Assembly: GCF_031458255.1 (NCBI RefSeq)
Contig: NZ_JAVDYC010000001.1
Span: 7,015,001 to 7,079,000, forward strand
Reading direction: 5' to 3'
DNA: 64,000 nucleotides
Source: Catenuloplanes niger
GTDB lineage: Bacteria; Actinomycetota; Actinomycetes; Mycobacteriales; Micromonosporaceae
Part shown: in pieces, positions 1 to 64,000 of the stretch
Layout: every line of letters starts with the position of its first letter
Numbering within the stretch: the stretch's first letter is position 1
Position numbers and translations under genes: made by a program
Notes under the pieces: generated by a model
Database searches by the model: none
Told to the model about the DNA's origin: nothing
The model's input: only the letters and a program-made list of their open reading frames with translations

Positions 1-3000
1 GCGACAAGCCCTTCTTCCGGTCACTGATGGTCAGCAACCCGAAGGTCCAGCGGGTCCGCGCGCAGGACTACGGCATGACCGAGCTGCCGGTGCCGGCCAA
101 CTCCACCTTCCGGGAGTACGAGCACGACCGCGTCCGGACGAACCAGACGGCGCGGGACCGGCTGGAGAGCCGCGGCTGGTCGCTGCCGGACCGGCGCGGC
201 CGGATCTCCCGCCCGGCGTGGACGAGCGACGACGCCCACTGGATGCCGCTGGACCCGGCGACCGACGAGCCGATGGCGGTGGCCACCGAGACGCTGGACG
301 GTAACGTCACCCGCCTGGTCTCCGGCCGGTACGTCCAGAACGGCCGCGCTTTCGAGGTGGTGGACCCCGGCACCGGCGAGGTCGTGCGCCGGCTTCGATC
401 CTGGACCGGCGCGGACGGCCAGTTGCGGTGGACCGTACCGCCGCTGTCCGCCGAGGACGTCCGCTTCTACGACGCCCTCGCCCGGCGGCGGGGCTTCGAC
501 TCCGGCGAGGACCTGGTACGGACCGTCGTCACCGACGGAGAGTGGGTCGGCCGAGACTTCCTGCTGCCGGGATTCGATCTCTACCGGTTGCCGGTCGGTA
601 ACGACATCGTCCAGGTGCGGGCGACGCTCGACCGCGGCGGCCGGGTCGTCCGGGCGCTGCGCCCGCTGGCGATCGACGGGGACCGCTTCCAGCGGGACGG
701 CCACCTGATGCTCAGGGATCTGGCCGCGGCGGGCTGGACCGTGCGTGCCGGGCACCAGAACCGCCTCAGCGCGACCCGGCGGGTCGTCGAGGTCAACCCG
801 TACCAGCACCAGTCGCGGCGCACGGTGGCGGACGCCCACCGGATCCGCTACCAGCAACCGGCCGGGAGCCCGTTCGTCGGGCTGGTGACGGTGCCGCCAC
901 CGATCCCGGCGGGGCTGCTCCCGGCGACGCCGGCGGTGTCGAAGGCCGATCTGCGTGCGGTCGTCGACGGCGCGCTGTCCCGCTGGACGGACGTGCGTAC
1001 CGTGGTCGCGGCGCTCGACACCGCGGCGGGAGCCGGCATGCCGGTGCCACGGCGGCAGGCCGCGGACGCCGCGCGCAACGCGCTGGACGGCGTGCACCGC
1101 GGACTGAGCGATCTCGCGGACCTGCTCGGCACACTGCCGGAGGACGTCGCGCAGACGCGGCTCGACCTGCTGATGCTCCGCTACGGGCTGGCGCGCGAGC
1201 TGATCGCGCAGGCGCTGCCGGACACGGACACGGTGCTTCCGGTCCCGGCCGCGACGTTCCGCCCGGTCGACGGCGGTCGCCGGCCGTACCCGGTGGACGT
1301 GGTGACCGGCGGCGTGGCGGACCTGGCCGCGGCGGTCCGGATGTCGATCCTCGCCACCACCGGTCTGCCCGGGACCAGCACGCTCGCGCCGCTGCTGCGG
1401 TCCGCGACCGTGCATCGGGACACCGGTGAGCTGCGCGTCGCCCTGCCGTTGGGCACCGTGCGGGTGAAGCCCGGCGCCGGGACTCCGGGTGCCGCCGAGG
1501 CCGCCGCGGTCGGCGAGCTGGCCGCGCGCGTGTCCGCCGGACTCGGCCACGACCCGGTACGCCAGCAGGCCGAACGGATCCACTGGCAGCACGCGGCGCT
1601 GACCGCCATGCTGGCCGGTGCGCCGGGCCGGGAGCGGCCATGGTCCACCGTCCCGGTGGACCGGAGGGCCCTGGAAACGGAACGCCGGCAGCTGTCAGCC
1701 CTCTCCGGCGAGCTGCTGACCCCACAGGCATCACCGGTGGTACACGCCCTGCTCTCCGCATTGCCGACCGGGCAATCGGGGGCCGGCGTGCTCACGGGGG
1801 ACCAGCTGCGGGAGCTCTGGCAGGTCGTCGTCACCAACGGTGACCGGGCTGCGGGCAGCACGGGGGACCGGAGCCTCGCTGAGTGCCTCGCACTGGTGCA
1901 GGACCTGGTGCGCAGGCTGCATCCGGGCGACTGGCAGGGGCACGGGGTGCGCCTCGCCCGCACCCGGGAGGAGCCTACGCCCGGCCGGAACGCGGAGACC
2001 TGGCTCGGCGACCGCGAGGACTGGCAGCGCTTCGGCTCCTGGTCGGACCTGAGCAATCGGATGGGCACCGACCCGAACCTCGGCGCGCGATCGCTGGCCG
2101 TGGTGCTGACCGAGCGTGCGGGAGCGCCGTACGGGCACGTGTACGCGGCGTACCACGCCGGGGACGACGGCGTCCTGTGGATCAACCTGACCGATCGCGG
2201 TGCAGCACCCCGGGTGGGTGCGCCGGGAGAGCTGCCGAGCGACGCCGACACGTACACCCGCGCGATCGTGATCGATCCGGACGGCGTGGTGGCCAGGTCC
2301 ATGAGCCCGGCACCGCCGGCCTCGGAGTCCGGGTCCGCGCCGCTGCTGGATCCCCCGGTCAGCCGGGGATACCGGGGCGGTGGCATCGAGGCCGAGCGCA
2401 CCATGCCGATGGTGCTGCCGGCCGGCGTCCTGAACGACAAGGTGCTCGCCTCCACCATGGACGAGAGCATCGACTTGCTCTCCGACACGAAGTTGCTCTA
2501 CGAGCGGGACGGCGTCTACCACCTCACCCCGGAGGAGGAGGACGAGTGGACGATCAGCGCCGACATCGTCGAACTGCGCAGCGGAGTTCTCGGCATCCTG
2601 CCCGGTGAGGAGAACCGGATCCAGGACACCGACGAGTTCTGGGAGCAGCTGGCGGATGTCGAGCAACGGTTCGAGAACGTCGACACCGAGCCCGGCCGGC
2701 CGGACGAGGACCTCGCCGGGGTCCTCGACGGCAGCAGCTTCCAGATGGCGCCCGGCATCGGTGACACGGCCATCGGCCTGCCACCCGAGGGTGACGAGGG
2801 TGGCAACCACGTCCACCTGTCGTTCGGCGTGCCGACCGAAATGCTGAAGGGATTCCTGTCTGACGTCACGGACGGGACATGGCGGGACTCGACCGTCACC
2901 TACGGCACCGATCTGGGACCGGTGCCGTACCGGACCAAGGCGGGGCAGCAGGAGGGCGCCGAGTTCGGCGCCGGCGTGGCCGCGCACCTTGCCGACTTCC

Positions 3001-6000
3001 TCGGCGCACTCGGCTTCGCCTTCCCCGACCGGGTGGGTACGGCGGTCGAAGGCGTCACGACGCTGCTCTACTCGCACAGCGGCGGCTACATGGACTCCTG
3101 GACACCCAGCCGGAACATCCCGAAGGCGCACGTCGCGACGTTGTCCCGGCACGATCACCGGTTGCTCTGGGGCGACCTGCCGTGGTGGGCGGCGTTCGGC
3201 CTGTCGCTGCAGGCGGACGAGATCCGCGGTGCGCTCGGCCGGCTCTACCTGGAGCGCAACAACGCATTCCTGGACCGGATGCGACAGGCCGGAGCCGACC
3301 ATCCCGAATTGGCCGGGATCACCCGCGACAACTGGGCGGAGTACGGAACCCAGGAGAAGCCGGCCGTCGGCACGTACGTGGACGCCGCCCTCACCGGCCG
3401 TGCGATGCCGCCGCCGCTGGTGTGGGGAAGCACCACCACGTTCCCGGCACTGGACACGAATGGCGGACGGGTCCGGCACGGCCTCGCGATCCTGGAGGTC
3501 CGCTCCTACGGTGCCCGCCGGGTCACCATGCCGCAGACCCGGGACAACTTCCGGTATCTGGCCGGCGGTATCCGGTCCGGGTACGCGGCGATCGCCGGGC
3601 TGGACCCACTGCGCACCGTACCGCTGCAGGACATCGGCGGCGCGGTGACCGGCTCCCCGGTCCACGCGGCGATGTTCCGGGCGGTCCGGCACGCCGCCGC
3701 CGGCGAGACCGCCGAGTCCGCCGCGCAGCTGCGGGCGGCCGTTCAGGCCGGCATCACCAGCGAGCAGCGCGACACGTGGTCCTCGATGCTGGTACTGCGC
3801 GCACGCGTGGAGAGCGCGGCCGGCAACTCCGACTTCGCCAATCGGATCTGGCGGATCGCGGCCGCGATCGCGCAGCCGATCGCGCGTCGCTGGCTGACCG
3901 AGGACCGCATCGGCCGTTGGCGGGACTGGGCCATGGTCGGCGACGCGATCGTCACCGGACGGCGCATCGACGAGCTCCGCACCGTGCTGAGCATCCTGGA
4001 GCGGGGCTCGCACGGGCTGCGGCCGGACCAGGCGCTCGCGGTGCTGCGGGAGAGCCGGTCCCAGCAGCGGTCGGATGCGCTGGGTGCGCTGCTGAGCGCG
4101 GTCACCCCGGAGGGTTTCGGCCTCGCACAGTCGGTGGTCCGGAGCGCGGCGGGTACGCCGCCGGCCGAGAGGCACATGGCGGACGCGATCGGCATGATGC
4201 TCGCTGGTGACACCGCCGGCGCGATCGCGCTCGCGGGATCGGCGATCAACGCCCTGACCCCGAACACCGGCGCGATGTGGGCGGCTGCCATGCACCGGCT
4301 GGCCGGCTCCGGCCCGGCCGCCGTGGTACCACGTGGGCTGGCCGCCGCCGCGGTGCGGACCTGGCTCGCGGCACGCGATCCGAGGCGCGCGCACGAGGCG
4401 CAGGAGAGGCTGCGGGAGTTCGCAGATGCGGCCGGGCCGGCGTTCGGTGCGCTGATCACCGGGCAACTGACCGCGATCCAGCAGGATCCCGGTGCGGACG
4501 CACGCACCCGGGGGTTCCTCGCCGCCTGGCAGCTGTCCGCACTGGACATTGGGGCATCGGCCTACGAGTACCTGGGAGCGGACGATCCGGACGCCCGGCA
4601 CGATCTGCTGTTCAGCATGATCGGCGACGCCTCCGACTCGGACGGCGAGATGCGGATGGACGATGAACCGGAGCTCGGTGTCCGTACCGTGCAGGGTCTC
4701 TGGCAGTTGACCCAGCAGGTGGCCGACGGCGGCCCGCGGGACGTCGTGATCCGCAACACGCTGCGCGCCGTCGTGGCGGTGGCGACCGGGGCGCCGGTCA
4801 ACACGCTGGGCGGATACGCCGGCATGCTGGCCCAGCACCGGGCACACCTCGGCGACGCCGTCGCGCTGCTGAACGCGCTGCATGGCCGGAACCCGGATGA
4901 GCGGGTGGGCGGCGCGGTGACCGGCGTCACGCAACTGGTCCGGCAGATAGCGGCCACTGTGGGCGATGTCCAGGTATTCCGGGCCGAGGTCGCGTACACG
5001 AACCCGCCGGTGCTGCCCCCGCTGCCGCGCGGACTGACCGTCGCGGACCAGATCGCTCAGATGCGCAAGCACGTCGACGCGGCCACCCCGCGCGTTACCG
5101 AGGTGCTGGATCGGTTCCCGCACTCGGATGCCGCCGCGCTGTGGCGCGCAGCCGTGGACGCGCTGGAGAGCAACGGCTCGATCACCGACCTCGCGCTCCT
5201 GTTCAACCAGACCGCGGCCGCGCTCATCCGGCTCGACCGGAGCACGATCGGCGTGCTCGCGCCACTGTGGTCCGGCCGGATCGCGCCGGATCGGGCGGTG
5301 CCGGCGCCGCGCCACGTCGGCCCGTGGACGGCCGGTGACCTCGGCCCGGTGACGGCCGGGCTGAACCGTCCGGTGCTGACCGTGGACCTGAGCGGCCGGA
5401 CTCCGGCCGCGATCGAGCGGCTGGAGCGCGCGCTCCGTGAGCACGCGTGGTGGGGTGAGGTGCCGATCGTCGTCACCACGCACAGTGCCAAGGCCACCAG
5501 GGACGAGTTCACCGCACTCCTTGAGCGGATGCGGGAGGCCGGCGCCGGTGAGCACACCGGACCGGTCGTCATCGAGCAGTCCATGAAGAAGAGGACGCCG
5601 GAGGAGTTCGTGTTGGGCCCCTCCGAGTCGGTGTGGCGGCTGTGGGACCAGAACGGCCGCCTCGTCGACGCCGACCCGGCCACCTCGGTGTCCGAGCTGA
5701 CCAGGGCCCTGTTCCAGAAGGCGGCCAGGCTGGCGACGACACCGATCGGCACCGCGCTGCCCCCGGTCCTCGCCGGCCTGCTCACGGCCGGGGCGGACGC
5801 GGAACAGTTCCACCGGCGGTACCACGAGCAGCTCACCGACCCGGGCGTGCGGGAGGCACTGGACACGGTGATCGCGACCGCGCCGGACCGGGATCACCTG
5901 GCCGGTTTCCGGGCCGCGCTCAGCCTGGACGCCACGGCCACGGAGCGGCTGGTCCCGGCCACGACGAACCTGCTCGGCGTGGAGCCGCCGTACACCGGTG

Positions 6001-6458
6001 GTCCCGTCCCGGCCACGTTCGCCTACGACTTCCTGGCCCAGACCGGTAGCCGGATCGAACGGTTCGCCATGGACGGCCTGTTGTTCCGGATCGTGCTGGC
6101 CGGGCGGATGTCACCGGAGTTCGCGCTGGACCTGCTGCGGGCCAGCGCGCGGAACAAGGTCGACCGGGCCGTCGTCGACGTCTTCGAGTCGGTGGCCGAC
6201 GTGATGGCGCTCACCGAGGAGCAGGCGGCCGCGAACCCGCACACCGATCCACGGCTCAAGGCGATCCTCGCCCGGGTCGAGAAGGTGTCCAGCACCGCGC
6301 GGGAGCCGGGCACGCCGCCGCCGGACTGTGTCGACCCGGTCGACCGGACCGCGTTCGTCGGCCGCCTGGACGCGCTGCGCGACATGCTGCGCGCCGACGG
6401 TCAGGCGGCCCGGGCGTCGCTGATCGAGACGCTCACCTACGTCCTCGCCAACTGCTGA
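1..6458 (+). CDS. Giant modular protein 1 (5' end outside window)
   Basis: The reading frame is already open at nt 3, and the first residues (KPFFRSL..NPKVQ) align with the middle of the beta-module of the sibling giants (QPFFQSM..NTKVQ), so the true start lies upstream; the ATG at 27 is internal. Order of modules, counted from nt 3: rest of one beta-rich module (about 1-280); a helical linker (about 315-415); a papain-like domain with Cys628, His712 (GHVYAAY) and Asp731 (WINLTDR); an amidoligase-like module with Glu857 (VELRSG), His936-x-His938 and Glu1165-Val-Arg1167 (EVRSYGARR); an Ala/Arg-rich helical stretch (about 1220-1650) unique to this copy; and the family C-terminal domain (from about nt 4975) with PPPDC and a terminal Asn-Cys. 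No signal peptide or membrane segment is visible in this part. Function is unknown; domain calls are by eye. Confidence 0.85.
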   Translation, partial: DKPFFRSLMVSNPKVQRVRAQDYGMTELPVPANSTFREYEHDRVRTNQTARDRLESRGWSLPDRRGRISRPAWTSDDAHWMPLDPATDEPMAVATETLDGNVTRLVSGRYVQNGRAFEVVDPGTGEVVRRLRSWTGADGQLRWTVPPLSAEDVRFYDALARRRGFDSGEDLVRTVVTDGEWVGRDFLLPGFDLYRLPVGNDIVQVRATLDRGGRVVRALRPLAIDGDRFQRDGHLMLRDLAAAGWTVRAGHQNRLSATRRVVEVNPYQHQSRRTVADAHRIRYQQPAGSPFVGLVTVPPPIPAGLLPATPAVSKADLRAVVDGALSRWTDVRTVVAALDTAAGAGMPVPRRQAADAARNALDGVHRGLSDLADLLGTLPEDVAQTRLDLLMLRYGLARELIAQALPDTDTVLPVPAATFRPVDGGRRPYPVDVVTGGVADLAAAVRMSILATTGLPGTSTLAPLLRSATVHRDTGELRVALPLGTVRVKPGAGTPGAAEAAAVGELAARVSAGLGHDPVRQQAERIHWQHAALTAMLAGAPGRERPWSTVPVDRRALETERRQLSALSGELLTPQASPVVHALLSALPTGQSGAGVLTGDQLRELWQVVVTNGDRAAGSTGDRSLAECLALVQDLVRRLHPGDWQGHGVRLARTREEPTPGRNAETWLGDREDWQRFGSWSDLSNRMGTDPNLGARSLAVVLTERAGAPYGHVYAAYHAGDDGVLWINLTDRGAAPRVGAPGELPSDADTYTRAIVIDPDGVVARSMSPAPPASESGSAPLLDPPVSRGYRGGGIEAERTMPMVLPAGVLNDKVLASTMDESIDLLSDTKLLYERDGVYHLTPEEEDEWTISADIVELRSGVLGILPGEENRIQDTDEFWEQLADVEQRFENVDTEPGRPDEDLAGVLDGSSFQMAPGIGDTAIGLPPEGDEGGNHVHLSFGVPTEMLKGFLSDVTDGTWRDSTVTYGTDLGPVPYRTKAGQQEGAEFGAGVAAHLADFLGALGFAFPDRVGTAVEGVTTLLYSHSGGYMDSWTPSRNIPKAHVATLSRHDHRLLWGDLPWWAAFGLSLQADEIRGALGRLYLERNNAFLDRMRQAGADHPELAGITRDNWAEYGTQEKPAVGTYVDAALTGRAMPPPLVWGSTTTFPALDTNGGRVRHGLAILEVRSYGARRVTMPQTRDNFRYLAGGIRSGYAAIAGLDPLRTVPLQDIGGAVTGSPVHAAMFRAVRHAAAGETAESAAQLRAAVQAGITSEQRDTWSSMLVLRARVESAAGNSDFANRIWRIAAAIAQPIARRWLTEDRIGRWRDWAMVGDAIVTGRRIDELRTVLSILERGSHGLRPDQALAVLRESRSQQRSDALGALLSAVTPEGFGLAQSVVRSAAGTPPAERHMADAIGMMLAGDTAGAIALAGSAINALTPNTGAMWAAAMHRLAGSGPAAVVPRGLAAAAVRTWLAARDPRRAHEAQERLREFADAAGPAFGALITGQLTAIQQDPGADARTRGFLAAWQLSALDIGASAYEYLGADDPDARHDLLFSMIGDASDSDGEMRMDDEPELGVRTVQGLWQLTQQVADGGPRDVVIRNTLRAVVAVATGAPVNTLGGYAGMLAQHRAHLGDAVALLNALHGRNPDERVGGAVTGVTQLVRQIAATVGDVQVFRAEVAYTNPPVLPPLPRGLTVADQIAQMRKHVDAATPRVTEVLDRFPHSDAAALWRAAVDALESNGSITDLALLFNQTAAALIRLDRSTIGVLAPLWSGRIAPDRAVPAPRHVGPWTAGDLGPVTAGLNRPVLTVDLSGRTPAAIERLERALREHAWWGEVPIVVTTHSAKATRDEFTALLERMREAGAGEHTGPVVIEQSMKKRTPEEFVLGPSESVWRLWDQNGRLVDADPATSVSELTRALFQKAARLATTPIGTALPPVLAGLLTAGADAEQFHRRYHEQLTDPGVREALDTVIATAPDRDHLAGFRAALSLDATATERLVPATTNLLGVEPPYTGGPVPATFAYDFLAQTGSRIERFAMDGLLFRIVLAGRMSPEFALDLLRASARNKVDRAVVDVFESVADVMALTEEQAAANPHTDPRLKAILARVEKVSSTAREPGTPPPDCVDPVDRTAFVGRLDALRDMLRADGQAARASLIETLTYVLANC

Positions 6459-6474
6459 TCGCGATTTACCCCGC

Positions 6475-6507
6475 GTTCACGTGAACCGTGCGGGCGGGCG
6501 CGACGTC
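6475..6507 (+). promoter_or_regulatory. ECF-type promoter of giant gene 2
   Basis: GAACC at 6483-6487, exactly 16 nt, then CGTC at 6504-6507, ending 53 nt before the ATG. The -35 overlaps a perfect 12-bp palindrome GTTCACGTGAAC (6475-6486), which is not present at the sister promoters. The same GAACC-N16-CGTC arrangement precedes each intact giant gene. The ECF assignment is inferred from the motif class. Confidence 0.7.
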
Positions 6508-6560
6508 AAGAGGTGATCGGCGCCGTCGGAGGTACGGCGGCGCCGGGTGAGGAGCACATC

Positions 6561-9500
6561 ATGGCGAACGCCGGGGATTTCCGTCTTGTCTGCGCGGACG
6601 GCCGTTTCATCGCGGTACCCGGCGGCGTCTTCTACCACGACGGTCCGATGGCGGAACCGGTCGACCCGGCCGCGCTGGCCGGTGCCCTGCGGGCGCCCCG
6701 GGTGGCCGGCGCGGTCGCGGTCTTCGTGCCGGAGCGCGCCCGGACCCGGATCGGCGCGACCGACCGGGTCCGCCGCGCGCTGGACGACCTGCCGGCACCG
6801 GCCCGGGACCGTCTGGTGCTCGGCACGCCGCCCGGCGAGGCCGCCGACCAGGCGGCCTGGCTCGGGCTCACCGACGAGCTCGGCCTGGCCAGGCACGCGG
6901 CGTACCGGCCGGGCCTGACGCCCTCGCGGCGCGTCGTCCCACTGGACGCCGCGGGTCTGGAGAACCCGGACCACCCCGCGGCGGTACGGGTGCTGCCCCG
7001 CGACCAGGCGGCCGCGCGCGAGACGGTGCGCGCGGCCCTGGACGGCACGCCACCCTCCTGGGAACGCCTGGAGCTGCTGGCCGTACGGTCCGCCGCGATC
7101 CGCCGTGAGCTGGGCCTGCCGCCGGGACACCGCGGCCGGTCCGGCGCCGGGTACGCGCTGGCGGCCGGGATCGCGTTGTTCGGCGTGCCCGGCGGCGCCG
7201 ACCCCGCGACGCTGCGGCGCGACGTGCGGCAGATCCCGGCGGACGAGGTGCTGCGCGCCTGGGGCGGGCCGGTGGCCGCGGTGGACGCCGGTGAGCTGGT
7301 GGCCGCGCTGGCCGCGGCGCCGGGGTCGGGTGCGCTGGTCCGGGTGCCGGCACCCGGCGCCGGCCGGCCCGGCCTCGTCTGGCTGGTGTCCCGGCCGGGT
7401 GGTCTGGTCTCGATCGATCTGGAGGCCGACGACGACGCCCCGATCCGTGTGCTGACGCCCCGGGACGCGGTATCGATGCTGGGCACCGCCCCGGTCGCGG
7501 CCCGCGTCACCCCGCACGGCGAGGCGAACCCGCAGGGCGAGACGGAACCGCGTGGCGCGGCCGGACCGCGTGGCGAGACGGAACCGCGTGGCGAGACGGG
7601 ACCGCGCGTCGGCCCGGCAGCGGGCGGAGCCGTGGCCCCGCCGGATCCGGCCGATTTCACGGCTGCCGGGATGCGGGCGCTGACCGGCCGGATCGTGGCG
7701 CGGCTCGGCTCCGGCAGCGGCGACGTGTACTGCGCGGCCGCGATCGGTGTGGCCCGCGACGAGCTGTTCGGCCGGTTCGGCGTCGCGCTGACCCCGCCGG
7801 ACGGCCGCTCCCGCGACGACCTCGACCTGCACGACGGGCTCTGGGCCGGCTGGGGCGCGCCCCGCACCTGGCCGCGGACCACCGGCTGGGCGGAGATCGG
7901 CCGGATCGTCGGCGAGGAGCCCGGCCGCGTCGCGTTCGTCCTCTCCGGACGGCCGGGCGCGATCGGCCACGCCTTCCTGGTGGTGAGCACGGCCGACGGC
8001 GTGCTGTGGGTGGACCCGTCCGCGACGCGCGAGGCGGACCGGGTCCGCACGCATGCGGAGATGACCGTCCCCGGCCGCGACGGGCTCCCGAAGGCCGCCG
8101 GCGCGGTCGACCTGCGCACCCGGATCTTCCGCCGGGACGGCACCGCGGTGACCGTCCCGGTCGCGCCGCCGGAGTCCGCGGGACCGGACGCGACCGCGCT
8201 GGCGATGACCGACCGCGCCGACCGGCGCTACCGCGGCTCCGGTGTCGAGGACGAGGAGTCGGTGATGCTCTTCCTCCCGCCGGGCATCGTGCCGAACGAC
8301 GCCCGCAGCCAGGTCCTGGCATGGGGACCGGGCCACACGTACCGGATCGAGGTCGAGACCAAGGGGTTCTTCCTGGGCGCGGACGGCCTGCTGTACGCCT
8401 CGCCGGTGGACGCGCGGGCGGCCGGTGGCGACGGCCGGGCGACGACCGTCGCCATCATCGAACGGGTCAGCGGGATCCTGCGGTCGCACCCGCACGAGGT
8501 GAACCGGCCGGCCCCGGAGCCGGTCTTCGACGCGTTCGGGCGGATGGCCGCGAAGACCAGGACGCTGCCCGGCTCGGACGGCGGCGGACCTGTCATGCCG
8601 CTGACCGAGTTCCTCTCCGGGCTCGACCTCGACCTCGAGTTCACCGACCTGGGCCTGCGGACCGCGGTCGGGCGCCCGCCGGTCCGCGACGAGCCCGGCT
8701 CGCACTACCACTACACGCACGGCGTCGTGCTCTCCGGGATGCGCGAGTTCCTCGAGCACGTCCGCGACAACACCTGGCGGAACCTGGACCTCGGCTACCT
8801 GACCCAGGAGCACCTGACCGACGGCCTGCGGTTCGGCGATCAGCTGGCCGAGTGGTTCCTGGAGGACGGCCCGGAGGCGTCCGGCACCGCGAACCTGATC
8901 GCCGGGTACGCGGCCCTGTTCTACGACAGCTTCGCCGGTGCCGCCACCTGGCCGATCTACGCCGGGCTGAACAAGGTGGAGATCGCGGTGCTGTCCCGGG
9001 TCGACGCGTTCGCCGACATCCTGGAGCGGATGCCGATGGACGTGGTCGAGTTCTTCGGCGAGAACTGGGACCGGATCTGGGCGGAGCTGCAGTTCAGCAT
9101 CGGCGCCCGGATACCGGACTACACCACGCGTTACCGGGCCAGGAACCACGACGAGCGGTTCTTCTTCAAGGACGACTTCCGGCACGCGCTCACCCACGGG
9201 CGGCTGCACACGCTCGAGGAGTACGCGCGGAGCGCGTTCGTCCTGGACGCCGAGCGGGTGACGCAGTGGGACGCGATCGGATACACCACCGCGGCCCCGC
9301 TGGACCTGGCCGGCGGCGCGCTCCTGCGCGAACACGTACCGGTCGAGGTGCGTTCGTACGTCGCCCGCCGGATCACCGCCCGCCGGGCGCAGCAGCTGAA
9401 CGGGGAGCTGTCCCGGCGCGCCGCCGCCGCGTACGACGCGGCGCTGGCCGTCGGCCCGGCCGAGCGTGCCGCCGGTGCCCGGGCCTGGCTGAGCCCGGTC

Positions 9501-12500
9501 GCGGACACGGAACTGCGCTGGGGCAGCCCGTACGGCCGGCCGTCCGCCGCGGTCCGCCGCCTCGAGGCGACGGCGGCCGCGCGGGGACGCCAGATGGTGG
9601 CGCTCGACGGTGCCGGCGAGGAGGCCGCCACCGAGCTGTCCTACCTGCTCCGTGACGAGCCGGGGCTGGCCGGCAGCGCGCTGTTCTGGGTGCCGCTGCT
9701 CGACCGGGCGCTCAACGACGTCCGTCAGGCGCACCGGCTCAACATGATCTATCCGGTGATCACCCGGTTACCGGGGACGCTGGGTGCCGCGAATCCGGTG
9801 GCGGCGCGGTACTGGCGGGTGGTGACGTTCGACAACCGGGTGATCGAGCTGGGCGAGGGTGACCTCACCCCGGATCGCCTCGGGGCCGCGCTCGACCGGC
9901 TGGACACGCTGGCCCGCGCGGTGCCGCAACCGGAGCGGGTGCCCACGCCGGCCCTGACCACCGCGGAGCTGACCACCCTGTTCCGGGACGTGGTCGCGTC
10001 CGGCCGTCGCCTGGCCCGGCACACCGGCGACCGTACCGTCGCGGAATGTCTCGCCCTGGTCAAGAGCCTGATGGGGCGGCTGCACCGCGCCGGGGTGCGG
10101 GTGCCGCGCACGCGGGAGGAGCCGCTGCCGGGCACGTGGCTCGGCGACCGGCAGGACTGGGAGCGGTTCGGCGGCTGGGAGTCGCTCGCCGGCGACCCGC
10201 GGTTCACCCCGGGCTCGACGGCCGTGGTGCTGACCGAGCGGGCCGGTGCGCCGCACGGGCACGTCTACGCCGCCTATCGCACCGCTGACCAGGGCGTACG
10301 GTGGGTGAACCTGACCGATCGCGGCGGGAAGCCCCGGGCCGGCCGGCCCGGGGAGACGCCGGCCGACTTCGACGCGGACACGTACACCCGGATGATCGTG
10401 ATCGGCCCGGACGGGGTGGTGGTCCCGGCACCGGAACGACCGGAGCCGGAGTCCCGGTCGCGCACCGCGTCGCTGCTGGACCCGCCGGTGAGCAAGGGAT
10501 ACCGCGGCTCCGGCGTCGAGGACGAAGAGACCGTGATGCTCTTCCTCGGCGAGGGGCAGGATCTGAGCACGCTGCGCGGCGCGCTGCTGGCGGTGGGCAC
10601 GTACGGCGGCTTCCGGGTCGAGACGGACACCAAGACGGTCTACCGGGGCGCGGACGGCCGCTACTACATCGACCGGGCGGACGCGATCGCGGCCGGCGGC
10701 GACGGCCGCGGGGTGACCACCGCGATCATCGAGCGGGTCAGCGGCATCATGCGCTCGCACCCGCACGAGTTCCAGCGGGACGACCCGGATTGGGTCTTCG
10801 ACGCGTTCGCGCGGATGGCGGAGCAGACCGCGAAGCTGCCCGGCCCGTACGGCGCCGGCCCGGTCATGTCGCTGCACGAGTTCCTCGCCCGGTCCGGCGT
10901 CGACGTCACGCTCACCCCGCTCGGCGCCGACGTCTCGGTCGGCCGCCCGCCGGTCGGGGAGGCGCCCGGATCCCACTACCACTTCACGCACGGCGTGGTG
11001 CTGTCCGGCATGCGCGACTTCCTCGAGCACGTCCGCGACCACACCTGGCGGGACCAGGACCACGGCTACCTGACCCGGGACCACCTGACCGACGGTCTGG
11101 CGTTCGGCGACCGGCTCGCCGCGGACTTCCTCGCCGCCACCGGCGGACCGGAGGCGGCGGCGACCGCGAAACTGGTCGCCGGGTACGCGGCGCTGTTCTA
11201 CGACAACTTCGCCGGGGTCGCCACCTGGCCGGTCAGCGAGCACGGCCTCAACAAGGTGCAGATCGCGGTGCTGTCCCGGGTGGACGCGTTCGCCGACCTG
11301 CTCGACCGGCTGCCGGCCGAGGCCGTCACCTTCCTCGGGGAGCGGTGGGGGACCATCTGGGAGCGCCTGGAGGCGAGCGTCCGGGCGCGTATCCCGGACT
11401 ACGACGAGCGCCTGCGCGCGACCGGGCGTGCCCCGGAGTGGACGGTGGGAAACTTCCACCTGGTGCCGACGCATCGGTCGTTCACGCTGCAGCAGTACGC
11501 GAAGAGCGCGTTCGTGGCCGGCGCCGAGCGGGTCACCCAGTCGCAGGCGATCGACTTCACCACCGAGGCGCCGCTGGACCTGGCCGACGGCGCGCTGCTG
11601 ATCGAGCACGTGCCGGTCGAGGTGCGCTCGTACGGCGCGCGCCGGCTGACCGCCGGCCAGGCCCGGTACTGGAACGAGCAGCTGACCCGGCAGGCGAACC
11701 GGGCGTACGAGGCGGAGCTGGCGCTTCCCGCGGCCGTGCGGGCCCGGCGCGGGACGGCCTGGCTGGCCGGGGCACCGGAGCCCGGCGTTCGCTGGCTCAG
11801 CGCGCAGCCGGGCACCCCGGACTGGGCCGGCGCGCTCGGCCGGACCGCGACGAGGATGCGCCACCCGCTGGTGGTGGTCGATGTCGCGGACGGCACCGAC
11901 ATGGCGGCCGCGCGCCTGTCCGCGCTGCTCGCCGCGGAGCCCGAGCTGGCCGGCACCGCGTTGTTCGTCGCGCCCTCCTACGACGGCGGGCTCAACGATC
12001 TCCGCCGGGCGTACGGGCTCAACATCGTGTACCCGATCGAGGTGGAGCAGCCGGACACCGGGGCGGTCGACGCCTACTGGCGCCTGGTGACGTTCGACAA
12101 CCGGGTGACCTACCTGGGCGCCGGCGCGTTCACCGCGCGGACCTTGATCATCGCGATGGACGGGGCGGACACGGCGGCCCACGCGGGTCTGGCGGTGTCC
12201 GGCGACGTCGAGGTGCGGCGGGTCGAGGTGGCCTACACGGCCCCGCCGGTGCCGCCGCCCCTCCTCGCGCCGCAGAACCCGGTCGCCGAGCTGCGCGCCC
12301 ACGTCGACGCGGCCACCGAGCGGGTCACCGAGGTGGTGAACCGCTTCCCGCACTCCGTCGCGGCCGAGCTGGTGCGCACCGCGCTGGAGCGGCTGAGGAG
12401 CGCGGAGCGGCAGCCGCCCACCGACGACGACGTGACGGATCTCCGGTTTCTGCTGGACCAGGCCGCGGCCGAGGTGCTCCGGCTCGATCCGGGCGCCGAA

Positions 12501-13649
12501 CCGGTGCTGCGGCCGCTGTGGTCCGGGCGGCACCGGGCGGCCCGCCCGCTGCCGCCACCGCGCAGCATCGGCCCGTGGACGGCCGGTGACCTCGGCGAGC
12601 TGACCGCCGGTGTGCGGCGGCCGGTGCTGACCGTGGACCTGAGCGGCCGGACGCCGGCCGCGCTGGACGAGCTGGAACGCGCGCTCCGGGCGCACGAGTG
12701 GTGGGGCGAGGTGCCGATCGTCGTCGCCACCGTCGGCAACGGGGTCACGAACGACGCGTTCGCCGCGCTCCGCGAGCGCTTCCGGCCGGTCGTCGTGCAG
12801 GCGGAGGCGATCGTCGGCATGGACTTCCGGATGGTGTGGCGGCTGTCCGGTCCGGACGGCACGCAGGTGATGCAGCGGCCGGGACTGACCGCGACGCTGT
12901 TCGAGGAGGCGGCACGGTTGCCCGCCGCACCGCGCGGCGCCGCGCTGCCGCCGGTGCTCGCCGGCCTGCTCACGGCCGGTGACGGCGCGGCGGAGTACCA
13001 CCGCGGAAACGCCGCGGAACTCAGCGACCCGGGGGTACGGGACGCGCTCGACCGGCTGATCGCCACCGCGCCGGACGGGGAGCGGCTGGCCGGTTTCCGG
13101 GTCGCGCTCGGCCTGGACGGCACTGCCACGCACCGGCTCGCCCCGGCCGTGCGCAGCCTGCTCGACGTCGAGCCGCCGTACACCGGCGGCCCCGTCCCGG
13201 CGTCGTTCGCCTACGACTTCCTGGCCCTGGCCGGCGCCGGCCGCCGGGAGCGCTTCGCCCTGGACGGCCTGCTGTTCCAGATCGCGCTGGCCGGGCGGAT
13301 GACCCCGGACGCGGTGCTGGACCTGGTGCGCGCCGGTGCGCGGACCGCGGTCGACCGGGCCGTGGCCGTCGTCTTCGAGGCGGTCACCGAGGTGATGGCG
13401 CTGACCGACGAGCAGGCGGCCAGGGACCCGGGCACCGACCCGGTCCTGCGGGCCGTCCTCGCCAAGGTCCGGAAGGTGTCCGACACCACCCGACCACCGG
13501 GCGCGCCGCCGCCGGACTGCCTGGACCCGGTGGACCGCGCCGCGTTCGTCGGCCGCCTGGACGGCCTGCGTGACCTGTTGCGCGGCACCGGGCGCCCGGC
13601 CCGCGCCGCATTGATCGAGACCCTGACCCACACCCTCTCCAACTGCTGA
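6561..13649 (+). CDS. Giant modular protein 2, tandem papain-like/amidoligase-like units
   Basis: 2,362 aa. The ATG at 6561 is chosen over an upstream in-frame start because it follows a GGTGAGGA ribosome site and gives MANAGD, matching the start of giant 4. Residues 1-310 are the shared N-terminal domain, followed by a six-residue repeat linker (about 318-347). Two large tandem units follow. Unit A has a papain-like triad Cys391/His470/Asp485, then amidoligase-like residues Glu597/Glu599, Glu634, His715-x-His717 and Glu929-Val-Arg931. Unit B has Cys1163/His1234/Asp1253, then Glu1354, Glu1391, His1472-x-His1474 and Glu1687-Val-Arg1689. Each unit ends in an alpha/beta segment (VDxAD..FVAPS type). 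The C-terminal family domain starts near 1884 and ends Ser-Asn-Cys. A TTA codon lies at 9768. The 675-aa gene starts 14 nt downstream, so the two are probably co-transcribed. No export signal is seen. Function is unknown. Confidence 0.9.
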   Translation: MANAGDFRLVCADGRFIAVPGGVFYHDGPMAEPVDPAALAGALRAPRVAGAVAVFVPERARTRIGATDRVRRALDDLPAPARDRLVLGTPPGEAADQAAWLGLTDELGLARHAAYRPGLTPSRRVVPLDAAGLENPDHPAAVRVLPRDQAAARETVRAALDGTPPSWERLELLAVRSAAIRRELGLPPGHRGRSGAGYALAAGIALFGVPGGADPATLRRDVRQIPADEVLRAWGGPVAAVDAGELVAALAAAPGSGALVRVPAPGAGRPGLVWLVSRPGGLVSIDLEADDDAPIRVLTPRDAVSMLGTAPVAARVTPHGEANPQGETEPRGAAGPRGETEPRGETGPRVGPAAGGAVAPPDPADFTAAGMRALTGRIVARLGSGSGDVYCAAAIGVARDELFGRFGVALTPPDGRSRDDLDLHDGLWAGWGAPRTWPRTTGWAEIGRIVGEEPGRVAFVLSGRPGAIGHAFLVVSTADGVLWVDPSATREADRVRTHAEMTVPGRDGLPKAAGAVDLRTRIFRRDGTAVTVPVAPPESAGPDATALAMTDRADRRYRGSGVEDEESVMLFLPPGIVPNDARSQVLAWGPGHTYRIEVETKGFFLGADGLLYASPVDARAAGGDGRATTVAIIERVSGILRSHPHEVNRPAPEPVFDAFGRMAAKTRTLPGSDGGGPVMPLTEFLSGLDLDLEFTDLGLRTAVGRPPVRDEPGSHYHYTHGVVLSGMREFLEHVRDNTWRNLDLGYLTQEHLTDGLRFGDQLAEWFLEDGPEASGTANLIAGYAALFYDSFAGAATWPIYAGLNKVEIAVLSRVDAFADILERMPMDVVEFFGENWDRIWAELQFSIGARIPDYTTRYRARNHDERFFFKDDFRHALTHGRLHTLEEYARSAFVLDAERVTQWDAIGYTTAAPLDLAGGALLREHVPVEVRSYVARRITARRAQQLNGELSRRAAAAYDAALAVGPAERAAGARAWLSPVADTELRWGSPYGRPSAAVRRLEATAAARGRQMVALDGAGEEAATELSYLLRDEPGLAGSALFWVPLLDRALNDVRQAHRLNMIYPVITRLPGTLGAANPVAARYWRVVTFDNRVIELGEGDLTPDRLGAALDRLDTLARAVPQPERVPTPALTTAELTTLFRDVVASGRRLARHTGDRTVAECLALVKSLMGRLHRAGVRVPRTREEPLPGTWLGDRQDWERFGGWESLAGDPRFTPGSTAVVLTERAGAPHGHVYAAYRTADQGVRWVNLTDRGGKPRAGRPGETPADFDADTYTRMIVIGPDGVVVPAPERPEPESRSRTASLLDPPVSKGYRGSGVEDEETVMLFLGEGQDLSTLRGALLAVGTYGGFRVETDTKTVYRGADGRYYIDRADAIAAGGDGRGVTTAIIERVSGIMRSHPHEFQRDDPDWVFDAFARMAEQTAKLPGPYGAGPVMSLHEFLARSGVDVTLTPLGADVSVGRPPVGEAPGSHYHFTHGVVLSGMRDFLEHVRDHTWRDQDHGYLTRDHLTDGLAFGDRLAADFLAATGGPEAAATAKLVAGYAALFYDNFAGVATWPVSEHGLNKVQIAVLSRVDAFADLLDRLPAEAVTFLGERWGTIWERLEASVRARIPDYDERLRATGRAPEWTVGNFHLVPTHRSFTLQQYAKSAFVAGAERVTQSQAIDFTTEAPLDLADGALLIEHVPVEVRSYGARRLTAGQARYWNEQLTRQANRAYEAELALPAAVRARRGTAWLAGAPEPGVRWLSAQPGTPDWAGALGRTATRMRHPLVVVDVADGTDMAAARLSALLAAEPELAGTALFVAPSYDGGLNDLRRAYGLNIVYPIEVEQPDTGAVDAYWRLVTFDNRVTYLGAGAFTARTLIIAMDGADTAAHAGLAVSGDVEVRRVEVAYTAPPVPPPLLAPQNPVAELRAHVDAATERVTEVVNRFPHSVAAELVRTALERLRSAERQPPTDDDVTDLRFLLDQAAAEVLRLDPGAEPVLRPLWSGRHRAARPLPPPRSIGPWTAGDLGELTAGVRRPVLTVDLSGRTPAALDELERALRAHEWWGEVPIVVATVGNGVTNDAFAALRERFRPVVVQAEAIVGMDFRMVWRLSGPDGTQVMQRPGLTATLFEEAARLPAAPRGAALPPVLAGLLTAGDGAAEYHRGNAAELSDPGVRDALDRLIATAPDGERLAGFRVALGLDGTATHRLAPAVRSLLDVEPPYTGGPVPASFAYDFLALAGAGRRERFALDGLLFQIALAGRMTPDAVLDLVRAGARTAVDRAVAVVFEAVTEVMALTDEQAARDPGTDPVLRAVLAKVRKVSDTTRPPGAPPPDCLDPVDRAAFVGRLDGLRDLLRGTGRPARAALIETLTHTLSNC
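7512..7601 (+). repeat. Five 18-bp tandem repeats inside giant gene 2
   Basis: Five degenerate units of the type CCGCGTGGCGAGACGGAA encode a six-residue repeat (Pro-Arg-Gly-Glu-Thr-Glu and variants). They form a charged linker between the N-terminal domain and the first papain-like domain, probably flexible and prone to unit-number change. Confidence 0.85.
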
Positions 13650-13663
13650 CCCGGGAGCCTGCC

Positions 13664-15691
13664 GTGACCCTTCCGCTGACCCAGCGCGTCATGGACGCGA
13701 TCTGCCTCGACCACATCATCCCGACCGATTCCGGCCTGCACCTGCGCCGGGACGGGATGGCCGCGCTGACCGACGACCCGCTGATGCTGGCCGCGTTCGA
13801 CGTGATCGCGCCGGACGGCTACACGTACATCACGCTCGGCAAGGGCATGACGGAGGCGTTCGACGACCTCGCGCCGGCCACCACCCGGGTCGGCGACGAC
13901 GGCGTGCGCACACCGGGCAACGCGGGCACGCACGGTCAGCGGGTCGCCCGGGGCCTGCTCTACCAGTTCCTGAACGGGCACCCGGACTACGCGCTGGACC
14001 GGATGGTGGAGCGGCCGCTCGGCGAGCACAACCTGACCGTCGCGGACGCGGCGGCGCGCGCGGACGCGGCCGGGCTGCCGGTGGACATCCTGGCGACCGT
14101 GGACCTCGGCGGCGTCGACCGGAACCGGCTGATCGGCTTCTCCCGGGACCTGCGGATCGTGCCGGTCGACCAGGCGCAGCTCCTGCGGGTGATGCCGGCC
14201 CGGCACTGGGCCCCCGATCCCTACGCGGGTCAGGGGAAGGAACTGCTCGACGGCGTGCTCTCCACGACGTACCCGTCGGCCCGGATCGTCTTCGACGGCC
14301 AGGGCGGCGTGCGCATCGGCCTGCCACCGGCGCTCGTCGCGCACGCCTACGGCGAGGTGCTGCGCCGCAGCGGCACGCCGCTGACCGTGGCGGACTTCCC
14401 GAAGACCGCCCAGCTGATCCAGGGGTACGGTGACCTGCTCGCGGCGATCGCCGGCAGTCCCATGGGCTCGCACACGCTGGTGCAGGTCGGCGACCAGGTC
14501 ACGCTGGCGATCAACGACGCGCGCGGGCTGTCCTTCGTGGACCCGGGCACCGCGCAGGCCACGGTCTTCGCCGCGGACCCGGCCGGGCCGATCCGGATCG
14601 CCCCGCTCGGCGGCGAGATGGACCTGGAGACCCGCCTGCTCGACCTGGCGGCGGACCGGCCCGGCGTGGACGGCCCGCGGCAGCCGGTGCGGCACTCCGG
14701 TGCCGCGGCCGCGTACCGCGACTTCGGCGGGTCGCGGACGCTGGACGTGATCGGCGGGGTGCCGTCCCGGTTCATGGACCGCGTCGCGGAGGCCGCGGCC
14801 CGGCTCGACCAGTCCGTCGTGGTGATCGGCTCGGAGCGGCTGTCCGACGCGCCGACCCCGGCCGAGCTGGCCGCGCTCGACTGGCAGCTGTTCCAGCACA
14901 CCAACAACCGCGGCGTGCCCGTGGTGATCACCCGTGGCACGGTCAGCGGCGAGCTGCGCCGGATCGTCGAGCACTACCGGGTGCCGCTGCTGCACCAGAC
15001 CGCCGGCACCGGCACCGGGTTCAGCCTGGACAACCTGTGGGCCGGCGTGGGCGGCGCGACCGCGGTGCCGCCGGCCAAGGAGATCACCGCGGATCTGCTG
15101 GCCGCGTACGCCGGCCGGCGCCGCGTGTCCACACTGCCCAAGGCCCCGGACGCGCTGTCGTCGTACCTGGCCACGCCGCTGGAGAACGCGGACGCCGTCC
15201 GGACGGCGCTGGCCGAGCACGGGACCGCGCTGCGCGAACTGCGGCCCCGGATCGCGGAGTTCGGCGCGTCCGGTGTGTTCGCCGCGCACGCCGCGTTCCT
15301 GGACGTGCTCGACCGCGACCCGGTGTTCGCCGACACGCTGCTCACCTACCGCGCCGGTGGCGACGACAAGGCCGACGGCCTGTTCGCCGCGGTCCCGGCC
15401 GTGGCCGCCCAGGAGCCGGCCGCGCGCGACGCCGCGTTCGCCGAGATCGACGCGATCACGCTCGGCACGCTCGACGACGGCGCCAGCCGCGCCATCCTCA
15501 AGGCGTTGCACCTGCACCTGCAGGGCGCGGACACCGAGACGGTCAAGGGCATGATCTACAGCCACAGCACGTACCTGCCCAGGGACGGCCGCACCCAGTG
15601 GATCCGCCGTCTCCAGGACCTGCAGAAGCAGATGCCCCAGCACGCCGAAGGCCTCAACCAGGTCGCGCTCTACGTGACCACGTGTCCCTGA
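13664..15691 (+). CDS. 675-aa partner protein of the giant family
   Basis: The GTG start lies 14 nt after the giant 2 stop, behind a GGGAG site. A truncated copy follows giant 4 at the same spacing, so the gene pair is a unit. Visible parts: an N-terminal region (1-80) starting VTLPLTQRVMDAIC; a middle segment (about 255-330) resembling the end of the giants' N-terminal domain (GSxxLV..FVDPGT..IRI); an alpha/beta segment (about 385-460, VVVIGSE..VPVVITRG); and a C-terminal 65-residue tail with HLHLQGA, TYLPRDGR, RRLQDL, KQMPQ and terminal TTCP. That tail aligns closely with the 92-aa protein at 23672 and loosely with the giants' ends. No signal peptide, membrane helix or recognised catalytic motif is seen. 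A hairpin terminator follows. It could be a chaperone, immunity or carrier partner, but this is not shown by the sequence. Confidence 0.85.
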   Translation: MTLPLTQRVMDAICLDHIIPTDSGLHLRRDGMAALTDDPLMLAAFDVIAPDGYTYITLGKGMTEAFDDLAPATTRVGDDGVRTPGNAGTHGQRVARGLLYQFLNGHPDYALDRMVERPLGEHNLTVADAAARADAAGLPVDILATVDLGGVDRNRLIGFSRDLRIVPVDQAQLLRVMPARHWAPDPYAGQGKELLDGVLSTTYPSARIVFDGQGGVRIGLPPALVAHAYGEVLRRSGTPLTVADFPKTAQLIQGYGDLLAAIAGSPMGSHTLVQVGDQVTLAINDARGLSFVDPGTAQATVFAADPAGPIRIAPLGGEMDLETRLLDLAADRPGVDGPRQPVRHSGAAAAYRDFGGSRTLDVIGGVPSRFMDRVAEAAARLDQSVVVIGSERLSDAPTPAELAALDWQLFQHTNNRGVPVVITRGTVSGELRRIVEHYRVPLLHQTAGTGTGFSLDNLWAGVGGATAVPPAKEITADLLAAYAGRRRVSTLPKAPDALSSYLATPLENADAVRTALAEHGTALRELRPRIAEFGASGVFAAHAAFLDVLDRDPVFADTLLTYRAGGDDKADGLFAAVPAVAAQEPAARDAAFAEIDAITLGTLDDGASRAILKALHLHLQGADTETVKGMIYSHSTYLPRDGRTQWIRRLQDLQKQMPQHAEGLNQVALYVTTCP

Positions 15692-15701
15692 CCGGACGCC
15701 C

Positions 15702-15727
15702 GGCCCGCCTCCGCACCGAGGCGGGCC
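15702..15727 (+). terminator. Hairpin terminator after the 675-aa gene
   Basis: A perfect 10-bp stem GGCCCGCCTC / GAGGCGGGCC with a 6-nt loop starts 11 nt after the stop. It has no T-run, as is common in actinomycetes. It separates the giant 2 operon from the giant 3 promoter. Confidence 0.75.
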
Positions 15728-15768
15728 CGCGGGCCGGATACCTGAAAAAGGAGCCTAGGAGGGGCAAC

Positions 15769-15810
15769 TTCTGTTAATTGATGGTGAACCGTTGATCCGG
15801 TCGCCACGTC
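15769..15810 (+). promoter_or_regulatory. ECF-type promoter of giant gene 3
   Basis: GAACC at 15786-15790, 16 nt, CGTC at 15807-15810, ending 51 nt before the GTG start. The upstream element TTCTGTTAATTGATG (from 15769) recurs almost unchanged at 40463. Confidence 0.75.
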
Positions 15811-15861
15811 AGTTGGTCATCGGTGCCGCCATGTCCGGCGGGACGGGGTGAGGAGAGCGGC

Positions 15862-18800
15862 GTGGCGAATGCCGGGGCCTTCGGACTGATCTGCGCGGAC
15901 GGCCGTTTCATCGCGGTGCCGGGCGGCGTCTTCTACCACGACGGGTCGATGGCCGATCCGGTCGATCCGATAGCGCTGACCGGCGCGTTCCGGGCCGACC
16001 GCGCCTCCGGCTCCACCATGGTCTACGTCCAGGAGCGGACCCGGCTCAAGCCCGGCGCGATGGAACGACTGCGCCGCGCGCTCGCCGACCTGCCGGCGCC
16101 GATCCGTGACCGCCTCGTCCTCGGCACCCTCCCCGGCGAGAGACTCGACCAGGCGACCTGGCGGGAACTCACGGAGCAGCTCGACCTCGCCAAGCACGCG
16201 CCGTACCGGCCCGGCATGGAACGCTCCGGCCGCGTCGTACCGCTGGATGAATCGGGTCTGGAGAACCAGGACAACCCCTCGGCGGTACGTGTGCTGTCCC
16301 GCGCGCAGGCCGCCGCCCGGGAGACACTGCACGCCGCGTTGACCGGCGCGCCCCCGTCCTGGGACCGGCTCGTCGCGCTGGCCGGCCGCGCGTCCGCCAT
16401 CCGCGACGACCTGCTGGTGCCCTCGAGGCTGAGCGGCGACGAGCAACGCAGCCCGCTGAGCGCCACGTACGCGCTGGCGGCCGGCATCACGCTGTTCGGA
16501 CTCCCGGCCGGCCTCGACGAGGCGGCGCTGAAGCGTTCCGTGCGACCGGTCGGCGCCGACGAGGTGCTGCGCGCCTGGGGCGGATCCGCGATCCCCACCG
16601 ACCCGGCCGACATCGTCACCACCCTGCTCGCCACGCCCGGCTCCGGCGCCCTGATCCGGACCGACGCCACCGGCACGGACCCGGTCCTCGGCTGGCTGGT
16701 CTCCCGGCCGGAGGGCCTGGCCTGGATCAACCCGGGACTGGACGGTGGCGCCGCCATCCGGCTGATGCCGGCGCGGGACGCGGTGGCACTGCTGCGCGCC
16801 CTGCCCGGTGCGAAGCCCGCCGCGCTCCGGGTCGATCCGCGGAACCGTCCGGCCACGGACACCGCCCCGGCGCCCGGTTACGACTACTACGTCGGTGCGG
16901 CCGGGATGCCGCCGGTACCACCGCTGCAGGTGACGTCGCGGCTGCCGTCCTCCGTGGACGGTGTGCGGGCCGCGGTCGACGGCGCGCTGTCACGGTGGGC
17001 GGCGACCAGCGACCGGGTGCTGTCCGCCATCGACGTGGTGCGCGGATCGTCCGAGGTCTCGGCGCCGCGCCGGGCGACGGCGGAGGCGGTGCGCGAGGTG
17101 TTCGACCGGTTCGGGCCGGCGCTGGAGGAGCTGGCCGGCCGGCTCCCCGGTCTGTCGGATGACGCGGCGCGGACCCGGGCCGGGGCGGTCGTGGAGCGGT
17201 ACGAGCTGGTGAACCAGATGCTGGTGGCGCTGCTGGGAGATCTCCCGGCCACCGCGGTGCTGTCGCCGGTGTCGGAGATGGTACGGGCCGGCCGGGTGCT
17301 GGCGCCCGCGTCCGAGATGTTCCGGGCGCCCGGCGGCGGCGCGCTGCCGGACGGCCCGGTCACCGGGCTCCCCGCGGCCGACGAGCTCACCGTTCTCATG
17401 CAGGACGGCACCGGCCCCACATGGGCCGTGTCGACCGCGTCGGCGCTTCCGCCGTACACGGTGGGGGTGGCGCCGGACGGTTCCTACGTCGTGGCCAAGC
17501 CGCCGGGACCCGGGGACGACAAGCCGTACGGATTCTCCGGTTTCGAGGTGTTCGGCCCGGACGGGCTCCCGCGCGGGACGATCGAGGCGTCGATCGACGC
17601 GACGGAGCCCGGCCCGGCGACCGGCGGCTTCGTCGCCACGGACTTCCTGACCAACCTGTCCGACGTCGCGGATGCGCTGGACCTGACCACCTTCTACGCC
17701 ACCGGCGTGAGCGCCGGCGAGTTCTTCCTGTCGCTGCGGGTCGGCAACGAGAAGGTCTGGGACATCCGTGAGAACGCGTACGGGATGGAGGAGCTGTCCG
17801 GCCCGAACGCGAATCCGCGTGACTACCGGCAGGAACGGACGGTCAGCCACGAGAAGGCCCGTGAGCGGCTCGAGGAGCGCGGCTGGACGCTCCCCACGGA
17901 CGGGTTCGCCGCGAGCCGGGTGCTGCGACCGGCGTGGACCGGCGTCGATCCCGGCTGGGCGCCGGTGGTCGTCACGGCGGACGGCATCGAGTCGCTGTCC
18001 GTGGTCATGGAGACGCTGGACGGCGAGTCGGTCCGGCTGGTCTCCGGCCGCTACCTCGACGACGGTGGATTCGCCGTGGTCAACCCGGACACCGGTGCCG
18101 TCGTCGGGCGGTTGCACTCCTGGATCGGGCAGGACCGCGTCCCCCGGTGGTCCGGCGAGGCGCTCTCACCGTCGGTCGCCCGGGCGTTCGGCGCGGAGGA
18201 CCTGACGGCGGACGAATTCGTCCGGGCCGTCGTGCGCGGTGGCACGCGCGTGCGGGACGATCTGGCCATCCCCGGGTTCGGCCTGTACCGCCTGGAGCTG
18301 GACGAAGAGGTCTTCCTGGTCCGGGCGACGGTCGACGCGGACGGACGCGTCGTACGGGCGCGCCGGCCGCTGGCACTCGACGAGGCCGTGTACGGCGGCC
18401 CCGGGGCGCCCGCACCCGACCCGATCGCCGAGCTGCGCCGTGCCGGGTGGACGGTGTGGACCGGTCACCGCAATCGCGTCGACGCGCGCACCCGGACGCT
18501 GACGATCGACCCCTACAGCGGGTTCGCCTGGAACGCCGTGACCACGGCGCAGGCGCATCAGTCGCACGCGAACGAGCTGCGGGTCTTCCCGATGCAGGTG
18601 CAGGACCCGGACGACTGGGCGTCCGACGCGTCGACCGTCGGCCCGAGGTCGGTGGCCGGGGACGAGGAGCCGGAACCGTCGGGCTTCGATCAGGCGGAGG
18701 CGGCCCGCGACGTACTGCGCAACTGGGACGGAGGGCCGCACGACCGGGCACTCGCCGGGCTCGACGAGGCCATGGCCGACCCGGGAGCGCGGCCGGAGGA

Positions 18801-21800
18801 CGTGGCCGCCGCCCGCGCCGCGCTGGACACGTTCCGTGCACTGCTGGTGCGGCACTCCGAGGGGGACATCAGCTTCGACCCCGATCAGTATTCCAGTCCG
18901 CTCCAGGAGCTGGTGCGCACCTACACCGAGGCGGAACGGCTGATGTCGCGCGCGGTGCGCGGCGCGCACGCGCTGCCCACCCTCCACGAGTTGCATCGAC
19001 CATCCCTGATCGAAGGTTACCCGGAGCACACCGTGGGTGTCGCGCCGGACGGCTCGTTCGTCGTGGCCAGGGCGGCCGCACGGGGGGTGGACGAGCCGCA
19101 CGGCTTCCGGGGCTTCGACGTGCTGGGTCCGGACGGACGGTTCCGCGGCACGATCGAGTCGACGACCGAGGTGTCGGACGACTCCGTCATCATCCGTCTC
19201 GGGGACGTCTCCCAGATCCCCGGCGCCGTCGCGCTGAACATCTTCTACGCGGCGGAGCTGATGAGCGATCACGAGTTCCTCGACGTGGTCGACGTGCACG
19301 ACGAGGAGATGCGGCGGTTCCTCCGGGACGAGCTCGGCATGCGGGGGCTGCCCTTCCTCCTCGACGACATCAGCATCTATCGCCTGGAGCGCGACGCCGC
19401 CCCGGAGGCCATGGCGGATCGGCTGATCGCCTCCGGGTGGACCCTGCCCGGCGGGGACTTCTCCGACTCGTACGAGCTGCGGCCCGAGTGGTCGGACGAG
19501 GCCCCGGACTGGGCACCGACGCTGGACGGGGAGCCGCTGGCGATCGTGACGGAGACGCTGGCCGGTGGCTTCTCCCGCCGGGTGTCCGGTCGTCACGCGC
19601 CGGACGGCGTGTTCGAGGTGGTGTATCCGGAGGTCGGTGAGGTCGTGCGCCGGCTGCACGCGTGGACCGCGCCGGGTGGCGGCGAGCGCTGGTCGGCCGA
19701 GCTGCTCCCGGCGGCCGACCGGAGCCACTGGGAGGAGGCGCGCGACCGGGCCGGCCTGCCGGAGATGACGGCCGAGGAGTTCGTCCGTCACGTGGTGACG
19801 AACGGGGAGCTCCTGCGCCTGGACCGGCTGCTGCTCGGCTTCCGGCTCTACGGGATGGTCCTCGGCGACGAATTCGTCCTGGTCCGGGCCATGGTCGACG
19901 TCGAGGGGCGAGCCGTCATGGCCCGGCCTCCGCTGGCGTTCGACCGGTCGCAGTTCCCGGCGGACCTTCGCGACCCCGCGCCGGCGCGCCGTCGTCTCGC
20001 GGACGTCTACGACGCCGGGTGGACGGTGGAAACCGATCGCACGAACGACAGCAACCAGTATTCGCGCTCCGTGACGCTCAATCCGTACACGGCCTCCGCC
20101 TGGGACACGCTGACCGAGGTGCACCAGAGGCGCCACGTGCCGGCGCCCGAATCTCCGCAGCCCTTACCGGTGATCATCCCGGGCCAGATGCCCACCGAGG
20201 ACCTCCTGGACGCTGTCGGGGAGAGCGACGACGCCACGCGCCGAGCCGAGGCCGAGCGCACCTCGTCGTCGGTGCGGGCGCTCCGGGACGAGATCACGTC
20301 GATGTTGCCCACCACGATCGCCGAGGTCGAGGCGGTGGTCGATGCCGCGCGTGCTCGCCTGCGCGAGTTGCAGACCTGGGCCGACGCGCTGGCCCGCGAC
20401 GACAGCCGGACCGTACCCGCGTCGGTGATCGCCGGGATCCAGGGGCTGGCCCTCGTCGGCCGGCGACTGGACGACCTGGCCGCTGAGCTGAGCACGATGC
20501 CGCTCGACGAGGCGCTCGACGATCTGTCGTCCGTCATGAGGCACTATCACGAGGCCGACGTGCGGCTGATGGACGCGCTGCACGGTGCCACGCCCCTGCC
20601 GCCGATGGGCGTGATGTTCCGGCCGGGCTCCCCGGTGTTGCCGCCCTACACCGTCGGCCGGGCCGCGGACGGTTCCTACGTGGTGGCCAGGGCGCCGGGG
20701 GAGGGAGACGCGCAGCCGCACGGTTTCCTCGGATTCGACGTGTACGGCCCGGACGGGCGTCCGCGGGGCGTGATCGACGTCGAGCTCGACGAGGACGCCG
20801 AGAGCGTCGTCATGAACTGGCTGGGCAACGCCTCGGCCGTGCCGGGTGGGCCGGACCTGGCCGTCTTCTACGCCACCGCCTCCGGCGTCAGCGACCGTCG
20901 TCACCTCGACGTGGTGTACGTCGCGGACGAGGACGAGCGGAGGATCTGGGAAGGGGCCTACCGCATGGCGGCCCGGCCGACCTCCGTCGAAGGCGCCCGC
21001 GATTACCGCCAGGAGCGGGGGACCGCCCACGCGACGGCCCGCAAGCGGCTCGGAGAGCTGGGCTGGACGTTACCGGACGGCGACTTCGCGGTCCCGCGTA
21101 CGCTGCGGCCGGCGTGGACCGACACCGAGCCCACCTGGGCGCCGGCCGTGGGCGGGCAGCCGCTCGACGTGATCCCGGAGACGATGGGCGACGGCAGTAC
21201 CCGTCCGGTCTCCGGGCGCCGGGTGGCCGAGGACGCCTTCCGGGTGGTGGATCCCGCCACCGGCGAGGACCGTCACCTGCTGCGATCCTCGGCCGGCCCG
21301 GACGGCGGCATCCGGTGGACGGCGCCGCCGCTGTCGCCGGACGACCTCCGGCACTTCGCGAGGATCGCCCGCGGCGGTGGCTGGCCCGGTGCGGACGACC
21401 CCCTCGCACACTTCGAGCGGAGAATCGGCGAGCGCAGCGGACCGGGTGTCGCGGACACCGATTCCCTCGGCCTGATCGTCGCGATCGTCACGCAAGGCTC
21501 CCGGCTGCGTGACGACCTCGTCCTCCCCGGCTTCGGCCTGTACCGGCTGACCTCGGGAACGCGCACGGCGATGGCGCGGGCGAAGGTCGCCCCCGACGGC
21601 CGGATCATCGAGGTGCGCCCGCCGTTGGCCGTCGACGAACTGCTGCAGACGCACGACGGGCACCACCTGCTCACCGAGCTGCGTGCAGCCGGTTGGTCGA
21701 TCCAGGTCGGGCACCGGAACATCGTGGACGAGGGCAAGAGCGTCCTGGTGCTCAACCCGTACCACGCGGACGGGTGGGAGGCGCTCGCCACGGCGCACCG

Positions 21801-23559
21801 GGCCTCGCGCAGCGCGTACCGCCAGGCACTCCACCTCCGGCAGTCGGTCGCGCTCGCCGTCCCGGCCATCACCTCGACCCTGGCGGACGATCCGGACGAG
21901 GGCCGGGTCGTCGCCCGGCTCTGGCGGGACGCGGTCAGCGGCCTGCGATCGGTTGTCACCCGGGCCGAGAACTCGGGTGAGATAGCCGAGGCGCAGCTCC
22001 TGGCCGAGCTCCGACACGTCCGGCAGCTGCTGGACCAGGCCGCGAATCGCGTCGTGAGCCTCGGCGGGGGCACCGGATCCGCGGTCCATTCGCTTCTGCG
22101 GCCGCTGCTGATGCCGCGGCCCGCCCCGGAGAACCCGGAGATCTTCCGGGCCGACGTCGCCTACGCCGATCCGCCGGTGCTGCCCCGGATGCCGGGCGTG
22201 CGCTCGGCGGGGGATCAGGTCGCCGAGTTGCGCCGGCACGTCGACGCGGCGGAGGCACGGGTCCGCGCGGTGCTCGACCGGTTCCCGCACTCCGACGCCG
22301 CCGAGGTGGCCCGGACCGCGCTGCGGGAGCTGGAGCGGGCCGAGCGCAGCACGCCCGGCGAGTCCGACGTGCGGAGCCTCCGGTTCCTCCTGGACCAGGC
22401 CGCGGCCGGCGTGATCCAGCTCGACCCGTCGGCCCGCACCGTACTGCGGCCGCTGTGGTCCGGCCGCCGGACGCCGGCCCGGCCGGTGCCGGCCGCGCGC
22501 AGCCTCGGGGCGTGGGCGGACGGTGATCTGGCGTCGCTCACCGCGGGCCTGCCCCGTCCGGTGCTGTCCGTGAACCCGGCGGCGATGACGGACCTCGAAC
22601 CCGCGCTGCGCGCGCACCAGCGATGGGGCGAGGTGCCGGTCGTGCTCACCACGCTGGGCACCAAGGCCACCGACGAGGTGTTCGCCGGGCTGCGTGAGCG
22701 GTTCCGGCCGGTCGTCGTCCAGCAGGCGGTGACCGGCGACATGACCAAGGTGTGGCGCCTGATCGATCAGCACGGTGTCGTGGTGCGGGAGGCGCCGGCG
22801 CTGACCGCCGAGCTGCTCCGGACCGCCGGCGGTCTCCCGGCCGCGCCGCACGGCACCGCGCTGCCCCCGGTCCTGGCCGGGCTGCTCACGGCCGACGACC
22901 CGGTCGCCTACCAGCGGACACACGAGCAGGAGCTGTCCGACCCGGGGGTACGGGACGCGCTCGACACGGCGATCGCGAACGACCCGGACGGGGCGCGCCT
23001 CGCCGCCTTCCGGGTCGCGCTCAGCCTGCCGCCCGGCCCCGCGGAGCGGCTGGTCCCGGCCGTGAGCAGTGTGCTCGCGGTCGAACCCGCCTACACGGGC
23101 GGGCCGGTCCCGGCGTCGTTCGCCTACGACTTCGCGGCACAGATCGACGGCCGGAAGGAGCGGTTCGCCATGGACGGGCTGCTGTTCCAGCTCGTCCTGG
23201 CCGGGCGGATCGCCCCGGGCCAGGCACTGGACCTGTTGCGGGCGGCCGAGCGGACCGCGGTCGACCGTGCGGTGACCGACGTCTTCGAGGCGGTGCTGGA
23301 CGCGGTGGCTCTCTCCGAGCAGCAGGCGGCCGGCGACCCGCACACCGATCCGGTGCTGAGGTCCATCCTGGACCGGGTGCGGACGGTCGCCGTCACCGCG
23401 CGGAAGCCGGGTGCGCCGCCACCGGACTGCGTCGACCCGATCGACCGGACCGCGTTCGTCGGACGTCTGGACGCGTTGCGCGACATGCTGCGTGACTCCG
23501 GAAGTCCCGCGCGGGCCGCCGTGATCGAGGCGGTCAACTACACCCTCGCGAACTGCTGA
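15862..23559 (+). CDS. Giant modular protein 3, triple beta-module
   Basis: 2,565 aa. The GTG at 15862 (VANAGA) is preferred because it follows GGTGAGGA and aligns with the MANAGD starts of the siblings. Residues 1-335 are the shared N-terminal domain (CADGRFIAVPGGVFYHDG). A helical linker (about 360-470) precedes the first beta-module (about 529-896). Two further linker plus beta-module pairs follow (modules at about 1052-1423 and 1594-1993). Each module opens with YTVGVAPDGSYVVA-like sequence and carries GFxxFDVxGPDGRxRGTI, a WTLP segment, VSGR and GFGLYRL. The C-terminal domain begins near 2093 and ends Leu-Ala-Asn-Cys. No papain-like or amidoligase-like residues are seen, unlike giants 1 and 2. 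TTA codons lie at 20164 and 21070. Function is unknown; the repeats suggest a binding or adhesive role, which is only a guess. Confidence 0.9.
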   Translation: MANAGAFGLICADGRFIAVPGGVFYHDGSMADPVDPIALTGAFRADRASGSTMVYVQERTRLKPGAMERLRRALADLPAPIRDRLVLGTLPGERLDQATWRELTEQLDLAKHAPYRPGMERSGRVVPLDESGLENQDNPSAVRVLSRAQAAARETLHAALTGAPPSWDRLVALAGRASAIRDDLLVPSRLSGDEQRSPLSATYALAAGITLFGLPAGLDEAALKRSVRPVGADEVLRAWGGSAIPTDPADIVTTLLATPGSGALIRTDATGTDPVLGWLVSRPEGLAWINPGLDGGAAIRLMPARDAVALLRALPGAKPAALRVDPRNRPATDTAPAPGYDYYVGAAGMPPVPPLQVTSRLPSSVDGVRAAVDGALSRWAATSDRVLSAIDVVRGSSEVSAPRRATAEAVREVFDRFGPALEELAGRLPGLSDDAARTRAGAVVERYELVNQMLVALLGDLPATAVLSPVSEMVRAGRVLAPASEMFRAPGGGALPDGPVTGLPAADELTVLMQDGTGPTWAVSTASALPPYTVGVAPDGSYVVAKPPGPGDDKPYGFSGFEVFGPDGLPRGTIEASIDATEPGPATGGFVATDFLTNLSDVADALDLTTFYATGVSAGEFFLSLRVGNEKVWDIRENAYGMEELSGPNANPRDYRQERTVSHEKARERLEERGWTLPTDGFAASRVLRPAWTGVDPGWAPVVVTADGIESLSVVMETLDGESVRLVSGRYLDDGGFAVVNPDTGAVVGRLHSWIGQDRVPRWSGEALSPSVARAFGAEDLTADEFVRAVVRGGTRVRDDLAIPGFGLYRLELDEEVFLVRATVDADGRVVRARRPLALDEAVYGGPGAPAPDPIAELRRAGWTVWTGHRNRVDARTRTLTIDPYSGFAWNAVTTAQAHQSHANELRVFPMQVQDPDDWASDASTVGPRSVAGDEEPEPSGFDQAEAARDVLRNWDGGPHDRALAGLDEAMADPGARPEDVAAARAALDTFRALLVRHSEGDISFDPDQYSSPLQELVRTYTEAERLMSRAVRGAHALPTLHELHRPSLIEGYPEHTVGVAPDGSFVVARAAARGVDEPHGFRGFDVLGPDGRFRGTIESTTEVSDDSVIIRLGDVSQIPGAVALNIFYAAELMSDHEFLDVVDVHDEEMRRFLRDELGMRGLPFLLDDISIYRLERDAAPEAMADRLIASGWTLPGGDFSDSYELRPEWSDEAPDWAPTLDGEPLAIVTETLAGGFSRRVSGRHAPDGVFEVVYPEVGEVVRRLHAWTAPGGGERWSAELLPAADRSHWEEARDRAGLPEMTAEEFVRHVVTNGELLRLDRLLLGFRLYGMVLGDEFVLVRAMVDVEGRAVMARPPLAFDRSQFPADLRDPAPARRRLADVYDAGWTVETDRTNDSNQYSRSVTLNPYTASAWDTLTEVHQRRHVPAPESPQPLPVIIPGQMPTEDLLDAVGESDDATRRAEAERTSSSVRALRDEITSMLPTTIAEVEAVVDAARARLRELQTWADALARDDSRTVPASVIAGIQGLALVGRRLDDLAAELSTMPLDEALDDLSSVMRHYHEADVRLMDALHGATPLPPMGVMFRPGSPVLPPYTVGRAADGSYVVARAPGEGDAQPHGFLGFDVYGPDGRPRGVIDVELDEDAESVVMNWLGNASAVPGGPDLAVFYATASGVSDRRHLDVVYVADEDERRIWEGAYRMAARPTSVEGARDYRQERGTAHATARKRLGELGWTLPDGDFAVPRTLRPAWTDTEPTWAPAVGGQPLDVIPETMGDGSTRPVSGRRVAEDAFRVVDPATGEDRHLLRSSAGPDGGIRWTAPPLSPDDLRHFARIARGGGWPGADDPLAHFERRIGERSGPGVADTDSLGLIVAIVTQGSRLRDDLVLPGFGLYRLTSGTRTAMARAKVAPDGRIIEVRPPLAVDELLQTHDGHHLLTELRAAGWSIQVGHRNIVDEGKSVLVLNPYHADGWEALATAHRASRSAYRQALHLRQSVALAVPAITSTLADDPDEGRVVARLWRDAVSGLRSVVTRAENSGEIAEAQLLAELRHVRQLLDQAANRVVSLGGGTGSAVHSLLRPLLMPRPAPENPEIFRADVAYADPPVLPRMPGVRSAGDQVAELRRHVDAAEARVRAVLDRFPHSDAAEVARTALRELERAERSTPGESDVRSLRFLLDQAAAGVIQLDPSARTVLRPLWSGRRTPARPVPAARSLGAWADGDLASLTAGLPRPVLSVNPAAMTDLEPALRAHQRWGEVPVVLTTLGTKATDEVFAGLRERFRPVVVQQAVTGDMTKVWRLIDQHGVVVREAPALTAELLRTAGGLPAAPHGTALPPVLAGLLTADDPVAYQRTHEQELSDPGVRDALDTAIANDPDGARLAAFRVALSLPPGPAERLVPAVSSVLAVEPAYTGGPVPASFAYDFAAQIDGRKERFAMDGLLFQLVLAGRIAPGQALDLLRAAERTAVDRAVTDVFEAVLDAVALSEQQAAGDPHTDPVLRSILDRVRTVAVTARKPGAPPPDCVDPIDRTAFVGRLDALRDMLRDSGSPARAAVIEAVNYTLANC

Positions 23560-23593
23560 CCGGACGGTGATCCGGGTCATGTCGTGAACGGAC

Positions 23594-23621
23594 GGTGAAC
23601 CGTGGATGATCCGGCGACGTC
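23594..23621 (+). promoter_or_regulatory. ECF-type promoter of the 92-aa gene
   Basis: GGTGAACC with GAACC at 23597-23601, 16 nt, CGTC at 23618-23621, ending 50 nt before the ATG. A second GTGAAC lies 11 nt upstream (23584) but has no matching CGTC at the right spacing. Confidence 0.7.
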
Positions 23622-23671
23622 GTCACGCCGTCGGAGCGTCGTCAACACGGCGGCGCGGGTGGGAGCGTGAC

Positions 23672-23950
23672 ATGTCGACTGCCGGTACCGTCCTTCTCGA
23701 GCGCCGGCCGCAGCCGGCGGTGGTGCACGACCCGGACCGCATCGGCCGTGCCGTGCTCGACGCCGTCCGGCTCCACCTCCGCGGCGCCGGCCGGCATGCC
23801 GTGGTGGACGCGATCCACGGACATCCCACGTACGCCGGGGCCGGTGGCCGTGCCGCCTGGGCCCGGCGCCTCCAGTCGCTCAAGGGCGAGATGCCGCAGT
23901 ACGCCGCCGTGCTCGACCGGATCGCGGTCCATGTCATGACCTGCCCGTAA
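23672..23950 (+). CDS. 92-aa stand-alone tail protein
   Basis: Residues about 26-92 align along their whole length with the last 67 residues of the 675-aa partner: LHLRGA, HPTY, GR, WARRLQSL, EMPQYA and terminal MTCP. The protein is therefore almost nothing but the family's C-terminal tail, with a 25-residue lead. It has its own ECF-type promoter and sits where a partner gene would be expected after giant 3. It has one Cys, at the penultimate position. No signal peptide or membrane helix is seen. It may be a remnant of a full partner gene or a deliberately small partner; its intact frame and promoter favour a working gene. Confidence 0.75.
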   Translation: MSTAGTVLLERRPQPAVVHDPDRIGRAVLDAVRLHLRGAGRHAVVDAIHGHPTYAGAGGRAAWARRLQSLKGEMPQYAAVLDRIAVHVMTCP

Positions 23951-24118
23951 CTGCTGTCCATCGTGGACCGCCGCCCGGTCGAGGCGTCGCTCTCCCGCGG
24001 CACCGCGCTGTTCCACGCCGACATCCCGGCCGCCCTCTTCGGCCGACGGCATCGGCCGGGCGGTCTCCGCGCGTCGATGAGCCAGGTGGACGGTCGGCTC
24101 CGATGCATGACGCCCAGC

Positions 24119-24772
24119 CTATGCGAGCAGGCCCGCCTGGGTGGCCAGCAGCGCGGCCTGGACCCGGTTCTCGCAGTCCAGCTTCATCAGGATCCGGCTG
24201 ACGTGCGTCTTGACCGTGCTCTCCGTGATGACCAGCGTGCCGCTGATCGCGGTGTTGGACAGGCCGCGGGCCAGGAGCCGCAGCACCTCGGTCTCGCGCT
24301 CGCTGAGCTCGGCCCGGGCCAGCCGCGCCACCGCGTCACCGGAGACGCCGGAGCCGAGGCCGCGCAGCCGGGTGACCGCGTGCCGGGTGACCGGCGGGGA
24401 CAGGAACACCTCACCGGCCGCGGCCGCGCGCAGCGCCGGACCCAGTTCCTCGGCGGCGGAGCTCTTCAGCACGAAACCGGCGGCGCCGTGCGCGAGCGCC
24501 TCGTCGATGTACTGTTCCTCGCCGAACGTGGTCAGCATGATCACCCGGGTCGGGCCGGTGATCGCGCGCAGCGCGGCCAGCCCGTCGACGACCGGCATGC
24601 GGATGTCCATCAGCACCACGTCCGGTTTGAGCCGCTCGACCGCCTCGCGGGCCGCCCGGCCGTTCGCGGCCTCGGCGACCACCTCCACGTCCGGCAGTGC
24701 GCTCACCACCAGGCGGATGCCGCCGCGCGTCAGCTCGTCGTCATCCGCGATCACCACCCGAAGGAGACTCAC
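24119..24772 (-). CDS. LuxR-type response regulator
   Basis: 217 aa. The receiver domain has the acidic pocket DDD at 10-12, phospho-acceptor Asp56 (LMDIRMP), Thr in the MLTTFGE strand, and Lys in VLKSS. The C-terminal LuxR helix-turn-helix reads ELSERETEVLRLLARG..STVKTHVSRIL. The GTG start overlaps the kinase stop by a few bases, so kinase and regulator are translationally coupled; Asp56 should be phosphorylated by that kinase. The gene is last in its operon. Targets are not visible. Confidence 0.93.
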   Translation of the reverse strand: MSLLRVVIADDDELTRGGIRLVVSALPDVEVVAEAANGRAAREAVERLKPDVVLMDIRMPVVDGLAALRAITGPTRVIMLTTFGEEQYIDEALAHGAAGFVLKSSAAEELGPALRAAAAGEVFLSPPVTRHAVTRLRGLGSGVSGDAVARLARAELSERETEVLRLLARGLSNTAISGTLVITESTVKTHVSRILMKLDCENRVQAALLATQAGLLA

Positions 24773-26301
24773 TCCAGCATCTCCTTCGACACCAGCGCAC
24801 CGTCGCGGAAACAGAAACGGTACCGGCCGTTGTACGAGTCCGCACGGAAGCCGACCTTCGCCTGATAGGTCAGGCAGGACAGGCTGGCCGCCGGGTCCGG
24901 GTCCTCGACCGCCGCGTCCGGGCGCGGCAGCCGCGCACGGACCTCCGCCTCGGCCGTGCCGACCTGGATGGCGTCGTAGGTGTCCCGGCCGAGCATGTAC
25001 TGGTCGACCGAGACCCAGAACGTGCCCGCGCACAGCGCCAGCACCATGGTCACCGCGCCGGCGATCAGCACCCACGCGCGACGCCGCGACCGGTCCACCC
25101 GCCGCAGCTCGACCCGCATGTCGTCGGCCGGGCCCGGCGACGGCGCCTGCGGGCTCAGCGGCAGCGTGGCCGCGACCCGGAAGCCGCCGTCCGGTTCCGG
25201 CCCGGCGTAGAGCACGCCGCCGGTCAGCCGGACCCGTTCCGCGAGCCCGCGCAGCCCCTGCCCGCTACCGCGCGCGCCGGTCGGCTGCCCCGGGTCGTTG
25301 ACCACCTCCGCGACCAGCGCGTCCGGCTCGTACCGCAGCGCCAGCCGGATCTCGCCGCCGCGCGCGTGCCGGAGCGCGTTCGTGACGCCCTCCTGGAGCG
25401 TCCGGTACGCCGCGTGGTCGATCAGCGGGTGCAGCGGCGCCGGCTCGCCCTCGCGGTGCAGCGTGATGCGCGCACCGGCGGAGACCGCGCCCTCGACCAG
25501 CGCGCCAGCGTCCGCGAGCCGCGCCGTGACCGGCACGCTCTCGTCGCCGTCCCGCCCGTCGCGGAGCACCGCCAGGATCTGCCGCAGCTCGTCCATGGCC
25601 TGCGTGGACGTGGTGTGCAGCAGCGACACCACCTCGTCGGTCCGGTCCGGCTCCCGGCCGGCGACGGTGCGCAGCGCGCCGCTGTACAGCGAGATCAGCG
25701 TGAGCCGGTGCCCGAGCGAGTCGTGCATCTCCCGGGCGATCCGGGTCGCCTCGCGCACCCGTACCCGCTCGGCGATGGTCCGCTGCTGTTCCTCCAGGTA
25801 CTCGGTGCGCTCCCGCATCAGCCGGAGCAGCTCGTGGCGCTGCGCGGTCATCCGGGCCACGATCCCGGGCAGGGCCTGGAAGACCACGAACGAGCCGGCC
25901 GTGAACAGCACCTGGGCCAGGCCGGGCTCGGCCGCCCGCAGGTCGCCGAGCAGCAGGATGACCAGCACCGCCAGGAACGTGCCGGTGATCCGCACGGTGC
26001 CGCGCACCCGCAGCCCGGCCGAGACGCTGAGCCCGAACAGCAGGAACAGGCCGTTCTGCCCGGTCACCGCGCCGAGCACGGCGGCCAGGACCAGGACCGT
26101 CGCCGGGTACGCCCGGCGCAGCGCGACCAGCACGACGACCGCGAGACCGACCGGCACGGCCACCACCGCCGGCAGCTCGACCCTGGTGACGCCGGGCAGC
26201 CCGACGACGGTGGCGGTGAGGACGAGCGCGAGGCCGGCCTCATAGGCGAGGCGCGCCGGCCCGGCGGACCGGACCGCGCGCCACCACGACGACATGTTCA
26301 T
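24769..26301 (-). CDS. NarL-type sensor histidine kinase with extracytoplasmic C-terminal domain
   Basis: 510 aa. The N-terminal third has about five hydrophobic helices. A coiled region leads to a HisKA_3 box with His193 (REMHDSLGH), and an HATPase domain follows (GQGLRGLAERVRLTGG). Unusually, the protein continues past the ATPase through a further membrane helix (about 407-428, WVLIAGAVTMVLALCAG) to an 80-residue tail with GTAEAEVRARLP, SCLTY and RFCFRDGALVSKE. That tail is clearly related to the small membrane protein encoded just upstream. Start and stop overlap its neighbours by 1 and about 4 bases. The tail is predicted to lie outside the membrane and could sense the signal; this is inference. 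Confidence 0.9.
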   Translation of the reverse strand: MNMSSWWRAVRSAGPARLAYEAGLALVLTATVVGLPGVTRVELPAVVAVPVGLAVVVLVALRRAYPATVLVLAAVLGAVTGQNGLFLLFGLSVSAGLRVRGTVRITGTFLAVLVILLLGDLRAAEPGLAQVLFTAGSFVVFQALPGIVARMTAQRHELLRLMRERTEYLEEQQRTIAERVRVREATRIAREMHDSLGHRLTLISLYSGALRTVAGREPDRTDEVVSLLHTTSTQAMDELRQILAVLRDGRDGDESVPVTARLADAGALVEGAVSAGARITLHREGEPAPLHPLIDHAAYRTLQEGVTNALRHARGGEIRLALRYEPDALVAEVVNDPGQPTGARGSGQGLRGLAERVRLTGGVLYAGPEPDGGFRVAATLPLSPQAPSPGPADDMRVELRRVDRSRRRAWVLIAGAVTMVLALCAGTFWVSVDQYMLGRDTYDAIQVGTAEAEVRARLPRPDAAVEDPDPAASLSCLTYQAKVGFRADSYNGRYRFCFRDGALVSKEMLE

Positions 26302-26672
26302 TACTCCGGAAGACTAATGCGGCTCTTCTCCGCGAGCGCGCCGCCGACGAAGCACAGCCGCCACATCGGCTCCTGCCCGACGTCCTCCAGCGGCTTGACC
26401 CCGTAGTAGATGCAGGACGCACCGGCCGGCATGCCCTGCTTGGCCGGGTCGTCGCCGTACAGGTCCCGGTCGGTGACGTTCTCCAGCGGCGCGGGCAGCG
26501 CCGCCCGGACCTCCGCCTCCGGCGTGCCCTCCTTCTGCGCGTCGAACTGCTGCTGCGTGATGCTCGCGTCGACGAGCTGCTTTCCCATGTCGTACGCCTG
26601 GTAGGCGAACCACCCGACGCCGCCGCAGAGCACGACGAGCACGACGCTGATGACGATCGCGACCTTTCGCAT
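26301..26672 (-). CDS. Small membrane-anchored protein, paralogue of the kinase tail
   Basis: 123 aa. The start at 26672 (MRKVAIVI) places a single N-terminal membrane helix (VAIVISVVLVVLCGGVGWF) right after the start, following an AGGAG site; longer in-frame starts add no sensible sequence. The outer domain has GTPEAEVRAALPAPL, SCIYYG and WRLCFVGGALAEKS, matching the C-terminal tail of the histidine kinase encoded next. The two conserved Cys could form a disulphide. It heads the operon small protein, kinase, regulator. The fold recalls SmpA/OmlA-like small domains, but only weakly. Confidence 0.8.
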   Translation of the reverse strand: MRKVAIVISVVLVVLCGGVGWFAYQAYDMGKQLVDASITQQQFDAQKEGTPEAEVRAALPAPLENVTDRDLYGDDPAKQGMPAGASCIYYGVKPLEDVGQEPMWRLCFVGGALAEKSRISLPE

Positions 26673-26783
26673 GACCACTCCTCGGTATCGCTGGAATGAC
26701 TCCAGCCTCCCGGGATCCGGCGCCCGCATCGTCGGTGCAAAGTCCGATCTTCACGGGCGGCGGTGGTACGAAAGTGCCATCCG

Positions 26784-28565
26784 CTACTCGGGGGAGTGGT
26801 CCGACGAGTACGGCGTCGTGACGCCCGCGTACGCGACGTGCATGATCATGCCGTTCGCGCCGTGCTCGAAGTTGTGGCAGTGGTCCATCCAGATGCCCGG
26901 GTTCGTCGCGGCGAACTCGATCTCGTACAGCTCGCCGGAGCCGACGTTGAGCGTGTCGGTCCACCACGGGCTGCCGGTGACCGGCACGCCGTTGCGGGTG
27001 AGCACCCGCACCCGGTGCCCGTGCAGGTGGAACGGGTGGTCGATGATGCTCCGGCTGGCGATCCGGACCTTCACCCGGTCGCCGCGGTTCACCTCCAGCG
27101 TCGGCACCGCCGGGTAGAGGCGCCCGTTGATCGAGCTGCTCACCCAGCCGAACGTGCCCTGGCTGAACCCGAACCCGTCGTCCAGCCGCAGGTCGAACGT
27201 GCGCTGGTGGGTGACCGCGGCCGGTGCGGCGCCCGCGCCGTAGGACAGCCGGTCGAAGGCCTGCCCGCCGCCCGCGGTCACCGGCGCGGCGGTCCCGGCC
27301 GGGTCGAGCGTCAGCGAGGCGTCGCCGGACCCGGCCGTCACCGCGCCGTCCGGCATGGTGAACGCGACGTCGTAGCGGCCACCGGCCGCGAGCGGCAGCT
27401 CCGTGCCGGACGCGAGCGGCGTGGCACCCTCGACCGGGTTGCCGTCGTGCGCCGCGACCGTGAACGGCACCCCGGAGACCCGGACCGCCTGCGGTTCCCG
27501 TGAGCTGTTCACCAGGCGCAGCAGCACCTCCCGGCCGGCCGGCACGGCCTGGTGCGCGGGCCGGTCGTCGCGGTCCAGCGCCACCGCCTCACCGCCGGGC
27601 CAGACGTGCGTGAAGACGGTCCGCTCGAACCGGTCCGTCGCCGGGGCGTCCGTGACTATCAGCGCGCCGAACAGTCCCTTCTGGACGTTCTCCGAACCGT
27701 CCCGGTGCGTGTGGTACCAGTAGCTGCCCGCCCGGGTCGGCACGAAGCGGTAGACGTGCCGCCCGCCCGGCATGACCGCGTCCTGGGTCACGCCCGGCAC
27801 GCCGTCCTCCGCGTTCGGCACGTCGACGCCGTGCCAGTGCAGCGTGACGCCCTCGGCGACGTCCGTGTTGATCAGCGTCACCTCGACCAGCCGGCCGGTG
27901 GCCACCCGCAGTTCCGGTCCCGGCGCGGTGCCGTTGAAGGTCAGTCCCGGCACGGTACGGCCGGAGGCGAGCGTGACCGGGCCGCGCGCCGCGGTCATCG
28001 TGAACCGCACGTCCGGCTCCCGGTCCCGCGGCCCGGTCAGCTGATCCACGCGCACCTGCCCGTCGCCGTGCCGGTGCGCGTCCGCGGCCGCGCTGTTGGC
28101 CCGCTCCGTGACCACCAGCGTGATCGCGGGGATCACCAGCGCGAACACGGCCAGCCACGGCATCGTCGCCAGGCGCGAGCCGGACCCGCGCCAGCGGTCG
28201 ATCATCGCGGACAGGCCGGCGACCGCGGCCAGCGCGGTCAGCGACCCGGTCACCACGAACGCGGCATCCCCGGGCCCGAACGGCACGAGCAGCCACCAGA
28301 CCGACAGCAGCGCACCGGCCGCGGCGACGTGCGTGGCGATCCGGCCGGGCCGCCACACCGCCCAGGCCAGCGGCAGCACCGCCAGCGGGATCTGCGAGAT
28401 CAGGCGGGAGTCGGCGAGCAGCAGGCCACCGGTGGCCAGCAGCCCGGCGACGGCCGCGCGGGCGGCCACCAGCGCGGCGAGGACGTGGAGCCGACGGCGT
28501 GCCCGCCGGACGCCGGCGACCGGCGCGGCGACCAGGACCAGCGTGGCGAGGACCAGATCGGTCAT
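26784..28565 (-). CDS. Membrane-anchored multicopper oxidase
   Basis: 593 aa from MTDLVLATLV. The first 180 residues contain about five hydrophobic helices, an unusual membrane head for this family. The cupredoxin part then carries all four copper-binding motifs: HWHG, YHTHRDG, HPFHLHGH and HCHNFEHGANGM. Type 1, 2 and 3 copper sites therefore look complete, and the enzyme should oxidise a substrate while reducing oxygen to water outside the membrane. The His/Asp-containing segment ADAHRHGDGQ follows the last helix. Possible roles are copper or manganese oxidation or phenol oxidation; the substrate is not evident. An XRE/MmyB regulator gene lies upstream on the same strand. Confidence 0.92.
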   Translation of the reverse strand: MTDLVLATLVLVAAPVAGVRRARRRLHVLAALVAARAAVAGLLATGGLLLADSRLISQIPLAVLPLAWAVWRPGRIATHVAAAGALLSVWWLLVPFGPGDAAFVVTGSLTALAAVAGLSAMIDRWRGSGSRLATMPWLAVFALVIPAITLVVTERANSAAADAHRHGDGQVRVDQLTGPRDREPDVRFTMTAARGPVTLASGRTVPGLTFNGTAPGPELRVATGRLVEVTLINTDVAEGVTLHWHGVDVPNAEDGVPGVTQDAVMPGGRHVYRFVPTRAGSYWYHTHRDGSENVQKGLFGALIVTDAPATDRFERTVFTHVWPGGEAVALDRDDRPAHQAVPAGREVLLRLVNSSREPQAVRVSGVPFTVAAHDGNPVEGATPLASGTELPLAAGGRYDVAFTMPDGAVTAGSGDASLTLDPAGTAAPVTAGGGQAFDRLSYGAGAAPAAVTHQRTFDLRLDDGFGFSQGTFGWVSSSINGRLYPAVPTLEVNRGDRVKVRIASRSIIDHPFHLHGHRVRVLTRNGVPVTGSPWWTDTLNVGSGELYEIEFAATNPGIWMDHCHNFEHGANGMIMHVAYAGVTTPYSSDHSPE

Positions 28566-28632
28566 GATGAGGATTCCGTACACCGCACCACGGTCGCGCC
28601 CGGCGCGCCCCGCCCGCCTCGGCAACCGCTGC

Positions 28633-29418
28633 CTAACCCGCGGAGTACACCGCGACCCGCAGGTCGCCCGGGTTGAGCGTCAGCACGTCCAGGTCCAGGT
28701 AGAGGTCGCCGCGCACCGGGCTCGGCACGCGCAGCCGGTCCGCGTGGCCACCGGGGACCGGCGGCGCGTCCCACAGCAGGGCGAAGTCCGGGCTCAGCGC
28801 ACGCAGATCGGTGACCATCGAGGTCAGTTCCGTGTCGGCCGGGTAGCGGTGCGCCGCGTCGCGCAGCTCGGCCACGACGGTGGCGCGGAAGCCGGCCAGG
28901 CGCTCCGGGACCTGGAACACCGACGGTCCGGCCTCGGTGAACGCGCGCCAGACCACGTTCCGGCCGCGGCCCGGCGTGTCCGGGATCGTGCACACGTCGG
29001 TGTGCCAGAGCTTGTTCGCGGCCAGCACCGTCCAGGTCGCGTCGCAGATACAGACCGCGACCTCGGTCAGCCGGTCCAGCATGCGGCGGGCCGTCTCGGT
29101 GACCTGCCGCGGGACCAGGCCGTCCGGTTCCGGCGCCGCGGCGAACCCGGCCAGCGCGCGCAGCCGGGCGTGCTCGTCCGCGCCGAGCCGCAGCGCGCGG
29201 GCGAGCGCGTCGACCACGCCGGGTGACGGGCGCCGCCGGCCCTGCTCCAGCCGCTTCAGATGCTCCTCGGAGACGCCCGCGAGCCCGGCCAGCTCGTCCC
29301 GGCGCAGGCCGGGCACGCGCCGCACCGCGGGCAGGGAGGCCGGCACACCGGCCTCACCCGGAGTGAGCCGATGCCGGAGGGTCCGCAGCGCGGTCCCGAA
29401 GTCGTCGTCCCGCCACAC
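28633..29418 (-). CDS. XRE/MmyB-type transcriptional regulator
   Basis: 261 aa. The N-terminal helix-turn-helix (about 35-75) has PGLRRDELAGLAGVSEEHLKRLEQG, typical of this family. The C-terminal MmyB-like ligand-binding domain (about 105-260) has VAVCICDATWTVLAANKLW and LLWDAPPV, with a PAS-like fold known from the family to bind small hydrophobic molecules. It lies 67 nt upstream of the oxidase gene on the same strand and may control it. No operator is apparent. Confidence 0.88.
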   Translation of the reverse strand: MWRDDDFGTALRTLRHRLTPGEAGVPASLPAVRRVPGLRRDELAGLAGVSEEHLKRLEQGRRRPSPGVVDALARALRLGADEHARLRALAGFAAAPEPDGLVPRQVTETARRMLDRLTEVAVCICDATWTVLAANKLWHTDVCTIPDTPGRGRNVVWRAFTEAGPSVFQVPERLAGFRATVVAELRDAAHRYPADTELTSMVTDLRALSPDFALLWDAPPVPGGHADRLRVPSPVRGDLYLDLDVLTLNPGDLRVAVYSAG

Positions 29419-29483
29419 GCGCCCATTCTGACAGGCGCGGCCGGGAGCCCGCCGGTGGCGAGACGTCCCGGCCGCGGCGTGCG

Positions 29484-29870
29484 TCAGTCGCGGGCGAGCC
29501 GGGGGCCGCCCGGGACCGCGGCACCGGCGGCGTCGACCGGCTCCATGTAGAAGCGCGACCGGCGGATCAGGCCGTCACGTACCGTGATGATAATGACACC
29601 ACGCAGGTCCTGCCCCGCCGCCTTGGTGTAGTGCCACTCGCCCCACACCTCGTCGCCGACCTCGACCGCGTTCGTCATCGCGACCGTGATGTCCGGCGAC
29701 GTCTTGAAGATCATCTCCCAGTTCTGCCGCACCCGGGCCGGGCCGTGCACGTCCCGGGCCGGATGGGCCGGCCACTCACCCACGAAGTCCGGGCCGAAGC
29801 AGGCCTCCACCGCGTCGAGATCGTGACCGTTCAGCGCGCCGATCAGGCGCTGCACCACAGCGTTGCTCAT
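29484..29870 (-). CDS. SnoaL-like/NTF2-fold protein
   Basis: 128 aa. The sequence begins MSNAVVQRLIGALNGHDLDAVEACFGPDFVGE, the typical opening of SnoaL-like polyketide cyclase or ketosteroid-isomerase-like proteins, and continues with REN-type spacing (ARVRQNWEMIFKTSPDI) and WGEWHYTKA. The ATG at 29870 is preferred over longer in-frame starts, which would run into the intergenic region. It stands alone, divergent from the sigma factor gene. Substrate unknown. Confidence 0.85.
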   Translation of the reverse strand: MSNAVVQRLIGALNGHDLDAVEACFGPDFVGEWPAHPARDVHGPARVRQNWEMIFKTSPDITVAMTNAVEVGDEVWGEWHYTKAAGQDLRGVIIITVRDGLIRRSRFYMEPVDAAGAAVPGGPRLARD

Positions 29871-30003
29871 GGCATCGACGCTAACCGGGTGCGCGCGGCC
29901 CGGCCGGGGCCAGGATGTACCACCCAAAAAGATCGCCGCGGGACGCAACCTCCACCCCGGGTCGGCCTTCAGAAGGGATGACGGCGTCCACGGACGGAGC
30001 GAG

Positions 30004-30522
30004 ATGCAAGCCGAGTTGGAACAGCAGTACGTGGAATACGTGCGGAGCCGGCTCACCCGGCTGCGACGGTCTGCCTACCTGCTGTGCGGCGACTGGCACC
30101 GGGCCGACGACATCGTGCAGGCCACGCTCACCGCCGTCTACCTGAACTGGAAGCACGCGTCCCGGGTCGGCAACCTCGACGGGTACGTGCACCGCGCCCT
30201 GGTCCGCCGCTACCTGGACGAGCGCCGGCTGCTGTGGTCCCGCGTGCGGCTCGGCGAGATACCGGAGCACGCGGCGACCGTCGCGGGCGCCGACGACCAC
30301 GTGGGTGAGCGCGACGAACTGGCGGCCGCGCTGCAGGCGCTGCCGAAGGGGCAGCGGGCCGCGATCGTGCTCCGCCACATCGAAGGACTGTCGGTCGAGG
30401 AGACGGCGCACGCGCTCGGCTGCTCGACGAGCAACGTGAAGAGCCAGTGTTCGCGCGGCCTGGCGTCGCTGCGGGCCCGGCTGAGCGAATGGGACGCGGT
30501 CGGATCGGGAGGCCGGGCATGA
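30004..30522 (+). CDS. SigE-family ECF-like RNA polymerase sigma factor
   Basis: 172 aa. Region 2 is RSAYLLCGDWHRADDIVQATL (residues about 23-43); region 4 has LPKGQRAAIVLRHIEGLSVEETAHALGCSTSNVKSQCSRGL. The ATG at 30004 follows GGAGCGAG. The stop overlaps the ATG of the next gene (ATGA), a coupling typical of sigma and anti-sigma pairs. No GAACC-N16-CGTC motif stands before it, so nothing here shows that it drives the giant genes, though it is the only sigma factor in the window. Confidence 0.92.
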   Translation: MQAELEQQYVEYVRSRLTRLRRSAYLLCGDWHRADDIVQATLTAVYLNWKHASRVGNLDGYVHRALVRRYLDERRLLWSRVRLGEIPEHAATVAGADDHVGERDELAAALQALPKGQRAAIVLRHIEGLSVEETAHALGCSTSNVKSQCSRGLASLRARLSEWDAVGSGGRA

Positions 30523-31649
30523 CCCTGGAGGAGCAACTGCGGGCCCGGGCGGAGGCGCTGCCGGTGCCGCCCACGGCGCTGACCACGCAGCGCCTGGTCG
30601 AGGCGGGCCGCCGGGCACGCCGCCGCCGGACCGCGTGGACCGCGGGCGGGACCGCGCTGGTCGTCGTCGGCGCGCTGGCCGCCGCGCCCGCGCTGATCCC
30701 CGCCGCGATTCGGACTCCGGCGGGGACGGCACCGGCCGCGTCCGCGGCGCCGACCTGCACGAGGACGCCGCTGCCGGTGCCGGACGGCGTGACCGACGCG
30801 ACACCGGACGCGGTGGACCCGACCGGACGGTACGTCGCCGGTTCGTACTTCGGCGCGGCCGTCGACCCCCGGGCGGCGGGCCCGGACGCCAAGCCGGCGC
30901 TGTGGACCGACGGCCGGCCCGCGCCGTTGCCACCGGGCCCCGGCCGCACGACCCGGCTCACCGGCGTCAACGCGGCCGGGGTCGCGGTCGGTGTCTCCGA
31001 CACCGCTGCCGGGACCGTGGTGCTGCGCTACACCGGCGGCGTGCCGGCCGAGCTCGGCGTCCCGGACGGCACCTGGTTGTTCGACACGGCGCCCCTGATC
31101 AACGCGGCCGGTGACATCGTCGCGTCGGCCGACGCCGGCACGGTGCTCTGGAAGGCCGGATCACCGACCCCGGTCGTGCTGCCGGTGCCGCACGGCTTCT
31201 CGGCGGACGCGTTCACCGACGCCGGCACGGTCCTCGGCGTCGTCGACGGCGACGCCCCGTCGTCCGCCACCGCGGTGTCCTGGAGCGAGGCGGACGGCGT
31301 GCGGGCACTGTCCGGACCGGACGGCCGGACCGTCGAGCAGATCACCGGCGCGCGCGGCGACTGGGTGAGCGGCCGGCTGGCACCGGCCGCCACCGGCGCG
31401 GTCTGGAACCGCCGCACCGGCGAACTGTTCGACCTGGGGGTGTCCTCGTCGTACGCCGTCAACGCCCGTGGCTGGGCCGCGTCCGGGTCCGCGCTGATCA
31501 GCGGCGGCGTGAGCGTGTCGCTGGCGTACGAACCCGCATCGGTCGTCACCCTCACGGACATCTCCGACAGCGGCCTGGTCGTCGGCTACGCCGGACAGCC
31601 CGGCGGCAAGGGCCCACGGACGCCCGTCGCCTGGACATGCGCGGACTGA
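30519..31649 (+). CDS. Membrane protein with extracytoplasmic repeat domain, putative anti-sigma factor
   Basis: 376 aa. A short cytoplasmic head (about 1-43, MTLEEQLRARAEALPVPP then RRARRRR) is followed by one membrane helix (about 44-65) and a long outer part built of repeating beta segments with NAAGVAVGVS, INAAGDIVAS and DAGTVLGVV, resembling HAF-type propeller repeats. The head has no recognisable zinc anti-sigma motif. Translational coupling to the sigma gene supports a role as its membrane-bound regulator, which is inference. Confidence 0.8.
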   Translation: MTLEEQLRARAEALPVPPTALTTQRLVEAGRRARRRRTAWTAGGTALVVVGALAAAPALIPAAIRTPAGTAPAASAAPTCTRTPLPVPDGVTDATPDAVDPTGRYVAGSYFGAAVDPRAAGPDAKPALWTDGRPAPLPPGPGRTTRLTGVNAAGVAVGVSDTAAGTVVLRYTGGVPAELGVPDGTWLFDTAPLINAAGDIVASADAGTVLWKAGSPTPVVLPVPHGFSADAFTDAGTVLGVVDGDAPSSATAVSWSEADGVRALSGPDGRTVEQITGARGDWVSGRLAPAATGAVWNRRTGELFDLGVSSSYAVNARGWAASGSALISGGVSVSLAYEPASVVTLTDISDSGLVVGYAGQPGGKGPRTPVAWTCAD

Positions 31650-31728
31650 GCGGGCGCCTCCGGCCGGCAGTCCGCGACAGCCACCCGGCGCCGCTCGACG
31701 GTGCATCGTCGCGCACGGAAGTGATCAA

Positions 31729-31950
31729 GTGACCGAGAAGAGTATCCGGATCCCGCTCGCCGTGCTCGCGGCGGTCATCATGGCCGTGGCCGCCTACGGC
31801 GCGCTTCGGTTCGCGGAGTCGAACTGCGCCGACCTGACGAGATCGGGTGTCGCGGAAGCGCGGTGGGACGGGCCCCTCGAGGGCTGCCGGGTGCGGATGG
31901 ACGGGGAGTGGGTCCCGTACAGCCGGTGGGCGGAGATCCGCGGCGAGTGA
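31729..31950 (+). CDS. Small single-pass membrane protein
   Basis: 73 aa with GTG start. Residues 8-27 form one hydrophobic helix (PLAVLAAVIMAVAAYGAL). The outer part contains two Cys (SNCADL, LEGCRVR) about 20 residues apart that could pair, and Trp-rich MDGEWVPYSRWAEIRGE. It ends four bases before the convergent MerR gene. Not recognised. Confidence 0.55.
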   Translation: MTEKSIRIPLAVLAAVIMAVAAYGALRFAESNCADLTRSGVAEARWDGPLEGCRVRMDGEWVPYSRWAEIRGE

Positions 31951-31954
31951 GGGC

Positions 31955-32698
31955 TCACGGTTCGTCCCCGCGGTCGAGGCGCAGCAGCTCGTGCGCGAGC
32001 AGGCTGGCCCGGGCGAGCACGTCGATCTGCGCGGCGTTGTAGAGCGAGGTCACCGCGTCGATGAAGGTCTGCCGGGTGGCCTGCTCGGTCCCGGTCAGCC
32101 GCGCGCCCGGGTCGCTCAGCCACGGGTAGTCGGCCAGGTTCCGGGCGATCATCGGTGCCACCTGCTCGGCGAGCCGCTGCCGGGTGGCCTCGTCCGCGTC
32201 CGCGGGGAGCGTGTCCAGCTCCGTGGCGACCGGGCCCATGTCCTCCTCCGCCATCCGCTGCAGGTCCTTCATGGCGTCGTCGTCGTACAGCCGGGTGTAG
32301 ACGTGGATGAGCGAGGTGTCGGCCGCGGACAGGCGCGGCGCGGCGGACTCGAAACCCGCCGGGGTGTCGGCCGGCACGCCGTCGCGCAGGACGACGGCGA
32401 TGTCGTCGCGGGCCTTCTGCAGGCGCGCGATCTCGGCCTCGAGCTGCGCGTCGACCTGCCGCAGCACCTCCGGCGGGACGTCACCGTTCGACCTGGCCGC
32501 GCCGATCTCGGACAGCGGCACCCCCAGCTCCACCAGGCGCCGGATGCGCAGCAGGCAGACCAGATGCGGTACGCCGTACTGCTTGTACCCGTTGGACCGG
32601 CGTTCCGGATCGTCGAGCAGACCCAGCCGGTGGTAGTGCCGGACGGTGTTCACCGTGGTGCCGGCGAGCTCGGCGAGTTCCCGGGTGCTCCAGGCCAC
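31955..32698 (-). CDS. MerR-family transcriptional regulator
   Basis: 247 aa from a GTG (VAWSTRELAELAG) preceded by AAGGGGG. The N-terminal winged helix has TTVNTVRHYHRLGLLDDPERRSNGYKQY, then a helical dimerisation segment (VDAQLEAEIARLQKARDDI). The C-terminal 130 residues are helical and of unknown ligand. It is divergent from the antiporter gene (32888), so it may regulate that gene. Confidence 0.88.
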   Translation of the reverse strand: MAWSTRELAELAGTTVNTVRHYHRLGLLDDPERRSNGYKQYGVPHLVCLLRIRRLVELGVPLSEIGAARSNGDVPPEVLRQVDAQLEAEIARLQKARDDIAVVLRDGVPADTPAGFESAAPRLSAADTSLIHVYTRLYDDDAMKDLQRMAEEDMGPVATELDTLPADADEATRQRLAEQVAPMIARNLADYPWLSDPGARLTGTEQATRQTFIDAVTSLYNAAQIDVLARASLLAHELLRLDRGDEP

Positions 32699-32887
32699 GT
32701 CGGCCCCCTTCAGGATCGCACCGGCCACGGCCGGCGGCTGGAGGCCCAAGCGTATGCGCGGCCGGGGCACCGGCAGCACCCCGGCCCGACGGGGGCGACA
32801 CCCTGTGGCCGGAACAGGGTCAAGTCCGCGGCGGGTGTGAGGAAGCGGACCCGGTCCCGGCTGGACGCACTGCCTAAGCTGTCGGCC

Positions 32888-34459
32888 ATGGAAGGGATCG
32901 TGGACACGGTCGTACTGATCGTGATCGCCGTGACGGGGGCCGCGCTGGCGCGCCGGCTCGGGTTCGTCGCGCCGTTGGTGCTCCTGGTGGCCGGCCTCGG
33001 CCTGTCGTTCGTGCCGGGGGTGCCGGTGGTGCACGTCGAACCGGAGCTGGTGCTGGTCGGCATCCTGCCGCCGCTGCTGTACGTGGCGGCGTTGCAGACC
33101 TCGGTCCCGGCCTTCCGCCGGGCGCTGCGGCCGATCATGCTGCTCGCCGTCGGCCTGGTCGTCTTCACCGCGCTGATCACCGGCTTCCTGCTGCACCTGC
33201 TGCTGCCGCAGGTGCCGCTGGCCGCCTGCGTCGCGCTCGGCGCCGTGGTCGCCCCGCCGGACGCGGTGTCGGCGACCGCGATCGCCCGCCGGATCGGCCT
33301 GCCCCGCCGGATCATCACGCTGCTCGAGGGCGAGAGCCTGCTCAACGACGCGACCGCGCTGGTCATGGTGCGGATCGCCGGTGCCGCGCTGACCGGCACC
33401 GCGGTCGGCTTCTGGGAGATCGGCCGGGACGTGGTGGTGATCGCCGGCGGCGGCCTGGCGCTCGGCTTCGCGGCGGCGTTCCTGGCCGCCCGGCTGCACC
33501 GGTGGATCGAGGATCCGCTGCTGGACGACGCGCTGTCGCTGCTCACCCCGTTCGTCGTGGTGGTCGTGGCCGAGAAGCTGCACACCTCCAGCGTGGTCGC
33601 GGTCGTGGTGGCCGGCCTCTACCTGGGCCACCGCAGCCCGCAGCTGCTGTCGCCGACCTCCCGGCTGCAGATGGACGCGGTCTGGCGTCTGATCACCTTC
33701 CTGCTCGAAGGCGTGGTGTTCCTGCTGGTCGGCCTGCAACTGCGGGACCTGGTCGCGGACCTGGAGACCGGCCTTGTCACCACGGTGCAGGCGACCGCGC
33801 TGGTGCTCGGCGCGATCGTGGTGCTCCGGTTCGTCTGGATGTACCCGGCGACGTACCTGGTGCGCCTGATCCCGCGGATCCGCGACCGGGAGGAACGCCC
33901 ACCGGTCGGCCAGCCGACCGTGGTCGCCTGGGCCGGCATGCGCGGCGTGGTCACGCTGGCCGCCGTGCTGACGCTCCCGGCGTCCGACGAGGTGCCCGGC
34001 GGCTACCCGCGGGACCTGTTCGTCTTCGTGGCCTTCGCGATCATCGTGCTGACCCTGCTGATCCAGGGCACCACGCTGCCGTGGCTGGCGAACCGCCTCG
34101 GCGTACGCGAGGACACCGGCACCGCGGACGCGCTGGCCGAGGCCGCCGTGCAGACCCGGGCCACCCGCGCCGCCCTGGACGCGCTGGAGCGGCAGGCCGG
34201 CGACGCACCCGCCTCGGTGGTGGAACGGCTCCGCGCGATGGCCGAGCACCGCGACCACGGCGCGTGGGAACGGCTGGGCCGACAGGACCGGGAAACGCCG
34301 TCCGCGGCCTACCGCCGGCTCCGGCACGACATGATCGTGGCGGAACGGGAGGTGTTCCGGACCGCCCGCGACGAGGGCCGGATCCCGGACGAGGTGCTCA
34401 CCCGGGCCCAGCGCGACCTGGACCTGGAGGAGTCCCAGCTGCACCGGGCCGAGGACTGA
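32888..34459 (+). CDS. CPA1-type sodium/proton antiporter
   Basis: 523 aa with about twelve membrane helices over the first 410 residues. Family motifs are visible: PPDAVSATAIARRIGLP and EGESLLNDATALV (ion-binding Asp in the NDA triplet), and WAGMRGVVTLAAVLTLP. The cytoplasmic tail (about 415-523) is charged and helical (RATRAALDALERQAGD). It probably exchanges Na+ or K+ for H+. Its 3' end is partly duplicated at 38253-38313. Confidence 0.93.
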   Translation: MEGIVDTVVLIVIAVTGAALARRLGFVAPLVLLVAGLGLSFVPGVPVVHVEPELVLVGILPPLLYVAALQTSVPAFRRALRPIMLLAVGLVVFTALITGFLLHLLLPQVPLAACVALGAVVAPPDAVSATAIARRIGLPRRIITLLEGESLLNDATALVMVRIAGAALTGTAVGFWEIGRDVVVIAGGGLALGFAAAFLAARLHRWIEDPLLDDALSLLTPFVVVVVAEKLHTSSVVAVVVAGLYLGHRSPQLLSPTSRLQMDAVWRLITFLLEGVVFLLVGLQLRDLVADLETGLVTTVQATALVLGAIVVLRFVWMYPATYLVRLIPRIRDREERPPVGQPTVVAWAGMRGVVTLAAVLTLPASDEVPGGYPRDLFVFVAFAIIVLTLLIQGTTLPWLANRLGVREDTGTADALAEAAVQTRATRAALDALERQAGDAPASVVERLRAMAEHRDHGAWERLGRQDRETPSAAYRRLRHDMIVAEREVFRTARDEGRIPDEVLTRAQRDLDLEESQLHRAED

Positions 34460-34463
34460 CCCG
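34403..34463 (+). repeat. Left copy of 61-bp imperfect direct repeat
   Basis: The last 57 coding bases of the antiporter plus a few bases match 38253-38313 with six mismatches (core GACCTGGAGGAGTCCC, then GCACCGGGCCG). The pair brackets about 3.8 kb holding three genes. Confidence 0.85.
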
Positions 34464-34674
34464 GCTCGGGCCGACCGGGTGCGCGGCGGTTGTTCCCCGC
34501 ACGGTTCGCCGTCCGTCGCGCGCACGGTGGGCGGCTGCACCGCGTACTCCGATGATCGTCAGCAAATGGGTCGCCCGCCGGAAGTATGGCGGCAGATCCG
34601 TCCTCCAGGCTGGCATCCGTGACGGTTCGCCGACGCGGTACGGCGTTCCGATCATCCGATGAGGAGGATCAGAC

Positions 34675-35949
34675 TTGACCTACGTGCGAACGGTACTGGC
34701 GGCCACGACCTCACTCGCGCTGGCCACCGGCGGGGCGGCGGCCGGGGCCGCCGGTGTTCCCGACGGCCGCTGGGGGGTGGACTGCGCGTGGCCGGTCATG
34801 TCGACGCCGGAGCAGTTCAACGTCTTCTGGCCGGACACCAACGCCACCTACTGGGTGCAGCCCTACATCATCGGCGACGACACCACGGTCACGCTGCGCG
34901 GGACCTACCCGGACGTGCGGTACGCGAGCTTCGTCGTCTACGACGGGTTCGAGAACGGCGGTGGCTCGTTCCAGGCGAACGGCGTCGATTCGTGGATCAC
35001 GGACTACGAGATCGTGGCGGACGAGGGCAGCGTCAATCCGTTCGCCACGGCGGGCGAGCCCGGCGGTCACTTCACCGTGACGCTGTCCGACGATGCGCGG
35101 CCGGGCGACCGGAACACCATCCCGCTGTCCTCGGACGAGGCGGAGGCCGGCGACACCGGTCTGCTGATCTATCGCGTGTACGTTCCGGACGGCGGCGACG
35201 CCTCACAGGTGCCGCTGCCGAGCGTGACGATCACCGATGCGGGCTCGTCCACCACGCTGCCGGGATGCACGGCGCGTGGCGGGGTGCAGGATCTGCCGGC
35301 CGAGGTGCAGCAGTACCTGTCGCCCGGCGACGACCCGGCGGTCCGGTCGCGGGAACGGGCCGCGCAGGACGTGTCGTTCGAGCGGATCGACTACTCCAGC
35401 CTGCTGCCGAACCCCGACAGTGGCTACCTCATCTCCGAGTGGACCCCGAAGCGGGACGAGGTCATGGTCGTGCGTGGGAAGGCGCCGTCGCACATCGCGG
35501 GCCGGTCACCGGCACCCTGGCCGCGGGACGGCATCGACGTCCGCTACTGGTCGATGTGCTCCGGACTCACCGACTTCAAGCTGTCGACCGTCGTGAACGA
35601 GGACGCGGACGGCAACGCGCTCTACGGCTGCGCGTACGACGACGAGACCGCGCTGGACGCCGACGGCTTCTACACCTACGTCATCGGCCCGGAGAGCACG
35701 CGACCGCAGATCTCCGGCACGGACGGTCTCACCTTCCTGCCGACCTCGCAGCGGACGCCGCGCACGGAGCACGTCCTGATCATCCGCAACATGGTTCCGG
35801 TGGACGGCTTCGCGGAATCCATCCTGCAGGTGCCGTACGGGAGCGGCGCGGCCGCCGCGGCCGACATCATGGGCGACTACTACCCGGTGAGCGGCGTGTG
35901 CTCGATCAGCACGCTCACCGGGAACGGTGCCGAGGCCTGCCTGTCCTGA
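34675..35949 (+). CDS. Secreted protein of unknown function
   Basis: 424 aa from a TTG start placed 8 nt after a strong GAGGAGG site. A signal peptide is clear (MTYVRTVLAATTSLALATGGAAAGAAG). The mature part is acidic, with CAWPVMSTPEQFNVFWPDTNATYW near its start, a conserved-looking RYWSMCSGLTDFKLS (about 285-300), six or more Cys, and GYLISEWTPKRDEVMVVRG. It resembles DUF1214-type secreted proteins in parts, but I am not sure. A strong hairpin terminator follows, so it is a single transcript. Confidence 0.75.
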   Translation: MTYVRTVLAATTSLALATGGAAAGAAGVPDGRWGVDCAWPVMSTPEQFNVFWPDTNATYWVQPYIIGDDTTVTLRGTYPDVRYASFVVYDGFENGGGSFQANGVDSWITDYEIVADEGSVNPFATAGEPGGHFTVTLSDDARPGDRNTIPLSSDEAEAGDTGLLIYRVYVPDGGDASQVPLPSVTITDAGSSTTLPGCTARGGVQDLPAEVQQYLSPGDDPAVRSRERAAQDVSFERIDYSSLLPNPDSGYLISEWTPKRDEVMVVRGKAPSHIAGRSPAPWPRDGIDVRYWSMCSGLTDFKLSTVVNEDADGNALYGCAYDDETALDADGFYTYVIGPESTRPQISGTDGLTFLPTSQRTPRTEHVLIIRNMVPVDGFAESILQVPYGSGAAAAADIMGDYYPVSGVCSISTLTGNGAEACLS

Positions 35950-35956
35950 CGCCCGC

Positions 35957-35991
35957 GCGACGCCCGCCGGTCGCCGGCCGGCGGGCGTCGC
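35957..35991 (+). terminator. Strong hairpin terminator
   Basis: A perfect 14-bp stem GCGACGCCCGCCGG / CCGGCGGGCGTCGC with a 7-nt loop starts 7 nt after the stop of the secreted-protein gene. Confidence 0.85.
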
Positions 35992-36014
35992 CGTGCCCGA
36001 TCCTGGAGAACCTC

Positions 36015-37112
36015 ATGAACCGTCGTCATCTTCTCCGCTCGGCCGCCGCCGTCACGGGAGCCGCCGCGGCCGGCCCGGCCCTGCCCGGCGTGGCGGCCGG
36101 CGCGGAGCCGGTCACCGTACCCGCCACCGGCACTCACCTGGTGCTGCTGGGAACCTCCGGCGGGCCGGTCCCCTTCGCCGGGCGCAGTGGCATGGCCTCC
36201 GCCGTCGTGGTGGACGGGTATGCCTACCTCGTCGACCTCGGCCACGGCGCCTTCGACCAGATCGGCCGCGCCGGGATCAGCCCGGAACGCATCCCGGCCG
36301 CGTTCCTCACCCACCTGCACTCCGACCACGTCGCCGACGCGTTCAGCCTGCCGTGGCTGCGCTTCGGCGGCGTCAACGCGCTCGGCATGCCGCTGCACGT
36401 CCACGGACCGGGACGCGCGGGGGCGCTGCCACCGCCGCGGGCGGGCCAGCCGGTCCGTACCGTGAACCCGGACCTGCCCACGCCGGGCACCGTGGACTTC
36501 TTCGCCGGCGTGATCAATGCCGCGGCGTACGACATCAACCTGCGGTTGCGTGACGAGGGCTGGCCGGACATCGGCGAGATGCTCGTGCCGCACGACATCG
36601 CGGTACCGGGCGACGTGGCCGGTCCCGGCGCGGTGGCCCCGCCGATGGAACCGTTCCCGGTGATGGCGGACGACCGGGTCCGGGTCAGCGCGATCCTGGT
36701 CGACCATCCGCCGGTCTTTCCGGCCTTCGGCTTCCGCTTCGACACCGACCACGGCGCGATCGTGTTCAGCGGGGACACGACCGTCAGTGACAACCTGGTC
36801 CGGCTCGCGCGTGGCGCGGACGTGCTGGTGCACGAGGTGATCGACCTCGCCGCACTGCGGTTGCAACCGGACCTGACCGAGGCACAGATCGCACATCTCA
36901 CCGAGAGCCACACGGACGTACGCGCCGTCGGTGCCATCGCCCAGCGTGCCGGGGTCGGTACGTTGGTGCTCTCGCACCTGTCGCCCGGCGCAAAGGCGCT
37001 GCCGGACGAAGGCTGGCAGCGGCAGGCACAGCGTGGCTTCGACGGCCGGGTCGTCGTCGGTAACGATCTCGATGTGCTGCGGCTCCGACCACGAGGGCGC
37101 CGGGAGAGTTGA
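36015..37112 (+). CDS. Tat-exported metallo-beta-lactamase-fold hydrolase
   Basis: 365 aa. The twin-arginine signal is MNRRHLLRSAAAVTGAAAAG. The metal motif HLHSDH is at 100-105, with further likely ligands in VDHPP, SGDTT, LVHEVID and SHLSP. This order (RNase Z/arylsulphatase-like branch, exported) predicts a two-zinc hydrolase acting outside the membrane. Usual family length. Substrate unknown. It lies in the block bracketed by the 61-bp repeats. Confidence 0.88.
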   Translation: MNRRHLLRSAAAVTGAAAAGPALPGVAAGAEPVTVPATGTHLVLLGTSGGPVPFAGRSGMASAVVVDGYAYLVDLGHGAFDQIGRAGISPERIPAAFLTHLHSDHVADAFSLPWLRFGGVNALGMPLHVHGPGRAGALPPPRAGQPVRTVNPDLPTPGTVDFFAGVINAAAYDINLRLRDEGWPDIGEMLVPHDIAVPGDVAGPGAVAPPMEPFPVMADDRVRVSAILVDHPPVFPAFGFRFDTDHGAIVFSGDTTVSDNLVRLARGADVLVHEVIDLAALRLQPDLTEAQIAHLTESHTDVRAVGAIAQRAGVGTLVLSHLSPGAKALPDEGWQRQAQRGFDGRVVVGNDLDVLRLRPRGRRES

Positions 37113-37290
37113 CCTGGTCGTGGGTACATGGTTCGTACTGGAGCGGTGGACATCGAGCGAAACCGTGGTGCGGGCCGGTACCGGCCCTGACCGTGACGAC
37201 CGGCCCGATCGGTGCGTCGGCGCCGTCGCCGCCCGCGACCCGGAACGTTCGGCCCGTCCACAGCCGCCCTCGACCGAAGGTGACCCGCCC

Positions 37291-38208
37291 ATGATTCAGC
37301 ACATCTCGATCCCGCGCGGTCCGATCGACCTCGCGGGAGATCTGTACCTGCCCGGCGGTGCCGGCGAATCGGCGGAGCCGCGGCGCGCCGTGGTGCTGTC
37401 GACGCCGGGGAGCAGTGTGAAGGAGCAGATCGGCGCGAACTACGCGTCGCGTCTCGCCGCCCGGGGCATCGCGGCGTTGGTCTTCGATCCCGCGCACCAG
37501 GGCGAGAGCGGTGGTGCGCCACGCGACCTCGAGGATCCGTACCGGCGCGGTGAGGACATCTCCTACGCGATCGACGCGCTCAGCGTGACCCCCGGCATCG
37601 ACCCGCAGCGGATCGGCGTGCTCGGCATCTGCGCCGGCGGTGGCTACGCCATCCACACCGCCCGTACCGATCATCGGATCAGGGCGGTCGGCGCGGTCGA
37701 CCCCGGCGAGATCGGCGCCTCGTTCCGCGGTTTCCAGGCGGACGGCCCGGCGGCCGCGCTGGACGCGCTGGCTCAGGCCCGGATCGAGGAGACCCGCGCC
37801 GGCCGGCTGACGCGGGAGCAGTGGCTGCCCGACACCATGGCGGAGGCCGAGGCCGCCGGCGTGACCGACATCGACCTCCTGCAGGCGATCCGGTTCTACC
37901 GCACCGACCGGGGCCGCCACCGGAACTCGACGAACCGCCGCCTCACCCGGAGCGATCCGCTGCTCATCGGCTTCGACGCCTTTCACCTGGTCGACCAGCT
38001 CATGACCCAGCCGCTGCAGCTCATCCTGGCCGAGCACCTCGACGGCACCGGCTTCGACTCCGCCGGCAGGCGGCTCTGGGAGATGGCGCCCAACCCTGTC
38101 GACCGCATGGTGATCAAAGGCGCCCGCCACTACGAGATGTACGACGTTCCGGAGTACGTCGACCCGGCCGTCGACCGGCTGGCCGCCTTCTACACCGAAC
38201 ACCTCTGA
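37291..38208 (+). CDS. Alpha/beta hydrolase with cysteine at the nucleophile elbow
   Basis: 305 aa, cytoplasmic. The elbow reads GICAGGG with Cys114 where most esterases have Ser, as in dienelactone-hydrolase-like proteins. Upstream are VVLSTPGSSVKEQ and FDPAHQGESGG; the late His is probably in IKGARHYEMYD. It follows the exported hydrolase by 178 nt. The substrate is not evident. Confidence 0.85.
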   Translation: MIQHISIPRGPIDLAGDLYLPGGAGESAEPRRAVVLSTPGSSVKEQIGANYASRLAARGIAALVFDPAHQGESGGAPRDLEDPYRRGEDISYAIDALSVTPGIDPQRIGVLGICAGGGYAIHTARTDHRIRAVGAVDPGEIGASFRGFQADGPAAALDALAQARIEETRAGRLTREQWLPDTMAEAEAAGVTDIDLLQAIRFYRTDRGRHRNSTNRRLTRSDPLLIGFDAFHLVDQLMTQPLQLILAEHLDGTGFDSAGRRLWEMAPNPVDRMVIKGARHYEMYDVPEYVDPAVDRLAAFYTEHL

Positions 38209-38252
38209 CCCCGCCGCGAGGCGAAGGAGCGGTTCCGGGCGGTGAGCGCCAC

Positions 38253-38313
38253 CGGGCCCGGCGCGGCCGGGACCTGGAGGAGTCCCGGCCGCACCGGGCC
38301 GGGGACTGACCCG
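38253..38313 (+). repeat. Right copy of 61-bp imperfect direct repeat
   Basis: A partial copy of the antiporter gene end (34403-34463), including the stop codon context, with six mismatches. It codes for nothing here, so it looks like a duplication scar at the right edge of an inserted block. Confidence 0.85.
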
Positions 38314-38332
38314 TCACCCGGCACGGCCCCGA

Positions 38333-39421
38333 TCAGCCGAAGGTGACCGTACCGAGCCGTTCCAGGACGGCCCAGAGCTCGGCTCCCAGCCGCGGGTCCC
38401 GGGCGTTCTCCGGGACGACCGTCATGCCCGGCAGGCCGCGGAGGCTCTGGAAGCCCTTCGGCCCGTAGTAGCCGCCGCCGGTCGCCTGCGGCGAGGTCGC
38501 GGCGAACAGGATCGGGAGCGCGCCCTGTGCCGGGTCCTGCCACATCGGCCGGATGTAGCGGAAGCGCTGGCCCTCGGTGGTGTCCGGGCCGGGCCCGTCC
38601 AGCACGATGTTCGTGCGTGCCACACCGGGATGCGCCGCGATGCTGGTGATCCGCCATCCGGCGGCCTTGCTGCGGCGTTCGCACTCGAAGGCGAGCAGGA
38701 GGTTGGCGAGCTTGGTGTCGTCGTAGGCGCGCACGTAGTCGTACTCCCGCTCCTTCTGCAGGTCGTCGAAGTTGATCGTGCCGCCGTGCCCGCGCAGGCT
38801 CGCCATCCAGATGATCCGCGGATCGGTGCCGTTCTGCAGCAGCGGCCGCAGCCGGGCCGAGAGCACGAACGGCCCGAGCGCGTTGGTCGCGAACGTGCGC
38901 TCGAACCCGTCGGCGCTCACCTCGCGACCGGTGCGCGCCATCACGCCGGCATTGTTGATCAGCAGGTCGAGCCGGTCGCCCGCGGCGCTCATCCGCGCGG
39001 CGAACTCGCTGATCGACGCCAGGCTGGTCAGGTCCAGCGTCTCGAACCGCACGACCGCGCCGGGCGCCGCCGCACTGATCCGGCGGACCGCCTCCTCCCC
39101 GCGCACCCGGTCGCGCGAGGCGATCGTCACGTCCGCGCCCGCGCGTGCGAGCCCGAGCGCCTGGTGATAGCCGAGCCCGCTCCGGCCGTCCCTCGGGTAC
39201 CCGTTGCCGCCCGTCACCACCACGCGCCGGCCGTGCTGCGGCGGGATGTCACCGGCGGTCCAGTCGGGCAGCTCCGCGCCCGCCGCGGTGACCCGGCCCG
39301 CACCGAAACCGGCCAGGCCGACCGCGCCGGCCGAGGCGCCGAGCGCGGACATCCGCAGCACGGAACGCCGGGAGAACCGCCGCCGCGGCTCGGTCTCATC
39401 GTTGCTCGGTGTCGTGGCCAC
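38333..39421 (-). CDS. Tat-exported short-chain dehydrogenase/reductase
   Basis: 362 aa. The N-terminus carries RRRFSRRSVLRMSALGASAGAVGLAG, a twin-arginine signal, which is uncommon for an SDR because the cofactor is cytoplasmic and must fold before export. The NAD(P) site is VTGGNGYPRDGRSGLGYHQ with extra residues in the glycine loop. NNAGVM, a Ser in WMASLRG, and YDDTK supply the catalytic set. A MerR gene lies further upstream on the same strand. Confidence 0.88.
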   Translation of the reverse strand: MATTPSNDETEPRRRFSRRSVLRMSALGASAGAVGLAGFGAGRVTAAGAELPDWTAGDIPPQHGRRVVVTGGNGYPRDGRSGLGYHQALGLARAGADVTIASRDRVRGEEAVRRISAAAPGAVVRFETLDLTSLASISEFAARMSAAGDRLDLLINNAGVMARTGREVSADGFERTFATNALGPFVLSARLRPLLQNGTDPRIIWMASLRGHGGTINFDDLQKEREYDYVRAYDDTKLANLLLAFECERRSKAAGWRITSIAAHPGVARTNIVLDGPGPDTTEGQRFRYIRPMWQDPAQGALPILFAATSPQATGGGYYGPKGFQSLRGLPGMTVVPENARDPRLGAELWAVLERLGTVTFG

Positions 39422-39505
39422 CGTCTACCTCCAGGAACTCGTCGGGAGTCCCACACTGGCCGACCGCGGCAGCCGTATTCAGGGCCCGCCCGTCCCCCCG
39501 ACCGC

Positions 39506-39565
39506 CGATCCACGGATGCCCGATCCACGGATGCCGGATCCATGGCTGCCGGATCCATGGCTGCC
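39506..39565. repeat. Four 15-bp tandem repeats
   Basis: Two perfect units CGATCCACGGATGCC followed by two perfect units GGATCCATGGCTGCC. They lie in the 244-bp gap between the exported SDR and MerR genes. No gene is affected; nothing else is visible in the gap. Confidence 0.9.
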
Positions 39566-39665
39566 CGGGGTTACGGGCGTCCCGCCCCTCCGGCGGCGGA
39601 GTCAGCGGACCGCTGTGGCCCGGCCCGCCCGGGCCCGCTTGATCCGCAGCGCCGCCGTGCCGGCC

Positions 39666-40121
39666 TCAGGACCGGTCCGCCGCGTCGACCCGCACCAGTT
39701 CCGGCGCCGCGAGCGGGCAGACCAGCGGCACGTCACCGGTCCACAGCGTGCCGGCCGTGCCGGCGCCGACCGCGGCCTCGTAGACCGCCACCTTGGTCGC
39801 GATCGCGTCGAGGCTGATCCGCAGCTCCGCCATCTGATCCTCCATCCGGGCCTGGTGCGCGCGCATCAGCTCCAACCGCTCGGCCTCGTTGCCGGGCCCG
39901 GCCGCGACCAGCTCCGCGTACCGCCGGATCTCCGACACCGGCATGCCCGAGGCACGCAGCCGGTTGCAGCCGAGCAGCCATTCGACGTCCTGCCGCGTGT
40001 ACGTGCGCCAGCGCCCGCCGGAGCGCCCGATCGCGTGCGGGAACAGGCCCTCCCGCTCGTAGTAGCGCAGCGCGTGCGCGCTCAGGCCGGTGATCGCGGT
40101 GACCTCGCCGCTGTTGTACAT
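39666..40121 (-). CDS. MerR-family transcriptional regulator
   Basis: 151 aa. The DNA-binding part is MYNSGEVTAITGLSAHALRYYEREGLFP, then GRWRTYTRQDVEWLLGCNRLRASGMPVSEI and a helical dimerisation segment (MRAHQARMEDQMAELRISLDAI). The length and form suit SDR-associated MerR regulators. A dyad-like element AACTTGACCTGGAGCGGACT begins 12 nt before the start (40133-40152) and may be the autoregulatory operator. The probable target is the exported SDR downstream. Confidence 0.88.
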   Translation of the reverse strand: MYNSGEVTAITGLSAHALRYYEREGLFPHAIGRSGGRWRTYTRQDVEWLLGCNRLRASGMPVSEIRRYAELVAAGPGNEAERLELMRAHQARMEDQMAELRISLDAIATKVAVYEAAVGAGTAGTLWTGDVPLVCPLAAPELVRVDAADRS

Positions 40122-40462
40122 GCCCGCTCCTCAACTTGACCTGGAGCGGACTGTAGTTCCTGCGGTGACACCCCACCGCTCCGGCGGCCGGAAGGTGCAC
40201 GACGACGATCCCTCAGCTGGCGCGAGATCCGGGACGCGGCCGCGTCCATGCCGACCGAGCTCGGTACTGCACAACCACACCATCCGGGGGTACGCCGTGC
40301 CCGCCACGTCACGACCACGTCCGAACGGCACCGCCGTCGACCTGTCCGCGTTCACGCCGTAGGACCCGGCACCGGGCTCTGCGGTCGTGCACGAATCAGG
40401 CCGCGGCGCACCGGATCGGACACGTGCTGCCTCAGAGGGCCATGGTGCGTGATGAAGGCCAT

Positions 40463-40504
40463 TTCTGTTGATTGATGGTGAACCGCCGAAGTGCTGGCGT
40501 CGTC
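40463..40504 (+). promoter_or_regulatory. Orphan ECF-type promoter
   Basis: TTCTGTTGATTGATG then GAACC at 40480-40484, 16 nt, CGTC at 40501-40504. It repeats the giant 3 promoter including its upstream element, but no family gene starts within the next 240 nt. It may be the relic of a deleted gene or a distal second promoter for giant 4. Confidence 0.6.
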
Positions 40505-40718
40505 GTGAGTGGGTCGGCGGGGGCTACGTGCCGAGCCCGGTCTGGCCTGCGCGGATGAGCGTCGTGTGGCCACTCGGGACCCGGATGGGGCCGGATACGC
40601 TGACACTGCCGTCCGCATTGGGCCGATGCGTAGGCCTGCATCACACTGTGTGATTGATTGTCCGTCATGACAGATATTTCAATATTTCTGGGCAATTGAC
40701 ATAGTTTTGGTGTTCTGC

Positions 40719-40746
40719 GGTGAACCAAAGTGGATAGCGCTACGTC
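40719..40746 (+). promoter_or_regulatory. ECF-type promoter of giant gene 4
   Basis: GGTGAACC with GAACC at 40722-40726, 16 nt, CGTC at 40743-40746, ending 51 nt before the ATG. Confidence 0.72.
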
Positions 40747-40797
40747 GATCGGAGATCGGCGCTTCGGCCTCGGGGCGCCGCCGGTGAGGAGAACGAC

Positions 40798-43700
40798 ATG
40801 GCGAATGCCGGTGACATCAGCGTGCTCTGCGCGGACGGCCGATTCATCGCGATCCCGGTCGGCGTCTTCTACCACGACGGGCCGATGTCCGAGCCGATCG
40901 ACCCCACCCTGTTGACCGGCGCCATGCGGGCCGGCCGGGTGCCCGGCACGACCACGGTCTTCGTCCAGGAGCAGACCCGCCTCAAGCTCGGCGCGATCGA
41001 CCGGCTGCGCCGCGTGCTCGACGACATCCCGGCCCTGCTCCGCGACCGCTACGTGCTCGGCACCCTCCCCGGCGAACGCGTCGACCAGGAGGCCTGGCTC
41101 GGCCTCACGGACGCCTTCGGCATTCCGAAGCACGCGTCGTTCGGCCCCGGCCTGACCCCGTCTCCCCGTGTCGTACCTCTGAACGCCGCCGGTCTTGAAA
41201 CCCAGGACACCCCCGCCGCGGTACGTCTGCTGTCCCGCTCCCAGGCCGCCGCCCGCGAGACGCTGCGCTCCGTCCTCGACGGCACGCCCCCGTCCTGGCA
41301 ACGGCTGGAGCAACTCGTCGCGCAGGCCGTCACCATCCGCGACGACCTCCACGTCCGCCCGAAGCTGCGCGGCGACGAGCAGCGCGCCCCGTCCGGCGCC
41401 GCCTACGCGCTCGCGGCCGGCATCGCGCTCTACGGCATTCCGGACGGCGTCGACCCGGACGCGTTACTGCGAAGCATGCGCCCGATCAGTGCGGCCGAGG
41501 TGCTACGCGCCTGGGGCGGCGACGCGACCCCCACCGCCCCCGAGGACCTGGTCGACGCGCTGGTCGCGACGCCGGGCTCGGGCGCGCTGGTCACCGTGGC
41601 CCCGACCGGCTCCGGCCGTCCGGGCCTCGGCTGGCTGGTCTCCCGCCCGGACGGGTTGGCCTGGATCGACCCGGAGATGCACGACGGCGCCGCGATCCGA
41701 GTGATGCCGCCCGAGGACGCGGTGTCGCTGCTGCGCGCACTGCCCGGGCCGAGCCCGATGGCGCTGCGGGTGCCCGCACCGGCCACCGCCCTACCGGACC
41801 CGCCGATCACGGATCCGGGCACGGCGCCGAGTACCCCGAGCGGTCCTGCGGTGGCGGGTGTGCCGGTGCGGCCGGGGCCGGTTCACGATGGCTTCGCCGA
41901 GCAGTTCGGGTTGCTGGATGCCTTGGTCGGAGCGGCCGGTGTCGCTGAGTCGGCAACGGTGGGTGATGTCGCGGGCGAGGCTCAGCTCCTGCTGGACGGT
42001 TTGTTCAGTTCGGCTGATGCGATGCGTGGTGTTCTTGAGTCGGATCTGCGTGACTCCGAGGAGAACGCGTTGCGGATGTGGTCCGTGGTGGGGTCCGACC
42101 TCGCCGATCTGACGCTTCGGGACTCTTCTGATGATGCCGAGGCTCGAGCGGTCTTCGCCGCCGTGGTGGCGAAGACCGAGGACATGCTCGGTCAGATCGC
42201 CTGGGTCAGAGGCCACATGGGCCGGGTCGACGGGCAAGAGGACGCACCGCCGGCGCCGGCATCCGGCGTGGTTTTGCCCGGCGTCGACCGGATAGTGGGT
42301 GAAGAACTGGGCCTCAAGGTGCCGGAAGCTGCTGAGCCCCTGGTAGTGAGGATGCTGCAGGCCGGGAGCGTGCCGGGACAGGCGCAGCGGGTACAAAGAC
42401 ATGAGATCCCGCAGAAGCAGGCAGAATTGACCGCGTATCGCCGGGCAATTCGTGATGCTCTTCCGGCAGCGACAGCCACCGCGAGCCGTGTCCTTCCGGC
42501 CGATCAATCGCAAGCGTTCGCCTCCGCCGCGAACGCGTTTCGGATCCTCGTCGATGGGCGCGAAAACTTTGCCAGCCTGACTGCGGCAGAGCAGACCTGG
42601 TTCGACAGCGCTTACCGGAACTACAACGCGATCTATGGGAATCTGGCCGACGCGTTCAGTAATCTCGGCCGGTACGCGGCCTGGGCCTCTTTGGCTGCGG
42701 ACGGAAGCCTCATACGGCAGGACGTGCCGGGGTGGACGGCTATCGTGAACAGCCTTGATGCCAGAGAGAAAGCGCTATACCGGACACGCCGAGAGGCTGC
42801 ACGAGAAGTCCAGGCGTCACAAGCGCACATTCGTGTGGCAAATCAACGCCCCGAATACGAGAGAAGCGCCGGGCGGAGCATAGCGATCGCGGCGGGGCAA
42901 GTCGGAAATAAGGATGCGTTCCGCGACTTGAACGGTGCCGATCCCGCCGGCAACGGCCGGTATTACGACGACGCGGAAAAGACGCTGATCGACTACGCCC
43001 GAATGGGAATCATGGCTGATCGGTACCGTGAGGCGGTCTGCGGCACAATGGCCATGGATGCCTTTGTGAAGTTCAACGCGTGGCTGCCGGGCGATCTCAT
43101 TCAAGCGGTCGGCCTCCTCGGTGCCGGCGACATATCGATGAATCACTCAGGTATCCATGTCGGGCCGCGCAACCAGCCGGAAACCCTCGTCTACGACAAC
43201 TGGGTGCAGCGCACTGCCATCACGAATGCCCCGAACTACACCGTCGACAACCTCCATAGGTATCCCGGGACTATTATGTCTCGAATCGGCGACGGCTTCG
43301 ACTGGCGTATCGTTGGCCACCGCTACATAGATTACGAGCGTCTCGCGCAGGTCGATCAGGCGCCACTACCGCAGGGTGCGGTGAATCCCCTCAATATCGG
43401 GGACATCACTCACGGATCTTATCGGCGCAACTCCGACAGCTCGGATGACCAGCCTCATCAAGGGCTGCCGATGAACTTGTACGGATACAGCGCCAACGCG
43501 GCGAACTACTACACCCCCGATCCGGCGGCATATCGGCCGCAACCCGGTTTCACCCCTGTGCCGGCATCGGGTATGTCTGCGGCCACGCCAATGTTCCAGG
43601 ATGCACATATCGCGCCGGCTTCGATGCCGCAATACGGTCAGCCGGCCAGCCAGCAATATGGCAGTACGGGCGGTGCTCCGGTTTTCAGCGCACCCTCCCC

Positions 43701-46700
43701 CGGGATGGCAAGCAGTAGCAGCGACGAGGAGGAACGTCGGGTTTCGCCGAGGCGGGGTGGAGCGTCGTCCGGTGGATGGAATCCGGGTGTGTGGTTGCTG
43801 CACAGCCCGGCTGGCTCCTCCGACGGTGGGGCCTCGTGGGTGCCGTCGTCGGCGGACGGTGTGCGTGCGGTGGCAAAAAGCGCGCGATCTCGCTGGGAGC
43901 CGCTGCGCAGCGAGGCGATGGCGAAGCTCGACGCGGCGATGTCCAGGGCCGGGGTGACGGACGTGCAGATGGCGTCCGCGCGGACAGTGCGTACCGCGTT
44001 GAATACGTTCCGTACCGGCTTGGATGTGATCATCGGTCGGGGTGAGAACCTTTCCGCGGGGGCGGCGCGGGGCATTCTTGAGAGTGTGGCCGCCGTGTAC
44101 GCGCAGGCCGCCAACCTGATGCCGGACGCGCTGGGCGGCGCGTCGGATCTGCCGCCGTTGTCAGAGGTGCTCGGCCTGGCGATCGACGCCCCGGCGCTGA
44201 CGTCGACTGTCGGGCTCCAGGACCCGACCGTTTTCACGCTGAGCACCCAGCGCCCGATGTGGGCGGTATCGACCACATCGGCGCTGCCGGCGTACACCGT
44301 CGGCGTGGCGCCGGACGGCTCGTACGTGGTGGCCCGCGCGCCGGAGCCCGGTGTCTCCGAGCCGCACGGGTTCAGCGGATACGACGTCTACGGCCCGGAC
44401 GGGCGTCCGCGCGGCACGATCGACGCCTCGACCGAGATCGAGGAAGACTACGTCGCCACCTATTTCCTGGAGAACAACTCGGACGTACCCGGTGTGCTCG
44501 ATCTGACGACCTTCTACGCCACCGGTGTGAGCACCCAGCCGTTCTTCCAGTCGATGCGGGTCCACAACACGAAGGTTCAGCGGATCCGCGAAGTCGAGTA
44601 CGGCATGGAGGAGCTGACGGTCCCGGTCGATCCGAACCGGGCCGCCGACTCCGACCGGGACAGCGACACCTCCGACGGGGAACTGCTCCGCGACTACCGC
44701 CAGGTCCGGGCGGTCACGCACGACATCGCCCGGCAGCGCCTGGAGAGTCGCGGCTGGACGCTGCCCACGGGCGGATTCGAGACCGGTCAGGCACTGCGAC
44801 CGGCCTGGACAAGCGCCGATGCGGAGTGGGCGCCGGTCGATCGCTCCGCGGGTGACGCGCCACTTCAGATTGTCACGGAGACGCTGGACGGCGGCATCGT
44901 CCGTAACGTCTCCGGCCGGCAGACCGGGTCCGGTTCGTTCGAGGTCGTCGACCCGGAGACCGGCGCCGTCGTGCGCGAGTTGCACCCCTGGACCGCGCCG
45001 GGCGGTGACACCCGCTGGACGGTCGCCCCGCTCTCCACCGCGGACCTCGCTGAGTACGGCCGGCTTGCGGGTGAGATCGGTGCGGGCACGGCGTTGGAGT
45101 ACGTCCAGTCCATCGTCACCGCAGGCGTCCGCCTCCGTGATGACACGGTCCTGCCCGGCTTCGGCCTCTACCGGCTGGCCTGGTACGGTGGGATGGGACT
45201 GGTCCGGGCCATGGTCGATGACCAGGGCCGGGTGGTGCGTGCCCGCCGCCCGTTGAGCTTTGACCTGATGGAGCGGCCCGGCGACCCTGACCTGATCAAT
45301 GAGCTGGTCGAGGTCGGCTGGACCGTCGACATCGGCCACCGCAACGACATCAACCGGACCGCGCGCCTCCTGACGCTGGATCCGTACAGCGAGCGTGCGC
45401 GCCGATCGCTGACCGATGCCTTCGCCGACGCCGTGGCGGGCTCCCGGTCCGGCGGCCCGCAGGTCTACCGGGCCGAGGTCGCCCCACCCACCGGTGTCCT
45501 GCCCGAGATGCTGACCGGCAGCACCGCCCAGCTGCGGCTTGACGAACTGCGCAAACAGGTGACCGCCGCGCAACAGCGGGTCGGCCCGGTGCTGGAGCTG
45601 TTCCCGAGCTCCGCCGCGGCGAAGAGCTGGCAGGACGCCGAGCGGAGTCTGGGCGGCATCACGGGCGTGCCGGCGAACGGTGAGGTCACCGAGGCCGTGC
45701 GCCTGTTCCTCAAGGCCGCGGCCGACGTGGTCCGGCTCGACCGGACGACCGCCGAGGTGCTCGCGCCGCTCTCGCCCGGCCGGGTCGGCCCGGCCCGGCC
45801 GGTGCCCCCGCCGCGCTCGTTCGGGACGTGGCGCGCCGGCGACCTGGCCGCGCTGACCGACCAGGTCGGCCGGCCCGTGCTGACCGTGGACCTCAGCGGC
45901 ATTACGCCACACGCGATCGAGGACCTGGAGGGCGCGCTGCGCGAGCACCAGTGGTGGGGCGAGGTGCCGATCGTGGTCGCCACGCTCGGCACCAAGGTCG
46001 CCGCCGGCGCGTTCGCGGCGTTGCGCGAGCGGTACCGGCCGGTCACCGTTGAGCAGGCGGTTACCAGGGACATCGAGATGGTCTGGCGCCTGCACGGCCA
46101 GGACGGTGCCATGGAGGTCGAGATACCGGGCCTGACCGCGGACCTGCTGCGGGCCGCCGCCGCGATGCCGACGACGCCACACGGCACCGCGCTGCCGCCC
46201 GTGCTCGCCGGCCTGCTCACCGCCGGCCCCGACGCGACGCGATACCACCAGGAGCACGAGCGTGAGCTCGCCGACCAGGGGGTACGGGACGCGCTCGACC
46301 GGCTGATCGAGACCGCTCCGGACGGGCAGCGCCTCGCCGGGTTCCGGGTCGCGCTGGGCCTGCCCGCCGGTGTCACGGAACGGCTGACCCCGGTGGCGTC
46401 CACAGCGCTCGACGTCGAGCCGGCGTACACCGGTGGCCAGGTCCCGGCCTCGTTCGCCTACGACTTCCTGGCGCAGACCGGGGGGCGGCGCGAACGGCTC
46501 GCCATGGACGGGCTGCTGTTCCAGCTGGTCCTGACCGGTCGGATGGCGACGGATCAGGCGCTGGAACTGTTGCGGGCCGCCAGCCGGACCGCGGCCGACC
46601 ACGCGGTCGTCCAGGTCTTCGAGGTGGTCCACGAGGCGATGACCCTGCCCGCCGACGTGGTGGCCGCGAATCCGCACGAGCATCCGGTGCTGAAGGCCCT

Positions 46701-46893
46701 CCTCGCGAAGATCGGCGAGGTGTCCAGCACGGTCAGTCCGGTGGGCACGCCGCCGCCGGACTGCGTCGACCCGAACGACCGGACCGCGTTCGTCGGGCGG
46801 CTCGACATGCTCCGCGACACGCTGCGCGCGGACGGCCAGTCCGCGCGGGCCACGCTCATCGAGACCATCAACTACATCCTCTCCAACTGCTGA
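40798..46893 (+). CDS. Giant modular protein 4 with foreign-looking Cys/His/Asp cassette
   Basis: 2,031 aa; MANAGD start after GGTGAGGA. Residues 1-335 are the shared N-terminal domain and about 375-470 a helical linker. Residues about 480-960 are a cassette absent from the other giants, with Cys748 (EAVCGTMAMDAF), His787 (SGIHVGP) and Asp800 (VYDNW), an order that suits a papain- or CHAP-like hydrolase. Its DNA is visibly less GC-rich than the flanks. A Pro/Gln/Tyr-rich stretch (about 905-985) links to a second helical linker and one beta-module (about 1155-1550). The C-terminal family domain starts near 1555 and ends Ser-Asn-Cys. A TTA codon lies at 41464. The next gene, a partner-gene copy, is destroyed by an IS. 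Function is unknown; the swapped cassette suggests a polymorphic effector. Confidence 0.88.
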   Translation: MANAGDISVLCADGRFIAIPVGVFYHDGPMSEPIDPTLLTGAMRAGRVPGTTTVFVQEQTRLKLGAIDRLRRVLDDIPALLRDRYVLGTLPGERVDQEAWLGLTDAFGIPKHASFGPGLTPSPRVVPLNAAGLETQDTPAAVRLLSRSQAAARETLRSVLDGTPPSWQRLEQLVAQAVTIRDDLHVRPKLRGDEQRAPSGAAYALAAGIALYGIPDGVDPDALLRSMRPISAAEVLRAWGGDATPTAPEDLVDALVATPGSGALVTVAPTGSGRPGLGWLVSRPDGLAWIDPEMHDGAAIRVMPPEDAVSLLRALPGPSPMALRVPAPATALPDPPITDPGTAPSTPSGPAVAGVPVRPGPVHDGFAEQFGLLDALVGAAGVAESATVGDVAGEAQLLLDGLFSSADAMRGVLESDLRDSEENALRMWSVVGSDLADLTLRDSSDDAEARAVFAAVVAKTEDMLGQIAWVRGHMGRVDGQEDAPPAPASGVVLPGVDRIVGEELGLKVPEAAEPLVVRMLQAGSVPGQAQRVQRHEIPQKQAELTAYRRAIRDALPAATATASRVLPADQSQAFASAANAFRILVDGRENFASLTAAEQTWFDSAYRNYNAIYGNLADAFSNLGRYAAWASLAADGSLIRQDVPGWTAIVNSLDAREKALYRTRREAAREVQASQAHIRVANQRPEYERSAGRSIAIAAGQVGNKDAFRDLNGADPAGNGRYYDDAEKTLIDYARMGIMADRYREAVCGTMAMDAFVKFNAWLPGDLIQAVGLLGAGDISMNHSGIHVGPRNQPETLVYDNWVQRTAITNAPNYTVDNLHRYPGTIMSRIGDGFDWRIVGHRYIDYERLAQVDQAPLPQGAVNPLNIGDITHGSYRRNSDSSDDQPHQGLPMNLYGYSANAANYYTPDPAAYRPQPGFTPVPASGMSAATPMFQDAHIAPASMPQYGQPASQQYGSTGGAPVFSAPSPGMASSSSDEEERRVSPRRGGASSGGWNPGVWLLHSPAGSSDGGASWVPSSADGVRAVAKSARSRWEPLRSEAMAKLDAAMSRAGVTDVQMASARTVRTALNTFRTGLDVIIGRGENLSAGAARGILESVAAVYAQAANLMPDALGGASDLPPLSEVLGLAIDAPALTSTVGLQDPTVFTLSTQRPMWAVSTTSALPAYTVGVAPDGSYVVARAPEPGVSEPHGFSGYDVYGPDGRPRGTIDASTEIEEDYVATYFLENNSDVPGVLDLTTFYATGVSTQPFFQSMRVHNTKVQRIREVEYGMEELTVPVDPNRAADSDRDSDTSDGELLRDYRQVRAVTHDIARQRLESRGWTLPTGGFETGQALRPAWTSADAEWAPVDRSAGDAPLQIVTETLDGGIVRNVSGRQTGSGSFEVVDPETGAVVRELHPWTAPGGDTRWTVAPLSTADLAEYGRLAGEIGAGTALEYVQSIVTAGVRLRDDTVLPGFGLYRLAWYGGMGLVRAMVDDQGRVVRARRPLSFDLMERPGDPDLINELVEVGWTVDIGHRNDINRTARLLTLDPYSERARRSLTDAFADAVAGSRSGGPQVYRAEVAPPTGVLPEMLTGSTAQLRLDELRKQVTAAQQRVGPVLELFPSSAAAKSWQDAERSLGGITGVPANGEVTEAVRLFLKAAADVVRLDRTTAEVLAPLSPGRVGPARPVPPPRSFGTWRAGDLAALTDQVGRPVLTVDLSGITPHAIEDLEGALREHQWWGEVPIVVATLGTKVAAGAFAALRERYRPVTVEQAVTRDIEMVWRLHGQDGAMEVEIPGLTADLLRAAAAMPTTPHGTALPPVLAGLLTAGPDATRYHQEHERELADQGVRDALDRLIETAPDGQRLAGFRVALGLPAGVTERLTPVASTALDVEPAYTGGQVPASFAYDFLAQTGGRRERLAMDGLLFQLVLTGRMATDQALELLRAASRTAADHAVVQVFEVVHEAMTLPADVVAANPHEHPVLKALLAKIGEVSSTVSPVGTPPPDCVDPNDRTAFVGRLDMLRDTLRADGQSARATLIETINYILSNC

Positions 46894-46907
46894 GCCGGGA
46901 GCACGCC

Positions 46908-46943
46908 GTGACGATTCCGCTGACCCCGCGCGTCATGGGGCTC
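46908..46943 (+). pseudogene. 5' remnant of a 675-aa-type partner gene
   Basis: A GTG 14 nt after the giant 4 stop, with GGGAG before it, encodes VTIPLTPRVMGL, matching the first ten residues of the 675-aa partner (VTLPLTQRVM). The frame hits a stop made by the first bases of the IS. Position and spacing equal those of the intact pair at 13649/13664. Confidence 0.85.
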
Positions 46944-47006
46944 TGATGCACCGATAGGTGACATCTGAGATGGCTTGCCATGACGGCGGGCTGGAAGGAT
47001 GTTGCT

Positions 47007-47315
47007 GTGCCCAAGCCCTACCCCCGTGAGTTCCGCGATGACGTCGTGCGGGTCGCCCGTGACAGGGACCCCGGCGTGACGGTCGAGCAGATCGCGAAGG
47101 ACTTCGGGGTCCACCCGATGACGTTGTTCAAGTGGCTGCGCCAGGCCGGCATCGAGGAAGGCGCCCAGCCCGGTGCGAGCCGCAGCGACTCGGTCGAGCT
47201 GCGTGAGGCCCGTAAGCGGATCAAGCTTCTCGAACAGGAGAACGAGGTCCTGCGCCGAGCCGCAGCATATTTGTCGCAGGCGAACCTGCCGGGAAAAGGC
47301 TCTACCCGCTCGTGA
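47007..47315 (+). CDS. IS3-family transposase OrfA
   Basis: 102 aa. The GTG at 47007 (VPKPYPREFRDDVVRVAR) has GGAAGGA before it and is preferred to the ATG at 46980. Helix-turn-helix: VTVEQIAKDFGVHPMTLFKWLRQAG. Leucine-zipper-like helix: ELREARKRIKLLEQENEVLRR. It probably binds the IS ends. A -1 slip at AAAAG (47294-47298) would fuse it to OrfB (LPGK then RLYPLVNEL). Confidence 0.93.
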   Translation: MPKPYPREFRDDVVRVARDRDPGVTVEQIAKDFGVHPMTLFKWLRQAGIEEGAQPGASRSDSVELREARKRIKLLEQENEVLRRAAAYLSQANLPGKGSTRS

Positions 47316-48175
47316 ACGAGCTCGCCGACGACGGGATCCCCATCGCGGTCACGTGCCGGGTGCTGAACATCGCTCGACAGCCCTACTACCGGTGGCGTGC
47401 CCGCCCGGTCACCGACGCCGAACTGGCCGAGGCCTACCGGGCGGACGCGTTGTTCGACGCTCACCGTGACGACCCGGAGTTCGGCTACCGGTTCCTGGCC
47501 GACGAAGCCCGTGCCGCAGGCCAGGCGATGACCGAGCGTACTGCCTGGAAGATCTGTTCCGGCATGGGCTGGTTCAGCACGTGCAGCCGCAAGCGGCGGC
47601 GAGGAAAGGGCGGGAGGCCGGGCCCGCCGGTCCACGACGACCTGGTCAAACGCGATTTCACCGCGAGCGGCCCGAACCGGTTGTGGCTGGCCGACATCAC
47701 CGAACACCGCACCGGTGAGGGCAAGCTCTACCTGTGCGCGATCAAGGACGTATGGTCCAACCGGATCGTCGGCTACTCCATCGACTCACGGATGAAGTCG
47801 AGGCTGGCGGTCAACGCCTTGCGCAATGCGGTCACCCGGCGCGGTGACGTGGCCGGTTGCGTGCTGCACACCGACCGTGGGTCGCAGTTTCGTAGCCGGA
47901 AGCTTGTCGGTGAACTGCACCGTCACGACATGATCGGATCGATGGGCAGAGTCGGTGCCGCCGGCGACAACGCCGCCATGGAATCGTTCTTCGGCCTGCT
48001 GCAGAACAACGTCCTCGACCGCCGGACCTGGCCCACCCGGCAGGCGTTGAGGACCGCGATCGTGACCTGGATCGAACGGACCTACCACCGCCGCCGACGC
48101 CAACGAAGCCTGTCCCGGTTGACCCCTATCGAGTACGAGACCATCATGACCCCACCGGCCAGTCAGGCCGCGTGA
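47312..48175 (+). CDS. IS3-family transposase OrfB, DDE integrase domain
   Basis: 287 aa as an independent frame; probably made as an OrfAB fusion by frameshifting. An HTH_21 segment (FDAHRDDPEFGYRFLADEAR) precedes the rve core. The catalytic acidic residues are present: Asp in WLADITEH, Asp in LHTDRGSQF, and Glu in AAMESFFGLL. No internal stop, so the element appears able to move. Confidence 0.93.
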   Translation: MNELADDGIPIAVTCRVLNIARQPYYRWRARPVTDAELAEAYRADALFDAHRDDPEFGYRFLADEARAAGQAMTERTAWKICSGMGWFSTCSRKRRRGKGGRPGPPVHDDLVKRDFTASGPNRLWLADITEHRTGEGKLYLCAIKDVWSNRIVGYSIDSRMKSRLAVNALRNAVTRRGDVAGCVLHTDRGSQFRSRKLVGELHRHDMIGSMGRVGAAGDNAAMESFFGLLQNNVLDRRTWPTRQALRTAIVTWIERTYHRRRRQRSLSRLTPIEYETIMTPPASQAA

Positions 48176-48202
48176 CTTGACCTGTCACCTATTGGTGCAG
48201 CA

Positions 48203-48326
48203 GACCCTGGACGCGATCTGTACGGACCACTTGCTTCCCACCACCAGTGGGCTGCATATCCGTCGCGATGGGATGATGACGCTGACCGACGACCACTGCT
48301 GATCGAGGCGTTCGACCTGGCTACTG
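48203..48326 (+). pseudogene. Continuation of the interrupted partner gene, decayed
   Basis: QTLDAICTDHLLPTTSGLHI, then RRDGMMTLTDD matches residues 10-42 of the 675-aa partner (MDAICLDHIIPTDSGLHL..). A one-base loss near 48295 shifts the frame; in the next frame LLIEAFDL still matches. Homology then stops at the SDR gene end (48321). The remaining 600 or so codons are gone. Confidence 0.85.
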
Positions 48327-49235
48327 GGAGAATGACGCACCCGTCAGCTTCACGGAAAGCTCCCACAGATCGCGGGAAGCGCCCTCATCGAGGGCCGGGG
48401 AAGGTACCTTGGCGAGCTGGACGCCTCGAGTCCTCTCCATCGGCCCGGCCGGTCCGTAGAAGGCCCCGCTCTCCGCCGCGGGGCTCGTCGCCGCGTACAA
48501 GGCAGGCAGCACACCCGTATCGACCCGCTGCCACAGGAACGGCACCTTGTAGGTCATCCGATTGATGAGCAGCAGGGGATTACCGGCTCCCAGGCCGGTG
48601 ATGACGGCGCCGGGGTGCGCGGCGATGCTGCTGAGGCCCCAACCGCCGGCCGTACTGCGTTTGTGCAGTTCCCGCGCGAACATCAACATGGCCAGCTTGG
48701 AGCGCGCGTACTGCCGGAACGGACGGTAGTCGGCACCGTTGAAGTCGTCCAGATCGGTTCGTGCGAGGACCGAGTGGACGCTGCTCATCGAGACGATCCG
48801 CGGGGCGGTGGCCGCGGCCAGCAACGGGAGCAGATGTGCGGTCAGTGCGAAGTGGCCGAGATAGTTGCCGCCCACCTGCAACTCATGGCCGTCCGCCGTT
48901 ACCTGTCGGCGCCGCGGCGCCATGACGCCGGCGTTGTTGACGAGAATGTCCAGGGGCCGGCCTTCGGCGACGAGTGACTCACCGAGTTCCGCGACGCTGC
49001 GGAGGGAGGCGAGGTCGAGTGGGAGGGTCCGTAGCTTTGCCGCCGGCACGGACGCCTGAATGTGCCCGACCGCCGCCTGGCCCTTCACCTCATTGCGTAC
49101 GGCCAGGAGCACATCGGCTCCCGCTACGGCGAACCGGCGCGCCAATTCGAGTCCGAGTCCGCTGCTGGCCCCGGTGACCAGGACCCGCGTACCGCTCAGA
49201 TCGCCGACCACGACCTCAATGTTCGGTAGTGCCAC
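48321..49235 (-). CDS. Short-chain dehydrogenase/reductase
   Basis: 304 aa from the GTG at 49235, which has GGGAG 6 nt before it; an ATG at 49358 is possible but adds sequence unlike the family. Cofactor site [19 protein letters not shown], catalytic Ser in SMSSVHS, and YARSK. The C-terminal part ([21 protein letters not shown]) resembles the other SDRs at 38333 and 50317, so these may be related copies. Cytoplasmic; substrate unknown. Confidence 0.85.
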
Positions 49236-49397
49236 GACGTACTCCCAGCGATTGTGTGGAATTGCTTCGAGGTCCTCTGCTCGCAGGCTTGCGTGCCGGA
49301 GAGAGTTGAGGCCATCGTCAGCCGGACGGACGACGTTATTCAGGGACGCGTTATCCACTGATAAGCAGCCACGGCATCCGCGCCGAAGCGTACGGCC

Positions 49398-49650
49398 ATG
49401 ACGGACAGCAAGATCGTCGGTTTCTCGGGCTCGGCGTCATGGGCGAGCCGATGGCCTCGACCTGGCCCGGGCCGGGACGCCGCTTATCGTGTGGACGCGG
49501 GATCCCGAGCGCTGCGCGGCCGCACGCGACGCCGTCGCGGGCAGCGCGGCCGAGGTGCTGCAGCCGGCCGGTGTGGGGCTGATGATGCTGGCGGACGGCG
49601 AGGCGATCGACGCGGTGCTGGGGCGGGGACCCCTGCCTTCACCGCGGTCG
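49398..49650 (+). pseudogene. Decayed 6PGDH/3-hydroxyisobutyrate-dehydrogenase-type gene
   Basis: Read with frame changes the sequence gives MTDSKIVGF, then LGVMGEPMA, then VWTRDPERCAAARDAV, then AEVLQPAGVGLMMLADGEA. This is the NAD(P)-binding half of a beta-hydroxyacid dehydrogenase. At least two small frame breaks are needed, and the C-terminal domain is missing. Confidence 0.7.
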
Positions 49651-50220
49651 CCGGGCGCGAAAGGTCCACCTGGGACGACGTCCCCCGAGTGTTCGCAGGA
49701 CGCTCACGGCGATCGGCCTGGCGCTCGCCTCTGCGTAGAGGGCGGAACCGCGGGTGTCCAGCGCGCGCAGCAGCGCCCGGGCTCCGGCGGACAGAACGGA
49801 TCGCCGAGCGTCGCCTCGTCCGGGATGCCTGCGACTCCGGGGGAGAGGTGCAGCTGCAACGACCGCATGGGCGTGGCCGAGGTGGCCCGCCACCGCACGC
49901 GGGCGTCATGACCGGACGCGACGACGCACAGCGAGCCGGGACCGCGGGAGTCTCTGCGCCGGCTCCCCCGGTCCCGTCGCTCGATCGTGAACTGGCCGCT
50001 GATGATCAGGACCAGCAGCAACCGGTCGGGCCGGAACGTGAACTCGTCGGCGGGGCGGGTCGGCGTACGTCACCGCCTTGACCGACCTCCGGCCGAGGGG
50101 TGCGCTCGACACGAGCATCCGGGACGGCAGGCCCGCCGACGCTCGTTCGATTCCCATCGCCCAGCGTACGTGCGATCTCGGTCGGGTCCTTCGGCGAGGA
50201 ACGGATGCGCCCGAGATCAC
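49650..50220 (-). pseudogene. Decayed AraC-type regulator, ligand-binding half
   Basis: Across frames the minus strand gives SSAPLGRRSVKAVTYADPP, FTFRPDRLLLVLIISGQFTI, LQLHLSPGVAGIPDEATLGDPF and RALDTRGSALYAEASARPIAVSVLRT. The last two are typical of the cupin half of AraC regulators (GSALYAE..A.SVLR). Several frame breaks exist, and no DNA-binding domain follows. It abuts the oxidoreductase remnant head to head. Confidence 0.5.
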
Positions 50221-50316
50221 GGATCCGCTTCCGCGGCCGCGCCCGTCAGACAGTGAGCGAGACGGAACGGGCCGGCGGGGTCGTACACGCGCTCCAAGGC
50301 AAGAAGCCTCCGAAGC

Positions 50317-51261
50317 TCAGGAAGGGAATCTCGTTCCCGTCAGTTCCTCCGACGCCGTCCAGAGGCGCGCAGCCGCCTCCTGCTGATCTCTGAACGTGCG
50401 GTAGGGGCGCTGGATCCTCGGCGGGCCACCCAGGCCACCGGCACCGCCCGGTCCGACGAACTCGCCGCCCTTGATCTCGCCTGCCGTGGCGGCGTAGAGG
50501 GCTGACTGCCCGGCGCTCTCGACGGTGCCGACCAGGATGCCGCGTGCTGACATCCAGCGGATCATTCTGACGGTCGATGTGTCCTGCGCGCGGCCGACCT
50601 CGGGTCGCGCGGCCAGCAGATTGGTCGGCGCAAGACCGGGTTGAGAGACGTTGCTGGTGATTCCCCACCGGCTGGCCTTACTGCGGCGATCGAGCTCGAG
50701 ACCGAACAGGGCCACCGCGATCTTGGACTGCGAGTAGGCACGTGAGCCGGAGTACGACCGTTCCCAGTTCAGATCGTCCCAGTTGATCCGCCCGGCCTGG
50801 GCCGCCGTGCTGGTCTGCGATGTGACCCGTGCCTTTCCTTGCCGAAGCAGGGGAAGCAGGTGCGCGACGAGCGCGAAATGACCCAGATGATTCGTGCCGA
50901 ACTGCACCTCGAACCTGTCTCGGGTGAGCTGCCGGTCGGGTGGCGTCATGAGGCCGGCGTTGTTGATGAGGACGTGGATCGGGGCCGCCTCTGCGCGTAG
51001 CTGCTCGCCGAGTGCCGCGACCGACTCGAGCGAGGCGAGGTCGAGGTCACGCAGTTCGAGTTTGGCGCGGGGCGCGTACTCGCGGATCTGCGTGACCGCA
51101 GCCTCACCTTTCCGCCGGTTACGGACCGGCATGACGACCTCGGCGCCGGCGACGGCGAGCGTGCGCGCGATGACGAGTCCCATGCCATCGCTGGCACCTG
51201 TGACGAGCACGCGTTTCGTCGACATATCGGGAATGGTGAGGTTCTGCTTCTGGGGTGACAT
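50317..51261 (-). CDS. Short-chain dehydrogenase/reductase
   Basis: 314 aa. Cofactor loop VTGASDGMGLVIA, NNAGLM and YSQSK are present. The usual catalytic Ser region is TSQTSTAAQAG, which keeps a candidate Ser. The C-terminus (WTASEELTG) is like the SDR at 48321. It is 43 nt downstream of another SDR on the same strand, so the two may form one transcript. Confidence 0.88.
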   Translation of the reverse strand: MSPQKQNLTIPDMSTKRVLVTGASDGMGLVIARTLAVAGAEVVMPVRNRRKGEAAVTQIREYAPRAKLELRDLDLASLESVAALGEQLRAEAAPIHVLINNAGLMTPPDRQLTRDRFEVQFGTNHLGHFALVAHLLPLLRQGKARVTSQTSTAAQAGRINWDDLNWERSYSGSRAYSQSKIAVALFGLELDRRSKASRWGITSNVSQPGLAPTNLLAARPEVGRAQDTSTVRMIRWMSARGILVGTVESAGQSALYAATAGEIKGGEFVGPGGAGGLGGPPRIQRPYRTFRDQQEAAARLWTASEELTGTRFPS

Positions 51262-51304
51262 GTGATGCTCCTTGCGTACGTGTGGGGTGTGGCTGCGACG
51301 CGGG

Positions 51305-52060
51305 TCAGGCGATGGCGCCGCCGGCGACCGTGAGCGTCTGTCCGCTCACCCAGCCGGCGAGGTCGCCGGCGAAGTACTCGGCTGCGTCCGCGACGTCCGC
51401 GGGCGTCCCGACACGTCCGCCGATGCGGCCCATTTGCGCGTCTCCGGCGCGGAAGGCCTCGCTGTCGGCGGGGTCGGCGAAAACGCCCGCGCCGAGGATT
51501 CCGGTCGGCAGGATGTTGTTGACGGTGATGGAACGCGGGGCCAGTTCGAGAGCAAGAATGCGGACGAGCTGGGCCGCGACCACCTTGCTGGATGAATAAA
51601 GGCCCATCCCGGGGTACGGGAACATCGTCGACGTCGACCCGATCGAGATGAGACGGCCGCCGTCGGTCAGTACTTTCGCTGCCTTCTGCAGTGTGAAGAA
51701 GGCGCCTTTGGCGTTCACGTTGAAGACCCGGTCGAAATCGTCCTCCGTCACGTCGGCCGCAGGCTGACCGATGACCTCACGTCCCGCGTTCGCGACGACG
51801 ATGTCGATCGAGCCGAACGCGGAGATCGTCTCGTCGAACAGCCGGTCGATGTCGGGCAATGATGAGATGTCGGCCCGCACGACGTGCGCTCGTCCGCCGG
51901 CCGCTTCGATTTCGCTCGCCGTGCGCCGTGCATTCTCCTCGTCCGTCGAGTAGTTGACGACGACGTTCGCGCCGAGGGAGGCGAATCGCTTCGCAATGGC
52001 TTCGCCGATACCGCGAGCAGATCCGGTGACTACGGCGACCTTTCCGGTGAGATCGGTCAT
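51305..52060 (-). CDS. FabG-like short-chain dehydrogenase/reductase
   Basis: 251 aa, normal length for classical SDRs. TGSARGIGEAIA at 12-23, Ser in SIGSTSTM, YSSSK, and a C-terminal VSGQTLTVAGGAIA as in 3-oxoacyl-reductase-like enzymes. It is divergent from the MmyB-type regulator at 52226, a frequent pairing in actinomycetes that suggests regulation by it. Confidence 0.92.
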   Translation of the reverse strand: MTDLTGKVAVVTGSARGIGEAIAKRFASLGANVVVNYSTDEENARRTASEIEAAGGRAHVVRADISSLPDIDRLFDETISAFGSIDIVVANAGREVIGQPAADVTEDDFDRVFNVNAKGAFFTLQKAAKVLTDGGRLISIGSTSTMFPYPGMGLYSSSKVVAAQLVRILALELAPRSITVNNILPTGILGAGVFADPADSEAFRAGDAQMGRIGGRVGTPADVADAAEYFAGDLAGWVSGQTLTVAGGAIA

Positions 52061-52225
52061 GTCATTCCTCCTGAGTCGGTGTGTTCCACCATGATCAGTG
52101 AGTCGCTTGCGACCAGCCAGTGCATGTCATGCAGAGGAACTTCTGGGCGACCTGCGCGATCGTGGAACTACGAGACTGCGGTTGCACTGCAGGCGAGACA
52201 TGACCGAGAGGACAGGTGGACCGCA

Positions 52226-53065
52226 GTGTTCGACCGAGTAGGTATGGCCCGCTTTCTCAGGAGCCGTCGAGAGGCGCTCCAGCCGTCCGACGTCGGCATC
52301 CTGTCCGGCACACGCCGTAGAACACCCGGACTGCGGCGTGAGGAGGTGGCTGCTCTGAGTAACATGTCGGCCGACTACTACTCGCGCCTGGAACGTGCGG
52401 GCGGCCCTCAGCCGTCCGAGCAGATGGTGGCCTCGATCGCGCAGGGGCTTCATCTGTCACTGGACGAGCGAGACCATCTCTTCAGTCTCGCCGGGTATCG
52501 GCCGCCTACGAGCGGGCGCACGAGCGATCACGTCAGCCCGGGGATGATGCGGGCACTCGACCGGCTCACCGACACCCCGGCCGAAGTCTCGACCGAACTC
52601 GGCGAGACGCTTCGCCAGACCCCAATGGGGGCGGCGTTGACCGGCGACACCACACGGTTCACGGGGCCGGCGCGCAGCATCATCTATCGGTGGTTCACCG
52701 ACGAGAAACAGCGAGACCTGTTTCCGCCTGATCTGCACGAGCTGCATTCCCGTGCATTCGCGTCGGGCCTGCGCGCCGCGGTGGGTCGCGATGGACCAGA
52801 ATCGCGCGCCGCACACATTTCAGCTCTGCTCCTCAAGGAGAGTCGCGAGTTCGTGTACTACTGGGATCGGTACGAGATCGGGGTGAAACTGAGCGAGACC
52901 AAGCGTCTGAATCATCCCGAGGTAGGGCTGCTCGAACTGAACTGTCAGACACTGCTCGACCCGGAGCGGTCACACCGGCTGCTCATCTACACGGCGGTTC
53001 CGGGCAGCGAGTCCTGGGAGAAGTTGCGCCTGCTCTCGGTGATAGGAGTGCAGCAGCGGAGCTGA
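52226..53065 (+). CDS. XRE/MmyB-type transcriptional regulator
   Basis: 279 aa from a GTG with AGGTGG before it; an ATG at 52244 is an alternative. The helix-turn-helix has TPGLRREEVAALSNMSADYYSRLERAGG. The MmyB-like domain follows: PAEVSTELGETLRQTPMG, RWFTDEKQRDLFPP and LNCQTLLDPERSHRLLIYTAVPGS. It divergently faces the FabG-like SDR (165-nt gap), its probable target. Confidence 0.9.
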   Translation: MFDRVGMARFLRSRREALQPSDVGILSGTRRRTPGLRREEVAALSNMSADYYSRLERAGGPQPSEQMVASIAQGLHLSLDERDHLFSLAGYRPPTSGRTSDHVSPGMMRALDRLTDTPAEVSTELGETLRQTPMGAALTGDTTRFTGPARSIIYRWFTDEKQRDLFPPDLHELHSRAFASGLRAAVGRDGPESRAAHISALLLKESREFVYYWDRYEIGVKLSETKRLNHPEVGLLELNCQTLLDPERSHRLLIYTAVPGSESWEKLRLLSVIGVQQRS

Positions 53066-53449
53066 TTATCGGGTGGGGCGGTCCGGGTCTTGCGCGTGCA
53101 GGAACCGCTGGTTGGCCTCGATCAGAGTGTCCAGCACCGTACGGGCGGTGGTCAGATCGTCCCGATGCGCATCGCAGACGTGGATCGCGAGTTCGAAATC
53201 GGTGATCCATCCGCTCGTCGCGGCACCTGGCTCACCGAGTCCGAGCAGCATAAAGGCCCTGTCATGCGGTGAGCCGTAGCGCGCTCCCTCGGCGTGGTAG
53301 ACGGTGATCTCTTCTTTGTAACGGCGTGGACCAGGGTGGCGAATCAGCATCGCGGTGGCGCTCGCGGCAGCCGCCCGCGGCTTTTTGGACCCTGTGGCGT
53401 GAGCAGTGACGACAGCGGTCCGTAACACTCGGGCAGGCAGTCGAAGCAA
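53066..53449 (-). CDS. Hypothetical protein
   Basis: 127 aa, or 95 aa from the ATG at 53350. The C-terminal 80 residues (EGARYGSPHDRAFMLLGLG, FELAIHVCDAHRDDLTTARTVLDTLIEANQRFL) look like real coding sequence, mixed beta then helical. The N-terminal 40 residues are Ala/Arg-rich and doubtful. It starts immediately beyond the regulator stop on the other strand. Not recognised. Confidence 0.45.
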   Translation of the reverse strand: MLRLPARVLRTAVVTAHATGSKKPRAAAASATAMLIRHPGPRRYKEEITVYHAEGARYGSPHDRAFMLLGLGEPGAATSGWITDFELAIHVCDAHRDDLTTARTVLDTLIEANQRFLHAQDPDRPTR

Positions 53450-53865
53450 TCGACGCGCGCCGCGGCGAGCAAGACCTGTCCCGGCGCGTCACGGTCGTCC
53501 TACTCGAAGATCGACCGCTCGCGTGCAAGGTGGTCGTGGGGCCAGTGGCCGACGATCTGTTCGTTGTGGCGGGCGGCCGTCCGTCGCGCGTCATGCGGAT
53601 CGGTATCGGCGAGGGCAGCTCCGATCACGTCACGGATTCACCACACCGCGGCCCAGCGCCGGCGGGAATGGCCTGCAGGAGGTGCCGCAGGCCGAGGACC
53701 GTTGCCGGGGTGATCCGGCCACCGCAGTAGAGCGCGGACCACAAGAAGGAGTGGGGCTGCCGCCACCAGACCACCGCTTCGGCGTCCCATGGGTACTCGA
53801 CATCGCAGGCGGGTAAACCCCGGTCCGGTCCGGCGTCTGACGTGAACCGTCCCCACGGCCGAGGA
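53450..53865. other. Decayed stretch without an intact gene
   Basis: Short coding-like pieces appear in different frames. On the plus strand near 53430-53640: RRGEQDLSRRVTVVLLEDRP and VADDLFVVAGGRPSRVMRIG. On the minus strand near 53625-53810: VEYPWDAEAVVWWRQPHSFL and GGRITPATVLGLRHLLQAIP. None forms a complete gene, and I do not recognise them; they are probably gene fragments. Confidence 0.4.
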
Positions 53866-55161
53866 TCAGTGCGCCGGGGGAGCCGTCGGCGTGCCGGCAA
53901 GCCAGCTCCGGGTCAGCGGCAGGGCGTCGTGGCCGTCGGGGAGCGGGCGGATCGCGAGGATCTGGTTGACGCCGAGCCGGTCGGTCTCGAACGCGAGGGC
54001 GCAGGCGGCCATGTAGAGCCGCCATACCCGGGCGCGACCGGCGCCGGCCAGCGTCACCGCCTCGTCCCAGTGCGTCTCCAGGTTGGTCACCCAGGCGCGC
54101 AGCGTGAGCGCGTAGTGCGGGCGGAGCGCCTCCACGTCCCGGATCTCGAATCCGGCGTTCTCGATCAGGGTGGCGGTGACCGGCAGCGGCACCAGTTCGC
54201 CGTCCGGGAATACGTATCTGTTGATGAACGTGGGTTTGTCGCCGGTCGCGGCCGCGCTGGTGTGCCGGGCGCCGATCTGGTGGTTGAGCAGCCGGCCGCC
54301 GGGCCGCAGCAGGTGAAACAGGATCGCCGCGTACTCCGCGTAGGTGGCGGTGCCGACGTGTTCGGCCATGCCGACGCTGGAGATCGCGTCGAACCGCTCG
54401 GCGCCGATCTCGCGGTAGTCCTGCAAGCGGATCTCCACCAACTCGGTGAGCCCGGCCTCGGCGACCCGCTTGCGGGCCAGCTCCGCCTGCTCGCGCGAGA
54501 TGGTGACACCGACGACGGACACGCCGTAGTGACGTGCGGCGTGGACGGCCAGTGACCCCCAGCCACAGCCGACGACCAGCATCCGCTGACCGGGGCGCAG
54601 GCCGAGCTTGCGGCAGATGAGGTCCAGCTTGTCGTGCTGGGCCCGCTCCACCGTCGCGTCGGCGGACGGCCAGTACGCGCAGGAGTAAACCATCGACGGG
54701 CCCAGCACCAGGCGGTAGAAGTCGTTGCTGACGTCGTAGTGGTGGCTGATCGCGCCCCGATCCCGGCCGCGCGAGTGCCGCCGCCCGGACATCACGATCT
54801 CCTCGGGCGGGGGAGCGGGCTGCCGGCCGACGATGCCGAGGCTCATCGCTTCCCGCAGCAGCCGGACCGCGTTGACCTTCTCCTCGCGCCAGACCACCGA
54901 GGCGATCCGCAGCAGCACCTCATAGAGGTCACCGTCGACGTCGAGTTCACCGGCGACCCAGGCGCGGGCCAGACCGAGTTGGCTCGGCTGCCACAGCACC
55001 CGCCGCAGCGCCCGCTTGTCGCGGATCACGAGCGCGGGCGCGCCCGCCGGCCCGACCTCCGAGCCGTCCCAAGCCCGCAGCCGTATCGGCAGGTCCGGGG
55101 GGAGTACGGGGCGCAGCAGGGCGTGGAGCCGTTCCGCGGTCGACGGAGTCGCCGCGCTCAC
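53866..55161 (-). CDS. Cyclopropane-fatty-acyl-phospholipid-synthase-like methyltransferase
   Basis: 431 aa from a GTG (VSAATPSTAERL). An N-terminal domain (about 1-110) precedes a SAM methyltransferase domain with VVGCGWGSLAVHAARHYGV (about 195-215), HHYDVSNDFYRLVLGPSMVYSCAYW before it, SSVGMAEHVG and FINRYVFPDGEL. These are the hallmarks of enzymes that add a methylene group from SAM across a double bond of membrane phospholipid acyl chains. Length is slightly above the usual 380-420. Divergent from the DoxX gene. Confidence 0.93.
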   Translation of the reverse strand: MSAATPSTAERLHALLRPVLPPDLPIRLRAWDGSEVGPAGAPALVIRDKRALRRVLWQPSQLGLARAWVAGELDVDGDLYEVLLRIASVVWREEKVNAVRLLREAMSLGIVGRQPAPPPEEIVMSGRRHSRGRDRGAISHHYDVSNDFYRLVLGPSMVYSCAYWPSADATVERAQHDKLDLICRKLGLRPGQRMLVVGCGWGSLAVHAARHYGVSVVGVTISREQAELARKRVAEAGLTELVEIRLQDYREIGAERFDAISSVGMAEHVGTATYAEYAAILFHLLRPGGRLLNHQIGARHTSAAATGDKPTFINRYVFPDGELVPLPVTATLIENAGFEIRDVEALRPHYALTLRAWVTNLETHWDEAVTLAGAGRARVWRLYMAACALAFETDRLGVNQILAIRPLPDGHDALPLTRSWLAGTPTAPPAH

Positions 55162-55501
55162 GCCGCCGGCTCCGTCGTTGAAGCCGATATCGAGTTCTGC
55201 ACGGCCCGATGATCGAGTGCATCTCAGGGGCCGGCCAGCCCACCGTCGACATCGGGGACCGAGTGCCCCTGTGGGCTGCCCGAAAGTACACCGATCTCCG
55301 GCCCGAGACGTGTGAGCCGGCAGGCTGATGGGTGGCGCTGCCCGGGGCAGGTGCTCCTGGATTGACGCCAGGAAAGCCCCGTCCCGCAACCCGCCGTATG
55401 CGTCCCGCGCATGGTGGGCACGCGTCATCCGCGTTGCCGCCGGGGTGGGCGCCCGGCGCAGTCTTGGCCCGGACAACGCCGCATCGATCCGAGGGGCCTT
55501 C
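55162..55501. other. 340-bp divergent intergenic region
   Basis: Between the methyltransferase and DoxX genes. Open frames exist only as GC-driven artefacts. No promoter motif of the giant-gene type, hairpin or repeat is seen. Confidence 0.5.
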
Positions 55502-55948
55502 ATGAACAACCGTCTGTTCCGCGATATCGCTGTTCTCATCGCCCGTACCGTTCTCGGGGTGATCTTCATCGCCCACGGCTGGCAGATGTACGCCGGTATG
55601 GGCGTCGAGACGATGATTTCGAACTTCGGGCAGGCCGGGATTCCGCTGCCGGCTCTCGCCGTGTGGTTCGCGCTGATCGTGCAGATCATCGGCGGTGCCA
55701 TGCTGATCGCCGGACTCGCCGTGCAGGTGCTCGGCATCCTGCTGTGCCTCAACATGCTCGGCGCCGTCTGGTTCGTACACCTGGAGAACGGTCTGCTGGT
55801 TTCCGATGACGGCTACGAATTCGTGCTGACGCTCGCGGTGCTGTCGCTCCTGCTGAGCGCGATCGGGGCGGGCGCATTCAGCCTGGACCGGTTCATCGTG
55901 CCGCGACTGACCGCTCTGCGCCCGTCCGCCGAGCGCGTTCCCGGCTGA
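55502..55948 (+). CDS. DoxX-family membrane protein
   Basis: 148 aa with four hydrophobic helices. ARTVLGVIFIAHGWQM near the N-terminus is the typical DoxX opening, followed by GIPLPALAVWFALIVQIIGGAMLIAGL and VLGILLCLNMLGAVWFVHLENG. Members of the family are linked to redox and thiol balance in membranes, but the job here is unknown. Confidence 0.9.
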   Translation: MNNRLFRDIAVLIARTVLGVIFIAHGWQMYAGMGVETMISNFGQAGIPLPALAVWFALIVQIIGGAMLIAGLAVQVLGILLCLNMLGAVWFVHLENGLLVSDDGYEFVLTLAVLSLLLSAIGAGAFSLDRFIVPRLTALRPSAERVPG

Positions 55949-56080
55949 CGGGGCCGGTCCCGAGGGGCCCGGTGTCCGGGTACGAGGGTTGCCTGCCTGA
56001 TCCGGTTGCGGTGCCGATCGTGCCCACTGGCGACGAGCGAGGTCGCGGCGGACGGCCACAGGATCCGCCCGGCCGTGGTG

Positions 56081-56755
56081 TCAGCTGATCACGAACTGGT
56101 CGAGGTCGACCGAGGGCTCGGTGGCGTGGAACAGGCGGATCTCGGTGTCGCCGACCGGCAGGTCGATCGGGATGGTGACGGTGGCCGGGTCGAGCCAGCT
56201 GTCGTTGCCGGCCAGCGTCAGCGAGACCTTCTCGCCGTTGTTGACGATGATGTCCAGCGGTCGCGCGCCGCCGCCGCAGGTGTAGTGGATCGTCAGGTTC
56301 CGGCGCCCGCCCACGGTCACGCCGCGCACGTGCACGGTCAGCGCCTGCCCCTGCCCGAGATACTGGATGCGGCTGCCGGACGCGCAGGTCGGGCAGTCGA
56401 TCGCCTCGACCCGGAAGCGCTCGTTCGCCGGATCCGTCGCCGCGATCCGGATCGTCGTGAACGTGGGCGGCGGCGGGGCCGAGGACCGCGGCGGGGGCGC
56501 GGGCGTGGCGGAGGACGGCGACGGCGACGGCGTCGGTGACTGCCCGAAACCCTGCTCGCCGGACGGGGACGCGGACGGCGACGGGGCCGCGGACGCCGTG
56601 GCGGGCGCCGGAGCCGGGGACGGCGCCGCCACCGGCGTGCCAAGATCAAGATCAGGATCCGAGACCAGCGAGGGTACGGCGAGCGTGGTGGCCAGCACGG
56701 CCGCGGCCAGCGTCCCGATCGCCCACCAGCTCCGCTCCGGGGCCGCCGCGCTCAT
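56081..56755 (-). CDS. Membrane-anchored protein with CBM35-like domain
   Basis: 224 aa. One N-terminal helix (WWAIGTLAAAVLATTLAVPSL) leads to a Pro/Ser/Ala-rich linker (about 40-100). The C-terminal beta domain has NLTIHYTCGGGARPLDIIVNNG, a Trp at SWLDP, and DTEIRLFHATEPSVDLDQFVIS, the pattern of carbohydrate-binding families 6/35. Cys pairs (CPTC) are present. The ATG overlaps the stop of the response regulator by 4 bases, so it is the last gene of the two-component operon and may act with its sensor at the cell wall. Confidence 0.82.
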   Translation of the reverse strand: MSAAAPERSWWAIGTLAAAVLATTLAVPSLVSDPDLDLGTPVAAPSPAPAPATASAAPSPSASPSGEQGFGQSPTPSPSPSSATPAPPPRSSAPPPPTFTTIRIAATDPANERFRVEAIDCPTCASGSRIQYLGQGQALTVHVRGVTVGGRRNLTIHYTCGGGARPLDIIVNNGEKVSLTLAGNDSWLDPATVTIPIDLPVGDTEIRLFHATEPSVDLDQFVIS

Positions 56756-57411
56756 CGCCAGCCCTGCCAGCGGGCCACGGCCTCGGTCCGGTTCGTCACG
56801 CCGAGCTTCGCGAACAGCTTGTTCAGGTGGTTCTTCACGGTCTTCTCACTGACCGCCATCCGCTGCCCGATCGCCGCGTTCGACAGCCCGCCGGCCAGCA
56901 GCGTCATCACCTCGCGCTCGCGTACCGTCAGCTGGAACGAGTGCCGGGCCGCGCGCTGTCGTTCCGCGCGCGCCGCCGCCTCCTGCTCCCGGGCGAACGC
57001 CTCGCGCATCGCGTTGGCCGCGATGTTCGCCGCGGTCGGCGTCAGCCAGCCCTGCCCGGCCGCGACCGCGTGCACCGCGCGCAGCAGGTCCGGCGGGTCG
57101 AACTGGCCGTAGACCAGGTAGCCGCGGGCGCCGCCGCGCAGCATCGGCGCGATCAGTTCCGGTTCCGCGGACCCGGTCAGCACCAGCACGTTGGAGTGTT
57201 GCGAGATCTCGGAGATGACGGAGAGGCCGTCCGCGACCGGCATGCGGTAGTCCAGCAGCGTGACCCGCGGCCGGTGGCGGATCGCGGCGGCCAGCCCGGC
57301 CCGCCCGTTGCCGGCCTCGGCCACCACCGCCACCGTGCCGTCCGCCTCCAGCAGCGGGCGCAGCGTCGCCCGTACCGTCGGGTTGTCGTCGACGATGACC
57401 ACGGTGATCAT
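56752..57411 (-). CDS. LuxR-type response regulator
   Basis: 219 aa. Receiver: acidic pair at 8-9, phospho-acceptor Asp54 (LLDYRMP), Thr in VLTGSAEP. The usual receiver Lys seems replaced (YLVYGQFD). LuxR domain: LTVREREVMTLLAGGLSNAAIGQRMAVSEKTVKNHLNKLF. It overlaps the kinase stop by 4 bases, so the two are coupled. Confidence 0.92.
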   Translation of the reverse strand: MITVVIVDDNPTVRATLRPLLEADGTVAVVAEAGNGRAGLAAAIRHRPRVTLLDYRMPVADGLSVISEISQHSNVLVLTGSAEPELIAPMLRGGARGYLVYGQFDPPDLLRAVHAVAAGQGWLTPTAANIAANAMREAFAREQEAAARAERQRAARHSFQLTVREREVMTLLAGGLSNAAIGQRMAVSEKTVKNHLNKLFAKLGVTNRTEAVARWQGWR

Positions 57412-58604
57412 GTGATGGATCCTGCCAGGGGCACGGAGACGTGCACGCTGGTGCCCCGGCCCGGCCGGGTGGTCACCTCGATGCTGCCGCCGATCGTGCG
57501 CGCCCGCTCCGCCATGCCGACGATCCCGTGGTGGCCGAGGTCCTGCAGCGTGAGCAGGTCGCCGGACATGGTGAAGCCGTCGCCGTCGTCGCGCACGGTG
57601 AGCGTCACCGCGCGCCCGCGCCGGGTCAGCGCCAGCGTGACCGTGACCCGGCGGGCGTTCGCGTGCCGTTCGATGTTGGTCAGCGCCTCGTGCGCGATCC
57701 GGGTCAGCTCGTAGCGGACCGGGACCGGCAGGTCGGCCACGTGCACCTGCGCGCCGGTGTCGATGCCGGTCCGTGCGGAGAACCGGCCGCAGAGCCGGTC
57801 CAGCGTCACGTCCAGCGCCTCGTCCGGCGAGTCCAGGCGCAGGCCTTCGAGCAGCTCCCGGGCCTGGAGGCTGGCCGCGGCCGCGCCCTCGGAGATCGCG
57901 CCGGCCAGCTGCTCGGCCAGCGCGGGCTGGCGGCGCACCGACCCGGGCAGCGCGACCGCGGCCAGTGACATGCCGCGCAGCGTCTTCGCCACCGAGTCGT
58001 GCAGCTCGCGGGCGAGCCGGGCGCGTTCCAGCGCGGCCGCGTCCCGCTGCGCGATCGCGACCCGTTGCAGGTTGAGCCGCATCTGCCGGACCAGCGCCCG
58101 GGTCGCGACCGCGGCGGCCAGGCCGGCCAGCACGCCCGCGACCGGCGCCGCGATCAGGTAGACCGCGACCGCCGCGTCCGGGTCCGTCTCGCGCAGGATG
58201 GTCACGCAGACCGCGAAGCCCTGCGCCGCCTGCGCCGCCCACAGCGGCCACGCGGCCGCGCCGAGCAGCACCCCGGCCAGCGCGGCGGACCCGGCCGCGT
58301 GCACGAAGTAGGGCACGCCGCCGCGGCTGAGCGCCAGCACCGCGACCAGCAGTACCGCCTCCGCCGCCAGGATCGCCACCGGGTGCGAGACCACGCGCGG
58401 CCACCGGGTCAGCACCGCGACCTGCACCGCGGACCCGGCCAGCAGGAGCGTGATCAGCACCACCAGCCGGTACGGATGCTCGTCCGCGACCGCCAGTCCG
58501 GCCGCGGCCGTGGCCACGGTGAGCAGGGCCCGGCCCAGCAGAACGGCGCGTCCGAGCGCCGCCGCGACGACGGGCTCGACGCGCCCGTCAGCGGAATCGG
58601 TCAC
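57408..58604 (-). CDS. NarL-type sensor histidine kinase
   Basis: 398 aa from a GTG (VTDSADGRVEP). Six or so hydrophobic helices fill the first 170 residues, with almost no outer loop, so the signal is probably sensed in or at the membrane. The HisKA_3 box is RARLARELHDSVAKTLRGMSLAA (His near 200). The HATPase domain has RIAHEALTNIERHANARRV, DDGDGF and GHHGIVGMAERARTIGG. Upstream of its regulator in the same operon. Confidence 0.92.
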   Translation of the reverse strand: MTDSADGRVEPVVAAALGRAVLLGRALLTVATAAAGLAVADEHPYRLVVLITLLLAGSAVQVAVLTRWPRVVSHPVAILAAEAVLLVAVLALSRGGVPYFVHAAGSAALAGVLLGAAAWPLWAAQAAQGFAVCVTILRETDPDAAVAVYLIAAPVAGVLAGLAAAVATRALVRQMRLNLQRVAIAQRDAAALERARLARELHDSVAKTLRGMSLAAVALPGSVRRQPALAEQLAGAISEGAAAASLQARELLEGLRLDSPDEALDVTLDRLCGRFSARTGIDTGAQVHVADLPVPVRYELTRIAHEALTNIERHANARRVTVTLALTRRGRAVTLTVRDDGDGFTMSGDLLTLQDLGHHGIVGMAERARTIGGSIEVTTRPGRGTSVHVSVPLAGSIT

Positions 58605-58787
58605 GGAGCGGCCTCGCCAAGTGGGAAGGGATCGCCCTCGCGGGCGGCCCACACAGTAACCGAAATCGGGGCGGGGCGGGAAGTTTCCGGTTTCTGGGTC
58701 TTAAGGCCTAACCCGGTACGGCCGGGGAGCGCTTACCGTACCGGCGGCCGCAAGGCCTCTATGCCTGCTTTCTTGGGGGAGTGACCC

Positions 58788-60356
58788 GTGTCGTACACGT
58801 TTACGAAGTTCCGCGAGGCGGACGAGCGCCCGTCGCGGTTCGGCCGCCTGGGCCGGTGGGTCCGCGGCCACCGCACGATGGCCGCGACCGCCGCCGGCAT
58901 CACGCTGGTCGCGGCCGGTGCCGCCGCGGTCGCGGGCGTGCCGCTGGCCGACGCCGCCACCAACAACGAACCCGCGCCGCCCGGTGCGATCCGCGCCGCC
59001 GCGTTCACCGCGCAGTCCGGCGCGCAGACCGAGGGCACCAACGACGCCGGCGGCGGCAAGAACGTCGGCTGGCTGGCCGGCGGCGACTGGCTGCGCTTCG
59101 ACGGCGTCGACCTGGGCGCCGCGGGCTCGGTCACCACCTCGGTCCGGATCGCGGCCGCGCACGCGGACCGTCCCGGCAGCGTCGAGGTCCGCACCGGCTC
59201 GGCGACCGGCCCGCTGCTCGCCACGGTCCCGGTCACCGCGACCGGCGGCTGGCAGAGCTGGAACACGCGCACCGCGACCGGCACCTCGCCCGGCGGCAAG
59301 CAGGACGTGTTCCTGGTGCTGAAGGCGGACCACAAGCACGACTTCGTGAACCTGAACTGGTTCGCGTTCTCCGGCGCCGGCGCGGCCCCGTCCACGTCCA
59401 CCGGGGCGTCGCCCTCCACCGCCGCGTCCGCCGCGCCGTCCGCGAGCACGCCGGGCCAGCCCGCGCCGTCCACCTCGTCCTCGTCCGCCGCGCCGGCGCC
59501 GGCCACCGGCTGGGTGCCGGTCGACCAGGCGGCCTGGAAGGCGCAGCTGGACGCGTTCGACAAGACCGTGGCGCAGAAGCCGCCGGCCGGCCGGGGCCGC
59601 AACCCCGAGTTCAACGCGACCTGCACGTTCAGCCACATGGCGCCGAACGACCCGATCGTCTTCCCGAACCTGCCGGGCGCGTCGCACATGCACTCGTTCT
59701 TCGGCAACCGGGCCACGGACGCGAACACCACGACCGAGAGCCTGTTCCGGGCCAAGGACACCACCTGTGAGCCGGGCGAGGACTTCTCCGCGTACTGGAT
59801 GCCGACGCTCTACGTCGACGGCAAGCCCGTCCAGTCGAACATGTTCATCGTCTACTACGGCTCGCTGATGTCGGACACCACCAAGGTCGTCCCGATGCCG
59901 AACGGCCTGCGGCTGCTGCACGGCGACGCGAAGAAGCAGGTCAACACGCCGGTCGGCGCGCAGAACCAGTTCTACTGCTCCGGCGGCCCGCTGGACGGCG
60001 TCGGCCGCAGCGCGGACGGCAACTTCCCGATCTGCGGCGACGGCGGCACCGTGCACTTCACCATGCGGTTCGCCGACTGCTGGGACGGCAAGCACCTGGA
60101 CAGCCCGAACCACAAGGACCACCTGACCAACGGCTTCAACGACACCTGCCCGCCGAGCCACCCGGTCCGGATCCCGGCCGTCACGCTGTCGATCTACTTC
60201 CCGACCTCGGGCGGCAAGGACATGAAGCTCTCCTCCGGCCTCGCCTCCTCGATGCACGCGGACGCGTTCTTCGCCTGGGACGTCCCGGCCATGAACCAGC
60301 GCGTCAAGAACTGCATCCACCAGGCGGTCGCCTGCAAGAGCAACGGCGACTTCTAG
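58788..60356 (+). CDS. Secreted CBM plus DUF1996 protein
   Basis: 522 aa from a GTG behind GGGGGAG. After a basic head, a signal segment (about 32-56, AATAAGITLVAAGAAAVAGVP) precedes a carbohydrate-binding module (about 70-192; GGGKNVGWLAGGDWLRFDGVDLG, FVNLNWFAFSG). A Ser/Ala/Pro linker follows (about 195-240). The DUF1996 domain (about 258-510) has TFSHMAPNDPIVFPNLPG, HMHSFFGN, YWMPTLY and CWDGKHLDSPNHKDHL. The catalytic activity of DUF1996 is not established; a polysaccharide is the likely ligand. A strong terminator follows. Confidence 0.92.
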   Translation: MSYTFTKFREADERPSRFGRLGRWVRGHRTMAATAAGITLVAAGAAAVAGVPLADAATNNEPAPPGAIRAAAFTAQSGAQTEGTNDAGGGKNVGWLAGGDWLRFDGVDLGAAGSVTTSVRIAAAHADRPGSVEVRTGSATGPLLATVPVTATGGWQSWNTRTATGTSPGGKQDVFLVLKADHKHDFVNLNWFAFSGAGAAPSTSTGASPSTAASAAPSASTPGQPAPSTSSSSAAPAPATGWVPVDQAAWKAQLDAFDKTVAQKPPAGRGRNPEFNATCTFSHMAPNDPIVFPNLPGASHMHSFFGNRATDANTTTESLFRAKDTTCEPGEDFSAYWMPTLYVDGKPVQSNMFIVYYGSLMSDTTKVVPMPNGLRLLHGDAKKQVNTPVGAQNQFYCSGGPLDGVGRSADGNFPICGDGGTVHFTMRFADCWDGKHLDSPNHKDHLTNGFNDTCPPSHPVRIPAVTLSIYFPTSGGKDMKLSSGLASSMHADAFFAWDVPAMNQRVKNCIHQAVACKSNGDF

Positions 60357-60365
60357 AGGATCGAT

Positions 60366-60410
60366 GACATCGGCCGGTACGGGGTGTGGTCACCCGTACC
60401 GGCCGATGTC
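60366..60410 (+). terminator. Strong hairpin terminator
   Basis: Long near-perfect stem GACATCGGCCGGTACGGG / CCCGTACCGGCCGATGTC with a short loop and one bulge, 10 nt after the DUF1996 gene. It can also serve the minus-strand fragment. Confidence 0.9.
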
Positions 60411-60413
60411 CTG

Positions 60414-60640
60414 TCAGCCCGTGATCAGGCGCTCGATCCGGTCGACGGCGTCGTGCGCGGCGTAGACCTCCGCGATGCGCCGCACGTTGGCGCGGATCTC
60501 CTCGTCGGTCAGCAGCGTGCGAACCGCCTCGGCGACCGCCTCCGGCGACGGGGTCGCGGTGCCCAGGTCCACGCCGAGGCGGTGGTGGGCGACCCGGGCC
60601 GCGTTGGCCGGCTTGTCCTCGGTGACGCCGGGCAGATCGA
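60414..60640 (-). pseudogene. C-terminal fragment of a family-1 glycosyltransferase
   Basis: The last 75 or so codons read LPGVTEDKPANAARVAHHRL, then GVDLGTATPSPEAVAEAVRTLL and a helical end (YAAHDAVDRIERLITG). This is the UDP/TDP-sugar-binding tail of macrolide-type glycosyltransferases. The rest of the gene is missing; homology ends at about 60640, where an unrelated fragment starts on the other strand. Confidence 0.75.
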
Positions 60641-61301
60641 CCTGATCCGCCGCGTGGCGCCGGACGCGGCACTGCTGGTCACGTCCGACCGGCGGCTCCC
60701 CGGGCCGGGGGACATGCGGTGGGTGCACCTCGGTGGGCTGTCCGCGTCGGACAGTGCCGACCTGTTCGCCGCCATCGCCGGCGCGGACCGCGCGGCCGCC
60801 GAGCCGGACGCGGTGGTCCGCTTCCTCGGCCTGTGCGGCGGCTACCCGCTCGGCATCCGGCTGTGCGCCAACCGGGTCCGGAACCGGCCGCAGTGGACGA
60901 TCGCGGCGATCGTGGAGTGGCTGACGGCGGAGATGGCCGACCCGTACGGCGCCGCGCACCACGACTGCGTGGTCGCCACCGCCCGGATCGCCCGCGCCTA
61001 CGGGGAACTCGACCCGCTGCCCGCCCGGCTGCTGCGGGTCACCGGCGTGCTGCCGTCGCCGGACGTCTCCGCGCCGGAGCTCGCCGCGCTGCTCGGCGTG
61101 CCCGCGCCCCGGGTCGCCCTCGTTCCGGAGGCGCTCGCCGACGTCTCGCTGCTGGCCGACGCCGGCGACGGGCACCGCTACCGGCCGGCGAATCCGCTGG
61201 TGCGGTCGCTCGCCGAACGCGTCGCGTACGCGGTCGACGGTGAGGACGCGATCGCGGCGTGGCGGGACGCCGCACGGGGGCTCTCCGGCGTGGCCGCCTG
61301 A
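60640..61301 (+). pseudogene. 3' fragment of an NB-ARC-type ATPase regulator
   Basis: About 220 codons: AALLVTSDRRLPGPGDMRWVHLGGLSASD (sensor strand and sugar of the NB-ARC ATPase), GGYPLGIRLCANRV (the GxP motif) and winged-helix-like ARIARAYGELDPLPARLLRVTG. The Walker A part and any DNA-binding head are missing because the sequence joins a glycosyltransferase fragment at about 60640. It resembles the ATPase half of SARP or similar regulators. Confidence 0.7.
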
Positions 61302-61322
61302 TTTCCCGGTCCGGCCGTTTTT

Positions 61323-61350
61323 CGTGAACCCGCGCGTCTTCCAGCACGTT
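61323..61350 (+). promoter_or_regulatory. Variant ECF-type promoter before the F5/8C gene
   Basis: GAACC at 61326-61330, 16 nt, CGTT at 61347-61350, ending 54 nt before the ATG at 61405. Same geometry as the giant-gene promoters, with T instead of C at the last position. Confidence 0.55.
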
Positions 61351-61404
61351 TATGTGGCGATCGTCCGGCGGAGCCGATCAACGCGTGACAGGGGAGCCGA
61401 ACAC

Positions 61405-62658
61405 ATGGACAAGCCCGAACGGGAGCCGAACGCGAGCGGAGGCTACGCGCTGCCCGGCGGCCCGGGGAGCTCCGGCGGCCATCCGCGGCCACCGGCGCGG
61501 CGCGCGATCGTGCTGCGCGGGCTGCCACCGTACGACGGCGACGACGAGCCGGCCGAGGGCCCCGACCTGGTGCCGGTCCGCGAGACCTACCAGGAGCTGG
61601 AGATGCCCCGCCGGCCGGACCCGGGCCCGGAGGCGAGCCAGAGCCAGGAGTTGCCGCACTGGCCGGCCTCGGCCGTGCCCCGCCCGGTCTCCCCGCCCGT
61701 GCCACCGTCGCAACCGGTCCCGTCGCAGTCGGTCCCGGCCTCGCCGGCCGGGGCGCCGCCGGTGCCGGTGCCGCTGCCGCCGCGCTGGGACGCGCGGGAC
61801 GAGACGGTCGCGCTGCCCCGCCCGGTCTCCCCGGCCCAGCCGGTGCCGGCCGGGGAGGAGACCGAGGAGATGCGGGTCGCGCCGCTCGCACCCGCGCCGC
61901 GCTCGACGGAACGGCACCGCCCGTGGCTGCTGTCGCTCGCCGTGGCCGCCACGGTCGGCCTGATCGGCGCCGGTGTCGCGCTGGTGCCGCTGATCGGCCA
62001 GGGCCAGGCCGGCACCGGCGAGCCGAGCTCCGCGCCCGAGCCGCCGCCCGGCTTCGCGCTGCCCCCGGCCGAGATACCGCTGCTCCCCGCGTCCGCGTCG
62101 GCGCCGGTGAGCGCGTCCGCCTCCGCCTCGCCGTCCGCCAGCGCCTCGCCGTCCCCGTCACCTACCGGCTCGCCGGTCGCGTCCGTCCCGGCGGCGGCAC
62201 CACCGCCGGCCACCACCGGCTCCCCGGCCCGGTCCGCCGGCACCACCGCGCCGGCCGGCCGGGTGAACAGCGGCAACGCCAACATCGCCCAGGGCCGGGC
62301 GGCCGGTGCGTCCAGCCAGGAGGGTGCGGCGTGGACCGCGTCCGCCGCGGTCGACGGCGACATGACGTCCCGCTGGAGCAGCCAGCCCGGCGACCCGCAG
62401 TGGATCACCGTGGACCTGGGTGAACTGTGGCAGCTCAACACGATCACGCTGTACTGGGAGCACGCGTACGCCACCGCGTACCGGGTCGAGACGTCCCGCG
62501 ACGGCGTCACCTGGACCGCCGTCTACAGCACCACCAGCGGTGGCGGCGGCACCGTGCTGATCCCGGCCGGCACCGCACCGGCCCGCTACGTGCGGATGAC
62601 CGGCACCGCCCGCAACACCCAGTACGGCTACAGCCTCTTCGAGATCCAGGTGCGCTGA
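61405..62658 (+). CDS. Single-pass membrane protein with F5/8 type C domain
   Basis: 417 aa from an ATG behind AGGGGAG; longer in-frame starts would include the promoter. The first 170 residues are a Pro-rich cytoplasmic part. One helix (about 173-196, LLSLAVAATVGLIGAGVALVPL) follows, then a Pro/Ser/Ala linker with repeated SASASPS. The C-terminal domain (about 290-417) has NIAQGRAAGASSQEG, AAVDGDMTSRWSSQPGDPQW, ITVDLGELWQLNTITLYWE and YVRMTGTARNTQYGYSLFEI, a discoidin/CBM32 fold that binds sugars on the outside. Confidence 0.88.
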   Translation: MDKPEREPNASGGYALPGGPGSSGGHPRPPARRAIVLRGLPPYDGDDEPAEGPDLVPVRETYQELEMPRRPDPGPEASQSQELPHWPASAVPRPVSPPVPPSQPVPSQSVPASPAGAPPVPVPLPPRWDARDETVALPRPVSPAQPVPAGEETEEMRVAPLAPAPRSTERHRPWLLSLAVAATVGLIGAGVALVPLIGQGQAGTGEPSSAPEPPPGFALPPAEIPLLPASASAPVSASASASPSASASPSPSPTGSPVASVPAAAPPPATTGSPARSAGTTAPAGRVNSGNANIAQGRAAGASSQEGAAWTASAAVDGDMTSRWSSQPGDPQWITVDLGELWQLNTITLYWEHAYATAYRVETSRDGVTWTAVYSTTSGGGGTVLIPAGTAPARYVRMTGTARNTQYGYSLFEIQVR

Positions 62659-62697
62659 CCGCCCGGGCCGGGCCGCCGATGTGACCACCCCGATTTC

Positions 62698-62725
62698 CGT
62701 GAACGGATCCGCCGACCGCCTCGTT
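62698..62725 (+). promoter_or_regulatory. Variant ECF-type promoter before the LAL-type gene
   Basis: GTGAAC with GAAC at 62701-62704, 17 nt, CGTT at 62722-62725, ending 48 nt before the GTG at 62774. The fifth -35 base is G rather than C. Confidence 0.5.
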
Positions 62726-62773
62726 TGCAAGGCACGGCCGGCGGGGTGTGCCGGCCACGGACGGGGGTGCGGC

Positions 62774-64000
62774 GTGACAGCACACGGCAGTGACGGCCGG
62801 ACACCGCGCCGGCGTGCGCTCCCGGGCCGGGACGCGCAGGTCGGCGCGCTGGACACCGCCCGCCGGGCCGCGGCCGACGGAGGCCGGTTCGTGCTGGTCA
62901 CCGGCGCGCCCGGCAGCGGCCGCACCGCGCTGCTGGACACCGCGGCGGAGATCTGGCGCACCGCCGGGATCACCGTGCTCCGGGTGCGCGGCGACGGGTT
63001 CGGCGCGCTGCTGCGGGTGCTTCACGACGAGTGCGAACGCGTCGCCGATCCGCTGCTCGCCGGCCCGCTGTCCACGCTCGGCACGCTCTGCGCGGCCGGC
63101 GACCCGGCCGCGCCCGGCCGGCTTGCCGCGCTCCAGCAGGCGACCGCGGCCGCGGTCGCCCTGGTCGCGCGCCGGGGGCAGACCGTGCTGATCGCGGACG
63201 ACGCCGCACCCGGCCTGAGCGCGGCACTGGCGGCCGCGGTCCGGGACGACTGCCTGGTGGTCGCGTCCACCGGGACCGCGCGCGGCCGGCTCGCCGCACT
63301 CGCGGACACCGTCGTGGACCTGCCGCCGCTGCCCGCCGACGCGGTCCGGAGCATGCTGACCCGCCGGTACGGCGCACCGCCGGACGACGCCGTGCTGCCC
63401 GCGCTGACCACCGCGCTCGGCCCGCTGGCCGGCAATCCCGCCACCGTGTTCGGTACCGCGGACGCGCTCGCGGAGGACGGCCGGCTCACGGTCGTCCGCG
63501 GTGAACTGTGCCTGCACGAGCCGCGGGCGCCGATCGCGCTGCCCGCGGCGCACCCGCTGGTGACCGCGCTGCATGCCCGCGGCCCGGTCGCGGTGCGGCT
63601 GGTCACCATGGCCGCGGTCACCCGGTTCGGCCTGGACGACCTGCCGGTCTTCGCGGACGCCACGCTCGGCGACCTGGACCGGTACGGCGAGACCGTCGAC
63701 GCGCTGGTCCGCGCCGGCGTGCTGGCCGACGGCCCGGGCGGCGCCGTCGAGCCCCGGTGCCCCGCGCTCGCCGCCCGGCTGATCGCGGACGCCGGCCCGG
63801 ACACGGTGGCCCGCCTGCATCGCGCGTACGCGGCCGCGATGTTCCGCCGCGCCGGGTCCGGGGCCGGCGCGGACCGGGCCACCCTGGCCGACCACGTCAG
63901 CTCCGCGGGCATGTCGATCCCGGCCGACCGGCGGACCGCGGAGCAGCTGGCCGCGACCGCGGACGAGGCCGTCGACCGGCAACCGGACCGGGCCGCGGAC
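62774..64000 (+). CDS. Large AAA-ATPase regulator, probably LuxR (LAL) type, cut by the window edge
   Basis: An open frame of 409 codons from a GTG runs off the right edge. Start region TAHGSDGRTPRRRALPGRDAQ. The Walker A is TGAPGSGRTALL (about 43-54) and the Walker B VLIADDAAP. Then come RGRLAALADTVVDLPPLPADAVRSML and a helical domain, as in large ATP-dependent LuxR regulators. A DNA-binding end would lie outside the window, so the LuxR part is assumed. It follows the F5/8C gene by 115 nt with its own promoter candidate. Confidence 0.8.
   Translation, partial: MTAHGSDGRTPRRRALPGRDAQVGALDTARRAAADGGRFVLVTGAPGSGRTALLDTAAEIWRTAGITVLRVRGDGFGALLRVLHDECERVADPLLAGPLSTLGTLCAAGDPAAPGRLAALQQATAAAVALVARRGQTVLIADDAAPGLSAALAAAVRDDCLVVASTGTARGRLAALADTVVDLPPLPADAVRSMLTRRYGAPPDDAVLPALTTALGPLAGNPATVFGTADALAEDGRLTVVRGELCLHEPRAPIALPAAHPLVTALHARGPVAVRLVTMAAVTRFGLDDLPVFADATLGDLDRYGETVDALVRAGVLADGPGGAVEPRCPALAARLIADAGPDTVARLHRAYAAAMFRRAGSGAGADRATLADHVSSAGMSIPADRRTAEQLAATADEAVDRQPDRAAD

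Follow-up and report, generated by a model that had tools for sequence, protein, structure and literature searches.

The DNA analysed here, referred to as the window, is a stretch of 64,000 nucleotides (bases 7,015,001-7,079,000) of the 9.74-Mb, single-contig genome of Catenuloplanes niger, a soil bacterium. It carries genes of a family of enormous proteins that reach about 8,000 residues here and are almost free of cysteine. Four such proteins (giants 1-4) share a terminal domain at each end, which we call the N frame and the C frame, and a smaller partner protein accompanies some of them. The features are as follows (window positions unless stated otherwise).

Genome 6,997,285-6,997,310, + strand: promoter-like TGAACC-N16-CGTC of giant 1
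L001:880-1191 (upstream DNA): small Cys-tailed ORF, upstream of giant 1
1..6458, + strand: giant 1, C-terminal 2,151 aa; C frame 5025-6458; papain-like Cys6530 at about 1884
6482..6507, + strand: promoter-like TGAACC-N16-CGTC of giant 2
6513..13649, + strand: giant 2, 2,378 aa from the first start; frame start ATG 6561; N frame 6561-7556
12228-13649, + strand: C frame of giant 2, ending NC
Residues Cys407 and Cys1179, + strand: papain-like domains of giant 2; PF15644 match 463-502
13664..15691, + strand: full partner after giant 2, 675 aa; two cysteines (14 and 674); ends TCP
15785..15810, + strand: promoter-like TGAACC-N16-CGTC of giant 3
15823..23559, + strand: giant 3, 2,578 aa from the first start; frame start 15862; N frame 15862-16887
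Middle and C frame of giant 3, + strand: three repeated modules of ~440 aa; C frame 22162-23559, ending NC
23596..23621, + strand: promoter-like TGAACC-N16-CGTC of the tail remnant
23606..23950, + strand: partner tail remnant after giant 3, partner positions 602-669; ends MTCP
40479..40504, + strand: further promoter-like match upstream of giant 4
40721..40746, + strand: promoter-like match directly before giant 4
40798..46893, + strand: giant 4, 2,031 aa; frame start 40798; N frame 40798-41823
Middle and C frame of giant 4, + strand: papain-like pattern at Cys748, one ~440-aa module; C frame 45478-46893, ending NC
46908..46946, + strand: partner remnant after giant 4, the first 12 codons and then a stop
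46980..48175, + strand: IS3-like element, two overlapping transposase-like frames, identified by eye; adjoins the partner remnant
48192..48299, + strand: partner remnant beyond the IS element, partner positions 5-40 (E 2e-6)

The 5' end of the giant 1 gene lies 17.7 kb ahead of the window, in which positions 3-6458 code for its last 2,151 aa. In the upstream DNA the reading frame is unbroken from L001:1297 (8,053 aa) or from L001:1363 (8,031 aa). Since the first of these possible starts falls inside the promoter match at 6,997,285-6,997,310, the conserved frame start at L001:1363 is the likelier one. Inside giant 1 there are also part of a C frame (residues 3836-4118) and two smaller C-frame pieces, suggesting an origin by the fusion of units.

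Alignment showed that the N frame (~335 aa) is common to all four window giants at 55-69% identity and that the C frame (~470 aa) is likewise common to all four, at 54-63% identity. The shared C-terminal domain proposed from the letters alone (hereafter the sequence-only reading) is thereby confirmed; that reading had also recognized a shared N-terminal domain, but in three of the giants rather than in all four. In this genome, a profile made from the four C frames matched 15 places, 11 of which are the full C-termini of separate giants, and searches by C-frame profile yielded at least 33 giants across five species of a single genus, Catenuloplanes. The last residue is cysteine in all 33 (NC in 32, TC in one). 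The N-frame cysteine is present in 31 of 31 aligned rows, which were chosen by a pattern that includes it; these rows leave out L056, whose 5' end is cut by the stretch, and L042, a protein of 1,203 aa with no N frame that is probably part of a split gene. With this genome counted, the C frame occurs in at least 8 of 151 relatives (profile A1), and in at least 6 of 298 genomes of the order and at least 1 of 394 of the class (profile A5). A genome contig search with the C frame returned one named relative, Catenuloplanes japonicus.

The frame ends gave no Pfam or NCBIfam match reaching its cut-off; a weak STAS_2 match (E 0.013) was seen in the N frame of giant 3. PDB sequence searches with L040 and with giant 1 (its first 5,000 aa) found nothing at E 0.01, and the best hit of the partner profile (E 0.28) is at chance level. 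No matches were found in viral contigs or with the PF13946 probe. A plasmid search found none for the partner and, for giant 4, one weak match (23.7%, E 2e-5) to a 'hypothetical protein' adjoining conjugation genes on a Streptomyces plasmid.

The same promoter had been proposed for each intact unit, and indeed TGAACC-N16-CGTC precedes giants 1-4. This exact sequence occurs 37 times in the genome; seven of the 37 copies lie in the 59-kb cluster, all on the + strand and fronting its units. The strict form matched in only 7 of 27 other giants (400 bases searched); the letters of the -10 element vary. A relaxed form, GAAC-N17-CGT[ACT], is found no more than 160 bases ahead of the frame cysteine in 29 of 31 giants, and its spacer is 17 in all 29, although 16-19 was allowed. 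Markov shuffles gave a mean of 1.2 and a maximum of 5 (300 shuffles), and random stretches matched in 5% of cases. Judged by consensus sequences, this promoter appears to be of the ECF type.

It had also been claimed that a Cys-tailed partner gene or its remnant follows three of the four giants. This holds: the full gene follows giant 2, and remnants follow giants 3 and 4. In profile comparisons, each performed once, the partner was colinear with the N frame (E 1e-9 over 269 columns) and also matched the C frame (E 4e-10 over 144 columns), while the N and C frames did not match each other (E 0.17). Since it matches both frame ends, the partner is best read, at the level of sequence homology, as a frame without cargo. 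Each of the 15 aligned partners contains exactly two cysteines, at residue 14-16 and at the penultimate position; as the patterns used to pick them contain both cysteines, what this count adds is the absence of a third. The alignment holds 15 homologues, and further ones were listed and left unaligned. A complete partner adjoins only 5 of the 11 giants of this genome, and a script found a partner with at least 15 of 29 giants across the fetched loci, having missed at least those of L037 and L056. A partner or its remnant often follows a giant, and giant and partner form a two-gene unit of a loaded and an empty frame.

The middles of the giants had been described as different. This is true of giant 2, whose middle shares nothing with those of giants 3 or 4, but giants 3 and 4 have the repeated ~440-aa modules in common, 78% of the middle of giant 3 matching giant 4, and 17-22% of the middle of giant 1 matches giants 2-4. 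Compared with one another, the 11 giants of this genome mostly match at their ends and seldom in their middles. Two pairs illustrate the extremes: L037 and L038 are 53% (N) and 57% (C) identical at their ends and share 0% of the middle, whereas L035 and L040 are only 28% and 34% identical at the ends and share 83% of the middle. Since ends and middles disagree in both directions, frames and middles recombine independently, cargo being exchanged and duplicated between frames, which is not simple divergence. The proposed layout of a constant frame with variable cassettes, resembling that of polymorphic effectors, is therefore well supported by the swapped middles. As to what defines a polymorphic toxin, a constant part with exchanged modules, the exchange of middles was found; the frame would then be the delivery part, and the middles the toxic part. 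For six ortholog pairs, dN/dS was 0.38 for the partner and 0.48-0.57 for the giants, so both are constrained yet fast-evolving.

The 33 giants contain 166 cysteines in 105,625 aa (0.157%), compared with 236 in 30,540 aa (0.77%) for 45 other ORFs of the neighbourhoods and 0.85% for 14 other ORFs of the window; L040 has 4 in 4,960 aa. Base composition was rejected as the cause, given that it predicts 25-30 cysteines for giants 2-4, where 4-5 are seen. The cysteines that remain are found towards both ends, the C-terminal residue included, and at papain-like sites: 108 of the 166 are among the first 70 or last 60 residues, and 45 of 52 cargo cysteines fit a papain-like C-H-D/N pattern, compared with a mean of 6.3 and a maximum of 13 for random positions (300 trials). 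The 52 exclude six from the N-terminal regions of L036 and L050, and none of these cysteine and papain counts are independent because orthologues are included. As read from the list, 23 of the 33 giants have a papain-like cysteine no more than about 160 residues away from a frame-cargo border. The N frame, too, is related to the papain-like profile in its second half (hhalign E 1e-6), where the Cys and His positions have been lost; the partner matches that profile at E 2e-4, and the C frame gave nothing. The cut-off of PF15644 (24.1 bits) was passed by giant 1 (42.4 bits) and giant 2 (28.6 bits), in agreement with the papain-like middle that had been suggested, and matches were found in 2 of 15 further giants. 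For a suggested link to 'lonely Cys' proteins, no NCBIfam model of that name matched and a literature search returned nothing; the cysteine depletion and the terminal cysteine are nevertheless real.

Most residues of the middles have no Pfam or NCBIfam match. Giant 1 contains a DXD glycosyltransferase stretch (PF04488, 24.1 bits against a cut-off of 23) and a TcdA/TcdB-type match below cut-off; elsewhere, a RIO/Kdo-kinase-like domain was found in 1 of 15 giants (E 2e-4) and an SMC-like coiled coil in 3 of 15. An amidoligase-like middle had also been proposed. Its motifs are present in giant 1 (GIEIEF near residue 1288 and GSHVH near 1415), but Pfam did not support it, Amidoligase_2 (PF12224) reaching 12.5 bits against a cut-off of 22 (E 0.54). 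These motifs bear on the idea that amidoligase and papain-like domains together modify a peptide or protein tail, as in a peptide-tagging or natural-product system. Giant 1 is the sole place in the genome with a PF12224 match, which speaks for such a role; the match falls below the curated cut-off, however, and the two-part motif occurs in 1 of 33 giants. The sequence-only reading had offered a peptide-modifying system as one option, which has no support apart from the amidoligase motifs, and we consider it very improbable.

MARTX toxins have constant ends, an exchangeable effector middle and an internal cysteine protease. The family described here resembles them in all three respects, but has no RTX-repeat match and has an empty-frame partner. 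Accordingly, the giants could be multi-effector toxins of the MARTX or large clostridial type, self-delivering or released by lysis, whose ends accomplish entry and whose inner cysteine protease frees the effectors, a nearby secretion locus then being a mere neighbour in a conflict island. The constant ends, the variable multi-enzyme middle with a papain-like pattern at its border, and the glycosyltransferase stretch and sub-threshold TcdA/TcdB-type match of giant 1 all agree with this, as does a frame that bears no type VII secretion (T7SS) signal. Against it stand the Pfam and NCBIfam scans, in which RTX repeats did not appear, a hydropathy scan that found a strongly hydrophobic stretch in 0 of 33 giants, and T7SS genes that remain near the C frame across genera (below). 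We regard such self-delivery or release by lysis as rather unlikely.

The absence of a hydrophobic segment in the hydropathy scan would suit giants that are never exported and serve inside the cell as scaffolds or enzymes of sporangium or spore formation, their cysteine depletion reflecting an unusual structural role. The common promoter, which suggests a programme, and the SMC-like coiled-coil matches (3/15) point the same way. The toxin-type papain domains, the DXD glycosyltransferase and the swapping of cargo fit conflict better, and giants 2 and 3 differ more between genomes G000 and G003 (79% and 86% identity, best segments) than EccC does (97%). An intracellular role appears unlikely.

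The sequence-only reading found no T7SS gene in the window. This was correct for the 10 window proteins scanned, but giant 1 has an ESX-type T7SS locus 39 kb upstream. Its order is LuxR-type regulator, beta-helix-AAA protein (EccA-like), EccC, WXG100, a second WXG-like protein, EccD and a giant of 7,572 aa that ends LTCMD; the matches are FtsK_SpoIIIE for EccC (2e-82), YukD for EccD (3e-18) and WXG100 (6e-10). Pfam searches with the 7,572-aa giant and part of a 5,271-aa one gave a best E of 0.043, below cut-off. EccC, EccD/YukD and WXG100 occur together in this genome, as do their homologues in G001, G003, G015, G039 and G273 (in G003, EccD itself was located via the YukD proximity search). 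In G000, G001 and G003 the T7SS block is flanked on its far side by a giant-partner pair, and related blocks with Cys-tailed giants are present in G015, G039 and G273. In 9 of 9 genomes tested, a set that leaves out G354 and G362 with their weak C-frame matches, a C-frame match and a YukD/EccD gene share a contig and are no more than about 9-25 kb apart. The chance product is 3e-8 for six of the nine, to be read with the facts that YukD is common (86 of 101 relatives) and that this test of proximity was devised once the first locus had been seen. Another locus of the genome might instead encode a contractile injection system or T6SS whose cargo the giants are, since large multi-domain effectors do occur in such systems; among 20 neighbour proteins scanned there was no such gene, and we give this possibility hardly any credence.

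The T7SS block holds a second kind of giant, which has no cysteine in G000 (3,400 aa), G003 (3,223 aa) and G001 (1,296 aa) and three in G039 (1,771 aa). It has a C-terminal WXG100 domain with YxxxE, and held-out proteins of G001 and G015 match this domain at ~1e-21. No WXG100 domain was found at E 0.1 in the 33 frame giants or the 15 partners, and one C frame out of 33 and three partners out of 15 have YxxxD/E within their final 60 residues, compared with 7 of 7 WXG_1 proteins, 4 of 5 WXG_2 proteins and 5 of 5 WXG100-tailed giants. Canonical T7SS export of the frame giants and partners is therefore not indicated. The locus thus resembles those of WXG100/LXG toxins in having a WXG100 pair, EccC, EccD and a Cys-free WXG100-domain giant nearby; it differs in that WXG100 is C-terminal in the neighbouring giant and the frame giants carry none.

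The beta-helix-AAA protein is matched at 1e-60 in 89 of 345 genomes of the class, in many only over the AAA part, and aligns in one piece over nearly its whole length in 9 genomes, this one included. Five of ten distant beta-helix-AAA loci, chosen by hand, have Cys-poor giants within 20 kb (2,602-5,867 aa, 0-6 Cys); these five include all four loci with an EccC-like gene in the stretch, and the other five have neither. None of the Cys-poor giants of these loci match the frame profiles, so their scarcity of cysteine is no evidence for the frame.

The same ends, the swappable enzyme-bearing middles and the T7SS nearby make it likely that the proteins are exported and carry several weapons each, a class that has received little study. 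The reading we prefer, in which we place about even confidence, is that the genes encode giant polymorphic effectors belonging with the ESX-like T7SS neighbourhood and that their papain-like domains act in release or as cargo. Taken singly, that the family is one of exported effectors is quite probable; that the T7SS 39 kb upstream of giant 1 exports them is nearly an even call; and that the papain-like domain is a releasing protease is somewhat less likely than not. The frame, probably with the partner, would take the protein outside, either via the T7SS or among the products that it secretes. Cysteine depletion may keep the long chain free of wrong disulfides in export, and the conserved N- and C-terminal cysteines may join or fold the frame ends or link the giant to its partner. 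A papain-like domain at the frame-cargo border could free the cargo or be the toxin itself, while the DXD glycosyltransferase and amidoligase-like domains of giant 1 and the kinase-like domain of another giant would modify target proteins in competitors or eukaryotic grazers. In a bolder version, which seems decidedly unlikely, loaded giants and empty partners would co-assemble, through shared cysteines close to the N-terminus and at the C-terminus, into a covalently closed complex, a novel sort of delivery vehicle; it would be exported with a distinct T7SS subtype, comprising the beta-helix ATPase and the Cys-free WXG100-tailed giant, and the papain-like domain at the border would release the cargo in the target cell.

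The statement of the sequence-only reading that no described system fits proved too strong, as giant actinobacterial multi-toxin proteins such as SACTE_5178 (13,652 aa) were noted in 2012 (Zhang et al. 2012, PMC3482391), and the family here is therefore a variation on a known theme. Like those proteins, ours are actinobacterial, thousands of residues long and equipped with several toxin-type domains including peptidases, and a releasing role was proposed there for some internal copies of papain fold toxin 1. The lethal-factor-like, caspase, ART and MCF1-SHE domains described there are not among our library matches. Conversely, the parts of that paper dealing with the giants describe no shared N or C frame, empty partner, cysteine depletion or T7SS link for them. 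The papain-like domains resemble Tox-PL1 (PF15644) in passing its cut-off and in their C-H-D pattern; the difference lies in an N frame that is related but has lost the cysteine. With 'lonely Cys domain' proteins the giants share a scarcity of cysteine in a very long chain, but no NCBIfam model of that name matched.

A literature search, mostly at title level, found nothing pointing to the frame, the empty partner or the T7SS link. What is new is the empty-frame partner, the pattern of cysteine depletion, the common GAAC-N17-CGT promoter and the T7SS neighbourhood of the frame giants. For a two-gene unit of a loaded and an empty frame with a conserved terminal cysteine, that search surfaced no precedent. 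To our knowledge, little is known about what most actinobacterial T7SSs outside the mycobacteria export. A concrete and testable answer to this question is offered by T7SS genes that remain linked to Cys-depleted giants, including a WXG100-tailed class.

Four features mark the ESX-type type VII secretion (T7SS) block of C. niger, upstream of the giants (G000, the organism's own genome; C, contig; L, fetched stretch):

G000:C1:6937602-6947804 (L082:1602-11804), Cys-free 3,400-aa protein with a C-terminal WXG100 domain, adjoining the block
L082:13405-16188, fusion of an EccA-like AAA protein with a NosD-like right-handed beta-helix
G000:C1:6959001-6981719 (L083, L084), 7,572-aa frame with five Cys, C-terminal end LTCMD, immediately 3' of EccD
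L084:5761-6420, minus strand, YbaB/EbfC-family protein coded opposite the 7,572-aa giant

Homologues of the WXG100-tailed protein measured 3,223 aa in G003, 1,296 aa in G001 and 1,771 aa in G039 (all relatives), and the beta-helix–AAA protein found a single-piece, near full-length match in 9 of 345 class genomes, its own included. A Pfam scan of the 7,572-aa frame returned no match. By eye, a small gene resembling the YbaB/EbfC-family one adjoins a giant in G001.

Two open frames in relatives carry papain-like repeats, with beta-helix genes close by:

G001:C1, up to 1271784 (L086-L088), 14,755 aa, of which 13,927 aa of sequence were read
G002:C12:183030-220112 (L089-L091), at least 12,360 aa

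In G003, the gene corresponding to giant 1 appears, by eye, to be broken up into several frames (C1:7433914-7446558 and on; L100, L101, L042).

A plasmid of Streptomyces anthocyanicus encodes, downstream of conjugation genes, a 466-aa 'hypothetical protein' (L103:11668-13068) whose match to giant 4 covers residues 642-951 of the giant at 23.7% identity. Within the N frame of giant 3 (window 15823-23559), residues 107-188 gave a weak STAS_2 match, below cut-off (E 0.013). The window also encodes two MmyB-type regulators (HTH_31 + MLTR_LBD):

28633-29418, minus strand
51884-53065, plus strand

Three frames of 705-757 aa have a domain resembling the giants' shared C frame (E 2e-20 to 2e-46), a Cys near the end and T7SS genes nearby:

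G039:C1:3020965-3023232
G273:C1:2028847-2031120
G121:C44:26593-28710

These are possibly empty frames of other genera, that is, partner-like proteins joining N and C frames without cargo.
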